A stretch of 64,000 bases of DNA from the NCBI GenBank assembly GCA_028532985.1, contig JANCIK010000010.1, positions 682,001 to 746,000 of the forward strand, given 5' to 3'. The notes under the pieces were generated by a model that was not told the DNA's origin, made no database searches, and was given only the letters and a program-made list of their open reading frames with translations. Each line of letters opens with the position of its first letter. The stretch's first letter is position 1. The position numbers and the translations under genes were made by a program. Of the stretch, positions 1 through 64,000 are shown piece after piece. The DNA comes from Stropharia rugosoannulata. Taxonomy: Eukaryota > Basidiomycota > Agaricomycetes > Agaricales > Strophariaceae.

Positions 1-2526
1 CGTAATGTTAGCAAAGAACTTCAAACCAGAATTGACAGTCTTAAATCGTGCGTTTAGTCCTACTCATCTTTGCTGACCTTTCTCATCATTTTCAATAGCA
101 TTCTACAAGAAATAGAGAGCGCGTTGAATGCTATTAAGCAACAATGGAGATGGCTTTTAATCATATTTCCGCAGTTGAATAAGGAGAGGGTGGACAAGTG
201 CGTCAAGGATCTTGGCACCGCACTTGAAGCATTTGATGTACGTCTTCTGTCTACTATCCTTTCATATACAATGAACTTTTTTTAGATGTCCCACAGGCTT
301 CAAGTCGAGGGAATACTAGACAACATCCTGCAGAGTACGAATGACATACGTGAAGAGATGAAAGAGGTAAAGGCGGAGGTCAAGAAACTCGCGGAATCTC
401 TATACCCCCACACATCTCCGTATGCTATTGGGAAACAGGACATGCCGCCTCTATCCAAGGTATTTTTTGGACGTGATAGCGACGTTACTACCATTGTTAA
501 TCGCCTCTCAACCGAGGATGGGTCGCATGTGTGTATTACTGCGTCTGGTGGAATGGGCAAGACAAGACTAGCGCTCGCCGTGATCCACAATACATCCATT
601 TGCAATATTTTTGGGCGCTACCGATTCTGGGTACCGTGTATAACAGCAACAACAGCAGATGCGCTCCGCCGACTCCTTTACATCCAGCTCTCAATTACAG
701 CTGAGACGTTCGACAGCCTCGACATCCTCGTTTCCGAGCTCATGGCTACACCGGATAGACGGCTCATCCTCCTGGATAACTTCGAGACCCCATGGCAATC
801 CAACGGCGAAGGAGATAAAATCAGTGACATTCTAATCAGGGTCGCACAAATTCCCCATGTTACTCTGCTAGTCACGATGACCTCCGCATTTCCTCCCATG
901 CAGGATATTGACTGGAAGCATCACCATCTCCATCCACTAGATGCTCTCGCTGCGCAAAAGGCTTTCTTAACAGAGTGTCCGTCTTCGTCTTCAGATCTAC
1001 CAGGAGTTGACAAGCTCACAAGCGCCGTTGGGTATGTACCATTGGCCATCAACCTAATGGCGCGCGCTGGACAGGGGTCCCATTTGCCCACGGAAGCTCT
1101 GCTAGCGGACTGGAACTCAAGTGGAATCGGCATGCTAAGCGGCCTGAACGACCGGATTCGACGATCCATAGATCTGGTACGCACTGAACATTCCGCACTC
1201 AACCTACTTGCCATCCTGTCAATACTTCCGCTGGGGACTTGTATGAAAAATATAAACTCACTATGGGCCACTGAAGTACATCCAATCTCCAGTGCTCTCA
1301 GTACCTTGCGTAGCAAAGCACTTATAGAATGCGATAACGGAGAATCCAGCCGCGTCTACGTCATTCCGACTATTCAAGCTTTCGTGAAGCAGCACGGGTT
1401 TATTTCGGGAGACATACAAAAACACGTACGACGTGCTTGTCAAGAATTTGTACTTAAGAACAAATTCTACATCGGCGACGAGCCTGATTACAGAGCAAGA
1501 GTGACAGCGCTTTCCGAGGAACAGAACAACATCGAGGTTCTTTTGATGCAGGAAGACTGTGAAGACGACCAGGAACGTCTTCATCGTGCTGACGCTCTCG
1601 TAGCGTTCTGTGTCTATTTGCACCACGTAAAGCCCAGTATCACTATTGCTCAACTAGCGTTAGACGCTGCGGAAGCCACCAAGAGCCGTCGCTGCATAGC
1701 TGAAGCCCACGAAGTACTTGCGGACATGTACCATTTAGCCAGTCAATATCATGCAAGCTATCATCACTACGAGGAGGCCCATCAGCACTTCGTCGACATA
1801 CAAGACTTCGCGCGGGCAGGCGAATGCACATATATGATGATGTTGATTGGCTGGATGTTATCGGACGGCTCGGGAGCACCAGGACTGACACTCGAGTTAC
1901 TCGCTGAGGAGGCCCAGGCCGAGCTATCCCATGACGAGGGCAATGAATACAATATGGCTCGCGGTATGCTGGTACGTGGAGAATATTTCTGGTATTCTAG
2001 AAAAATGGACGACGCTCGAACAACATTCACCAAGGCCTTGGTCATATTTAAAAGGTTGGAGCGTCCAGCAAGCACTGTTGCATGTCTCCGTCTACTGGCC
2101 AGAACCGAAGCAATACAAAAAAATTACAAACTCGCACTTGATCTATGTTGTGAAGCACTGGAAATCGCAGAGGGGCATGGTCTCGGCGCTGGACCTATTA
2201 GCTCAATTTTAAACGTACAGTCATCTTACTTAATAGTCCTGGAGCGCTACGACGAGGCCGAACGTGCTCTTCAAATGTCCCTCAAGTTGGCACAAGTTAG
2301 GGGCTCATTCCTCAAAATTGCACAGGTTCTAGCCATGCTTGCCTATTTCTGTACCAAACAAGGGGATAGAGATCAAGCGATCCAACTCTACACCGAGGCC
2401 CAAGAACAGTTTGGAAAGGTGCAATCTCAGAGCAATGGAGAGGAGGAAAGGCTAAAATGTGAAAGGAATGTCGAAGCCCTAACCAGTGGTTGCATTGATG
2501 ATGTTGAAGAGCCCATTCTCTACTAG
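1..2526 (+). CDS. NB-ARC / TPR NLR-like protein, 5' partial
   Basis: Exons <1..47, 99..237 and 286..2526, joined in frame with GT..AG introns of 51 and 48 bp. The first exon is cut by the window edge; the downstream paralogue shows what is missing, a helical N-terminus resembling the fungal MLKL_NTD-like bundle. Counting from the Met codon at 286, the P-loop GGMGKT is at about residues 88-93, a Walker-B-like LILLDN at 160-165, a sensor-like stretch LLVTMTS near 194-200, and the GLPL-equivalent GYVPLA at 249-254. The C-terminal ~350 residues are helical with TPR-like repeats and end near residue 746. Fungal NLR-like proteins of this architecture are thought to act in non-self recognition and programmed cell death. 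The domain calls rest on motifs; the specific role is inference. Confidence 0.9.
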
Positions 2527-2760
2527 CTTATTCTTTTGGTATTTATGATATGTACAAATAAATGTATCTGATTTCATCTGCGCAGACATTGAAAAGTCTT
2601 TGGTTTTGGGTAATTCTGAAGTCATTATGCTGGCTGGATTTTATACTACGATTTATTCTCACTCCTTTCACCGCATTTATACAGCTTCCAGATGAAGAAC
2701 TATGCGGTCCACTTAACACTTTCCTCCGCATCTGCATGGCACCTTCTATGGCCTGACATT
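2527..2760 (+). other. 3' flank shared by both NLR genes
   Basis: The stretch after the first NLR stop (for example TGGGTAATTCTGAAGTCA and the following TTTATACTACGA) aligns with the stretch after the second NLR stop at about 13,140-13,330. The duplicated block therefore includes the 3' untranslated region, which supports segmental duplication over retroposition. No polyadenylation site was assigned. Confidence 0.6.
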
Positions 2761-5700
2761 GTGCACATAATTGTTAATGTTAAGGTTCTGCCTATGTTCA
2801 TGACTGTTTGAGTCCACCCGACACACATGGTCTGCGTCGTCCGTACACAAATCAAACCTTTAAGTTGCTATATACTGAGATAAAACGTATGTTATTAAGG
2901 AATCGGACGTCACGATAGGAGGGACCAGCATTATTTCGGTGACTGTTCATGCACATGAACCAGCTACGGTAAACCAACAGCTATCAGACTGGGGAGCCTC
3001 AACATGGACGTACATATGACCCATGAGTCCACGCTCTTGCAGATGTTTCCTTGCAGCGCCCGCGGCTCGGGTTCACGATGTGGCAAGACCCCGTTTCCTG
3101 CCACGGGTGCAGACAACCAAACATATTGATGTACGCGCAGACACAAAGACGTACATAAGAACGCCGCAATCATTGCTGAAGTCCAGAATGCAGACATAGG
3201 AGCAGCAGGAAGCAGTTCAAGCACTCGGACAGTTATAATACGTGCACAAGAAATTACGCAGGGACTGGGAATCTAGAGGGAGAGCGGCCATGGTTAACCG
3301 ACGGAGGACGCATACAGCCGGGCTGGACGCAACTTGAGCACACAGACAAAGTAGAATTGGTGACCCCGTCCCCGTGAACAGACCGCAGTTCGTGCAGGCA
3401 CGGAGGTACCGGGCGAATTTACTCACCTACTGTACAGGAGCGCCGGTGGATGGGACCGGCCTCGTAAATTATGTTTGTCGTTATGAGAACTCAAAAGGTA
3501 AGTTCCGTAGGCGCGAAACGGCCACGGGGACGGTGGAGACTGGGCGAGGAGATTTAGCCAAGACGACGTAAACAGACGCGGGTCAAGACCACTACTAGTA
3601 TAGGCTGTATACTCCAGTGCCGCGTCTCTGCATGGGGCATGGGGGAGATAATAATGGAGTTGAGGGGACGTTGATTGTGTCCAGGCTAGATCAGAAGAGG
3701 CGTCAACAGGGTATAGGGACGACGGCGGGAAAAGGAAGCAAATGGTCATGCTGACCTTGGATATAGGCATGGCTAGAAAAGTGGTGTGTGTGTCGTCCCG
3801 GGTGCAAAATAGTGGGTACTTCAAGGCGCTGACTTGGAGAGGCGCGATGAGAAGTGAGTACGGAAGCGAACTCAAACGCGGGTGCAGAATATATCCAAGC
3901 CGGGGACCAGCGCAGAAGCGGACTGGACTGTTCCTTCCATCATCTTGCACGCATCGTTATTCGAGTGAGCGGGTAAATGTGTCTGATATGAGCCCCCGGG
4001 CTCCCAACAGTCGATGTATGCATGCTCACCATGACAGCCAGCCTGTCCCTACTGGGTTAAACTGGGCATAGCCAGAAAGCATGAGGCGGACAGAGGATGA
4101 GTATGACAGGGTAAAAAGAAAGAGGTTCTCGAGGCGACGGGAGGGCGCACGCGGCACGGTGTACAGACTGACATCGTACACCGACGCACGTAAGCGCAGA
4201 GACGCACAAGAATCGCTCACCCCGTTTTCTGGGGAGCGAGTGCGCATGCATGACCTAGGCTTTATGCAGACAACGAAGGACTAGCAGCGTCTCATTCTCA
4301 TGCAAGCGGAAGCGGGTAAGAATGTACCCACTGGTAATCGCATTTGCCACAATGCATAAGCAGAGGATAAGATGAGCAGGCGGAGGACGGGCACGGCGGG
4401 GCACGGTAGAGGGCCCGAACGACATGCATGTTGGGGTTCCGGTTTCGACGCGTAGATCATAATGGAAGATCACGACCGCGAGGACAAGGTGTAGGTAGAC
4501 AGGATGTAGGGCACGGGGGCGTCTCAGATACGGACTCCGTCTGCTCTGTTGTTTCCGTGCGTCAAGTGATCTGCAGTAGCGAAAGGAACACGCCTGGGAT
4601 GGCCATATGCGTGTTTAAACCACCTCCTAACCCACGTTATGAGTGTTCCCTGCGCTGGTTAGCGCCATGTAAGTTGTACATTCGTTGCACCGTGGTTCAT
4701 TGGCATATACATAAGGTTGATCACGGTAGGAAAGACGTGGACTTGAATGAATGTCTGAAATCGTGCCGTGATCTCCGTTATGGGCTTCGAGTTTCCAATA
4801 AGTCGTTTGTTAGCGCAGAGGGAACTCGTAGAACTTGTCACTTCCGAGTTCGAACTTCGATTGTGCCATGCGAGGAGGGGCGGGTGCGTAGGTCAATGGG
4901 ACAACAGCAGGAAAAGGAGGCCTTTATGTCCTTATTAACGTCGAACGGGGACGAGCATGCTCATGCAGGGGATCAGGGATATATTCCAAGCCGCGATGAG
5001 GAAGGTCGTCGGGGAGGGGAGCATGCTCGAGGGGTCGAAAGCATATTCACGCAGGGACAGATGTGGAAGGGATGCATTATCCGTCCATGGGCGGAAAGCG
5101 CACCCGACGGGGTCCGAGGACGTGCAAACAATGCACTGCGTATCGTCCAATATTCTATCGCTTTTACATCGCCTTCCGCCAATCTTCAACGTGTCTCTCT
5201 CTTCTGCAATTGGGAGGGCCTGAACAAGTATCTGCTCTTTAAATAGACATCAATATTAATAAAAAGCAGTCTCTGCTCGCCGTGACAGGGAAAGAATGGA
5301 AATCGTAGGCGACCGGACACAGACGGAATATGGATGCATGGAAAGATCAGAATGGGACTCTCCCCGTCTTCTGGCGAGAACAGTCCAGTGCGCGTTGAAG
5401 CGCGGTTTGCACTAGTAAAGAGCTTTGAATTTGTGATGTGGTGAGAGTTCCCAGTTTCCAGATCCCCTAACTCATGTTTGAGACCGGTGAGAGTTCTTCC
5501 TCGTGCTCGTCGTAGTGTTTAGGGACACGCGCTACTGATCCAAACAACCCAGAAGAACGCAGATTCAAGAAAGCAGCATGCGCCGCGCCGTGCCTCTTCA
5601 AGTAAGATGATGAGGTTGGAGACGTCAGCTGTACGCCGGGAGGAAAAAGGGAGGCATATGTCGATGGGACGTAGTCACGGCGTGACAGCGGGCAGAGAGC

Positions 5701-6185
5701 AGTACGATTTTGCTGGCCGTGGACATGGCTAAGGGAGTGTTAAGACTCGGGAACGTGGCCTGCTTGCGTCGTGTACTAGAGTATATCCTGAGTAACCAGG
5801 TGTGTTTTGTGCGAACTTGTCTTTACCTATTGACATGGCCTTATCTGGCGGGTGCATCCACTTCGCTGGGGAGACAATGTATGTAGTGGAATAAGAAAGA
5901 GTGCCGCGTATGCCGGGCCGTGCATTACCTGCGCGCACCGGCTGCTTCGGGAAGTGCCGGATGGCCGGAACGTTCCTTCAACGAAGTTGACTTGCGTTTT
6001 TGTCCTTGACCGAGCCGCAAGGCTCACTCGAGCTTTAACAATCCCGTTGAAGCTAAGGGAACTCTGAGAACTATCCCCGCCTAGTTTCCTCAATAATTGT
6101 AGAGTCAATAATATTGTACGCATGGACGCACCTTCTGCTTACATTTCTGTCTATATTTGTAGCGATCGGCTCTCTTATTATATGC
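2761..6185. repeat. intergenic mosaic of dispersed repeats
   Basis: I see no credible gene here. The longest open frames (for example 4428-5246 plus and 3423-3950 minus) have erratic composition and no recognisable domain. The stretch holds diverged fragments found elsewhere in the window. The block near 3714-3790 (GGAAGCAAATGG, GGATATAGGCATGGCTAG) recurs near 9473-9545. TGACAGCCAGCCTGTC-like sequence near 4010-4060 recurs near 16,590-16,640. The GTAAACAGACGCGGGTCAAG motif near 3567 recurs near 9315, 15,467 and 44,228. These look like remains of one or more medium-copy elements. Confidence 0.6.
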
Positions 6186-6972
6186 TAGATTAGAAGAAGT
6201 GCAATGTGGAGGATTTACTCGTCGCATCAATCGTCAAAATGAGAGTCTTGTCTTCAGTATTATCGAGTGATATTGAATAATGCAATCCGTTGACAGGAGC
6301 ACTGTAGGAAATTTTCAAATGGAAAGAAGCAGCGCCATTTGTATTTGAAAAATTTGATAGAACTACATGTCCGTATTCGTATTCCATTGAACAAGAACTC
6401 CAAGGAATGAAGTATGACCTCCATTCTGGGCCCTTCAAATAATTCGGTTCAGTCAGTACTTGACGTACGACAGCTTTCTTGAAAAATACAAACCGCTACC
6501 GAATTTATTAGAACACAAATATCTATGTAATGCGCTGATATTGTTCTTCTTCGGAGATGACCATGTCTTTAACACAATGATACCAACCTTTTCGAGTCTT
6601 CAACCTTATCTCTTCATGACCTTTTTCGGACAAGTAATCCAGCTATCAACGTTGAAACGTTGACCGTTGCTCAAAGTAGAATAATCGGACCCGTACTTGC
6701 CTAGTTTGTGGAACTAGCTAACATGGGGATACTTTGTTTCTTTACAGATCTCTAACCTCGACAGAGGAGCGACAGTAGGATAAAAAAACGATTGAGTTAC
6801 CATGAATCATCATACTAACAGGGCAGATTTCAAACCCCTGCCAGTGCCCTGTATGCCTCACTGTCCATTAAGAATCTAACTCTCCGCTGCATTACCGTGG
6901 TGCAAGCGAACACAGAAACGGTAAACCTGATGAGGAAAATATGAGGTAAGTCATAGCATGAGGAATGTAATC

Positions 6973-7182
6973 CTATGTGATTCTACCTCCAAACGTGCGG
7001 GTACTGTTCGGTACAGCACGTAATAGAGCGAAGATTATAATAGACCCTACGTATGCTGCGATGTATAAAATGGCTTTGAAATCGTGAAGGACCTTACCCA
7101 GTGCTTCAAAGTACAGAGAACTGTAGGCAACCTTCATTCCTGCTCTTATAAAATATTCTATCTTACACATAACACAGTACAT
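6973..7182 (-). other. hydrophobic antisense frame conserved in all small-protein loci
   Basis: This reading frame lies upstream of and divergent from the 75-aa gene. It aligns without indels over about 60 codons with frames inside 41,707-42,219 (+) and 46,434-46,946 (-). Shared residues include CVM, IRAG.KVAYS, ILYIAA, IIIFA.LR and VPNST. The substitutions I compared were not clearly biased to silent sites. It may therefore be a conserved leader or promoter rather than a gene. No ATG is shared in place. Confidence 0.3.
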
Positions 7183-7283
7183 CCCACCCGATAAACAGAC
7201 TTACATCACCAACCAGTGAGTACTACCACTCGTTGACGGTGTTATAGATTGTAATGTTCCCTTGACCTTCAGGCGTCTGAATC

Positions 7284-7295
7284 ATGGCCCAATAG
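7284..7295 (+). promoter_or_regulatory. minimal upstream ORF (Met-Ala-Gln-stop)
   Basis: ATGGCCCAATAG lies 55 bases before the main start. It repeats the first three codons (ATGGCCCAA) of the main gene and then stops. The palindrome copies lack it and go straight from the ACCTTCAG leader to the start. It looks like part of an ~80-bp leader insertion and could reduce translation of the main frame. Confidence 0.45.
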
Positions 7296-7326
7296 TGCAC
7301 TGCACTGAAGACTTAAATTTACACAC

Positions 7327-7345
7327 AAAAAAAAAAAAAAAAAAA
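7327..7345 (+). repeat. A19 homopolymer in the leader of the small gene
   Basis: An uninterrupted run of 19 A residues ends five bases before the ATG at 7351. It is absent from the two palindrome copies. It could be the tail of a retroposed insertion or a slippage product. Confidence 0.9.
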
Positions 7346-7350
7346 GAACC

Positions 7351-7578
7351 ATGGCCCAAATCACCGTTATAAACAACACCGGCTCGGATATCAATGTCCG
7401 CATCACAAAAGACAACGAAGGTGGCGATGATAGCTTCTTCACGGTCACTGCAAACGGAGGAGCCGAATCGTGGGATAGGATAAGTTGGCAGGTAGTTTTC
7501 ATTGCGAGGGACCAGGCAGCAGGATCGCCGCTGGAAGTTGTCCTTGGTGTCCCTGGTCAGATTATCAACGTCAATTGA
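7351..7578 (+). CDS. small beta-rich protein, 75 aa
   Basis: A single-exon frame with good start context (ACCATGG). The sequence alternates hydrophobic and polar residues as in a beta-sandwich: ITVINNTGSDINVRIT, then FFTV, SWQVVFIAR and PLEVVLGVPGQ. There is no signal peptide or membrane segment. Two paralogues lie in the palindrome arms (about 55-60% identical by eye, with VINNTG..NVRIT, WQV.FIAR and PL.VVL..PGQ kept). Conservation of the protein against diverged flanks supports a real gene. I do not recognise a characterised family. It is not an aegerolysin by visible sequence. Function unknown. Confidence 0.7.
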   Translation: MAQITVINNTGSDINVRITKDNEGGDDSFFTVTANGGAESWDRISWQVVFIARDQAAGSPLEVVLGVPGQIINVN

Positions 7579-7746
7579 TAGTTCGGTCCATCTCCGGGTT
7601 TCGAATCTGAGCTAAATGTGCAAGGATGTATAGCTGTTTTGTATAAAAACCAATTTTAACAATTTTAAGTGGGGTACAAGTTGGTTATGGGAATGTGATG
7701 GGCATACATGTCGTTCGATTTCTTGAGCTGTTTGAGCAAGAGCAAC

Positions 7747-10336
7747 GCAGCATTGGGTTATGATTGATAGGTATGTTGACGCGAATGTTATAGAAATCAT
7801 GAAGGCGCACCTGAGGCAAAGACGGAAAGCACTTCCTGTTAACCGCGCTTGTAACCGCATTGCCATGGGCCGGAGATGGGCGCGAGCTGTAGATGGTCAC
7901 GGGCAACAGCTACAGATGGCAGCGTCGGATAGGAGAGAGCCTGGGGGACATGGTTGTGGGGGCTGCGACAGCCAAGTTGGCGGCAGCAGCAGTGACAGCG
8001 TAGGCAGAGACAGTGTGAGTATTTAACCGTTGACCAACTAGAGAAGAGTCTGAAAGAGTACCGAGTAAAAAGACCCCAAAGAACGAGAGCGGAGGTTCAA
8101 GCTAAGACCAGCAGCGGCCGCTGTATCCCCCGTCGCCGTCGTCGCGTGCCTTCAGGGGGAACGAGGTAGAACAGGAACGGTGTATTTCACGCTTCGCTCA
8201 GTGTGCAGGATATGCGCATGTCAGGAATGCATTGCCGGATACGGAGATTCAGATTCAATGGCAAGGAAGGTTTCAGAAACGACGCAAACAAACACGCACC
8301 AAGGTGTATGTGCCATATGCTCTAATGTCGCGTTTTGAAACGGGATTCGAAGAAAACGGCCACACAGCTCATACAGAATACACCTGGACCGCCACTGGAG
8401 GCTGATAACACCAGGGAAGGCACCATCAGAGCCGGGGGTACTGATCATCATGACCGCGGCGGGGCGTATAGACGCGAACAACCGCAAATGCGACGAGAAA
8501 GCAGAAGCGGATGCCGCAGATCTCAACTCTGGAGTCGGGGCTGAGATATGCGCAGGTGCAGATGCCGAGACTTGACCGGGAGGCGGCGCAGGTGCTGGCT
8601 GGTTCAGAAACGAAGTAAATGGACGTCAGTCAAGAGCAGCAGGACGCGCCTCCAGAGTCGCGTTATTGCAATGGGGGCAGAATAGATTGCAACGCAAGCA
8701 CAACGCACCATCTTGCATTCGACTGCGTGGGCCTGGGCGGATGAGGTCAACAGGTAGAGACATTGCGACGTCCCGGGCATGAAACGCTGTCATGGCTCAC
8801 TTCAGACGTGGTGAGAGGCGTGGTCGTGGCGGAAAGTACGCACACAAGCGGACGGGCTTCACAACTGAAGTGAACTGGCGAAGAAAACAGCTTAAATGTG
8901 GCCAGTGCGGTGCGAGCCCGTGCTGTCTTTCTTGGGGATTGGTGACATGCGCGTATCTGACAGCCTGTACTCAAATGAAAGGCGGGAGTGAGGGGGAGTG
9001 GACAGCGGCTCAACGTGCCGGGACGGCAGAGGAGCAACGCGGCCGTGCGAGGAGAGGGGAGCATAGGTAGAGACTGTACGCCGGGAGTCAGGGACGAACA
9101 CAGGAAGAAGACAAGAAGAAGAAGCAGAAAGGGCCGCGTTTGCCTATGTCATATGTCATTGATTGGCATCGCCGAGCATTCCAAACAACGTGGACGCGTA
9201 TTCTTGACGTTCACGCAATGTTCACGACTGCTATTATACCTCGTCCTTTCTGTTTCTTGCTTGGGTTGTAGGTCGGAGCCTTGATAGAGACAAAGGGCGG
9301 ATACAGCTGCAGAAATGACGTAAACGGACACGGCTTAAGAGAACTAGAAATCAGAGAATGTGGTGTATCTCTCCAATTTATATTGCGTATAGGCTGCAGG
9401 TGGACACGGAGGCGACGGCCCCGAGACGTGCGGAGATATTAGGGGTCAACTACGAGTTGTACAGTAGAGAAATGACGGCGGAACAGGGAAGCAGATGCGC
9501 TTCCTGCCACTGACTTTGGATATGGGTACGGCTAGGGAGGTGGTAGTGCGATGCCGAGCTCTAGATGGTGACGACGCCGTGAGAGGGATGTTGGTGACTA
9601 CAGACGCAAACGGACAGCGTTCACTGCAGAGAGTCGATTTATTGCCACCGTCATGCCATCCATGTCGTACCGACAAAATACTCACCGCGTTCATTCGTTT
9701 CAGATACGTCTGGATGACCCCCAAGTGGACTGACAGTTTGATTCAGGCTCCTCGGGTGTATTTCTCGTGTGGTGTACGCTGGCCAAGCCTAGAATATAGT
9801 TTCAGCGTTCAAACTTTGGCGCAGCTCAGGCTCTGCTATCTGTTGAGTACGACTCGGAATAGTATGGACAGTATGGACATGTTGCTTTCTAACTCCCTCC
9901 GTACCAAGTTTTGCCTCGAATTCTCCGGGTAAAGCTGAGGAATGTTCTTCCCGGGCGCTTATGAGCGACTTCTTCTGTAAGGTTACGTCAATGTTGATAT
10001 GATAGCTTCACAGTGGATTTGATTTCGCAAAGAACTATTTATACTCTACTCTATACTGAAGTACTCAATATTTATAGATCGTGTATTGACAGTGGGAAGA
10101 TCCGTTCGACCTTGACTAATGGTGTGCTGTGGTACCCTGTCTCACGGTTGAACATAGCCCATTGTAACATCTCGCAGACAACATCCACTGACATGCCTGG
10201 CTGCATACCGAAACGTAACCGAAAGTCCCGAAACCCAACATCCAAGGTGGCAGAAAAGCTTACATTACTGGCTGCAAGCTGACGAGGACTGTTCTTCCAT
10301 CCCTAGGATGCCATTCAAGGTCCGCCAACCAAAACT
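7747..10336. repeat. intergenic mosaic of dispersed repeats
   Basis: No supportable gene. The part 7,900-8,440 is collinear with 50,450-50,857, where the homologous sequence ends at the second copy of the 2.4-kb TIR element. Near 9,150-9,225 there is one copy of the dispersed ~80-bp unit (TCATTGATTGGCATCGCCGA, then ATTCCAAACAACG). The frame at 9495-9932 has no recognisable features. Nothing noted at 9,950-10,336 besides the probable promoter of the next gene. Confidence 0.55.
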
Positions 10337-13139
10337 ATGTACATTCTCGAAGCAACCAAAGCCACCTCAACTACTTTGAAAAGTTTGTCGAGCTTCATTC
10401 CAGTACCAGCGCTGAGTCCAGTATTGGAACTTGCTACGCGTATTGTCGAATCATGCGAGGTAAGTCAGACATGCGCTAATATGAGCCGCGCTAATTTGAA
10501 CGAAAAGGATGCAACTTCGATCGAGGAGGATGTCGACGAGCTTCGCAAGCGGGTTGTTTCCCTGAGTGTTCTTATTGTTAACAAGGTCCCATCGGATCGC
10601 AGTGTCAGCGAAGAACTGCAAGCCAGAATCAACAGTCTTCAGTTGTGTGTGATGTTCTATAAATTATTAGGAGTCACTAAAGTTCCGGGTTTTCTAGGGT
10701 ACTGGTAGAGATTGAACGAGCTCTAAACGCCATCAAGAATCAGCGGAGATTGCTTCTGGTTCTTTTCCCTCAGTTGAATAAGGACAGAGTTGATAAGTGT
10801 GTCAGAGATCTGGGTATCGCTCTCGAAACATTCGATGTAGGTCTTTGCTCTACTGCTTTCTTGAGAGACATACAGTAATGTCTGTGCAGATGTCCCAAAG
10901 GCTCGAGGTCGAGGGAATCCTCGACAATATTCTGCAGAAGACCAACGACATACATAAGGATATGAAAGAGGTCAAGGCGGATGTCAAGAAACTCATTGAA
11001 ACTCTACACCCTCATGCATCTCCGTACGCTGTTGGTTGACAGGATATGCCATCTTTACCCAAGATATTTTTTGGGCGTGACGACGATGTTTCCACCATTG
11101 TTAACCGTCTCTCAACTGAGGATGGGTCGCATGTGTGTATTACTGCGTCCGGTGGAATGGGCAAAACACGGCTAGCGCTCGCTGTGATCCATGATCCTAC
11201 TATTTGTAACACCTTTGGGCGCTATCGATTCTGGGTGCCGTGTGTAACAGCAACAACAGCAGATGCGCTCCGTCGATTGCTATACATCCAGCTTTCCATT
11301 ACAGCAGAAAATTTCGACAGCCTCGACATCCTCGTCACTGAGCTGAAGGCTACAGAGGATAAACGGCTCATCCTACTAGATAACTTCGAAACCCCTTGGG
11401 AGTCGAACGGAGAAGGAGATAAAATTAGTGACATTCTCATCAAGATTGCCGATGTCCCCCATGTTACTCTCCTGGTCACGATGACCTCCGCATTTCCTCC
11501 CATGCAGGATATCGACTGGAAGCATCACCATCTCCGTCCGCTGGATGCCCTGGCTGCACAGAAGGCTTTCTTGGCCGAGTGTCCGTCCTCGTCGTCAGAT
11601 TTGGCAGGTATCGACAAACTCACGCATGCTGTTGGATACGTTCCATTGGCCATCAATCTCATGGCACGCACTAGTCAAGGATCATTCCTACCAACACAAT
11701 CTCTTCTGAAGGAATGGACATCGAGTGGACCTGCAATGCTAAACGGCCTGAACGACCGTATTCAACGATCCATAGACCTGATTCGCGCAAATGGCACCGG
11801 AGGCGACTCAGCACTAAAACTCCTCGCTATCCTGTCGATGCTGCCCCTCGGGACAACAATCAAGAACCTGGAATCAGTGTGGGCCACTGTAATATCGTCA
11901 CTGTCCAGTGCCCTTGGTGATTTGCGTCGCACAGCGCTTGTAGAATGCGACGATGGAGAGTCTAGCCGCGTCTACATTATTCCGACTATTCAAGCATACA
12001 TGAAGCAGCATGGGCTCATACCAAAGGATGTTCAAATACACGTACGACGTGCTTGTCAAGAATTTGTACTTAAGAATAAATTCTACATTGGCGACGAGCC
12101 TGATTACAGAGAAAGAGTGACAGCGCTTTCCGAGGAACACAACAACATAGAGGTTCTTTTGTTGCAGGATAATGTCGAAGATGACCTGGAACGTCTGCAG
12201 CGCGCCGAGGGACTCGTAGCGTTTTGTTTCTATTTATGCGACGTCAAACCGAGTATCACAATTGCCCAGCTGGCACTAAAAGCTGCAGAAGCTACCAAGA
12301 GCCGTCGCTGCATAGCTGAAGCACACGAAGCTCTTGCGGATATGTACGGCATAGCTGATCAGTTTGACACAAGCTATCATCATAATGTGGAAGCCCATCA
12401 GCACTTCATTGATATAGAAGACTTTGCGCGGGCAGGCGAGTGCACCTATGACATGATGATTTCCTCCATGATTTCGGACGGCTCTGTAGCACCAGGACTG
12501 ACAGTCAAATCACTCGCTGATCAGGCACAGGCCGAGCTTTCCCATGACCAGGGTGATGAATACAGTACGGCTCGTGGCATGCTAGTACGTGGAGAATATC
12601 TTTGGGATACCAGCACAATGGACGACTCTCGAACAACATTAACAAAAGCGTTGGATGTATTCAAGATGTTGGGATGTCCGACCAGCACTGTTAACTGTCT
12701 ACGGCTATTGGCTAGGACAGAGGCAGTAAGCGGAAACTACGAACTCGCACTTGACCTATGTTGCCAAGCACTGGAAATCACAGAACGGCATGGTCTCACC
12801 ACTGGATTAACTGGCTCATTGTTACGCCTGCAGTCATCGTACTTGATAGTCCTGGAGCACTATGACGAGGCTGAACATGCTCTTCAAAAGTCCCTCAAAT
12901 TTGCACAAATTGAAGGCTCATTCCTGAGCATTGCACAGATCCTGGATAAGCTTGCCTATATCTCTACCAAACAAGGGGATATAGATCAAGCAATTCAATT
13001 ATACACCGAGGCAAAGGTACAGTTCAGAAAGGTGCAATCACACTTAAATGGAGAAGTGCAAAAGCAGAGATGTGAAAGGAATGTCCAAGCACTAGCTAGT
13101 GGTTGCCTTGATGATATTGAAAAGCCCTTGCTCTATTAG
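10337..13139 (+). pseudogene. NB-ARC / TPR NLR-like paralogue with in-frame TGA
   Basis: Exons 10337..10459, 10508..10644, 10698..10836 and 10890..13139 join in frame. They would encode about 881 residues apart from TGA at 11037-11039. The first ~180 residues form an amphipathic helical region (LKSLSSFIPVPALSPVLEL, EDVDELRKRVVSLSVLI) resembling the fungal MLKL_NTD-like four-helix bundle. NB-ARC follows (GGMGKTR, LILLDN, GYVPLA), then TPR-like repeats. The paralogue at 286-2526 has AAA (Lys) where this copy has TGA, within a changed GGTTGACAG. An ATG three codons later (11046) could start a 697-aa NB-ARC/TPR protein alone. This may be a pseudogene, a split effector/sensor pair, or a readthrough case (TGA-C context). 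Confidence 0.8.
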
Positions 13140-16100
13140 CTTTTTTTGTTCATGTATGCCATGTATCAATTAACCTCTTTTTATGCAACAAGTCATTGAA
13201 AATTGGCAGTTTGGGTCATTCTGAAGTCACTATAAGTTGCTAGCTGAACTTTATACTATGACTTTCTGTTATTATCATTCTTGCATAACATTCAGAAAGC
13301 TTTCAGATGGAAAATTATATGCACCATATAGAACCTGCCTGTGCTTCTACACATCTTTCACGGCCGGTTGTTTGATCTTGTTGAATACACAATTATTGAG
13401 TAAATTAGGGCTACCATGTACCATGATTAGCTCAACAAGTGGCCATGGCTGATATACTACTCTACTGTAGTATAAAATGGTAGTTTAGGCAAACGGCCTC
13501 TATGCAGATTTCTGCAACATGTTGCGCACTGTGCTCAGTTACAAGTACAGTTGTTCCCGAGCTGGATCTGCCTATATGCAAATCCCATAATTTGTCCACT
13601 CGCTATACCTGGTCTGCGCCGTGCATGCAGAGCAAGCTGCGAGAATCCTCTCCTTAAGCGCACCTCCTCTACTCTCGCAAAAGAATGTCTTGAAAACGTG
13701 TGGACGTTTCGGCAGCTATATGTAAAATGATGAACCATGTAGCACTCCGGGAATGAACACCGCCACAGAAGATAACCAGTAAGGGAAAACTGAGAACGAT
13801 CTGACCAGGAAGCACAAAGAGGACACACGTAAATAACAAAATGTACGACAAAGACGACAAGCACACGCACGGCGTCCAGGATTCAGCCAGAAAATGAGCG
13901 TGGAGACAATGCCACGGCGCAGACTGGTACTAGTGGGTGAGAGAGCACGGGAAGGAACAAACTTGTAATGCAGGAGTTCCGGGGTTGACACGGCAGTGTT
14001 CCCCGACGGGGCCAAAAGTAAGACGAAGACATACTCTAGACATGACTAAATTCCTGTGCATTCCTTGTTGCTTGGAGAATGTGTATGTCAAGGAACAGGC
14101 ATTTGAATGAGGTAGATGCAGTGGAACCACAGGCGCAAATACGGAAACAGCAGCATTTTACATAATAACAGCACCATCCACTTCTCAATGGGTAGGTGCA
14201 CCCCACTTCGTAGTTCGGGTGGTAGACGTGTTGTCCTGGAATCTATATCAGAGCAGGCTTCAGGAGACAGTGAGAGATGTGGTGCGGTATGGATGCAAAA
14301 GCGAACACGAACTCCGATGCAGGGATAGGCATAGAGACGAGCATGCAGAATACGTCCATGGTATAGCGGAGGAGAATGTGGGGAAAGCAAACTTTTATGC
14401 GGACCTCGGACGCTGGCGTGGTGTGTGGGCAGTCCCGGGCTCGAGATTGTGGCGCACCTCTGGAAGTGGTGAGAGGCCAGGCCGTGGCGGCATTATGTAC
14501 ACAAATGAACGGGCTTCAGGGCAAAGGTGCCCGAGCAAGTCCATGATCTCGTTTTTCTTGCTGCTTCGTGGTACTGTAAGGATGGAAACATACCTGCGCT
14601 CCGAATCTGTCGTTACAGCACACTGCAAGATCAAAATAAGGAAAGAAACATACATACTCCCTGAGCCTGTTGACACACACAAGCACGGCAGCTGCTCGCA
14701 CTCACAGGCGACCACACTAACACCACGGGCCCTGAAGAAAATTTACAAGCTTCAGACATTTACCAAACACCAATGAACAAATCTGGAAAACATTGGGCAA
14801 CAATGAATAGAAACCGCATTTGGGCATTACACACTCAGGCAACAACAAAGAGAGGCGGAAGCAGCACCTTACTAAATATGTTACTTAACATGCATTCACA
14901 GATAAGCGACAATTTAAAATAGGGACACACGGCATGGTTTGGAGACTGGTACCTGACCTAGGATCGATACACAAGTGCCGTACAGAAATTTATGGGAAGT
15001 TTCCAGGCATAGAAGCGAAGCACGGAGCTTTAGGAATGAGAACATCTAAAAAGGGAACTCAATGCGCCACATAGATAGTTTGTAAATATTTGAATCTCTT
15101 TTGTATTTAAGCAGAAAATATCAGACATGGGAGGGCAGCAAGTAGCGCTCCCCAGTTCTCCCCTTCAGTTCAGAGGTCATTTGGCCATGTAGTCTGCCCT
15201 TTAAGACAGTTTATTCGGATACATACTACAACTGTGTTACCATGCTCTCACACCATTCTTAAAACTCATTCGGCGTCCTCATCAGTCGCCTCTCGCACAC
15301 CACCTTACTATCTTTCAGTACACCCATGTCCGGAAATCTGTAGTCAAATAACAGATAAGTGTGGGAGCCTCACGATGGGATGAAGCGGCTAACCGCTGGG
15401 ATACGAAAATGCGGATGCACAGACCCGACCAGAACACAGCGCAGGTGCGGATTCAAGCTCAAGAATGACGTAAATGGATGCCGGGTCAAGACTCAAGACC
15501 ACCAGGACGCGCTGTATACTCCAGAGTTACGTTATCGCAACGGGGACAGAAGAAACCGCCATGCAATCACGTCACGTATGCATTTTGGAGTCTACTCTGT
15601 CCTGACTGGGGGAGGGGGCCCATGGGTCCATGAGGTGTAGGTACGATGCCGGGAAAGGGAAGTAGATGCTGTCCGAACAGACACTAGAGGTTGGAAGTGC
15701 TGGGGTGGTTCTTGCGCAGCTCCAGGCTCGGGAGGGCCGTGGCGTATTTCAGGATGTGATGAGAGGCTTGATCGCGGTGGGGGATATGCACACGAATGGA
15801 TTGGATTGACGGCAGTGAGCGTCGGCAAAGGGGTAGATGTGGACAGTGCGAGTTCATGTTCTCATTTTCTGCTGCTCGGTGGTACACACAAGGCTGGGAG
15901 CATCTAGACAAATAACAGGTCAATATAGGGACCTCACCACGAGATGGAGTGCTGACCTGAATCAAGCCAACCGAAGAAGCATGAGGGAAAATCCAAGAGC
16001 ACGCCATATATGCCAATGTCATGCCTTCATGGGGCGAAGGAGGGGGGAGCGAGACAATGTGCAGAGATGGCAGGGGGTTGATGGAGCTGAGTTGGGTGCG

Positions 16101-17171
16101 TTGCTAAGTAGGAGACCATTCTCCTTCGTGACTACATGGTAGGCGTGTGGGAACAACCAAGAGCGGTGTATACCCCAATGTCGCGCTGTTACGGAGAGAA
16201 GGGGAAGAGACAACGTACATGCAGGTCCGAGAAGAAGGGATGCATAGTTAGAGACTAGACGTGATACGGGGAGGTATGCAGGGAAAGGAATCGGTACATG
16301 ACTAGGGGTGGACAGTGTATGGTCCCGGACTCGGGACTGGGGACATGCTTCAGGAAGCAGTGAGAGAGAAGGTGGAGAGGTGTTACAGATGCTGTGAAAT
16401 CAAAAGCAGGGAGGGAGACAAACCCGGATAAAGAATCCTTCGATGGGCTGGGACTGGCAGAGCGAACAATCAAGGTAGTGCCAAGGTAGTGCATGAAGCA
16501 GCCAGTGTGATGTCTGCTTGGCCATTCTGCCGAAGCGGGGCGGAGAGAATGAGTATGAGTGATGTTAGTAGAGTAGTAGAGGTACAATGTATGCATGCTT
16601 ACCATCATGGAAGCCTGCCTGTGTCTACTAGGCATTCCACCGCTACCTATCAACATGCGTACTCCATCAGCGTGTTTCAGTTGCGTCTGGTCAGTGTATT
16701 TTGATTCTTTGTAGAGACATTGAGGAGACGTCGCACTTGTGTTGTGGTGGAAGCAAAGTGTAAGAGGTTGGTAAGAGGGGGTTGAGGGGGAGAGAAGAGC
16801 GCATATGCCGGGCCACGCTTACTTATGTCATCAGTTGGCACCATCGAGGATTCCAAACAATGCAACGCGTGTTCTTGGCATTCAACTCCGCTGCATCCAT
16901 GTGTCTCTATGCCTGTCCTTCTTGCTTTTTGCTTGAAGTGTACCATTGTCTATGGTACACGTTTCCTGTGTCGATGTTCCCTGAAGCTGTGTCTCTTTAT
17001 TCCAGAATCAACATTCCCCGGCACGTGGCCCTACTTGGGAGTCAGAGTTGAGTCAGAGTTAATAAATAAAAAATTATTAGGAATTCTACTACTACCTGTT
17101 CACATGTGTGCGGGCCTATTTTCAGCGTTGTATGATGCGAATTCAGTCACGTCCGGTTGGTGCATGATGAT
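13140..17171. repeat. intergenic mosaic of dispersed repeats
   Basis: The first ~190 bp is the duplicated NLR 3' flank. The rest holds diverged copies of the same families as 2.8-6.2 kb. The segment near 15,462-15,560 (GTAAATGGATGCC..GTCAAG, TATACTCCAGAGTTACGTTA) matches 39,965-40,030. The unit at 16,800-16,890 (TATGCCGGGCCACGCTTA, ATTCCAAACAATG) matches those at 9.2, 38.0 and 45.3 kb. The frame at 14,219-14,776 has no gene-like features. Confidence 0.55.
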
Positions 17172-17178
17172 TGTTGAG
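17172..17178 (+). repeat. target-site duplication TGTTGAG, left
   Basis: These seven bases directly precede the left terminal inverted repeat and recur as TGTTGAG directly after the right one at 37989-37995. Joined, the two flanks rebuild a stretch resembling an uninterrupted dispersed repeat near 40,050-40,090, as expected of an insertion site. Confidence 0.8.
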
Positions 17179-17464
17179 CACATAGAACAGTCCCCTGGTA
17201 CCGTACATAATAGTGTAACCAGGATCTAAATATATACTATACACTATAGTCTTGTTCCTGAGGAATCTATTTTAAGGTATTGACCGTACCTAATGGACGG
17301 AACCGGTTTCTAACTATGTACCGTGGCCTACGGCTCCATTCTGCCAGAATCCAGGCTCACAGCCACAGTCACATCCCGGTGAGGTCCCGACACCATGCCA
17401 GTCGGAGCCCTGAAAGCACCGACAGCACTGACTGTTGGTGCCCCATCATAGCCCACCTTCCTCG
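17179..17464 (+). repeat. left terminal inverted repeat of the giant KDZ element
   Basis: It starts CACATAGAACAGTCCCCTGG and is matched in reverse complement at 37704-37988. By eye about nine substitutions and one 2-bp indel occur over ~286 bp. It contains an AT-rich stretch (AAATATATACTATACACTAT) that could serve as promoter or transposase-bending DNA. Homology fades beyond 17,464. Confidence 0.85.
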
Positions 17465-17879
17465 ACTTCTGCTGTATGGCCCTCGTCAAATAAAGTATTG
17501 GGACCATTTTGAATATGCCTTACAAGTGTATAAAAGCCTACTTGTCAATAATTTCATTGTCAATCTTCAGAGAAACATATCGCACACCCCACCATCCGGA
17601 CAAGGTCGGCTCGGCCCCGAACACAATTTTTACGCATATGATCAATAGCTATGGTTAGGAAACTTCTACTCCAACTTTTCCGTCTCTGCTACTAGTTGAC
17701 GTTGAAGGACGGATAATCTTTGCAATCCGTCTATACATAGTTCCCAGCATGCTTTTTCCATCAAGAATTGCTATTTTCGGGCATTGGTTAACACTGATAA
17801 TTTTGTTTGGAAATCCGGTCCAAGGTCCATATCATCAATCATTTTTGAGGTGTTGCAGATATCTTCCCATGGGCAGGTC
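17465..17879. other. subterminal region of the KDZ element, no gene seen
   Basis: AT-rich DNA between the left inverted repeat and the first gene. The open frame 17280-17648 starts in the inverted repeat and its right-end counterpart differs by frame, so I do not call it. No repeated motif was recognised here. Confidence 0.5.
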
Positions 17880-18428
17880 TTAATGGACAGTTAGATATAC
17901 TCCTATAATTATTCCATAGCGGGGACCTACGTATGAAATGGGAATTGCTGATGCAATGTCTGTTACTTGATCCAAATTGAAGACAGGGAACTTCAGAAGC
18001 AGTAGGGAGTCAGAGTCAATGTTAGGTTGTCTGATAGTCTTCTTGGGTATAGCTGTTGTGTCCAGGCCCGTAGAAAGTTGAGCTTGAGCATCTTTGTATA
18101 CCGTAAATTCACTGTTTTTATTTTGACCAAACTGATTACTGCGCGGAGGTTGTCTGATTGCTTCATCGGAGTTGGACACATGTAGGACAGTTGTGATTGC
18201 TCTTGGACTCGAAATTTCAAGCAAATCGTCATTGATGTCGATGATCCTTACTGGGCTTGATACTTCGATCTCGTCATCACTGCTTTCTTCAACCATTAGT
18301 GATATGTTATCCTTGTAACCCGGGATTGGAATTGGACTGGAAACCTTGATTTCATCATCACTACTTTCTTCCAGGAGGCTAGCCTTTCTTTTTAAGTTGC
18401 CTACATCATACATTATAATATGCACCAT
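17880..18428 (-). CDS. acidic SSDDE-repeat protein, ~182 aa, possibly partial
   Basis: Reading leftward from an ATG at 18428 the frame stays open for about 182 codons. It contains two imperfect repeats of ~25-30 residues, each with EESSDDEI followed by VSSP, and a shorter third (LLEISSPRA). Hydrophobic residues beside acidic Ser/Asp clusters recall SUMO-interacting motifs, but that is only a resemblance. The frame remains open upstream to 18716, so the start is uncertain. It is divergent from the Zn2Cys6-like gene at 18776, as the 158-aa gene at 58286-58881 is from its Zn2Cys6-like neighbour. I do not recognise the family. Confidence 0.45.
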   Translation of the reverse strand: MVHIIMYDVGNLKRKASLLEESSDDEIKVSSPIPIPGYKDNISLMVEESSDDEIEVSSPVRIIDINDDLLEISSPRAITTVLHVSNSDEAIRQPPRSNQFGQNKNSEFTVYKDAQAQLSTGLDTTAIPKKTIRQPNIDSDSLLLLKFPVFNLDQVTDIASAIPISYVGPRYGIIIGVYLTVH

Positions 18429-18519
18429 TCCATCAATATGTATCACGTACGATGTGCCATTTAGAAACTGGTTACACGAAAGTAAGAACTGGAAAGGATG
18501 GTATTTATCAATTGCCAGT

Positions 18520-18605
18520 CGGAGGTATGCCGACATGCCGGGGATACCGGGGAGATGCCGGAGCGCACCCGAGGATACCGGCAATATCCCGGTCAGATGA
18601 CGCAC
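18520..18605 (+). repeat. GC-rich short repeats (CCGG/ATACCGG units)
   Basis: Between the divergent gene pair lies an irregular run of CCGGGGATACCGG, GATGCCGGAG and GATACCGGCAATATCCCGG units. It forms several overlapping small palindromes around CCGG. It could bind a protein in the shared promoter or simply be a microsatellite. Confidence 0.55.
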
Positions 18606-18775
18606 TTTGGCCCTGTTTGGCTGCCATTGAAATATTCGGATCGCTGCCGGTTTCAACTTGTAACAATCTTTTTCTCCACGCCGTTGCATTGCACGCCTCC
18701 GCTCCCTCTCACTCATTCATCCCGTCCTTGGCCTCATCTATCTGTTCATACCTCCGCTCACACCCCGATCATAAA

Positions 18776-20800
18776 ATGTCATCCTCAATGAATACTGACC
18801 AGGCTTTCCTTGCATCACGGGCCGAATTTCACAAGTCGTTGGTTGATATGTGGGTGTGCCGAGATAGGACCGCATTGGAGGGGGAATGGAATAGCATCTA
18901 CGAGTGTTCATCCAGGGTAAGTACCATCTTATTAGATCCTAATATCACTCACTAATGCGTGTATTCGGCGCGTTCTAATTCAGCTCTGTCGGACAAAGAA
19001 AAATAGGGCGACCACCGGATGGACGATTGTTGACTACATGTATCACTACGGCCTTTCACTGTCGGAATCAAAGAAATCAATGTCGTTCAATGATCTGAGC
19101 ACGCGAATGTCATTGGGTATGAAAACGATGCTCACTATGCAACAAGGAGAGCTAGGGGTGGCAAGAGAGAGTTTGTTTGGCAGTAAGTGCTCTACAAACC
19201 GTATATATATGTTCTCATAATGGTCGCACATAGATGACAACATCCCAACATGGTTCCAACAAGCCCCAGGTACAAATAGAACAGCAATAGCATCACAGGA
19301 TGCAAAGGAAGGCAATGAAGGCAAAGCGAAGGGCACCAAAGGAGAAGGCAGTGCTGCTGCAGCAGCGAAGGTTGTTGCAAAGGCGGTGCAAGGAAAAACA
19401 AAGACCAAGTTACGGAAGGAGTCGAAAGGAAAGGGAAAAGAAAAAGAAATCAGTAAGCCAAAGAGACAATTTTGAAGACCAAACTTTATGCAATATTTTC
19501 CAGATGTTGATGGTTGGGAGACTTTGGCTGAACTTGATGCCAAGCAAAGGAAAAAGAGGCATAGGAAGGTGAGTATATGGATCATACCCAGACATTTGTT
19601 AACAAGCTTGATAGGTGTTTAAATCGAAGCCGACTGTTGGCTCGGAGGACGACCGGGATGAAAACGAGACACAAGTCGGAGGTACACAAGTCGGAGGTAG
19701 TACAGATCCTCCGACGGCGCCGACTCCGGTGAAGGTTGTCGGCCCTCCGAGCCATACCCCTCCGAGACTGCCAATTGAGTCCGCAAAGGCAGACAAAGTA
19801 CAGGATCCAGAGGGAGAGGAGCATGATGTCGAAATGGTGGACGGAACCATCAATGTGATTCCACACAAGAAACAAATTAGTCGGGTGCCCAAACGAAACG
19901 TCAAACCTGAAGTTTGGATTGCAAATGCCAGCACCAGCCACGAGCCAGAGGTTCCGAGGCATATGTCTCGTATTACAAGGAAGTCAATGTGACAGAAGTG
20001 GAATGACACGACCGCTGACGACAACAACACACCCGACTACGCACCATTGGAGAGGGCAAAGGCCCAGAGGCACTCCTGTATTGTCGCCGCCCATGAACGT
20101 TGCAAACGCTGCGCAAGGGGATCTCATGGCTGCTTTTATCCTGATAAGCATACCCTCAACCAGCGCTTGAAATACGAGAAGCAGCGTGGAGGCCCTATTG
20201 CCTGTATGCGTTGCAAGAAAATGAAAGTCAAGTGCGAGGTCGATGATGCTCAAGTTAGTGGAACGATGAAGACCAACGTTGTAACAGATGATGGCTATAA
20301 CAGCTCACCGACAACCGACTCCGAATCGGACATGACCGACAAGGGCGAAGAAATCGAGGAGGGGGAAGATGCTACCGAGTGGGTTCCACGGTCCCAGTCT
20401 AGACCCAACAAGAAACCACCGGTCAGGCAAACAAGGACAACGAAGAAAGAGGTAGAACGATCCAGGTCGGCGCAACCATCTACGTCGGCTCGGCCCTGAC
20501 CCGGCTTGTCCGACATTGGCCTTAGCACACAGCTTGGAGATTTCCTTAAGCCACTTGAAGAATATTTCAACAGCAAAACATCAGAATCCATGCCATTGAC
20601 ACTGGGTGAAGTATTGGTGAAAACACTGGTGGACATTCGAGCGGTTTTGGACGATATTTCGCAGGTTATGGACAAACAAGTCAGTCAAGGAAAACGCTTG
20701 CATCAAATAGCCCAGCAAGTAAACAATAACTTTGAGGCAATATCTCAAATTGCAACAAAAGTGGGATGCTCAGCGGCACGGCGACTCAGCGCATCACGGA
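18776..20800 (+). pseudogene. Zn2Cys6-like / coiled-coil gene, broken by two TGAs and a transposon
   Basis: Exons 18776..18916, 18984..19182, 19234..19452, 19504..19568 and 19615..~20800 join in phase. The last exon has TGA at 19990-19992 and 20497-20499; reading resumes in the same frame after each. Both could be CGA codons hit by C-to-T change. Between the stops is a CX2CX6C...CX2CX6C array (CKRCARGSHGC, then 23 residues, then CMRCKKMKVKC). It fits a fungal Zn2Cys6-type cluster with a long loop and is followed by an acidic stretch. After the second stop comes a helical, probably coiled-coil region (LDDISQVMDKQV..RLHQIAQQV). The 2.4-kb TIR element interrupts it at 20801. The intact counterpart in the second element is at 59071-62192. 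Confidence 0.75.
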
Positions 20801-23209
20801 CATCACGAAAAAGACTTTTGATCGGAGGGCACTTTAGGAAAGTGCGATCAGATCATCAATTGATGGGGCCTTTAACTACTTTAGGATGTCATGAGATGCC
20901 TTGGCATGTCCTGGCATGCCCTGGCATGCTTTGAATTTCCATGCAACGTGGGGAAATAAAGCCAGCTTGAACAACTTTTCCCACCTTCATTGTTGATTTT
21001 CAAACAATAAAATTATACACATTATGTGGGTGACATGCCCATTTAAGTACTTCAAATAGTGCGATAATTTGATTATGTAAGCCTATCCAATATCGCACTA
21101 AGTCGACTAAGTCCTCTAAGTTCACTTGCACTTCACTCTCATGTTCCCCACTCCCCTTCCTCAACTTTTCTTGTATGCTTAGGCTCTACTCTACTCAGGC
21201 AGTCCTTGGTGGCTGCTACCTTGTTAGATCTGGTCTAGAACTTGGATTTATGTCAGGAGGGCAAATGTGGATGGAATAGGCCCATCCCTATAGAGATTGC
21301 TTTATATCGTTGGAACGGTGAACCGCATTATCAAACAGTTTTTTGGTACGTCTTTAGCTCATTTATACGTTTCTAACGCACCCAAGAACACTCCAAACGA
21401 ACCAGTATTCGATGCGCAAACTGGTGATCATTTTGGGACCCCTATTGGAACATATCACCATTTTCTTTCTTTTCTGTTTCTTCCGAGCCCTCGGTCGCCC
21501 CAGATTCATAATGTGGGCAATTAAGCGATTCTAACGAACCCAAGACCGAAGATTTTGGATGTCTGGAAGGCCAGAACCAGCTATGTCTCTCTCCTTCCCC
21601 TGTTTTCCGATGTTTTATCGGTTTTAAAGGTATGTATTGGGTTTATTGCATCGTTCTTTTCACATATGAGCTCCTGAAGATTAAGGGATTCTATCGAGTA
21701 CTTGAACGTTTGATTCTGACGCCTGGAAGCCGTCCAACTGTGATGTGCTCCTCCTGCCCCTAGACTTCCTCTGCTTGAAAGTGCCATAACTTCGGATCCT
21801 GTCTACCTTCACTCCCAATTCCTTTTGCACTTTCAAGACCATCTTAGTCCTCTGCCAACCGTCTCCAAGATCATGGGAATCCATCCTGTACTTGCCAAGT
21901 ACCATCTTATAGGTGTCAAGTGCCCTTAGGACGCAATTTTCCTCATATATCTGTCAATACCCGGCCAAACAGTACGATATTTGCATTTCCTGGTTCATCT
22001 TATTAATACCTATCCAACAGTACCATTAATTGCGCGATTTGACAAGCTTGAGGGCGATCTCACTCTGTGTGTCCTCCTTCCCCTAGGTGGGACAAATTAA
22101 TTCATAGGTGTGCTTCTAGATGTCCTGAGTGTTTCAAACTTTGGGAAAACTTACAAAACTACATTAGGTACCTTCTCCTGAGACGGCTTAATTTATGGGG
22201 CAACCAAGCATCCTTCATCTCCAGTTGTTGGTCAACTTCGGAGTTTTGAGGTATTTCATTGATTCTGACATAGGTTCGTCTTCCATCTCTTCAATTCTTG
22301 CCATGCTGAATTTGCCTTAATTGTATCTTTCGAACGAGCCCTCAAACACTCCATATTGCTGCTTGAAATCCAAAAAACCGCCATGTCCTCCTCCTCCCCC
22401 TCCCTCCTCCAGGTAAAGTACTTCATATCTTAGGTTCCAGTTTGTATTTTTGGCTAATTATTTTTGGAGTCTTTTACTATAGATATGTATCAACTAATCG
22501 ACCAGTTTATGGCGTCCGATACGCCCTCAATATCCAATGTCCCTAATGACCATATGTCAACTATTGCAGACTTAAATATCATCTCCCTCCTTCAATTTTC
22601 AACAAAGGCTTTCGCAACTTGGCATGTTTATTCACCATTTATGTGGGGTTTGAATGCGTTCCTTACACAAATTTTGAGACTCCTGGATGCCTGTGAGTAG
22701 CCATGTCCTCCTCCATCTCCCTGTCTTGGACTAATTTTGCTCTAAGTTGGGAACTACTTCTTCAATTGCGTCGCGGTTTTTTTGAGCTTCTTCGCGTTAA
22801 TTCAGGCTTTCTAACGAGCCCCTGAACGCGTTATTCCGAGCAGAATTACCATCTTCATAAGCGCCCTATCACTGTGTTGTATTATATGTATCTACATGAA
22901 TACTGTATTATCTAGTCTAGTTAGAGTCAATATATAACTTGTTTTGTATAAGAAGTTTGAATAGTACTTGTTAAATAGCATTATATATAAACACCTTTGA
23001 ATGATACAAGGTACATCTGGTGGATCCTAGGATGCCTTGAGCTGCCCTGGATTGCCTTGGGAAAGTTGTACCTGGTAGTTTGCAGAGGGACCTTGCCCTG
23101 AGTGGACCTAAGGGCCCTGGCTGCTTTGCATGCCCTGGCTGCCTTAGGATCTCTAAGGCAGTGCCAGGGAGATACAAAGCCCCTGGGGACAAAAGTCATT
23201 TTCCTGATG
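20801..23209. mobile_element. 2.4-kb non-autonomous TIR element, copy 1
   Basis: The ends are imperfect inverted repeats: CATCACGAAAAAGACTTTTG on the left and, read from the other strand, CATCAGGAAAATGACTTTTG on the right (18 of 20 match). The subterminal regions are rich in CCTGGCATG/CCCTGG units. There is no transposase-size frame, so it needs enzyme in trans. A second copy begins at 50858. Only a 2-bp GA repeat flanks the ends, so I claim no target duplication. It interrupts the Zn2Cys6-like gene. Confidence 0.75.
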
Positions 23210-24011
23210 GAGGTCAGTCCGAAGCCGTGTCATCTTGACTGACTCTGAAAGTGCGTCCAATATGGGCCCGGACATTCAAGTCCAAGATGCCCTGGATGAA
23301 TACACGATCCCCCCACCGACAGAAGAGGAGATGGACGTGTCAATGACGCCCACTCAAGCTCAAGAACACGACAAGGTGGCCATCCCAGACCCTTCAAATA
23401 CGGACGAGCACAGCAATTTATCAACGTGCACATCACGGATGCCACCCAGTCCCTGGCCAGAAAACGAGCCTTCAAAGGCAAATGCACCCGACAATGGTCC
23501 TATTAGATCAGTCGACCCCGAGGAGATCATTGCGCCCGATGTGGGCTCCGAAAGTACAGGCATCCCGGAGCAAGAACCCGAGGTTCTTCCAGAGACATCC
23601 GTATCCACGGAGCACACTGCCGACGTCATTCCCGACGACTCTGTCGCCCCCGAAAATCCGTCTGGCTTCGCTGCCACGTCCACTATGTCCGCCGAGTTGC
23701 CATCACATCGGTCAAGGACGCCCACGCCGGCCTTTGGCATGACCAGCATCGCTCCTCGGAATGCCCCGACCCCGGAACCGGAGCAGCAACTCACAGAGCA
23801 TGATGTGTTCGGTCGAAGAGTTGTCAATCAAGGGATGATGCGGGGAGAAAACCAGGGCCGCCAACAGTGCATTGAGGCGATATTATCCGCAGCTCACCAT
23901 CCCGATGAGAGGTCTGCCGCAGGGCTAGACTCGAATCACAAGAAACACAACACACACAACCCCAGCGGAGCGAGATCCTATCCCTTAGATCGAGCGACGC
24001 TCTTCAGCTAA
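23210..24011 (+). pseudogene. displaced middle part of the Zn2Cys6-like gene (inferred)
   Basis: Immediately after the TIR element the frame is open (RSVRSRVILTDSES) and runs about 260 codons. Composition is acidic and Pro/Ser/Thr/Glu-rich (PPPTEEEMDVSMTPTQAQEH), like the disordered region after the coiled coil in the intact gene at 59071-62192. I read it as the continuation of the exon interrupted at 20,800. The last ~20 codons run into the CCGCTGAG-motif DNA and are probably not original coding. It could instead be an independent small gene. Confidence 0.5.
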
Positions 24012-24112
24012 GCGGATTATAGATATCTACGCTTCTCCTGGTCCTCTCCGCTGAGCGGACTGTGATGTTTTAAGAGTCTCGTGAGTTCAGTCCAGAAGTC
24101 CGCTGTACAGTG

Positions 24113-24116
24113 CCTG
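24113..24116 (+). repeat. LTR element target duplication CCTG, left
   Basis: CCTG precedes the left LTR and is repeated at 27084-27087 directly after the right LTR. Confidence 0.65.
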
Positions 24117-24510
24117 TGTAAGATTTGTTATGTGTTTGTGTAAGAGCGAGCGACGACTGGTGGGGTCGTCTTGAGGGTAGTTCAAGGCAGAGAAATAAGA
24201 GAATAAATGATCGACTAATGTAGAGTGAATTTGACGAGGTAAGGCTCTATAGACTTATTGCAACTGAGCTGTGGATGGTAAAACGAAGGTGGGTCGTAAA
24301 TTAACTGCCTAGCTACATGTACACGACGTCCTTTTATACTGTAAAAGCATGTATATATAAATAAAATATAAAACTTCTCCTAACTCCTGAGGGCCGACCG
24401 AGTTCTCTCCAGAATATTCTTGCCATGATGCCCGAAACCCAAAGATATTCCTTCGATCGATCTATACCAAATGGATCTTTTCTGCGCGCACGCAAATAGC
24501 GCACCTTACA
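24117..24510 (-). repeat. LTR (3' LTR of the minus-strand element)
   Basis: This 394-bp repeat starts TGTAAG and ends CTTACA. It appears identical to 26690-27083. It contains a TATA-rich stretch (ATGTATATATAAATAAAATA). A purine-rich tract (AAAGTGGGCATGGGA, minus strand) abuts its inner side, as expected of a polypurine tract. Confidence 0.9.
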
Positions 24511-24542
24511 TCCCATGCCCACTTTAAATGCTGAGTTCCACC

Positions 24543-26393
24543 TCAGCGCGGAGTCGGGACTTGGTAGCTCCACATTTGTTCTTGGAATGTCCTTTCATTG
24601 CGACGGGCCAACGTTCTCCAAGTGTAATGAGCACAATCTCGATGAGAATAATTGACACATGAGCCTCGGGTGCCTGCATCACCGTAATATCCACACTTCT
24701 TCCTAGGATACCTGATTCTCCATGAATTCGACAGTTTTTCACCTTTATAACCTCGTGTCGATTGATGTCCGGAGTACTGTGTATGCGTGCTGGATTGTCG
24801 AGGGATGTTGCGACTATCTGTATCGTAGCTGTGTTTATGCCGTGACTTGTGTGCGCCACCTTGATCCGGATCCATGCCCTTAGCGTTGTGAGTATCTGTC
24901 ATCTTCGAGGAGAGTGCGCTCTGGTGGACTTCGTGCATTCTTTCTGTACGCTTGGGGCCTGATATAACTTCATTTGAAACCTGCATTAATGGCCTGTCGT
25001 GAGTAGTTGCCATTGTTTGATTATGTTTCCAGCCGCTACACTTGTTCAAATAATTTTCAATGTGTGCACGTTCCATTGGTTGAAGTAGTTTGCCCGTACT
25101 AAAGTCAGCTGTAGCAGTCGCACTATCGATTGCACACGTCTCGGCTTGTTGATCTTGACGATCTCGGGATACGGTACAAGCTAAAACATAGACTTTCTCT
25201 TGTTCTTGTTCCGGTCTTGCTGCATCCGGCGGGTAATCATCTTTGATCCATGAATAAAAGAAAGTGTCGCGCTTTTGTAATACTGGTTTTGTTGGATTTA
25301 TAATCGCGGTATGTGATGATTTCTTTTGGTAATTTCCATCTGCAATTTCTTTCGAAATAACCCTGGCCTTTATCTCGAGGTCTGACGGCACTTTCTCTAC
25401 AGTTTCATTCGCTTTTTCTGGGCTTTGTTGAAGTCTACTGTCTCGTTGTTGTGTAGCTATGTCTTGACAGGGACGAAGACATGAATTGTTTAAGCAAGAT
25501 GTATGCGGTGTATTTGTCGTCTGCATGTGTAATGACCTGTACAGTGTACCGGAAGGCACTGGCTTTGACAACTGTTCATCAACCTGCTGCGTTACGGAAT
25601 GCATATCATTGTCGTGCTTGAGGCAGTACGGCTGCCTGCTTAACTCCGGGCTGGGTGTGCTCTGACCAATGTTGCCTTGAAGTGTCCGCTTCATCCCACC
25701 GTCATCCTGCTTGGTTGTTTCTGTATCTGGCAAGCGGCATGAGATTACGAATGTTGCAGTCTCGTATAACTCCGAAAGGCTGAAAGGATCGTCCTCATGG
25801 TGTTTCGGATACTGGAGCTTGAGCTGGGCCCTGAGCTTGGCTATAAATGGCAAATTAAATCCTGAAATAAACAGCTTGCTCGCCTCCCTGTCGGTTACGC
25901 GATTCCGGCACTTGAGGAAATACCAGACTTTGAAGAATTCTCGGTAATATGCACCAAAATTGTCTAGTGTATCCATAGCCTTGCAACGTTGCCGCACGCT
26001 AAGCGTCTCGAGGTCGGCTAGTCTGTACCTGCGATCATCATCAGACCCTGGATAGAAGCCGTAGACATGTGCCTTGAAGAATTCCCAGTTGTCTTCGCAC
26101 ACCTGAGCTGCATATTTCCATAGCTCGTAGTCATCTGTCGGTGCATAAAGTACTGTCCATTTAATCGTCTGTTCAACTGTTAGATTACATGCTTGTGAGA
26201 GCATCTCGAGCTCGTCGAAGAACATATCCAGATGCGTCGGGATTCCTGTGAACTTCGGTGCTGATGGGTGTGAACGTCCGGGCATAATGAGCAACGTGGG
26301 TGCCGTCATTGACGTCATAATTCCCGTGTCACTATGGATGGTTATGCTCGGCTTCCTGTTCAATAACGGTGGCCGTTCGTGTGCTGTACTCAT
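24543..26393 (-). CDS. gag-like capsid protein, 616 aa
   Basis: The sole frame of the LTR element. Residues ~35-220 look like a retrotransposon gag (capsid) domain: a PKFTG start, FFDELEMLSQ, WKYAAQVCEDNWEFFKAHVYGFYP, and a helical YYREFFKVWYFLK region. The C-terminal half is low-complexity and basic. No standard CX2CX4HX4C zinc knuckle is intact in this frame. A GHSKNKC-like remnant is readable in another minus frame over 24,524-24,859, which suggests a frameshift near the 3' end. The role would be particle assembly and RNA packaging. The start at 26393 is the first ATG of a long uninterrupted frame. Confidence 0.75.
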   Translation of the reverse strand: MSTAHERPPLLNRKPSITIHSDTGIMTSMTAPTLLIMPGRSHPSAPKFTGIPTHLDMFFDELEMLSQACNLTVEQTIKWTVLYAPTDDYELWKYAAQVCEDNWEFFKAHVYGFYPGSDDDRRYRLADLETLSVRQRCKAMDTLDNFGAYYREFFKVWYFLKCRNRVTDREASKLFISGFNLPFIAKLRAQLKLQYPKHHEDDPFSLSELYETATFVISCRLPDTETTKQDDGGMKRTLQGNIGQSTPSPELSRQPYCLKHDNDMHSVTQQVDEQLSKPVPSGTLYRSLHMQTTNTPHTSCLNNSCLRPCQDIATQQRDSRLQQSPEKANETVEKVPSDLEIKARVISKEIADGNYQKKSSHTAIINPTKPVLQKRDTFFYSWIKDDYPPDAARPEQEQEKVYVLACTVSRDRQDQQAETCAIDSATATADFSTGKLLQPMERAHIENYLNKCSGWKHNQTMATTHDRPLMQVSNEVISGPKRTERMHEVHQSALSSKMTDTHNAKGMDPDQGGAHKSRHKHSYDTDSRNIPRQSSTHTQYSGHQSTRGYKGEKLSNSWRIRYPRKKCGYYGDAGTRGSCVNYSHRDCAHYTWRTLARRNERTFQEQMWSYQVPTPR

Positions 26394-26689
26394 ATCTATA
26401 TTGGCTTTCGAAACCTTGTGTGTCCAATGGGGGTCCGTAGCGTCGCAGTGAAACAGTATTACAGGCTTTTGCTAATAGTCGTCTGCTAGTATTGCCTATA
26501 GGGGTCTGAACTGGGGAGGTACTTGATGCCGTCTAGCTTCGGGGATATGTAAAAATAGATAAACTATTCCTGTGTTGGTAATTCCAAATTTGCGTGTGTA
26601 AACTCCTGTGCGACTTCTGGGTAACGCTTCGGCAACTGTGTACTGAGTGTTTCTTCCTTAAACAACCCCCCCTCGCGGTGGGCTCCAGT

Positions 26690-27083
26690 TGTAAGATTTG
26701 TTATGTGTTTGTGTAAGAGCGAGCGACGACTGGTGGGGTCGTCTTGAGGGTAGTTCAAGGCAGAGAAATAAGAGAATAAATGATCGACTAATGTAGAGTG
26801 AATTTGACGAGGTAAGGCTCTATAGACTTATTGCAACTGAGCTGTGGATGGTAAAACGAAGGTGGGTCGTAAATTAACTGCCTAGCTACATGTACACGAC
26901 GTCCTTTTATACTGTAAAAGCATGTATATATAAATAAAATATAAAACTTCTCCTAACTCCTGAGGGCCGACCGAGTTCTCTCCAGAATATTCTTGCCATG
27001 ATGCCCGAAACCCAAAGATATTCCTTCGATCGATCTATACCAAATGGATCTTTTCTGCGCGCACGCAAATAGCGCACCTTACA
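26690..27083 (-). repeat. LTR (5' LTR of the minus-strand element)
   Basis: The second 394-bp copy, TGTAAG...CTTACA. It is upstream of the gag frame in transcript orientation and so should carry the promoter. CCTG follows at 27084-27087. Confidence 0.9.
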
Positions 27084-28267
27084 CCTGCAAGTTCGTTTTT
27101 TTTAAGGAGGGGTTTAATTCTAGAAGTCTCAGATTAATGTCTGGGCGACCTCCGCTGAGCGCCGGGTATCGATAGTAATGTATAGTTTTGATGGTGGCTC
27201 CGCGGGGCTTATTCCGCTGAGTGGGTTTGAGGTCCGGTGACCGATGCAGATGCTCACACAAGCTGGTATTCCAATTGTGCCTCGCTCCGCTGACTATCCA
27301 AAGTCGTTCCGCTGGGACTGTCCAAAGTCCTATTCCGCTGAGGCTATCCAGAACCTCGTTCACCCGGTGGTGCAGTCTCAATTCACAAAACACTACAGCG
27401 CAAGTTTTCGTACACAGTTGCACTGACTCCCCGCTGAGCTCTCCAAATGACCCGGTGGCCAGAAGCTATCCAAAACTTCTATGATTCACAATACACTTCA
27501 CAGTAAAGACCCTAACAAAAGCTAAACACAGCCCGCTGACGGTCTGGGACGGAGCCCAACACACAGATCTAGTGGGTAGACAATGGCTTGATTTCCGTAG
27601 TTACAATTACAAGTTTATATAGACGCGCGTTGTGTACTAATTTAGGTGGAGAGTAAATACTAGCAACGCCGGACCAAAGGTCCGCTGAGCGCATGTGCCT
27701 CTGCTGGGCGCCTTGATGGCTACTCTGCTGAGCGCAACCTGATCCTGTTGTGTTACCAGCCCCCGCCGAGAGACACCGTTAAACTCCGCTGGGCGGTTCC
27801 GTCTTGGTCATCGAGGCCTGGTTACCGCTGCCAAAGTTCCCCAGCGGAGCCCGTGCTATGTGCGTTGTTTATTCCCCCGGGCATCACACGCTCCAGCGCG
27901 CGCGCCACGGTCACCTGACGAGTGGACTTAGGCAAATTTCGCCTTCGTGATGTGTTCCGCTGAGCCCCTTTGAGACACTGTCTACACACAGTCCTGCTTG
28001 TCGCCTTTGATATTTTCCGCTCAGCTGTACTCCTGCCTTCCGCTGGGACGACAGTAACCGTTATGTGCTCCGCTGACTGCTATTCCGGGTACTTCAACTG
28101 TGTACTTATGGCTTGTACAGTCCGCTGAACCCCACACAACCGCCTGCTGAGCACACACGTGATGATTTGTGATGCACGCGCTGAGCGCTGAGACGGCTGA
28201 CCAGGCTAGTCACCGCTCCGCTGTACCCTTGCACTCCAGCCCAAACCGCCCGCTGTGGCCACTTACT
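27084..28267 (+). repeat. region with ~20 dispersed CCGCTGAG-type motifs
   Basis: No convincing gene. The motif (T)TCCGCTGAGC, exact or with one or two changes, occurs about 20 times, nearly always on the plus strand, spaced irregularly by 20-150 bp. Examples are near 27,150, 27,210, 27,330, 27,682, 27,957, 28,070 and 28,122. A few more (some inverted) lie at 23,960-24,105 on the other side of the LTR element, so the LTR element split one motif-rich block. Confidence 0.8.
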
Positions 28268-28621
28268 ATGGACAGCGGCTCTCCCCTGACAAGTGTCGAA
28301 GATGATGAGCTGCGTGAAGAGGACCCAATCCCGTCGACATCATCGGCACTGCAGTCCGGGACGGCCCCGATCCGGTCGGATGCGGATCAATCAAATTCAA
28401 CACTGAGATTGTCCCCGACAAGCAAGGCTAGTGTTTGGAAGCTCAGTCCATCTGCCTTGCCATTGATCCCGGAACAGGAGCAAACTGGGCAGGAATCTAT
28501 TGGCGAACGCATGGCACGCAAAAGGAAGCGGGGAGATGGGACCGCAGAAGCACATGCTCCTGGCATGTTCAAGAAAACACCCAGGATGATGCCGAGCAAA
28601 ACCTCTAAGCCTAAAAAGTAG
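28268..28621 (+). pseudogene. C-terminal exon-like frame, probably the end of the Zn2Cys6-like gene
   Basis: The frame starts near ATG 28268 (MDSGSPLTSVEDDE) and ends in a basic tail with a likely nuclear signal (RKRKRGDG, then KKTPRMMPSKTSKPKK). The intact gene in the second element ends similarly (VIRKRKVDE...KKRKLSEE). Order and strand match, so this is probably the last exon of the broken gene starting at 18776, separated by insertions and motif-rich DNA. A small independent gene is the alternative. The tail converges on the companion gene at 28708. Confidence 0.45.
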
Positions 28622-28707
28622 CCTTTTTGTTCAGTGCACTATTAATTTACATGTATATATCAATTGTAAACACTACTATATTTTGACAATATTACAAAAG
28701 CCATTCC

Positions 28708-30929
28708 CTATTTTTTGTTCTTGTCATGAAATGGTGGAGACCCTACTACTGTTGGACTAGATCCAACCATTTCATCATAAGCTCTTCCCTTCTCTGATCT
28801 CTTGCGAGGTCTTTTGCTTGTATAGCGAGTATTGACCAGCTCTGTAGTAGGTGTTTGAGGAATATCTGCTTCCTGAATCAGGGTTTGCATATCTCTTCCC
28901 CGAATCGGGGTTTGGTCCAACTGTTGGCTGTCATCAATTTCTGCAACATCTTGCACATCGGGGATTGTGGTAGCAACTATTTTCTGTATAGCCGATTTAC
29001 CTTTTGGGCGAGGTTTTGGTCTTCCCCGAGCAGTCGGTACTGCCCCGATCGGGATCGTCAACGGAGTCGGTGCTGACCCGAATGCATTGTACGCACCGGG
29101 TTCAAGATGATCAGGGGAGGCAACTTTATTCCCTTTTGACTGACCCAATATCCTTTTCTTATCTTGTGCCTGTTTGGGTTTTGGTGAGTTTGTGATTTCA
29201 GCATAGGATGTATTGGTAATTGCCTTTATGGGAGGTGTGCCCCTGACATTTGAATCTGGTGTTGCCATCTCAAGTACAGAGTTGGAATCGCTGTATTGAA
29301 CTTTTTGTGGTGTTGAACTTCTATCTGTCATTGTGTTTGTTTCAAGAGTGGATGAACGAGTTGTTGTGCGGGTATTGGTGTCTGCATTGGGGTTCGGGTC
29401 GGAGTCGTGCTCGGAGTCGATGTCGGTGTCGGTGTCGGGTCCGAAATCGATGTTAATCCCCTCTGTTCCCATTTCTCCTACATCTGTTTCCTCAAAATTG
29501 GCAGAAGGCTCTGTAAAGTATTTGAAGCTATCAGGTGGGTACATAGCTGCTCTTGGTTGTTCTTCTCCTTTGACATTAGAAAATTTGAATGGTATTTCTC
29601 CCCGTGATTCCCGATGTCGCCACAACTTTAAAATACACATTGTCTGGTCCACCTTGTATTTGTGCGGGTCCATAAAAGATATTCCCTTTGGCATATATAT
29701 GGGGTCAACGAAGAAGCTCCAGTGATAGTCACCCGTCGTCATGTACGTATATGGTGTTGACCTCTTACCACCATAAGCTAGTTTGTAGTGTTGTGAAAAA
29801 TAATGATGTATGCCTTTTTGTTGGACATCCACGTATTCTGTTCCGGTACTGCTTGGAGCAGGAATGGGCACACGAGGTAAGCCACCCTTATGAAACATTG
29901 CAACTGGTTCGTCATTCGGGTGACCGCCGAATGTCGGCCCGGTCGTGGCAAGTTTGACAACAAATTTTGTATATTCAATGTACTTCTTCAGAAATGCATT
30001 GTACTCATTTGGCGCCCACCGTTGAAAGCTTGGAACATGCGAAGGGGTGCTTGTCTGAATATTTTGCGTGTCGAAACTAAAAGTAGTATATTTTGCCAAG
30101 GAAATGGGAATAAATATATATATATACTTACCTCACATATATCCCTGTCCCATCCGGCCCTGCAAAGCAAGAGAATGATGTTGTTCTTATGCCCATACTT
30201 TCCCACTTAACCTTATCGGCAGCCTTGGCAACCTTTGTTGAATATTTCAAGGCGTTGCTGGTAAATTGTCAGCATGTATAGACATATGTTCAAATATATG
30301 GGGCGCACTCGGCTTGAATATCCTTTGGGACTCCATTTTGTTCCCAATTCTCCAACTCTCTCAAATACTCCTGACGCTCTTTGTCACTAAGGTCCTCTTT
30401 AATTTTCTTTTTTGCACCTTGGTAGTAACCAATCCATTCCCGACTGCTAGCATCAATGTCGGCACTGGCCCGCTCCCATGCAAGAGTTTCAATTTCCTTC
30501 TTTTTCTTCGCCATTACAACACTATCAAAGGTCACTCAGTGATTAATTCCAGGTATTTGGAGTGTTCACTGTTTGCGGCCATGGTTACGAAACCAATTGT
30601 ACACATGCTGTAAAGAACTCGGTGAGTGTACTGCTGATACCGACACTCGGTGCCTCTGACATGCTAGAGATTCTTACCACTTTCCTTTTTTTCCACTGCT
30701 TCTTCGCCTCGGGATCTTTCTGTAAGGAATTGTGGCTGTATTTGTCGTTGTAGCACTGCCTAATCAAGGGCAACACAATATCTCTTAACCAGGCGTTTTT
30801 TTTCCCTTTCTTTTGGGCTTGGTATCCTTCTATGTGGGTCTTCAAGATTTCTTTTTCCTTCGAAGTCCAAAATTCCGGCAATGAAGGTTCCTGATTCATG
30901 ACTACTGGTTGCTCCACGGAATCAGGCAT
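28708..30929 (-). CDS. KDZ-element companion protein, 665 aa
   Basis: Five exons read in frame on the minus strand: 30929..30678, 30607..30570, 30521..30309, 30257..30132 and 30076..28708. The N-terminus is a helical basic module (FWTSKEKEILKTHIEGY, then KKQWKKRKV, then YNWFRNHGRK) resembling a DNA-binding or tri-helix-like domain. I recall proteins of this type beside agaricomycete KDZ transposases but cannot name a Pfam family. The middle part (FQRWAPNEYNAFLKKYIEY, GDYHWSFFVDP) is probably globular. The C-terminal half is Asp/Thr-rich with basic KRPRKRSEKGR. It is divergent from the transposase with ~690 bp between starts. A DNA-binding or partner role in transposition is inference. Confidence 0.75.
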
Positions 30930-31615
30930 TGCAGGGACAGTTTGGCTAGGAGCGGAATGTTGACAGTGCACTATCACGATGAAATCAATTAGAAACCAAG
31001 TAGTCTAGCAGTTCCTGTTCGGCTCCCCGGAGTGATTATATCAATTGGATCTGCAGCCCAATATATCCGCACCAATACAGATTGTCCCAACATGATATGA
31101 CGACATTCGTTTGTATTGGATCAGCAACTCAATATATTTGCACCAATACCGATCTTTCCGACGTCATACCGTTACTGAAAAACATATAGATTACAATGCC
31201 GGAAAGGATTACACTTTAGATACTTTGTTCATTGTATATAACTAAATGAATTCCAAACTTTTAATTAATTGTAATTTACTGTTACAATAAATGGGAAGTC
31301 ATCATTAATCTATTGTCCTGGTGAGGTCTACTGTTAATCCTATTGTCCCGGTGAAGTCTACCATCACAAGCTCAATGCGCTACATTGTTATGAGCACAAT
31401 ACCGGAATGACTGTAACAACCGCTTTACTTACAGTAACTATTGTGCATACTGGGATATTCAACAATACACATAAATGAAATAAAACAATAAGAGTACAGC
31501 AAAAGAATTAAACATGGTTGACAATACACGTGCATTAATTGTATAAAAGTAATGTATACTATGCATCTCAGAACACCACACCCACCCTTACCTCTTTATT
31601 TACTCCGCCTACACA
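30930..31615. promoter_or_regulatory. shared divergent upstream region, companion gene / KDZ transposase
   Basis: AT-rich DNA without a gene. It contains a direct duplication of ~37 bp (31045-31081 and 31115-31152, core CACCAATAC preceded by CAATATAT) and a shorter pair near 31,313 and 31,341 (CTATTGTCC.GGTGA.GTCTAC). Being between divergent starts, it should hold both promoters; the repeats are candidate protein-binding sites. Confidence 0.5.
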
Positions 31616-34600
31616 ATGAGTTCACGTGGTCACATACATATGATGGCCACTAACACTGACGACAACGAGCCCATTCATCTGGACGAAAATGGCCGATCTG
31701 TTTGTCGTCATCGGGCACATGCTCGAATTTCAAGAAGAATGCCGGGAGTGTATACCGTGCCACTGCCATCTACTAGACCACTGCAAGCTGCACAACATGA
31801 GAACAATGCTGCAAACATAATGACAATGGAACATTACCCTGGTGATATAACACACGAGCAGGCAATCAGCAACCTTAACGCTTTACCTGCATTTGTGCAC
31901 CGAGGAAAAGTGAGTGATGGATAAACAAGCACATTATAACATTGACGAACGTACTTGAACAATAGTCACAAAATACATTTCTTTGTGAATGGTTGCAACG
32001 CCACAAGCAGCACTTACAAGTCTTCATGGCTAAAGAAGCACCAGCACCAGAGAATCTGAAATGTCAGGCTTGCAATGTGAATCAAGGCAAATGGCAGTGC
32101 CGAGATTGCTTTGGGGGTCGATTTCTCTGCACTGTTTGCTGCTGTAGGGAACATCAATTCCAGATACTACACCGCATAGAGAAATGGGAAGACACTTGCT
32201 TCAAGTTAGGGGCTTTGTGGCAGATAGGAATCAAGCTACACCTTGGTCATCAAGGACAAAGATGTCCATCAAGACCCTATGTTGAAGACGCACGTAAGAA
32301 ATTAGCTATTCTCTGAAACAGGATGCTCACCGCACAAAGATCCAAATTGGGAGTTACCAACAGCTGACATGGCCGCTGATGACTTTCATGAAGCTGATCT
32401 GGAAAGAGAAACTCAGATTGGCGCCGTTCCGGAACTGGAAGACTGGGAAGACGAAATCTTGGAGGAGGAATTTGATATGAGACTAGGATACCCACATATT
32501 CTCCCTAGGCCGAAACTATATGACAATCAAGACAACAAATTCATCACCATTGTTGATGTGACAGGAGTTCATCATTTACCCATTGTCCGATGCCTATGCA
32601 CAAATGCACCACAGGAGCCTGATTTACACTGGATTGAAGTGTCAATGTTACCTACAAGTTACGACAAAATTGAGACTGTTTTTACATTCGCCGCTCTAAA
32701 GGACTTTCGCATCTCAAAGCTACGATGTCTTACCTGCCCATCTTATCCTGCCGCAGTGGTCGATCGGTATCGGGAGCTGCACCGACTAAGCAGATGTTAC
32801 TGCAACATGAAACTGTGGAAAATGCATGGCCGGGCTCACGATAGGCAGTTCTACGAATTCGGGGCCGGGACAGCACACAACATGAATTCGGAGCCCACCG
32901 AAGCCGGTACAAATGTCGGTCCCGATGACAATGTCCCCGACCCAATGCAAATCTCGGTCGACTCTGATGGTGGATCGGACACCTCACCAATCCAGATGTC
33001 GGTGGCCTCCGACACCGGATCGGATACCGATGCCGAGTTAGCATCGGTGCCAGCGTCGGTGCACCCTCCATCTACCCGTAAGCTAGACCATCTTGCCCTA
33101 TTCTGCCCTACATGTCCACAACCTGGCATTAATTTACCAGAGCATTGGGAAATGGATCCTCACCAATATCTGTATATTCGCAAGTTCTGTGCAGATGGGA
33201 ATTTCAAGGCAGACCACCTAAATCAACGGAATGAAGCCGACGACGTCCACCTCACACATGGAGATGCATTTATGACAGCAGCACTACCCTACAAGGAGCA
33301 TCTGGCAGAGGCATCCAAGCATTCTAAGCTTTTTAAGCAGGTACGGAAATCTCTTTATTTCTGACAATGTTCTGATTATTAAATAAGAAAATTGATTGTC
33401 ATTCTCACTAAGCACAATTGGATAGTGAGAAGGTTGTAGCTGGCAGAAGGGCTAGGGGAATTGGCGCCCAAGCCTGTGCAAGACATGGGTGCTTCTGTCC
33501 CAGCAGTGTTGTCGATTTTCAGTTAGGTGAAAGGCAAATGTGCATGGATTATAGCTTTTCAGAAGCACTGAAGAATACGAACATGGACGGGATCAAGCAT
33601 GCAATGATGATTTACGATATCATGTGCATATATGGCATTCATCAAAGAGCCTGGTTTTTTAAATTAAAAGGTCTTTCGCTTCCCCGCCAGTTAAAATTAA
33701 TCCGTGCCATTGGATTATGGCATGTTCATGGTCACAAGGATGAATGTTTATACCGGTGGGCATCCACTTACATTCCCGGTGCTGGCATTGTTGATGGGGA
33801 AATATTGGAAACACTTTGGAGTCTATTGAATAAAGTGTCTAGGGGTGCTCGGGGAGTGATAACGGCACATCAAACAGAAATTCTAGATGACCACATAGGA
33901 GACTCGAACTGGAAGAAAATGATTCATATAGGTTAAAAAAAGCCTCGGTATTTCTTTAAGTGTGCGCTGATAAAAACTTACACAATCAGGAACGACAATT
34001 GTGAAGAAATATACCAGGGCTATCAAAGAGTCTTCAGAGGCGTCTGAACACTTTGAGCAATTCAGCACCCGCATTGCGCCAAGCATAAGAGACAGATGGG
34101 AGGCCGAAATAACTGTTGCTGAGAGCCAACGAGAACTTAAACCTGACAGCATGGATATTTACGCACCAAAAATAAAGAAAGCGGCATCTAGGCAGGAGGT
34201 TGAATTAATGTTGTCCGAAAAGGAAATGTCGGAGGACGGACCAACAGGTCAAGCTACATGGCTATCGCAAGGACTTAGAATTGAACAGACACAGTAGGTT
34301 TATGATAAAGAAACAGTCCATGTCTGATCATTGCAATTCCATAGGGCTGAATTAAGATCTCACGTTCAGAAGTTGTCCAAACAACCCACTGTAACTCAAA
34401 GACAGGATCTTCTGCGTCAGTGCCGAAATCTTCGGACACGAATTGAAAAATTTGTGTGTCAAGCCTGCGAATATGTTGGGCGAGAAATTGTCTCGGTCTT
34501 CACCGACAGGGACAATACTGCCATAGTGTTCGAAGAATCCGACAATGAAACCAATTTTACCAATCATTTGGAAGTGAGTCGGGCCAACCCCGAGCAACAA

Positions 34601-35605
34601 ATGCTCCCGTTCCTGTCTGGATTCACTGCCAACATGATTGATCTCCTCGACGTTGACCAGACACGTTTTCTTGTTGAACTGAAAAAACAGGAACTTGAGA
34701 TTTGCAAAGGCCACGCAGGAGATGTACTCGAGGCAATCAGATCAGCAATAGTCCAACTTTCATGGGTGTACAAAAATCAGGTCCGAGGCACAACAGGGGC
34801 ACATCATACAAGGGCAGCAACAAGAGTTAGTATGCTCTCAACAGCAATTGCATTAAACAGGCAGGTATTTCAAGCAAATAGGGCTGTTATGGTCTCCTTA
34901 GCATCAGAGGAGATCATACAACAAAGATTTCCAAGGTTGACCAGAGAGGACACCCATGCAAGCCAAGCGGTTTTTGATCCAAATGTTCGTGGGGGCAGTC
35001 GAATGCGTATGTCATGGATATGGAGGACAATCAGTGGAAATGACGAGAACATCGGTGACAGGCCGACAGATACCCCAACACCGCCTACCGATGATAATCT
35101 GGATACACTGCAAGACAATCCTAGATTGCAAGATTGTATGTACATTGTGAAGTCATTGCCCAAACTAATACTTAACTTTCAATTTGCAGTTCTCCGAGTA
35201 AATTGGCTCCGTGCACGAGCACAGCACCTTCACTGGACAGAAGAGCTTAACTTGACGAGAAACAAAATGAACTGGATGGTTCGGTTCTTTGTCTTTAAAG
35301 CAAAGTCGTGGAAGCAACATTGGGATAATATCGTTGAGGGGCTTTACTGGGATACCTCTGAGTATCGGTCCGATTCCGATGCCGACAGCCCTTCCGGAAC
35401 TGCACATTCTGATGCCGAGGCTGACTCCAAACACGTTCCACTGCCAACCGTCCAACATTCTGCGCTGGAACGTTGCATTCTTCGTGGTTTCAGGGCCTAT
35501 GCAGAGAAACAACTTCGGATGTGGAATGAGTTAGGGTGCATCACACAAGAGCTATTTGCCTCTGTATATCATAACCATTCATGTTCCTGGGAAGAAGTAC
35601 AGTAA
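31616..35605 (+). CDS. KDZ-superfamily transposase with CxC2 cysteine cluster, ~1217 aa
   Basis: Exons 31616..31909, 31966..32293, 32322..33340, 33430..33931, 33990..34293, 34345..35135 and 35190..35605 give one open frame. Residues ~131-167 form a CxC2-like zinc cluster (CQAC, WQCRDC, LCTVC, then two His). A KDZ hallmark FCADGNFKADHL lies at the end of exon 3. In the core (about 563-715) I see ACARHGCF, GERQMCMDYS, IYDIMCIY (Asp ~610), HVHGHKDEC and GAGIVDGEILETLW (Asp ~669, Glu ~671/674), then LDDHIGD..WKK, matching the KDZ RNase-H-like catalytic region. An acidic Ser/Asp insertion is at about 420-460. The exon 3/4 junction is the least certain. It should cut and join the 286-bp inverted repeats in the nucleus. 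No disabling change was seen. Confidence 0.9.
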
Positions 35606-35729
35606 TTAATTACATTCAGTACGGTAACCAAACATTTTGATGCCCGGTTCTAAATGTCACATGACGTCAGATCACTGATAAGACACTGTTGATATAAATT
35701 CATTCTCCAAGCTTTTACATCTTTACATC

Positions 35730-36069
35730 ATGGATTCCAATACCACTGGCCTAGTTGGCAAAGTCCCATTTCCCATCAATGCATCTAACTTCAGCAACTG
35801 CCAGGAATGCACTAAAATCAAGCTTCAGATACTCATGGCTCAGGTTCGCATGGCAGCAAGATCTGTGTACAAAGACATTTGGGATGGACTGCCGTTTTGG
35901 TACAATATCACAGCCAAAGTTGTGAGTATCTATAGTATAAATTTAATCGGCTGACGTCAAACATTCATCTTAGGAGGCTGCATTATCATTCATTGGCTTT
36001 TGCCATATACAGGGATTTATAATGGAGATTCCATACGTATTTGTGGACACCATGTACCAAAACCTTTGA
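35730..36069 (+). CDS. possible small protein, ~95 aa
   Basis: Exons 35730..35921 and 35974..36069 join in frame (AAAGTT/GTGAGT donor, TCTTAG acceptor). The N-terminal part (NCQECTKIKLQILMAQVRM) is coherent and helical, with a CxxC pair. The last exon overlaps the 3' end of the TET gene on the opposite strand, so the ending is doubtful. Family not recognised; possibly the start of a longer gene cut short. Confidence 0.3.
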
Positions 36070-37222
36070 AGATATTGCAATTATTGTTCCATCCTTGTAT
36101 GGCATTTTGACTCCTAGTCCTGGCAACTCAAAGTACATATTGCATATACTGCCGATGTTGATTAAAATGTCAAAAGCACTCGGCTCAGCCACGGTATCTC
36201 GGTGAAACGGAGTTGCTCGATTACTGATAATTGTCACTGCTGTAAAAGGGGCGCTCCAAAATTTTAATACATCGGCGAGAACCGGGGGTGTATCGGATAG
36301 GCTACTTGCGATGTTGTTCAGATACCTCAGGCATTCGATTCCCTGCTGGTACTGCTGAGGATGAATTATTGAGAGCAAACCACCGATCATGGCAGACAGC
36401 TCAGTTTGCTTTTCAGCCAATCATGGTTCTGCTCATTTTTCAGAGATCTCGACATCTCCAAACTGTTGGAAGTCTGGTAGTCTTGCATAAGCAAATTAAT
36501 ATCAAGTTTGTTACGAACATTACCTCATGTCCGACTTGAAACCATGCAGGTGCAAAGGAAATTGTTCCTGGGGGGATGTTCGGAGTTCGATGCCCGGTAC
36601 CTCGGCCCCAGTCCGATCCCGAATAATTTGTGGGCATATTTTCACTGTTGTAATATATTGGTCCACTCTGTCAATTGTCCAATTTGCTCGTGATTTTGAT
36701 AGAGGAAGCTAAGGAGGCCACATCATCCCAAATCATACTCTACAACCTTGGTTAGTGTTTTTACGTGGTCATAATTTGTCACTCAACAGATCTGGTTTTG
36801 GTAAGGCTGTTAGGCAGATACCAGAACAAAATGTTGCCAGCTATGTCTTTGATTATACAGGCCTCATTGATAATGGGCATACAATTTTCAAGCTTCCCAA
36901 ACTGTTTTATTATTTTGGCTTCAACTTCTTCATTTTGACCGTTCTGTTTAGGAGTCAGATACGTGACATACTCTTCTACATTCCAAGATGTCTGCTCTAG
37001 AATTTGCTTTGGTAAGCAGCCATCAAATATAACATTCAATATCTCACTTTGATTAACAAACGCAATTACCAGCTCGTCAACAATGTCGTTGCAGTCGCAT
37101 CAGAGACATGCATTGTATGGCCAAGGTGCATGGAACTCTTCACCCTTTATCAATGTCTGAAAGCGAGCCTTCATGTATTTGGCAACAACCTCAGTAATAT
37201 CAAGTGCTAGCAAAGAGGTCAT
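35986..37222 (-). pseudogene. fungal TET/JBP 2-oxoglutarate/Fe(II) dioxygenase, inactivated
   Basis: Exons 37222..36788, 36739..36524 and 36462..35986 join in phase 0 to 375 codons. Hallmarks are NILFWYLP, GHRTP.IPPGTISFAPAWFQVGHE, and the jelly-roll core TPFHRD (His 36204-36202, Asp 36198-36196 for iron) with a distal VLVHGV (His 36054-36052). Relatives oxidise 5-methylcytosine. Four in-frame TGAs (37102-37100, 36673-36671, 36435-36433, 36423-36421) break the frame. Each could be CGA changed by one C-to-T. The position where relatives carry the 2-oxoglutarate-binding Arg reads CAT (His, 36024-36022), again one transition from CGT. It is convergent with the transposase end, the usual KDZ-TET pairing. 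Confidence 0.85.
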
Positions 37223-37703
37223 TGTACTTGAGATTGAGATAGCCTGGGAAGAGAGTCAAAAGTACTGTAGTACCCCTATCATAAAATGAGATTATCGATC
37301 GTCATTCACGTGCACACAAATATGCCATCAGATAAACTGGCATTGAATTTGGCTTGTTAGTACTTATAGCTAAAAAATGGCCTTGGAGAGCTTGTTCATA
37401 TCAGATGAAGAAACACAAATAACATGTTGGCGCCGAGCCGACTGACTCTTCGGATGAACTTTTTCCTCGCTTTTAATTGTAATGCTTACCCTTATCAGTT
37501 TGGCCCAGTGTTACTAGCACAAACAGGTAATGGAGTAGAGGGAAGACTGTATATGTACCGGTGCATGACATTTGGCTTTGTTATTAGTGCTGAGTACACA
37601 TTCCAGGCGGTGGTTCATGTGATGAAATTGACTGTGATAGCTTCAATAAGTCCATATTACTCATTAAAAATAGTCCCGATAGTTTGACAATGGCCTGTAG
37701 CAG
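37223..37703. other. right subterminal region of the KDZ element
   Basis: No gene called. The frame 37424-37687 has no recognisable domain. This is the upstream side of the TET gene, so its promoter should lie here. Nothing else recognised. Confidence 0.5.
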
Positions 37704-37988
37704 TTGAGGAAGGTGGGCTATGATGGGGCACCGACAGTCGGTGCTGTCGGTGCTTTCGGGGCTCCGACTGGCATGGTGTCAGGACCTCACCGGGATGTGA
37801 CTGGCTGTGAGCCTGGATTCCGGCAGAATGGAGCCGTAGGCCACAGTACATAGTTAGAAACTGGTTCCGTCCATTAGGTACGGTCAATACCTTAAAATAG
37901 ATTCCTCAGGAAGAAGACTATAGTGTATAGTATATATTTAGATCCTGGTTACACTATTATGTATGGTACCAGGGGACTGTTCTATGTG
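37704..37988 (-). repeat. right terminal inverted repeat of the giant KDZ element
   Basis: The reverse complement of 17179-17464; it ends GGGGACTGTTCTATGTG, followed by the TGTTGAG duplication at 37989-37995. Confidence 0.85.
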
Positions 37989-37995
37989 TGTTGAG
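37989..37995 (+). repeat. target-site duplication TGTTGAG, right
   Basis: Perfect repeat of 17172-17178. The following GAGACGTTG..CAAAGTGGAAGAG belongs to the dispersed repeat seen also at 16,720, 40,080 and (inverted) 48,440, showing that the element landed in a repeat. Confidence 0.8.
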
Positions 37996-38019
37996 GAGAC
38001 GTTGTACTGAGGGCAAAGT

Positions 38020-38115
38020 GGAAGAGGGTGCATATGCCGGGCCGCGCTTATGTCATTGATTGGCACTGTCGGGCATTCCAAGCAACGCAGACGCGTATTC
38101 TTGGCATTCAATGCG
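38020..38115 (+). repeat. dispersed ~80-bp repeat unit, best copy
   Basis: Core TATGCCGGGCCGCGCTTATG, then TCATTGATTGGCAC, CATTCCAAGCAACGC and GCGTATTCTTGGCATTCAA. Related copies lie near 5,905, 9,150, 16,803, 40,155 and 45,332 (+), and near 48,315-48,405 (-). No transposase or polymerase III box was recognised. Confidence 0.7.
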
Positions 38116-41100
38116 TCTACGACTTGCTTGGACTGTAGGTATGTGTCCCGCTTCTCCTTGGATGTTCTGTGTCGATGCTGCATCTCCTTCGGTCCATTGT
38201 TCACCTCGCTAGCCTCTGCTTACGTCACTCTGTCCCATAGGCGCATGTACGCCTCGTTTTACACCCGCGCTGACTGCTGGGTCTGCAGCTGCACAGGTAC
38301 CCACTTGCGAATATATCCTGCCTCTTCCCATCGGCCCCACAATCACACGTCCTGTCCCGCCAAGTCCTGCATCTTGTCATGTCCCGTCCATACGCCCCAT
38401 GCAACACCTCCCGCCGCCGGCTTGCATCTGCCCCATGTGCGCTCCAGTCAACACCACGGCGCCCTCTCCCATGCTTCCAGACCTGCACGCCCCGCCTGAC
38501 TACAGTCTATCTGTCGCGTCTGTACTTAGTCTCATATGGTGCCTGCCGGACACCGTGGATGATGGCCCGCACAGTGTCCCGTGCTGAGCATAAGCGCAAG
38601 CGCCAGGACTTTCCTTGTTCTCTCTTCTCAAAGACTACACCCGTGTCCGTTTCCCCCCGGCCAAATATACATAGTAATTCACAACTCGGCGCCTATCCCA
38701 TAGTCCTACATGGCACGCAGCACTAGCTAAGTATCACCTTCCGACAGCCTGTATCACTTACTGTTGCACCTCCTCCTCCCGGGCACCCCCTCGCAGCCGC
38801 TCCCTCCCTCCCTCCGAAATGCTGTGCTCCCCCACCTCTCCTGCTTTCGTATACTGACTGGGTCGCATCACAGCCCCGACCCCGCTCTACCCATACGCTG
38901 TGCTTTACCCACTACACCACGAAGTTCCCGCCTGTCTGCGCCATCCCACAGCTCCCATGTTGCTCGTGTCTTTTGCACCCCTCTCCTCGTCTTGCCCCAT
39001 TGTACCCTCTACCCTCCTGAAGTTCCCTCTTGCACTTGTGCAATATGCACCTCGCACGCCCGTGCATGCAGCACAAGCCGGACTAGGAGTGCCAATGCCC
39101 CACCTATCACTCTATTAACTGATCCTCTTGCGCGTCAGCAGCCTTATCAACAGGGAAACATCCCCCTCTCAGCCCTTCCCCTCCGCCCTTTGGCGGCCGT
39201 CTTCTAATGGGTTTTGATACAAAATTGGGATGCATTCACAAATACATGCAATGTCATATGACGTAGACTGTGAAACTTCAACTTGTTTTCTGGTACCACA
39301 ACTTCGGAGATTTGTCCTTCAGAGTCCGTTAAAGATTTGAGTGTAAAAACTAGAGGAGACGGAGAGTATGCAGGTGAATGTTTCGGGTAGCATATGATTT
39401 ATTTCCCCCAATGTGCCCATTGTGGATTCACACTTCGCCATCTGCCAGGGAGAAGTTGATCACTCCGAAATTGATCATGCAGCTAGTGTGTTTATGTTTA
39501 TCCCCAGATTCTAATTCTTTGTCTAATAAGAAATAGTCCCCAACTTGGCCATATAAATTTCCTATGGGTTATCCTTTCATCATCCCTTTGGCTACACAGC
39601 TCCCCGGACGAAAGACGTACTCTGGAGTACTATATTGAAGCAACGATGCATTGCGCTTTGTTTTCCCTTCTCATCTTGTACATTAGCACTAAACTAGACA
39701 AAAAAATCTCAAAGAGTGCACCTGGCTGGAAATAAGCGTTTAGGGATTAAGAGTCGACGACAAGGAGATGCGTAAGTCAATAGAAAACGGGGACCAACCA
39801 CGGATTGGGCGCAACTAAAGTGTGCTTGCTCGGGGCAGTGTTTGACCGGGATAGGGTAGTCCTTCAAGACATACATATTGATGAGCATGACGGTAGACTG
39901 GGATGTATGCAGATGAGGATCATTACACAGACTTGACTAGGACGAGGCACAGACAAGGATCCAGAAACAACGTATACAGACGACAGTCAAGGCCAGCAGG
40001 ACACACTGTATACTCAGGAGTCACGTTATCGAGAATGGCCGCGCAAGAATATCGCTTCCAGTAGATGTATCGTGAGATGTCAAGGAGATATTGTAGTGGA
40101 AGCAACAAGGAAGCAAAGTGGAAGAGAGAGCCTAGAGTGACCGAGAGCAGGGCGCTTATGCCGGGCCGCGCTTATGTCATTGCTTGACACTGCTCAACGC
40201 TCGCCTCAGAGCCGACCCCTTCCTATTCACGATTCTCCCGCCCTCCCATGCTCAACACCATGCAGCCCTGCCTCACGGTTGCTGTGGGCCTGTATGTACC
40301 CCTCCCATGCACTCCAGCCTCACACCGTCTGAACATAGTAGATGAACATACAGTTACATGTACATGTACATGAGGCCCCAGTGAATGCTCTACCCTCTAC
40401 CTATGACACTCCGCACCAGATCCTGCAGCTAAATTCATGCCCCTGCCCGGGTCGCATTGCAGTCCCCTATGCTTGCCCATCCCGCCCTGCATCGTCCAAC
40501 ACGCTTGCGCACCCATGCATATCACAAACCGAGCTACCTGAGCCACCAATTCCCCGTGCCCCACCCACCTGTACAACCGTACACCACCAAAAGCCGAATA
40601 CTATGTTCAACACCCTTATCAACACAGGCTGTGTCCTCCCCTCCAAGTCCCTCTGCTCCGCGCATCGGCGAGCATCTTCTATTCAATGCGGCACCGTGAC
40701 CTCGCGACAAAATTGGGCAGGACTGCAGGCACGGAATATCTTGATGACAGCTCACTAGGTGCTGGATGTGTGCCCGCCCCTCCGTGCGCTGACAATTCCC
40801 GTATCTTCGCTGCAACATGCTGCGCTTATAAAGTCAGAATTTCTAGTTCTTCACCGCAACATCGCCAACTGTCTCCATGCATCTTCGTGGATGCTGTCTA
40901 TAGTTATCTATAACGGATCATGTCCCAGACTCGCAAAGGGGTTACTTTCAAGTAGAACTTCCACTCTAAATGGGAATACATATAGTAGGAAAAGTAGTTG
41001 GCACAACAGGTTTGGGCAGTTTGCCGGCCACATCAATGTGACCCGCTAAGAGTGACTTTCAGAGGGGTCATTGATAAATGAGCAGTTCATGAGTCAGTCT

Positions 41101-43026
41101 TTCATAGCACACACCTAGAACTTTTCGTCGATCCTTGTGCGAGTATCAAAGCAGAGTGAGACCCTGTCCGGAACATGATAACTGCTCGGAGAGATTTGGA
41201 CACGAACAAAAACAGGGGCTGCGGCACAGTGTAACACCAAGGGAGGAACAGAACACATTGAAATCATCAAGTGGAACTGCCAGACTAACATTGAACGGTA
41301 AATAGAATAACACTAGACCACTTCCAAGCTGCTGTGGGTCTCCTTGTCCGTGCGTCCGTAGAAATAAGTTGTATGTTATATATTTAGCAGTGAGAATCTG
41401 AGATATGAATAGAGAGACCAAGATGATTAGTATAGCTTTTGATTGCTCAATCGGAGCAAGAAAGTGAACGCAATATCCATCACATTACAAGAATCAATTA
41501 CACCTTAAAATGCTTACCCGCTCCAGCAAATCACTGTCAAGAATAACAACGACAACTGAAAATGTGGTTTTTAATACAAAAGTGCGTGCCAGTATGTACC
41601 GCTTCAGCACGAGACCGTGACAAGCCTACTACGGGTATACTAGTTGAGAGAAACATCTTTGCATGCTTAGCTCAAATCCAGAACTCGGAGGTACACCGAC
41701 TATCAATTGATGATAATAGGCTGGCCTGGGATAGCAAGGACAACATCAAGGGGCGCTCCTCCGGCTGGGTTCCTCGCAATGAAAGCAACCTGCCAGTTGT
41801 TCCTTTGCCACACATCAGCGCCGCCTGCGGGGACCACGAAGAAGTCATCATTGCCGATATCGTTGTTGTTGGTGATACGGACATTGACATCCGTGCCGGT
41901 GTTGTTTATAATGTTAATGTCCATGGTTTATATGTCTGAAGGTCAAGTGAACTTTACAATCTGTATACATCGTCAACAGGTAGTAGTGGTAGTACTCACT
42001 GTGATACAAGTCAATTTATTGGGTGGGGTGCACTGTGTGATGCATGAGATTGCGTATTGTATCAGAGCAGGAGTGAAGGTCGCTTACAGTTGTTTGTCCT
42101 TTGCAGCACTGGATGAGGTCCTTGACAATTTTCAAGACATTTTATACATCGCGGCACACATAAATTTTATTATTATCTTTGCTGTTTTACGTGTTGTACC
42201 GAATAGTACATGCATGTAGAATCATGCCATAGAGTGACGTTCTATGACTTGCCTGATGTATTCCTCATCAGAACACATTGTTCACTTGCCCCAGTAATGC
42301 GGCGGGAAGCCAGAATTTTACTGTTACTCTTCTGTCGAGGTTTGAGATCTGTAAAGGAACAAAGTATCCCCATGTTAATCTCTAATATTATTCTTTGAGC
42401 AACTGTCAACATAGATGGCTAGACTACTCATCCCAGTTTGACTTGGACATCACCTACGTAAAAGGTCGTGAAGAGAAAAGGTCGAAATGATTAACAAAAC
42501 GGTTAGCTCCGAAGCCAAACGGTATCAGCACATTGCACATTGTATTCTGATCAATTCATGTATTTTTCATGGAAGTTGTTATGCACCGAGTACTAACTGG
42601 ACTGAATTGCTTGAATGAATGGAAGTATCACACTCTCTGGTCTTGTTCAATAGAACAAATAGTTGCATCGATTTTCAAATACAAGTGGCGCTGCTTCTTG
42701 TCATCTGAGCATCTTCTACCCGGGCATTGAACTTCACGAAATTTAATATCAAGACAAGATTGTTCAACTGTTTCTTATTGTATCGATGCGAGTAAGTCCC
42801 GCCGCAATACACTTTTTCTGGCAGAAGGTGGAGTGGAATATTCCAGTCTTTCATATTATGATTACAATACCCATCGCAGGATGTAGTAAGCGAACATATT
42901 CATCTTACCAAACATTTGTTCATAAGGCAGGGGGTGCGGTCGTATACTACTCCAAGGATCTGATTAGCATTGTGGGAAATTCATAGTTCAATATCACTCA
43001 ATAAGCTATGTTTATATGAGTGGCTT
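38090..43026 (+). repeat. left arm of a large imperfect palindrome
   Basis: It pairs in reverse complement with 45627-50420. The inner part 41228-43026 pairs without a gap (paired coordinates sum to 88,653) and nearly without mismatch; I found one difference in the regions compared. Outward of 41228 the arms differ clearly (roughly 75-85% by eye) with indels, with anchors at 40,686/47,870, 39,229/49,920, 38,765/50,105 and 38,095/50,415. No gene is seen in the outer part. Confidence 0.85.
41703..41924 (-). CDS. small beta-rich protein, 73 aa (left-arm copy)
   Basis: Paralogue of the 75-aa protein at 7351. It keeps INNTGTDVNVRIT, DDFFVV, WQVAFIARNPAGG and PLDVVLAIPGQ. It differs from the right-arm copy only at one residue (Ala here, Thr there, in GGAD/GGTD). 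It has the usual start context (ACCATGGAC) after the ACCTTCAG leader. No signal peptide. Function unknown; conservation across three loci argues for a real gene. Confidence 0.65.
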   Translation of the reverse strand: MDINIINNTGTDVNVRITNNNDIGNDDFFVVPAGGADVWQRNNWQVAFIARNPAGGAPLDVVLAIPGQPIIIN

Positions 43027-45626
43027 ATTAAAACCATGTACGGTTGTCGAGCAGGGCCTGGTCTATTTGTTCATTGCATAGCTCGGGTACATGAAGACTG
43101 AAAATGTTTCGAGGCATGCATCCGCGGCTCTGTACACTACAAAGATGGCGTGACAGCGGGATGCAACCACAGGACGCCGGAGTAGACGGTGATGCACGGA
43201 TATAGGACATCATGCATCAGGCTATGTGAGCTTAAACACTGGGTTCGCAATATGCGTGAGAAATGTTTTCTGCGACTGTTGTGAAGAGTATAATTTCTCG
43301 AGAGGGCACAGTCAGATAGCGGACACGAGAAGATATGGCATATTTGTACCAGTGAAAATCAACGGGGATGAAAGGAAAAAAGGTTCTGCGCACTAAGAGC
43401 GTTAACAATAGGCAGGAACGGAGACGCTGTAGCAGCCACTACTAGACGGCTAGCACCACATGAGCACTGTTTTCTATATATGGAGAACCCACCAGACAGG
43501 TATGCAAGAACAGTGGAAGCGAAGCCAGCAGTGAAAATCAAGTGTGCAGTCCTGGAACGCAGGCGGCTGTCAAATTAAATTACCAAGCATTCACTAAAGG
43601 GCCGTCATACACTTGCTGAAAATCGTAGCCAGGTGTGTGAATGGGAAATAGGACGAAGTCATTGGTCAACTTGAGCTACGATGGAGGAATCGGCCTAGTA
43701 TGGAATGGCAGCGTCATCCTGCCCATGTCCATTCTCAACCGTATCAAAGTCATGCAATACCAGTATCTAAGGTCATGCCGGCTTAAGATAGAGAGCCGAA
43801 TCTCGGAGATTGCGACGAAATAGAAGCATCTTTGTGCAGCTGGGTCTGCTTGTGTATTTCCATGAGCGAAGATGTGCGAGCATGGTCATGCTCAGAGAGA
43901 CATAGAAAGAAGAAATAATGTGCTGCACAGAGGATGCGTACCAATAAGGACACACACGACAAGGCAAAATAATGGGATCCCCAGGAGCAGGGGCTAAGCA
44001 GTGTGTCCTGGATGCAGCGGTACATGGGCCCGACATAAGCGCACACCAGACGACTTAGAGGCGCTGCATCTCTCTTCTTTCCCGCATACTGTAATATTTT
44101 AAGTGGTTACTCAAGCGAGTGAGCATGGGACGTGTATGCATAAACTTGCTATGTGCGTCGGAACGTCTACCAGGCAGGGGGATGCAGAGACGTGACAACT
44201 AGAGAAAGCGGGTAACAATTCAGAAATGATGTAAAACAACATGGGCAAGACCAGTGGTATGTGTCGTACCGTCCGGGATTTCATCTCTGCAAGGGAGCCA
44301 GGGAAGATGGCCCCATGACTGCGACATGCACATATTTTTGAGAGTCAACTGTGCCCAGGGGACGCATAGGTCAACGGGACGTAGGGACGAAGGCGGGCGG
44401 GAAGCAGATAGGGTGGTACGTGCCTAGTGTTGGACTCGATATCATGGCATACTTCGGGATGCGGTGAGAGTCTCCGTTCAATTGTTCTCTGCTTTCGATG
44501 GCGCGACATCGGTCATTTCTGGGGTGCATTGTGATTCGGTGGTGAGGCGTTGTACGACAAGCAAGGCATATGGTGCGGTTTCTGCACAAGTATTCCCACA
44601 CGCGTGCGACACTCGTTGGGACTACCTTCATAACACCAAGCATAGATTTTTTCCCAGTTTTGCTATATAATAAGTATAGAGGTCTCCGGGGGGGTACACC
44701 TTCCATGCTTATAGAGCATTCCCACTACTTCTGGCAGAAGGATACATCTCATCAGTGTATTTGTATCAAAATTCCCACGCTATGCTCACGCGTGCGCCAC
44801 ATTTGGTGGGACTACGCGCGCGACACAAACTAAGGGGACATTTCTCCTTCACTATTTCCTGGGCATTTATATTTTGTTTAGAGCAAGAGTACACTGTTTT
44901 GAGCATGGTTACAGTACATGTACACTTTCTTCTAACTAAAAATAACATAATGCATCGTCATCAATGTGATGTAAATGTGTATAAGTAATGTTTTTGCTCC
45001 CTATTTTGTCATTATGATCACATGAAAACAGCTAAGATCACTTGTATTTAGAACAGCATGGATTCAAGCTATATATATGTCTCTTAAAATTCAATAGATT
45101 GTAGTCTCACTCTGGTACATTGAAAGGATATTAGCAATGATTCATTGTGTTGTTTCTACTGATAATATAGGTCTAAACACTGGATTTGATCTCTCTAGCC
45201 TTTATTCAGATTCTATATATGCCAAATGCAGTGAATCAAGGAATGTCCTCCAAGTTTGAGACGCACGCGCGGCCCCATCAAAGTGTGGCGTGCGTGGGAA
45301 TACTTGTGCAGAAACCGCACCATACAAGGCGCGTATGCCTTGCCGCGCTTACGTCATATCCTGGCACCGTCGAGCATACCAAACAATGCGTCCGCGCTTC
45401 CTTGGCGTTCTCTGCTTCTGCGTCTCTTTGAGGTGTCTACATCGTTGCCCACAGAACGCGTCCCGCTAATTGTTCGGATGATTTCAACGCAGGAGCATTG
45501 AAGCGGAATTTTCGAGGTAAACAGATGCAAACTTGAATCTGCTCCGCCGCTTGTGCCCTATCTGTGCTTGGCCCAAACATACTCTTGCTTTATTCACACC
45601 TCACACCTGATATACACGGAGTTAAC
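43027..45626. other. 2.6-kb palindrome spacer, no gene
   Basis: The DNA between the palindrome arms. It holds fragments of the dispersed repeats (for example near 44,225 and 45,330) and an inverted-repeat pair listed separately. Open frames are short and featureless. Repeated CACGCGTGCG-type words occur near 44,601, 44,788 and 45,262. Confidence 0.6.
44569..45324. repeat. possible MITE bounded by perfect 31-bp inverted repeats
   Basis: 44569-44599 and 45294-45324 are exact reverse complements (start TATGGTGCGGTTTCTGC; end GCAGAAACCGCACCATA). They enclose about 0.7 kb without a gene. Similar short words (CACGC..GTGGGACTA) occur inside. I did not find a convincing target duplication. Confidence 0.55.
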
Positions 45627-48600
45627 AAGTCACTCATATAAACATAGCTTATTGAGTGATATTGAACTATGAATTTCCCACAATGCTAATCAGATCCTTG
45701 GAGTAGTATACGACCGCACCCCCTGCCTTATGAACAAATGTTTGGTAAGATGAATATGTTCGCTTACTACATCCTGCGATGGGTATTGTAATCATAATAT
45801 GAAAGACTGGAATATTCCACTCCACCTTCTGCCAGAAAAAGTGTATTGCGGCGGGACTTACTCGCATCGATACAATAAGAAACAGTTGAACAATCTTGTC
45901 TTGATATTAAATTTCGTGAAGTTCAATGCCCGGGTAGAAGATGCTCAGATGACAAGAAGCAGCGCCACTTGTATTTGAAAATCGATGCAACTATTTGTTC
46001 TATTGAACAAGACCAGAGAGTGTGATACTTCCATTCATTCAAGCAATTCAGTCCAGTTAGTACTCGGTGCATAACAACTTCCATGAAAAATACATGAATT
46101 GATCAGAATACAATGTGCAATGTGCTGATACCGTTTGGCTTCGGAGCTAACCGTTTTGTTAATCATTTCGACCTTTTCTCTTCACGACCTTTTACGTAGG
46201 TGATGTCCAAGTCAAACTGGGATGAGTAGTCTAGCCATCTATGTTGACAGTTGCTCAAAGAATAATATTAGAGATTAACATGGGGATACTTTGTTCCTTT
46301 ACAGATCTCAAACCTCGACAGAAGAGTAACAGTAAAATTCTGGCTTCCCGCCGCATTACTGGGGCAAGTGAACAATGTGTTCTGATGAGGAATACATCAG
46401 GCAAGTCATAGAACGTCACTCTATGGCATGATTCTACATGCATGTACTATTCGGTACAACACGTAAAACAGCAAAGATAATAATAAAATTTATGTGTGCC
46501 GCGATGTATAAAATGTCTTGAAAATTGTCAAGGACCTCATCCAGTGCTGCAAAGGACAAACAACTGTAAGCGACCTTCACTCCTGCTCTGATACAATACG
46601 CAATCTCATGCATCACACAGTGCACCCCACCCAATAAATTGACTTGTATCACAGTGAGTACTACCACTACTACCTGTTGACGATGTATACAGATTGTAAA
46701 GTTCACTTGACCTTCAGACATATAAACCATGGACATTAACATTATAAACAACACCGGCACGGATGTCAATGTCCGTATCACCAACAACAACGATATCGGC
46801 AATGATGACTTCTTCGTGGTCCCCGCAGGCGGCACTGATGTGTGGCAAAGGAACAACTGGCAGGTTGCTTTCATTGCGAGGAACCCAGCCGGAGGAGCGC
46901 CCCTTGATGTTGTCCTTGCTATCCCAGGCCAGCCTATTATCATCAATTGATAGTCGGTGTACCTCCGAGTTCTGGATTTGAGCTAAGCATGCAAAGATGT
47001 TTCTCTCAACTAGTATACCCGTAGTAGGCTTGTCACGGTCTCGTGCTGAAGCGGTACATACTGGCACGCACTTTTGTATTAAAAACCACATTTTCAGTTG
47101 TCGTTGTTATTCTTGACAGTGATTTGCTGGAGCGGGTAAGCATTTTAAGGTGTAATTGATTCTTGTAATGTGATGGATATTGCGTTCACTTTCTTGCTCC
47201 GATTGAGCAATCAAAAGCTATACTAATCATCTTGGTCTCTCTATTCATATCTCAGATTCTCACTGCTAAATATATAACATACAACTTATTTCTACGGACG
47301 CACGGACAAGGAGACCCACAGCAGCTTGGAAGTGGTCTAGTGTTATTCTATTTACCGTTCAATGTTAGTCTGGCAGTTCCACTTGATGATTTCAATGTGT
47401 TCTGTTCCTCCCTTGGTGTTACACTGCACTGTAGCTTCCGTTTTTGTTTGTTTCCAGATCTCTCCAAGCAGATGTCATGTTCCGGACAGGTTCTCACGCT
47501 GCTTTGGTACTCGCACAAGGATCGAAGAAAAGTTTTAGCTGTGCGCCACGAGTTCTACTTGAGAGTAACTTTTTTCGCTAGGGATGTCCTGATCCGCTAT
47601 AGATAACTATGGATTACGTTCTCGAATTCGTAACACCATCTTTGAGCCTCGATAATGGTGTTACCTTGAATGGGCTCGGCCATAGGGATGGTTGCCGACA
47701 TGGTTGCAGCGAAGAACTAGAACTGACGACTTGATAACCACAAGTCGCCAATGCATGTCGCAGCAGCAGTCGAAGATGCAGGTCGTACCTGCGGATGGAG
47801 AGGCAGGCACCTGATGAGCCATCATCAAGATATTCCGCGCCTGCAGTCCTGCCCAATTTTGCCTCGAGGTCGCGGTGCCGTGGTGAATCGAAGATGGATG
47901 CCAAAGTGCAGAGAGGATGGTAATTCCGGTGTGAGATGGAGACGTCCCGGGGCACAGGACTACGAGAGGGCCGCAGCGAGAGCGGTAGAGGCTGTAGTCT
48001 GTAAGCTGTAAGAGTAGAGTGGCAACGAGAGCATGCGGAAAAATCCAGTGCTTGCATGTTGCGCCCAGAGAAGGAGATGGGGCTTCATGTGTATATGTCA
48101 GTAGACTTGTTATGTGCAGCAGGCGTGAGGCAGGGGTTCAAGTGAGCACTGTATGAGGCTTGAATGGGAAAGGGTGTGACGGGGCGAGGTGGGTGCCGAA
48201 GCGTGGGGCAGTCGGGGCACGGGACCTGCGGACGGGACAGGGCGCAGTATGGATGGTACTGCTGGTGTATGCAGAGGCACAGCACGGCATTGCAAGAAAC
48301 CAAAAGGACGGGCAAGGCTGAGCACTGAATGCCAAGGACACGCGTTCGCGTTGTTTGGAACGCCTGACAGTGTCAAGCAATGACATAAGCACGTCCGGCA
48401 TACGGGCCCTGCTCTTGGTTACTCTCTCTCTCTTCCACTTTGCTTCCTTGTTGCTTCCACTACAACGTCTCCTTGACGTCTCCCATCCTGTCTCACCCAC
48501 TGCTGCAAACAGATATGTGTACAACACAATAGACCAGACGGTATGCAGTCCGGTCTGCTTCCGCTCTGGTCACTTCTGACTTTCAAGTTGCTGTGTTGGA

Positions 48601-50420
48601 GTTCGTGCCCATCCCTTCCACCACGTCTCTCACCTCGCCCGGCACCACACACCTACCACCCTAGTCACGAACCGGAGTGCATCTATTCCATTTTTCTGCC
48701 TCTGTCCTTGTCTCCTGTCCAGTCTGTACCAACGCATCCTACTCCCCTCTACGGCTCCATCGACCCCCGGCCATCGCAGCACATTGCCTCGCTCTTCTCT
48801 CCTTCGCTCCATGAAGGCGCCACATTGGCGTATACGGCGTGCACTGTTGATCTTACACCCGTGTTTCTGCGGTTGACTTGACTCGGGTAGCCACTTCACC
48901 TCGTAGTGAGGTCCCCGCATTTACCTGTTATTGGATTATATATAGGTATAATACCCAGCAGCATGGAAAACGAGAGCATGGACTTGCTCTGGCGCTTTCG
49001 CCAAGGCTCACTGCCCTAAATCCCGTCAATTTGCGTGCTATCCCCCTGCTGCGACTGCACCACTTACTGTGTCGCGAAGTTCGCCACGAGCTCTATCCCG
49101 GAACCAGGACCACTCAAGCACCACCCCAGCGTCCGAGGTCTGCATGCATGAAAGTGTGATTCCTCCGCGTTCTACGCTGCTCTGTCATGGATGTACTCTG
49201 CATCTTTGTCCCTCCGCCTGTCCCTGCATCAGAGCTCGCGTTCACACCCTTACCCCACCACATGTCTCACCATTCCCTGAAGCCTGCTCTGACATACTAG
49301 ATTCCAGGGCGACCCGCCCACCACTCTAGCAACGAAGCAGAGTACATCCCCTCCATTTTCTCTCATCTGTCCTCGTCTCCCGTCTAGTCTCTACCTATGC
49401 AACCCCTGATCCCGCACGTCTCCATCGTCCACTCATCCTCTCCCCCTGAAGACTATGTGGCGCGCTCTTGATTTCGCATCCATGTTCCTTTGGTTTGATT
49501 GGCTTGGAACCGCTTCTCCTCGTGGCCAGGTGTCCCAATTTTTCGTTCATTTGTCTAGAGATTCTCCGACATGCACATGTCTACAAGCACGAAGAAAAAC
49601 ATGACCACAAGTTCGCACCGGCCACATCTACACCTACGCCTTCATCTTTGCCGAGTCTCACTGCTGTGAAGCCCGTACGTTCTTGTCCACGCCCCCACTG
49701 CGAAGTGCGAATCCACAATGGGCACATTGGAGGAAATAAATCATATGCTACCGAGGACATTCACCTGCATATTCTCCGTCTTCTCTGGTTTTTACACTCA
49801 AATCTTCAAAGGACTCTGAAGGACAAATCTCCAAAATTGTGATACCAGAAAACGAGTTGAAGTTTCACAGTCTACGTCATACGACATTGCAAGTATTTGT
49901 GAATGCATCCCAATTTTGTATCAAAAACTATTATGTCAATTGTTATTCACGTGCAGCACCCTAATGAGCCATCATCAACGCCTGCAATCATGGCCGATTA
50001 GTGAATAGAAGACGGCCGGCAAAGCGCGGAGGGGGAGCGCAGCGGTTTGCACGGAGGGTGCCAGCGGCTGCGAGGGGGCGCCCGGGAGCAGGAGGTGCAC
50101 CAGCAAGTGATACAGGCTGTCGGAAGGTGGCACCAGTGCTGCGTGCCATGCAGGACTATGAGATGGGCGCCGTGCTGTGAAATAGTATGTATATTGTGAA
50201 ATAGTATGTATAGGTAGGCAGGCCTGATGTGCAGCTGCAGACGCAGCAGTCAGCGCTGGTGTAAAATGTGATGTAGGCATACTAGGTTAGCGAGGTGAAC
50301 AACAGACGAAGGGAGACGCAGGACTGCAACTCCAAAACACCCAGAAACAATGTCGACACAGCATCCTACAGTCCGAGCAAGAGACATGGATGCATTGAAC
50401 ACCAAGAATACGCGTCTGCG
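45627..50420 (-). repeat. right arm of the large imperfect palindrome
   Basis: Reverse complement of 38090-43026. The inner 45627-47425 is almost identical to the left arm; identity falls abruptly at about 47,425 (41,228 on the left). The outer part 47,426-50,420 holds no convincing gene, only diverged repeat such as the inverted 80-bp unit at 48,315-48,405. Confidence 0.85.
46729..46950 (+). CDS. small beta-rich protein, 73 aa (right-arm copy)
   Basis: Same protein as in the left arm apart from Thr for Ala in the GG.D segment. It is transcribed outward on the opposite strand. Its upstream ~0.8 kb is the conserved stretch with the hydrophobic antisense frame. Possible recent exchange between the arms keeps the two copies alike. 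Function unknown. Confidence 0.65.
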   Translation: MDINIINNTGTDVNVRITNNNDIGNDDFFVVPAGGTDVWQRNNWQVAFIARNPAGGAPLDVVLAIPGQPIIIN

Positions 50421-50449
50421 CTATTTTGCCTGCTGCGATTCTGAGCTCG

Positions 50450-50857
50450 GGGCTGCACCCACACGCCTACCATTGTACAGCCAAATTGGCAGCGGTAACA
50501 GTGACTGCGTATTAGGCGAAGACACGCCCACACCTTCCGTGCGTTCAGGCGGACGAGTGTAGAGCAAGATCATAGCTATGAGGGATACGAATCCATATCC
50601 ACACTTTCTCTGGTGCTTGCAGATACGTGTATGTCGGGAACACGAAGGCAGATGCAGAGACTTGACTAAGTAGGTGGGGATTCAACCACTTGCCCGGAAA
50701 TAACGAGAAATAACAGGCTGAGACCTGAGACTCAAAACAAACGGTATGAGCTGTATGTTTCAAAAATGCGTTCTGAAACGCGGCTCAGAGGAGACAGCCA
50801 TGTACCATGCACCTTCACTAGAGGTTCATAATACTAGGGAAAACACCATAAGAGCTA
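50450..50857 (+). repeat. fragment collinear with 7,900-8,440
   Basis: Landmarks CCAAATTGGCAGCGGTAACA (50,482; CCAAGTTGGCGGCAGCAGCA at 7,971) and GAGGTTCATAATACTAGGGA (50,821; GAGGCTGATAACACCAGGGA at 8,398) show homology up to the point where the TIR element copy 2 begins. No gene. Confidence 0.65.
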
Positions 50858-53565
50858 CATCACGAAAAAGACTTTTGATCAGAGGGCACTTTAGGAAAGT
50901 GCGATCAGATCATCAATTGATGGGGCCTTTAACTACTTTAGGATGTCATGAGATGCCTTGGCATGTCCTGGCATGCCCTGGCATGCTTTGAATTTCCATG
51001 CAACGTGGGGAAATAAAGCTAGCTTGAACGACTTTTCCCACCTTCATTGTTGATTTTCAAACATTAAAATTATACACATTATGTGGGTGACATGCACATT
51101 TAAGTACTTCAAATAGTGCGATAATTTGATTATGTAAGCCTATCCAATATTGCACTAAGTCGACTAAGTCCTCTAAGTTCACTTGCACTTCACTCTTGTG
51201 TTCCCCACCCCCTCACCCAACTTTACTTGTATGCTTGGGCTTCACTCTACTCAGGCAGTTCTTGATGGCTGCTACCTTGTTGGATCCTGACCTGGGCTTA
51301 GGGCAGACAAGGATGGATCATGGAATGGGCCTGTTCCAATAGAGATTGCTGTATATCATCGGAACGGTGAACCGCATTATGAAGCGGTTTTTTGTTACGT
51401 CTTTAGCTCATCTATACGTTTCTAACGCACCCAAGAACACTCCAAACGAACCAGTATTCGACGTGCAAACTTAGCACCATCTGGAGACCCCTATTGGTAC
51501 AGTTCACCATTTCCCTTCTCATCCGTTTATTCCGAGCCTTCGGTCGCCCCAGATTCAAAATGTGGGCAATTATGCAATTCTAACGAGCTCAATACCAATG
51601 GATTTGGTCGCCTGGAAGGCGAGAACCGGCTATGTTACCCTCCTTCCCCCAATTTCCGATGTTTTATTGATTTTAAAGGTATGTGTTGGGTTTATTGCGT
51701 CGTTCTTTTCACATATGAGCTCCTGAAGATTAGGGAATTCCATAGAGTCCTTGAACATTTGATTCCAACGTCTGGAAGCCCTCCAATTGTGATGTGCTCC
51801 TCCTGCCCCTGGACTGCCTCTGCTTGAAAGTGCAATAACTCCAGATCCTGTCGACATTTACTCTCAATTCTTTTTGAACCTTCAAGAGCATTTTAGTCCT
51901 CTGCCAACCGTCTTCAAGATCATGCCAATTCATCCTGTACTTTCCAAGTATCATCTTATAGGTGTCAAGTCCCCTTTCACCACTTTCTATCTTGTCCGTT
52001 TCCTCCGAGCCCTAGGTCACTGCATATTCATATTGTGGGCAATTATGCGATTCTAACGAGCTCAAGACCAATGGATTTGGTTGCCTGGAAGGCGAGAACC
52101 AGCTATGTCTCTCTCCTTCCCCTATTTTCCAATGTTTCATCGATTTTAAAGGTATGTATCCGCTATATTGTGTCGTTCTTTTCATATATGAGCTCCTGGG
52201 CATTAGGGGACTCTATTAAGTCTATGAACGTTCGATTCCGACGCCTGGAAGCCGTCCAACTGTGATGTGCTCCTCCTGCCCCTAGACTTCCTCTGCTTGA
52301 AAGTGCCATGACTCCGGATCCTGTCTACCTTCACTCCAAATTCCTTTTGCACCTTCAAGACCATCTTAGTCCTCTGCCAACCATCTCCAAGATCATGGGA
52401 ATCCATCCTGTACTTGCCAAGTACCATCTTATAGGTGTCAAGTGCCCTTAGGACGCAATTTTCCTCATATATCTGTCAATACCCGGCCAAACAGTACGAT
52501 ATTTGCATTTCCTGGTTCATCTTATTAATACCTATCCAACAGTACCATCAATTGCGCGATTTGACAAGCTTGAGGGCGATCTCACTCTGTGTGTCCTCCT
52601 TCCCCTAGGTGGGACAAATTAATTCATAGGTGTGCTTCTAGATGTCCTGAGTGTTTCAAACTTTGGGAAAACTTACAAAACTACATTAGGTACCTTCTCC
52701 TGAGACGGCTTAATTTATGGGGCAACCAAGCATCCTTCATCTCCAGTTGTTGGTCAACTTCGGAGTTTTGAGGTATTTCATTGATTCTGACATAGGTTCG
52801 TCTTCCATCTCTTCAATTCTTGCCATGCTGAATTTGCCTTAATTGTATCTTTCGAACGAGCCCTCAAACACTCCATATTGCTGCTTGAAATCCAAAAAAC
52901 CGCCATGTCCTCCTCCTCCCCCTCCCTCCTCCAGGTAAAGTACTTCATATCTTAGGTTCCAGTTTGTATTTTTGGCTAATTATTTTTGGAGTCTTTTACT
53001 ATAGATATGTATCAACTAATCGACCAGTTTATGGCGTCCGATACGCCCTCAATATCCAATGTCCCTAATGACCATATGTCAACTATTGCAGACTTAAATA
53101 TCATCTCCCTCCTTCAATTTTCAACAAAGGCTTTCGCAACTTGGCATGTTTATTCACCATTTATGTGGGGTTTGAATGCGTTCCTTACACAAATTTTGAG
53201 ACTCCTGGATGCCTGTGAGTAGCCATGTCCTCCTCCATCTCCCTGTCTTGGACTAATTTTGCTCTAAGTTGGGAACTACTTCTTCAATTGCGTCGCGGTT
53301 TTTTTGAGCTTCTTCGCGTTAATTCAGGCTTTCTAACGAGCCCCTGAACGCGTTATTCCGAGCAGAATTACCATCTTCATAAGCGCCCTATCACTGTGTT
53401 GTATTATATGTATCTACATGAATACTGTATTATCTAGTCTAGTTAGAGTCAATATATAACTTGTTTTGTATAAGAAGTTTGAATAGTACTTGTTAAATAG
53501 CATTATATATAAACACCTTTGAATGATACAAGGTACATCTGGTGGATCCTAGGATGCCTTGAGCT
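50858..53565. mobile_element. 2.4-kb TIR element, copy 2, left part with internal duplication
   Basis: It starts CATCACGAAAAAGACTTTTG as in copy 1 and follows it to ..GCCTTGAGCT (23043 in copy 1). It then breaks off at 53565, where the second giant element begins. About 470 bp in the middle is tandemly duplicated (51,560-51,990 and 52,034-52,430, each with GGAAGGCGAGAACC and TTTTAAAGGTATGT), which copy 1 has once. The segment 52,552-53,565 is nearly identical to copy 1 while the first part is more diverged. The right inverted repeat is missing from the window. Confidence 0.75.
51560..52440 (+). repeat. tandem duplication (~470-bp unit) inside TIR element copy 2
   Basis: Two successive units share the words GTGGGCAATTATGC, GGAAGGCGAGAACC, TTTTAAAGGTATGT and CGCCTGGAAGCC/CGTCTGGAAGCC, in the same order. 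The second unit is closer to the single unit of copy 1 at 21,510-21,910. Confidence 0.7.
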
Positions 53566-55355
53566 CACATACCGCAACTACACTGTACCATGTAACACGT
53601 AGTATACAACGTGTACATTGTATTGCTATGTACCGGAATAGTATACGCATAATACCTGTCTACATGTACCAGTGCACACGGAAGTACTCTTCCACCTACA
53701 ATGTAGCGCTATGTCCCCGTTCACAATACATTGTATAGGCCTTACATATTCCCACGTGACTCTTTGGCCACCCCGCGGCAGCGACCTCGGAAGCACATAA
53801 CACCACGATACCTGCCGTGGACCTTTGGTGGTATCCCTTTCCTTTGCCTTTGTGGACCCTGTACATCGCCGGATTCACTCATCAGCATATATAATGGTGG
53901 TAAGCACATGGCCGTGCCCTTACATCTCAGTGCAGGGTAACTGTAGGATATGGTCTTATACTATCGACAGGGCACCCCGAGGCAGGCTAGGACATGCCGA
54001 GACTTTGTTTGTATAGAATACTGAAGGGGGGAGGGGCCGGACTCGGATGCGGCGTACCTTTAGTATTAGAGGTTGTATGTTATGAAATCATGACTATGAG
54101 ATGAATATCTAGGGCGCTGGTATGCGCGGCATGGTTGGATACAGAACAACAATGCCTGTGCAAGACGTAAGGGTAGGCCCGGGTGCACCGGACTTATGTT
54201 GTCAAATACTCTCCTTTCTGCGTACATATGATCCATCAACATTATATATGTATTGATTAAGTACGCGCGGCAGCATCCTTACGAGTGTGCTTCTGAATCT
54301 TCCTTGGGGATATGTTCACAGTTCTTGCTAAATATTAGCACGGCAGCAGTGCGATAGTTAAGACTGACTATATACCTAAGATCTTTCAGGTGCTACATAC
54401 CTCCTTGCTCGCTGTTAGCACGGCTCCAATCCAGTGGTATAATGTACCCTTCCGCAATGTATGATGTGCGGGTGCATCCGGACCACAGACGATACTGAGC
54501 CGCGGGATTGCCTTAGACCTAACCATTGGTTTGTGGGATCTTTCCACCTGCAAGGGAGGTAGTAAATACCATAGTTAAGTCCAGATGGCGAGTGTACACC
54601 CTACTCACCGAAAGCGCGGCACCACTCCAGTGGTGTCATCTACCCTTCCGCAATGTATGATGTGCGGGTGCATCCGGACCACAGAGGACATCGAGCCGCG
54701 GGCTCAGCAAATACCTCTGAGTGTCTTAAATATTGATCATTGAACATTAATCAGTAAGTAACGTCTACTGACTCAGTGTAATAGCTAAGTGATAGATCAA
54801 TCTACAGATACTACGAGCGGTTACCGGTTACACAGTATCAGTATGCATGCGTACATTGTCCTATGTACATACTGTGGGCATACCAATTTACTGTGTGTAG
54901 ATGCCCTGAGTCCTCATCCATGATGCTATGGCAGGTGCCGTGCAACTCTGGTTACCAAAGTGGGGCTCAAGTGCAACAGCAGTGTGATAGTCCGGGCGCA
55001 TCCGGGCCAGCCGCGGACAAAGGTACACCACCACTTGAGTATCTGAAACAATGATCATTTAAAACTTAGATATGCAGCATACGTGGTTAGAGAGTCGGAG
55101 ACCCCTGGATGTATGTAGTATCCCTGTGTAGTATGATCCAGCATTTATGTACACAAATAGAACCTTATCGCGGAAGCATTGTGCGAGTATTGCTTACCCA
55201 TCCGCAAGGTATACAGCGCGGCTGCATCACAAATCGACATTCAATGTTTCCGCGGCCATACTTCTCAGGTGTGAGATTATTAGTATTCACAACGTATTCA
55301 GCGACATACATATCTATCGGAAATGTCACCTTCCAGTTACATGAGTACTAGTAAC
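53566..55355. repeat. terminal/subterminal region of a second giant element
   Basis: It begins CACATACCGCAACTACACTG; the first six bases equal the terminus of the element at 17179. No gene. A ~68-bp unit occurs at 54421-54488 and 54618-54685 (CCAGTGGT.T, TACCCTTCCGCAATGTATGA, TGCGGGTGCATCCGGACCAC), with a degenerate third near 54,961-55,020. GCGGCA/CCGCGG words recur throughout (53,773, 54,265, 54,614, 55,012, 55,250). Such repeats are typical of transposon subterminal binding sites. Confidence 0.6.
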
Positions 55356-57880
55356 CTATACTCCAATATTGTAATCAAGCGCGTCATCCGAGTCATCTTG
55401 ATCATACTCAACATCATCTTCGTCATATTCATCTTCAGAAATGTCCTCATCAAAGTCCTCCTCCTCCTCCCCGTCGTGCATAAGGTCGTCGTCAGGAATG
55501 TGACTGAACGAATCCGCACTGTAACGTCTTTTTCCACCATGCTGGCTTACAGCTTCGTTGTCGGACTCTTCATCACTTGACATTGTCATATCTAGGATTG
55601 GTGGTGTATACATTGCCATTGGCTGGCGTGGGGGAGAGTCGTCGAGGTCCATATTTATCAAGTCATCACCTCGAGAAACTGCTTCGGCTGACTCAAAACT
55701 ATCCACGTCTTCATCAATGTCGCTTAATGACAATTGCAAGATTGTTGGTATGTATTCCTGAGTAACATCGATTAATTCATTAGTATCACGTCATTTTGAA
55801 CACTTACCTGCACATGTCCCCTACTCATGTCCCTGTGTCTGTCCACCATGTCCTGACCATCGAAGTCTTTCTCTTCACCATTACTATCCGTCGTACCTTC
55901 AGGTAGATACAGGACCGATGGTTGGTAAAGCTCTGTGGGTCTCCTGTTAGTGGTGCTACTCTCTTCCTTGTCTTCTTCCACATTATAATCATTAAGCGCG
56001 GCAAGATAATCCTCATCCAGAGCACCCGTGCATCCATGCGTGTCATCGCCTTGACTGTCAAGATATTGGAATGTTGTTCTCTCTTCGTCGCCGTGGTATT
56101 TGCTCCATCCAGGAGGGATGGTATGGCCACTTCTATCCGGTCCCAAGGGGGGATAGTTAAAGACATGGGGAAAGCGTGAGCGCGGCAGGGGTGACGGCTC
56201 CCGTTTGGCAGATTCTGAGGGGGTGAATGCAGGGCCCATACTTCCGGTATCTGAGGCGCACATGGAGGATATGTCGTCGTCACTAGTTGTAGAATTTTCG
56301 ACGCTTTCATCGCCATCGGCAGGGAAAACAAATAAACCAAGGACCTCCTCCAGCGTGAGAGTGGTCTGCGGACACCATTGACACTTTGATTTACCCTTCT
56401 CTGCATCATCTTCAGTGATCGGATATAGAATATTAATGGCATGAATCTCATCGGTATCCTTTCTAACCGCTTCTTCCATGATGGCGTGGTATGCCGCGGA
56501 AAGGTGGATGCCCTGCCGCTTCCGCATCTCGAAAATGCATAGCCACCGTTCAGCATATAGGCGGAGCCCTTTGAATTCTGCACGAAGGCTGCGTAATGTT
56601 GCCACATGACGCGCGCACTGCCTACAAGATTCAACTTGTTCTACCTCTTGCGTGAGGTCGGGATCCCACATGAGGCGTTGCGGTAGAGGGATTGACTGGC
56701 TGTCATAAGCATGTGCGCCCCGAAATGAACGATGCGCATTCAGACAGTACTGCAGTGTTGACATAGACATGTAATTTCCAGTCTCGCTTTGCACAGGGAA
56801 GGAGGATGTCTTCCACCATTGAAGCGCATATGTTGGAGCTTGAGCAGCCGGATGTTCCATGGGGAGATCTGTCATAACCTCCTTTACTAACTGCTCCGCC
56901 AGGGTACAACTGCTACAATCGAGCATTTCTTCTAGCCTCTGAAGTAGAGCGCGCACAATGAGGGGGATTGATAAGGTCGGGTAATCGAATACTGTCATGC
57001 CAACATGGCAACTAACAGTTTGCTTCAAAATATAAGGACCATGTTACTCAGAGTGCGAAAAAAAAACAGACTCACAACCTCATAGAGAAGTACTTGGAAC
57101 ATAGCATTTCTCCGCTTAACTTTAACCACTGCCATTTCGCGTAAAATTGCTCTAAAGCGGGACTCTGAGTACCACATTATGTCTTGCGCTTTCTGCGAGG
57201 ACTGATCCGTTACATTCTTGTTAGGTGGATATAGGTTAAACAAGCGTATTTCAACGCCATTGTGAGCCATTTTGGGGAGGATAGAGTGTGGGTATAGACT
57301 CTGCAGTAGTATTGAGCCGTGGACAAAAACTTCTAGCTCGCTCTGAAACGTATGTACAGTCTTACGTTTGTCTTACATAATAAGAATCGGAAACATTGAC
57401 GGAGCCGTGGCAGGGTGTTCGATGTTTGTTATAATCAAATGCACTTATGAGCTTCATAACATATATTTGAAGCTGAATAAACACTTTGTTACAAGTTGAT
57501 TGACGGACAATACATATAGTAGAATAATCAGCTACAATTGCGCACAAGATGTTTCCTACTATGTTTTTTTGTCACTGCTTTTGAATTGCCAGATTCCCCA
57601 ACGGAGAGCATGTCGAATATACTAATCCATGAAATGAGAATATGAATGCTGGAAAGAGTAAGAGTATCTCGCATACCTTCTTTGCCTTTCCCGTCCTCCA
57701 TTCCCATTCATTGTTGCAGCAATCAATGTGACGATAGCGTGGGCAGTGGTCAAACCAAACTAGGTACGCCCATTCGAAAAACCTGTCCAGAGCAAGTGGA
57801 TCCTTCTTGTCTAACGCCACACGATAGTGGGGAACAATTTCTTTGAGCGCTCGGATCTCGTCTTTGGTGTATCCTGGCAT
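55356..57880 (-). CDS. hypothetical element-borne protein, ~695 aa
   Basis: Exons 57880..57677, 57342..57076, 57022..55808 and 55757..55356 all join in phase 0. The 334-bp intron between the first two is long here and may hide another exon. If so, a shorter gene starting at ATG 57270 is possible. The N-terminus (YTKDEIRALKEIVPHYRVAL, FFEWAYLVWFDHCPRY) is a helical module of the kind seen in transposon-associated agaricomycete proteins. The middle is Cys-containing (CRQCARH; CQWCPQ) and probably globular. The last ~130 residues are very acidic (GEEEEDFDEDISEDEYDEDD). Family not recognised. The splice fits and intact frame support a real gene. Confidence 0.65.
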
Positions 57881-58285
57881 AGTAAAAATAGTGCAACTTG
57901 CAAGTACTGTTGAATCACGCTGTTGATTAAGGATTTGTATTAGTTATTGTGAAAAGCAAGTATATGTGGGCTTTGCGACTGACATGTACTGAGAGTTGAG
58001 GCTTGTGGTGCGCGACAAGTACCTAATGTGTGTGATGGACTAGATAGTGTATGGAAAGATCAAGTTTTCGATTATAAGCATGTAACCTATGTATTAAGTA
58101 ACACAATTGATTAGCAAAGAATATTACGTGTGACAGGCCTGATAGTGCTGCCGTTCTTGGCCTATTTATGCGCGGCAGGGCCTAGGTAATCCAGAGACGG
58201 GCTTAGTACATTTACTAGACATAAAGAACTGAACAAATGCTGTGGTTTGAGTGACAAGTCATTTACAGTTAATAAATATATCTAT
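57881..58285. other. intergenic, no gene seen
   Basis: AT-rich DNA between the start of the ~695-aa gene and the stop of the 158-aa gene, both on the minus strand. It has one GCGCGGCAGGG motif at 58,170. Probably promoter plus terminator sequence. Confidence 0.5.
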
Positions 58286-58881
58286 CTAGTTATCTTCCAT
58301 TGATATGTCATTCTCATTTTCATCTACATCCCTGCTGCGATTCTGTCCCTTTGGATTTGCTTCTCCAATTTCCTCACTATGCTCCAGTAGAGCATCGATG
58401 CGCTCGACAATACTTCTAAATGCGTTCAAGGACTCATTATCATGCCGCATAACCTCAACTTCCACCATTTTCAATCGATGAGCGGCATCGATGAAGCTTA
58501 TTTCATACCGTTGTTGCAGACCAATTATCTCGTGGTAGACGCTTGTAGCTTCTGCTACGGTGAATGGCTGTATTAAGATGGCATTTAGATGTGCGCTGAT
58601 ATTACAGTAGAAACTGCACTTACTCGTACGGGAGGTACACGTATTGAATCATTCCCAATGTCGTATCTATACTTTGGCTCTTCTTGTTCAGCTAATCAAC
58701 GGTGAGTCGCAATTACAATGTAAATTTCTGAATTACTGACATTGCCATAGTCGGGGTCTTTGGGAAATTTTTTCAGCAATCTATGACGTGCATTGAACAT
58801 ATCCCAAGATTCTTTGAAGAACTCTGGGATAATCTTCCCCATTTCGGCGACTGCCTCTTTACTAAAATTGATGTTTTCCAT
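58286..58881 (-). CDS. small helical protein, ~158 aa
   Basis: Exons 58881..58741, 58677..58624 and 58567..58286 join in frame. The ATG has good context (ACCCATGG). The protein is mostly helical: FSKEAVAEMGKIIPEFFKES at the N-terminus, then AEATSVYHEIIGLQQRYEI and AAHRLKMVEVEVMRH, probably a coiled coil, then an acidic tail (DVDENENDISMEDN). It is divergent from the Zn2Cys6-like gene, with only 189 bp between the two starts, so the pair is likely co-regulated. No family recognised. Confidence 0.6.
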
Positions 58882-59070
58882 GGGTACTCTGCTCAAAGGT
58901 CGATGTTGACGGTTGGATGACGGTAAATCAAAGTTGACATTGAATTTTGGGAGGTTAGAAAAGTGTGTGAGACATGATGACAAACCCAAGTGTTCCAGCC
59001 TGACTTGCCGTCGACTCAAAAATTTGCGCGGCACCCCTTCTCTCTTCCGAACAGTGTCTATCGGTGAGCT
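58882..59070. promoter_or_regulatory. 189-bp bidirectional promoter region
   Basis: The gap between the divergent 158-aa gene and the Zn2Cys6-like gene. It contains a GCGCGGCACCCC motif at 59,026. No TATA box was obvious. Confidence 0.45.
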
Positions 59071-62000
59071 ATGTCAGGAAAATACGAAACTCTGAAGAAA
59101 CAAATTACTGCATATAATGAAGAAATCAGAATGACCTACCATAATCATACACTCCACCTTGGAGCTGCCCGCATTGCGCGGTCTGCAGTAAGTCGGCTTC
59201 TCATTTCTATTTATGCTTTGATGTCAATGATTACGTCTACGATAGTTTAAATTATATGAAGATATGCTTGATCTATCCCAGGCAGAACGTACCGCGCTGG
59301 ATAAGATAGGCATGCTTTTCAATACCTTTGTGCACAAATGGAATGAGATGGACGCTCGCAAGGAAACAAACGACATAGAGAAATTGTATGACCGAACAAA
59401 AGCTATCATCAAAGCTATCAATAGTTCCACCGCAAAACAGAGTGCATCTGCAAAAGGCCCCTCCACAGCCACAAAACGTCCACTCGAGCATCCTGCAACT
59501 GCTTCCGCGGAGAGGTTCGCCACCAAGCGCAAGGATGATGCTGCCGCGGCAGTCATAGGTGCCTTGCCCGCCCAGCCCGCAAATGGACCCACTGGAGGAT
59601 CAGGCCCTGCCAATGCCAAGAAAGCCAGCACCACTATGGGTGCTTTACCCGAACAGCGAGGTTCAGGTACCACAAGTGATGGGACCGCAGCAACACGTCC
59701 CAAGCCCAAGGTGAAGACTATCAATCGAGAGCCTGGCACTACAATCACGGTAAGCAGAGTTTCTAGTCTGCCGCGCAAAACGTAGCTCTTACTTCGGATA
59801 TCTTCAAAGACTCCTCAGAACAATACGGCAAGTTCTACTGGCGAGCCTGCTGGTCTTGTCAAGCGCGCGCCGGGATCGTACCCTGTCGTCCGTTTCCCCT
59901 TCCCAGTATCCGAAGTCAAGGATCAAGATTCACTGCCATGCCAGCCTCTGTCAAAGAAGCGCTCCCAGAGCGGCCGTCACCAACCTAAGGAGGTGTCCAA
60001 AGAGAGCTATAAGACTCCAGCAGGCCGTGATCCACCCAAAAAATTGTCCGTGACAACCCCACTACTCCCAGTACAGGTCAGGCCATCCGGCGGGGTACCT
60101 CTGGACATTGGTGTTGAGTCGCCTGAGAGCTTGCAGGAAGAGGATGATGTTGAGGAGTCTGATGTGTCTGATCCGGATGATGAGGACTATTTGCCGGCTC
60201 CGGACAATATGGCAGATACAAATGCTAAAAAAGAAGGCAAGGCGGGAAGGAATGTGGGCGAGGAAGAAGGAAAGGTATCCCGGGCGAAGAAGCGGTCGAC
60301 ACAGCAGATGTCTGAACCAGAAGATGATGACATCAGTGAAGACGACCTGGATGACACAGAGGACGAGACTGTAACGACGCGCAAGGCGCGCAATGCACCG
60401 CATAAGGCCAAGAAGTCCTACAAACGAAATGTTGTATCGAGCAGACTGCCATACAACTCGCCCTGTGTCAGTTGCTTCACCCGTGCGATCACTTGCGAGA
60501 GACCTGTCAGGGGGGGCAGCTGTGTTGCGTGCGCAAACAGAAAGGCAAAGTGTACTCACAGCATGACGAAGCATGAGATAGGCGATCTGACCCGAAAGGT
60601 GAAGAATGAACGTCAGCATAGTCAGCTTCACCTGAAGAAGAGTCCACAATCAATTCCGGATTCCGGACACTCCCCAACCGCGGCAACAGTTGCTCCGAAC
60701 AATGCACCCGCGGCACCAGTCAATGCACCCACTACCATCCTTCCGGAGGCCGGATGTAAACCTTCAGTTGCTCCATTACCACGGTCTACACCAGGGCCCA
60801 GCGACAGACCTAGAAATGTTGCCCAGACATTGCCGCAGGCCATGCAAGCGATACAGGAAGACCTTGCGCAGCTGAATGAAGGTGTTGCCCAATTGTCTGA
60901 CATCAGTCGTTCTATTGACACCATAAAACACACTTACAATACACGTATGGATAGGCTCGAGGCGATGATGGAGCACATGTTACAAAGGCTTCCTGGTATA
61001 CCTACTGTGTTGGTATCCACTGGCCGGACATTGTCAAATTGTACGTCGACTATATCTATTTTTAACATGAGATTACTTATAAATAAATACCTAGCAATGG
61101 CACCTGGGCCATTCTCCGAACATTGTTCTCAGGAGGCAGGCGCCGAGTATGGTGCCAACGGAAACACGTTGATAACATCCCATTTGGTGAATGAAGATAC
61201 TCGCTCCCGCGGCACCGCTGCAGCGCCGCCTCTGTCCATTGGGGTAGCACCTGCTGTCACGGAACGGCCCAACCTCAAGAGTGCTCCCTCCTGCCGCACC
61301 ACTGCAGCACCAACGCCATCTGACTCTGGTCCCAGTAACGAGGGAACTGGAGCAGCAGCTACGGCTACGGAATGGGGTGACTGCAAGAGTGCCGAGCCCT
61401 CCCACGGCACCTCTGTAGCGGCACCGCCGTCTCGCTCTGGTCCCAGTAGCGGGGAGACTGGATTAGCACCTGCTCCCATGGAACAGCCGTGCAGTGCCAC
61501 TGCAGTGCCACCGCCATCTGACTCCGGTCCCAGTAACGAGGGGACTGAAGCAGCACCTACGGCCACGGAACGGGGCGACTGCAAGAGTGCCGAGCCCTCC
61601 CGCGGCACCTCTGTAGTGGCACCGCTGTCTGGCTCTGGTCCTAGTAGTGGGGAGACGGGAGTAACACCTGCCGCCACTGAATGGCCCCACTTCGAGGACA
61701 CTCCCTCCTGGGCTGATGGTGTAGCACCGTCTCTGTCTGACTCTACTGCTAGTCATGACGAGACTGCAGCAACGGAGCAGCCCAACTCTCACGCTTCCGG
61801 CAACATCAGCGACTTCTTTTTATCTGCAACCAACACGGCACAGACTTCTGTTCTTTCAATCCCTTCGGAAAACCAGGGTCTCGACACTGACATAACCAAG
61901 GAGGCACCAAGTAGCACCGGGCTTGATGATAGCATCACAAACTTTCATTGTGGGTCACTACAAATCTTTAATTTTTGCGATGACTGATACTAATCCTGCA

Positions 62001-62192
62001 GCATACATTGCTGATGATACATCAGTGAACACAGTTGTATTAGAAGAAAGACCTTTTACGCCTCCCTTTTCAAGCTCACTGGTGAACTACGACGAATCAC
62101 CAGTTATCCGCAAGCGCAAGGTAGATGAAACAGAAACATCTTCCAACGTTGAAGAACATAGCACCAAAAAAAGAAAGTTAAGCGAGGAATGA
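59071..62192 (+). CDS. Zn2Cys6-like / coiled-coil protein with Pro/Ser-rich repeats, 965 aa
   Basis: Exons 59071..59187, 59246..59749, 59810..61040, 61095..61949 and 62002..62192 join in frame. A helical N-terminus (KYETLKKQITAYNEEIRM) is followed by Ala/Pro-rich linkers, an acidic patch and six cysteines at about residues 426-455 spaced CX2CX6CX8CX2CX6C. This fits the fungal Zn2Cys6 (GAL4-type) pattern with basic NRKAK. A coiled coil (RSIDTIKHTYNTRMDRLEAM) follows, then tandem ~40-residue repeats (SDSGPSNEGT, GDCKSAEPS, GPSSGETG), and a basic C-terminus (IRKRKVDE, KKRKLSEE). It is probably a nuclear DNA-binding protein of the element. The broken counterpart is at 18776-20800. Intact here, with no stops. 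Confidence 0.75.
61230..61700 (+). repeat. in-gene tandem repeats coding SGPSS/N-GDCKSAEPS units
   Basis: Successive units share TCTGGTCCCAGTA, GACTGCAAGAGTGCCGAGCC and CGGCACCTCTGTAG. They stay in frame, and length variation of this array between copies is likely. Confidence 0.7.
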
Positions 62193-63055
62193 AATCATTT
62201 GAGTGACAAGAAGTAGTTCACATAGCTTATGTCTTCGACTAGTCAATAGAATACATCCAGTAAAGTAAATGAAATACTGCAGTATCAATGTAGATGTTCC
62301 CTTACGCAGCGTCCAGAAATCTCAACAAGCATTGAGATGTATTCTCAGTTAAGTAACACATGTATACCGGTGTTTCACCCCATCCACAGATAGGTATTGG
62401 AGGTACGTGGTCATGCCGTGGATGGAGTGGAAACAGTTCAAAGCAGGATGTTAAAGAGGAATAGGTCAACACAATTAGCTTATAGGTCCAACCTATGCTC
62501 TCAATACTTGCCGCAGCAGCCCAGATATATGAGGAAGTGCGAAACTGTTGAAAGTGTGGTTTTTAGTGTCAAGGTTAACACAGTTCTCCACTTGACATCT
62601 CAGCGCGTACACAATGTCCATCTGGATCACAAACTCGATTCTTTTAATTGTGAACAATAATAAACCCTTTCCTTCAACATAATCAGCGCTTACATATGTT
62701 CTTAAGCTAAACCAAAGTTGAAGAAGACACGTAAACTAGTGCTTCACCCCATCCGTGGATAGGTATTGAGGTACATGATCATGCCGTGGAAGGAGTGGAA
62801 ACAGTTCAAAGCAGGATGTTAAAGAAATGAAGGTCGGCACAATTAGCCTAGAGGTCTAACTTATGCTCTCAATACCTGCCGCAGCAGCCCAGGTATACAA
62901 GGATGTGCGAAATCGTTGAGGGTGTCATCTTCAAGTGTCAAGATTAGCATGGTATCTCAATGTGTCCGTGGCTAGGTATCTGAGGAGCAATTACAGAGAT
63001 CATTGGATATATTTGAAGTAAATCAATCAAAATATTTACATATCAGAGACACTGT
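62193..63055. repeat. intergenic with a ~235-bp direct duplication
   Basis: 62370-62605 and 62739-62960 are diverged copies (TTCACCCCATCC, TCATGCCGTGGA.GGAGTGG, ACAGTTCAAAGCAGGATGTT, CCGCAGCAGCCCAG), about 370 bp apart. It lies between two convergent genes. No gene seen. Confidence 0.7.
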
Positions 63056-64000
63056 CTACTTTTTTTTGGTTACATTGATGGCAGTACGTACGCTACGCCT
63101 CGGGGCATTAGGGTTTGAGTTAATGGTCTGGTCATTTTCTTTTTTGCTACGCTTGTTGCCACGGAGTGAGCTCCCCAAAAGCTTTTCGGCCTCTTTTATG
63201 GCTAGCTCATTTGCTCCACGCTTGCGGTTTTGCCGTGGTGGAACAACTGAAGTCCGGGAAGACTGAGCTTGGGTCTGTTCATCTTCAACAGGTCTCGGTA
63301 AAATTGATGCATGTAGTTGAACACCAGACTGCAATGCATTCTCTGGTTGGATGGACGGAGTAGGCGGGGGATGTCCCGCTAATTGCGACATTGCGGTGTG
63401 GGTTACTTCTTGAGAGGCTCCCGCGGCAGGGGCTTGGGCGGCTCCAGGGCGGGTAACACCTGGCATTACTTGAGGTAGATGAGTTGTACTATGTGGGCAC
63501 TTCTTCATGTCCTCCCATAATGACTGCAGTACCTCGTATTGTGGAGGCCCATCTGCCGGTCCATTGACTGGTGTGAAGTTTGCATTAGCCGGAAGGCAGC
63601 ACCGCATTTGCATATATTCCACTTCGGATATCCGTCGCAATGCTCCGAATGTTGGGGGGGCGGCGCCTTGAAGAAGAGGATCAATATTGGGATCCAAGAC
63701 ATGGGCTGCCGCCGAGCCGGTGCCTGCATGCGGATTTAGTGTCGTGCATGTGTGAGTGTCTCTGGCTAGCGTATCCAGGCCAGCCGCGGAGGTGCCTGCA
63801 GGTGACGGCCCGGGTGTGCACCTGTCATTATCTGGAGAGATTGTGAAGAGACCGTCAAGCATCCCCGGCTGGGGTGGCTTGCTCTTCTTTCCTTTCTTCT
63901 GCTTTCCTCGACGCTCCTTTTGTTTTGCACTGGCGAGTTTGGTCTGTTCAGTTTGTACGTTCAAGCCATACCGAGCCACCGTCAGCTTATCACTATTAAT
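63056..64000 (-). CDS. last exon of a convergent hypothetical protein, 5' partial
   Basis: The minus-strand frame is open from the window edge to a stop at 63056 (~314 codons). The first visible part is basic (KQKERRGKQKKGKKSK), then Pro/Ala/Thr-rich. The C-terminus is again basic (PRQNRKRGANELAIKEAEKL, RGNKRSKKE). Its position, strand and basic low-complexity end match the 665-aa companion gene of the first element (28708-30929), although I see no clear residue alignment. The upstream exons lie outside the window. Confidence 0.55.
   Translation of the reverse strand: MNSDKLTVARYGLNVQTEQTKLASAKQKERRGKQKKGKKSKPPQPGMLDGLFTISPDNDRCTPGPSPAGTSAAGLDTLARDTHTCTTLNPHAGTGSAAAHVLDPNIDPLLQGAAPPTFGALRRISEVEYMQMRCCLPANANFTPVNGPADGPPQYEVLQSLWEDMKKCPHSTTHLPQVMPGVTRPGAAQAPAAGASQEVTHTAMSQLAGHPPPTPSIQPENALQSGVQLHASILPRPVEDEQTQAQSSRTSVVPPRQNRKRGANELAIKEAEKLLGSSLRGNKRSKKENDQTINSNPNAPRRSVRTAINVTKKK

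Follow-up and report, generated by a model that had tools for sequence, protein, structure and literature searches.

A decayed large KDZ-superfamily transposon, probably a TET/JBP-carrying Kyakuja element, in a fungal genome

The 64-kb stretch of DNA analysed here (the window) contains two long inverted repeats that enclose a KDZ transposase and further genes, which raises the questions of whether the repeats delimit a whole transposon, to which lineage it belongs and what the additional genes are. We consider it very probable that the enclosed DNA is a decayed, large cut-and-paste KDZ-superfamily transposon, most probably one of the Kyakuja elements that carry TET/JBP, and attach a proposal of mechanism to this identification; the placement in Kyakuja is suggested by the length of the target-site duplication (TSD), the element ends and the similarity of the TET gene.

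The left terminal inverted repeat (TIR) covers 287 bp on the plus strand (17179–17465) and starts with CACATAGAACAGTCCCC, and the right one covers 285 bp on the minus strand (37704–37988). Their alignment, with 275 identities, 10 mismatches and 2 gap columns, confirms the ~286-bp inverted repeats that a first-pass annotation had placed at 17179 and 37988, and the heptamer TGTTGAG has likewise been found on both sides as proposed (17172–17178 and 37989–37995), being assigned as TSD from pairs of termini in the genome and, on the left, also from related empty sites. The element measures 20.8 kb, with TIRs of ~286 bp. The joined flanks align to two related empty sites outside the window but on the same contig, C10:839683-840737 and C10:1030488-1031550, with scores of 275 and 229, respectively; 200 shuffles reached 27 at most. 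At the former the target is TGTTGAG with one base changed and the junction runs through without a gap, and at the latter the junction carries small gaps. The expectation of an empty-site paralogue has thus held with respect to these two loci, but not to the repeat near 40,050-40,190 of the window, where the right flank has been matched and the left flank has not.

A scan of the 48-Mb genome for the 17-bp terminus has yielded 39 copies (18 forward, 21 reverse), and 0 for the reversed control pattern. Exact 7-bp TSDs flank 12 of the 17 convergent TIR pairs tested, and duplications of other lengths (4 to 12) flank 0; one exact 7-mer would arise by chance at ~6e-5 if equal base frequencies are assumed. 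The search for further termini with short duplications, as suggested beforehand, has returned a single length, always 7 among the exact cases, and supports the claim of a KDZ transposon with long TIRs and a 7-bp TSD that belongs to a family of paired copies. The five pairs without a TSD are E3, one of 148 kb on C1 that is itself doubtful, and three small ones, of which one shows CAAGGAT when re-paired by eye as C4:3142969-3148789. Family copies have CA..TG termini, and the largest pairs reach 52 kb. In a wider family, all ten fetched pairs have TIRs of at least 300 bp with 99-100% identity, flanked by an exact 7-bp TSD in six cases, by one with a single mismatch in two and by nothing alike in two. 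Three subfamilies share four element genes, namely a TET/JBP dioxygenase, a CxC2-KDZ transposase and the genes Y and X, in the common order TIR-TET>-<KDZ-Y>-<X-TIR.

The transposase gene (31616–36042, plus strand), delimited by domain search and comparison with relatives, matches the Pfam KDZ domain (PF18758) with 111.6 bits (cut-off 26.6; E 5.8e-32) and the CxC2 N-terminal zinc cluster with 35.1 bits (cut-off 27; E 1.6e-8). Its KDZ domain exon contains an in-frame stop (33409–33411, plus strand) that is not found in E2, E3, E4, E6 and E8, and the extension of the reading frame past the 3′ end seen in relatives is missing from the window copy. The TET/JBP dioxygenase gene, assigned by domain search and comparison with CcTET, lies on the minus strand (36043–37255, 5′ limit not fixed) and matches the Tet_JBP domain (E 8.6e-15) as well as CcTET itself (PDB 7vpn, 8jkk; E 4e-17), with the HRD motif retained and the window copy truncated just past the third iron ligand. 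Genome-wide, 27 of 32 TET loci lie near KDZ. Stops in Y or TET have also been found in copies other than that of the window.

Gene Y (28708–30929, minus strand; five exons by our own splicing) is open in the window copy, broken in some others, and encodes 665 aa including a GTF2I-repeat-like stretch. Of its 38 loci, 31 have a KDZ domain no more than 10 kb away, a distance within which 3.5% of the genome falls, and at 31/31 of these the nearest KDZ is on the opposite strand. The Y core scores 19.8 bits in the window against Pfam PF02946 (GTF2I; cut-off 27), which matches 6 of 16 Y rows at E ≤ 0.1 (lowest value 6.8e-5); the sole genome-wide match below 1e-3 is the Y of E6 (25.5 bits), so that the similarity stays under the Pfam cut-off in every test, and fold comparison of Y has given no confirmation of GTF2I likeness. 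Gene X, on the plus strand, is broken up by nested inserts in the window copy into part 1 with two C-x2-C-x6-C half-clusters and a long predicted helix (19615–20800), part 2 (23209–23908) and a final part (28267–28621), probably preceded by 5′ exons (18560–19193; tblastn matches to E6 and E8). All 13 matches to X in the genome fall within the KDZ/TET element family: 11 are enclosed by two TIRs, and for the other 2 one TIR is known and the match lies inward of it. An alignment of five X proteins representing three lineages has six invariant cysteines; the structure model of the cysteine region is of low confidence. A weak candidate for a further gene (17880–18716, minus strand), open over 278 codons, has a likeness of only 28% to E8, whose frame is interrupted by stops, and is likewise of low confidence.

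In the stretches tested from each of the four genes, subfamilies differ less often per non-synonymous site than per synonymous site. Comparison of the window copy with E6 (subfamily B) has given dN/dS values of 0.21 for KDZ, 0.30 for TET and 0.15 for Y. The pN/pS of Y is 0.27 versus E6 and 0.33-0.34 versus E8 and E10, that of the X pieces 0.22 versus E6 and 0.48-0.49 versus E8 and E10, and that of whole X 0.50-0.59, which points to fast change. Within subfamily A, pN/pS amounts to 0.37-0.67 and the bootstrap ranges reach or pass 1 in most of the close KDZ, TET and Y comparisons; consequently, selection is evident between subfamilies and not within A. Judged from these sequences, X and Y would be conserved genes of the element, to which functions can be assigned by inference.

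The interior of the window copy has been altered by later events. A 2.4-kb insert (20801–23208) has PlavakaB-like ends, a terminus type described in the available parts of PMC12730594; with the insert ending at 23209 they read CATCA..TGATG and are flanked by a 2-bp duplication, and with it ending at 23208 they read CATCA..TGAT with GGA duplicated. A second copy begins at 50858 in the window. There is another insert of 4.4 kb (23909–28266), at whose edge ~40 bp of element sequence present in E2 are lost, and which contains an LTR element (24117–27083, minus strand) with identical LTRs of 394 bp (24117-24510 and 26690-27083), one 642-codon minus-strand frame and CCTG on either side. Nested inserts make up about 6.8 of the 20.8 kb. 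A deletion of ~1.7 kb relative to relatives, with its junction at 36040–36045, has clipped the ends of KDZ and TET, and CpG loss affects 111 of 766 CpG positions versus 27 of 3740 other C/G positions. The window copy is decayed, as seen from the transposase stop, the ~1.7-kb deletion, the split X and the CpG loss; its description as complete is hence correct for the ends, which are both present, but not for transposase, TET and X, damaged by stop, deletion and inserts. The cargo ascribed to it has to be withdrawn: as far as we can see, the window copy holds four element genes plus nested transposons, and no captured host cargo is recognisable there.

Regarding mechanism, the KDZ transposase would bind and cut ends bearing CACATAGRACAGT and insert with a 7-bp stagger, and TET would oxidise methylated cytosines on the element DNA, leading to less silencing. 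Y and X may serve as element-borne DNA-binding helpers, Y as a transposase partner in the wider family and X, probably dimeric, at TIRs within its own subfamilies. The window copy might have inserted into a dispersed repeat, become methylated and lost CpGs by deamination; it would then have taken three later insertions and one deletion and is unlikely now to move via its own proteins. Speculatively, and we regard the whole as rather improbable, TET+ Kyakuja elements may be multi-gene machines whose transposase, 5mC dioxygenase and dedicated DNA-binding helpers jointly locate the element's DNA, lift its silencing and mobilise it; in this picture Y would contribute a GTF2I-type repeat and X a permuted zinc cluster for recognising motifs of CCGAC type that cluster in the TIRs, and vertebrate TFII-I repeats would share ancestry with a transposon-borne domain.

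Several other readings have been weighed. The probability that unrelated repeats form a chance inverted pair around unrelated genes is close to nil, for although solitary termini do occur in the genome, 12 of 17 exact TSDs, the related empty sites and the same internal gene order are at odds with it. Starships are not known to have TIRs and carry a tyrosine-recombinase captain at one edge. A Starship-like carrier whose extra genes are captured host cargo would fit pairs of up to 52 kb with several genes beyond the transposase, and host genes are possible in the additional sequence of copies of 42-52 kb; such a carrier is nevertheless very unlikely in view of the TIRs and the fixed 7-bp TSD, the confinement of X to the family (13/13), the tracking of KDZ by Y (31/38) and the nested inserts, which account for ~6.8 of 20.8 kb in the window copy. 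The captain domain is absent from the 18 proteins and exon pieces scanned, which cover part of the frames.

Alternatively, X and Y could be passengers, transposition requiring nothing beyond the KDZ transposase. Wider-family elements have inserted without any X match, X evolves fast overall, Y is broken in some copies, and Cryptococcus KDZ elements are described with a KDZ/CxC1 transposase in the available part of PMC12810828. Against this stand the pN/pS values of Y (0.27 for E6, 0.33-0.34 for E8 and E10) and of the X pieces (0.22 for E6), together with the six invariant cysteines in five X proteins of three lineages, and we judge passengers unlikely, if the most credible of these alternatives. 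Assignment to a Zisupton sub-lineage instead of Kyakuja would agree with the long TIRs, as Zisupton has been characterised with TIRs, and with TET+ Zisupton in Agaricomycetes, but the TSD is 8 bp for Zisupton (both according to the available parts of PMC12730594) and 7 bp in 12/12 exact cases here, which makes this assignment improbable.

A TET/JBP-carrying Kyakuja-type transposon being the preferred reading, the family provides precise ends, a TSD and related empty sites for TET-carrying transposons, in which two further genes accompany the transposase and bear signs of selection. This raises the question of whether such elements counter host methylation with a demethylase and DNA-binding helpers of their own, an idea for which the CpG-decayed window copy and its less decayed sisters offer a natural test.

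Among known systems, whole fungal KDZ elements have already been delimited in print (PMC12810828 and PMC12730594, as far as their available parts go), contrary to the view that this is unusual. Cryptococcus KDZ1, KDZ2 and KDZ3, caught inserting, have TIRs of 241, 139 and 169 bp (range 139-241 bp) and TSDs of 4-8 bp; according to the same part of PMC12810828 they differ from the element here in their size of 9-11 kb, in CxC1 and in 8-bp or 4-8-bp TSDs, and TET is not mentioned there. The rust TET+ IS3EU elements share a third conserved gene opposite to the transposase, but have another transposase, a 6-bp TSD and an alpha-kinase as third gene (PMC12730594, available parts). The TET of our element keeps the dioxygenase core of CcTET, with HxD, a downstream H and an Asp which, read off the alignment, takes the place of CcTET Asp337 (numbering from the available parts of PMC12730594), and differs in having Ala where CcTET has Gly331. 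The closest likeness is to TET+ Kyakuja families, for which 7-bp TSDs are in print (e.g., Kyakuja-1_LB and Kyakuja-2_LB; Kojima 2025, PMC12730594, available parts), with KDZ transposase, CcTET-like TET/JBP gene, 7-bp TSD and CA..TG termini in common. For the two Laccaria families no TIRs are reported in those parts, whereas ours has ~286 bp or more; as two families only are concerned, we take the absence of TIRs as a variable and not a defining trait of TET+ Kyakuja. Those parts report no X or Y for Kyakuja. Two points go beyond the published text covered here, namely that TET+ Kyakuja-type elements can bear long TIRs and that X and Y belong to their conserved genes.

The window element (E1, a 20.8-kb KDZ transposon at 17172-37995) is bounded by terminal inverted repeats (TIRs) at 17179-17465 and 37704-37988, for which a pairwise alignment gives 275 identities, 10 mismatches and 2 gap columns, and TGTTGAG stands outside each of them, so that the repeats and flanks reported in the first-pass annotation have been borne out. 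In the host genome (48 Mb, 20 contigs, abbreviated C1, C2 etc., with the window on C10), the 17-bp terminus occurs 39 times (18 on one strand, 21 on the other; reversed control 0), 24 bases of the terminus recur with up to three mismatches at 45 places (control 0), and the left TIR as DNA query has returned 40 matches. Pairing of convergent termini has yielded 17 candidates, of which 16 span 1.7-52 kb and the remaining one, of 148 kb, is doubtful; the annotation had proposed a genome search for further termini with 7-8-bp duplications, and exact 7-bp target-site duplications (TSDs) have indeed been found in 12 of these 17 pairs. The other five are E3, the 148-kb pair and three small pairs, in one of which CAAGGAT flanks agree by eye once the outer terminus C4:3142969 is substituted. 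By TIR similarity, E1 has been assigned to subfamily A with E2 (C12:1775478-1793399), E3 (C2:1029856-1078372) and E4 (C2:1111785-1153944), E6 (C9:2693756-2714141) and E7 (C13:1554586-1606741) to subfamily B, and E8 (C13:2429030-2446191), E9 (C9:2633898-2680645), E10 (C7:2422904-2441373), E11 (C1:2697633-2715893) and E12 (C7:2063590-2095817) to subfamily C. Small pairs of 1.9-4.4 kb with the same termini (C14:12495-14393, C14:203652-205701, C8:3362784-3365474, C13:1419880-1424238), two of the four with exact 7-bp TSDs, are probably non-autonomous derivatives. The solitary termini C10:236444 and C13:2721670 have identical 20-bp flanks on different contigs, which suggests a duplicated segment.

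The joined flanks of E1 align through the junction to C10:839683-840737 (199 identities, 26 mismatches, gap-free junction, a single copy of the target with one difference) and to C10:1030488-1031550 (179 identities, 21 mismatches, small junction gaps), with scores of 275 and 229 against a maximum of 27 in 200 shuffles for the first locus. Accordingly, E1 has been inserted into a dispersed repeat as a single unit. An empty-site paralogue had been placed within the window, at 40,050-40,090; related empty sites do exist on C10, but the in-window repeat copies match the right flank only. Elsewhere in the window, 41102-43040 and 45613-47551 form an inverted duplication (1939 bp, 99% alike, arms 2572 bp apart) whose arms match parts of 6304-7457 at 78-92%, and 108-2139 and 10707-12752 form a direct duplication at ~10.6-kb spacing, with matched pieces 72-81% alike.

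In E1, the Pfam domains CxC2 and KDZ are encoded by the plus strand, and Tet_JBP is encoded by the minus strand. Sequence comparison has revealed a backbone, interrupted by insertions, common to E1, E2, E3, E4, E6, E8, E10 and a C12 stretch, and translated comparison of E1 with E6, E8 and the C12 stretch has identified the TET/JBP dioxygenase gene (TET), the transposase gene (KDZ) and two further conserved genes, Y and X, all present in E1, E6 and E8. The order is TIR-TET-KDZ-Y-X-TIR, with TET and KDZ convergent and KDZ and Y divergent; Y of E1 comprises 665 aa in five exons (splicing inferred by us), and the X frame of E4 has 758 codons. Nested sequence in E1 amounts to ~6.8 kb. Insert A (from 20801 to 23208 or 23209) has CATCA..TGATG ends and is PlavakaB-like, these being the termini given for PlavakaB in PMC12730594; a second window copy starts at 50858, both opening with CATCACGAAAAAG. 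Insert B (23909-28266) contains an LTR element (24117-27083) with a 642-codon minus-strand frame, for which no Pfam match has been found at E up to 0.1, and its identical 394-bp LTRs point to a recent insertion.

The first-pass annotation had described a KDZ transposase with cargo genes; the KDZ domain stands, but the other genes apparently belong to the element itself. At least 13 genomic matches to X have been found, 11 of them flanked by two TIRs; for the other two a single TIR is known, and they lie inward of it by ~3 and ~16 kb. Y has at least 61 matches, merged into 38 loci. A KDZ start lies no more than 10 kb from 31 of these loci, and in each case the closest one is on the other strand; seven loci have no such neighbour, while 3.5% of the genome lies within this distance of a KDZ start. 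Of the TET loci (at least 32, one under the Pfam cut-off), at least 27 have KDZ no further than 10 kb away, and at least 25 have Y no further than 15 kb away. Judged by this placement, X, Y and TET are apparently element genes rather than cargo, and host genes may still be present in the additional length of the 42-52-kb copies. A wider family has been traced by CACATAGAACAGTGCCTGGGTACC, which occurs with up to three mismatches at 121 places (the first 100 listed; reversed control 1), some belonging to the window's family. Ten pairs with retrieved ends have TIRs of at least 300 bp with 99-100% identity; the 7-bp TSD is exact in six, has one mismatch in two and is absent in two. By match coordinates, TET, KDZ and Y occur together in six pairs, one pair is without a Y match, one without KDZ and two without TET, and no X match has been found inside any of the ten. 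CCGAC/GTCGG motifs at TIR positions 208-255 number 3-5 per TIR in eight TIRs of X-bearing subfamilies and 0-1 in five others, a contrast noticed after the fact.

Between E1 and E6, dN/dS has been determined as 0.21 for KDZ (1284 codons), 0.30 for TET (165) and 0.15 for Y (461), and the X pieces of E1 have given pN/pS of 0.22 against E6 (278 codons) and 0.48-0.49 against E8 and E10; for the whole E4 frame of X, values are 0.50 (E6), 0.54 (E8) and 0.59 (E10), the silent sites being close to saturated. Among subfamily A copies, pN/pS lies nearer to 1, at 0.58-0.67 for KDZ, 0.55-0.66 for TET, 0.37-0.44 for Y and 0.41-0.45 for X (bootstrap upper ends 0.90-1.01, 1.04-2.03, 0.79-1.25 and 0.67-0.85). 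The silent divergence between E1 and E6 is uneven (KDZ 0.53, TET 0.47, Y 1.21, X pieces 2.9), which suggests an exchange of halves between subfamilies. E1 itself is decayed: a stop codon at 33409-33411 within a KDZ exon is absent in all five relatives compared, X is interrupted by inserts A and B, and at 36040-36045 at least ~1.7 kb possessed by relatives is missing, comprising a frame that prolongs KDZ at its 3' end (521 codons long in E4), together with ~30 TET residues past the last iron ligand. Changes private to one copy, counted over three blocks and for E1 polarised by the state that E2, E3 and E4 share, affect 111 of 766 CpG C/G positions in E1 versus 27 of 3740 other C/G positions (E2, 33/610 versus 16/3805; E3, 20/586 versus 6/3808; E4, 12/568 versus 5/3813), and on sequence grounds the CpG focus in E1 is the apparent trace of methylation followed by deamination. 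The sister copies are not all intact, as Y carries a stop in E3 and E4 and TET in E2.

Y and X may be DNA-binding proteins. The Y core of E1 reaches 19.8 bits against PF02946 (GTF2I; cut-off 27), and this profile matches six of 16 aligned Y rows, many being single exons, with E values of 0.1 or less, the lowest being 6.8e-5. Below 1e-3, its one genomic match is Y of E6 (25.5 bits, under the cut-off), and 14 control genomes contain none. The best three of four PDB matches to the Y profile are repeats of TFII-I (E 0.0059), GTF2IRD2 (0.12) and GTF2IRD1 (0.4). X contains two C-x2-C-x6-C groups with all six cysteines invariant in five aligned proteins, two close pairs among them; in Gal4-type clusters, the halves stand in the opposite order. 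Structure models are weak for Y and, apart from one 55-residue helix, for X, and a structure search has brought no confirmation of the GTF2I likeness of Y.

Elements of this kind are already known from two papers: one describes Agaricomycete Kyakuja elements that carry TET, have 7-bp TSDs and end in CA..TG, and names CcTET as a relative (PMC12730594), and the other describes mobile KDZ elements with long TIRs (PMC12810828). The two Laccaria Kyakuja families are described there without TIRs (PMC12730594), whereas the window's family has long ones. Relative to the sections of both papers covered here, the additions would be the long TIRs of TET+ elements of Kyakuja type and the presence of X and Y as companion genes, which we do not claim to be unpublished.
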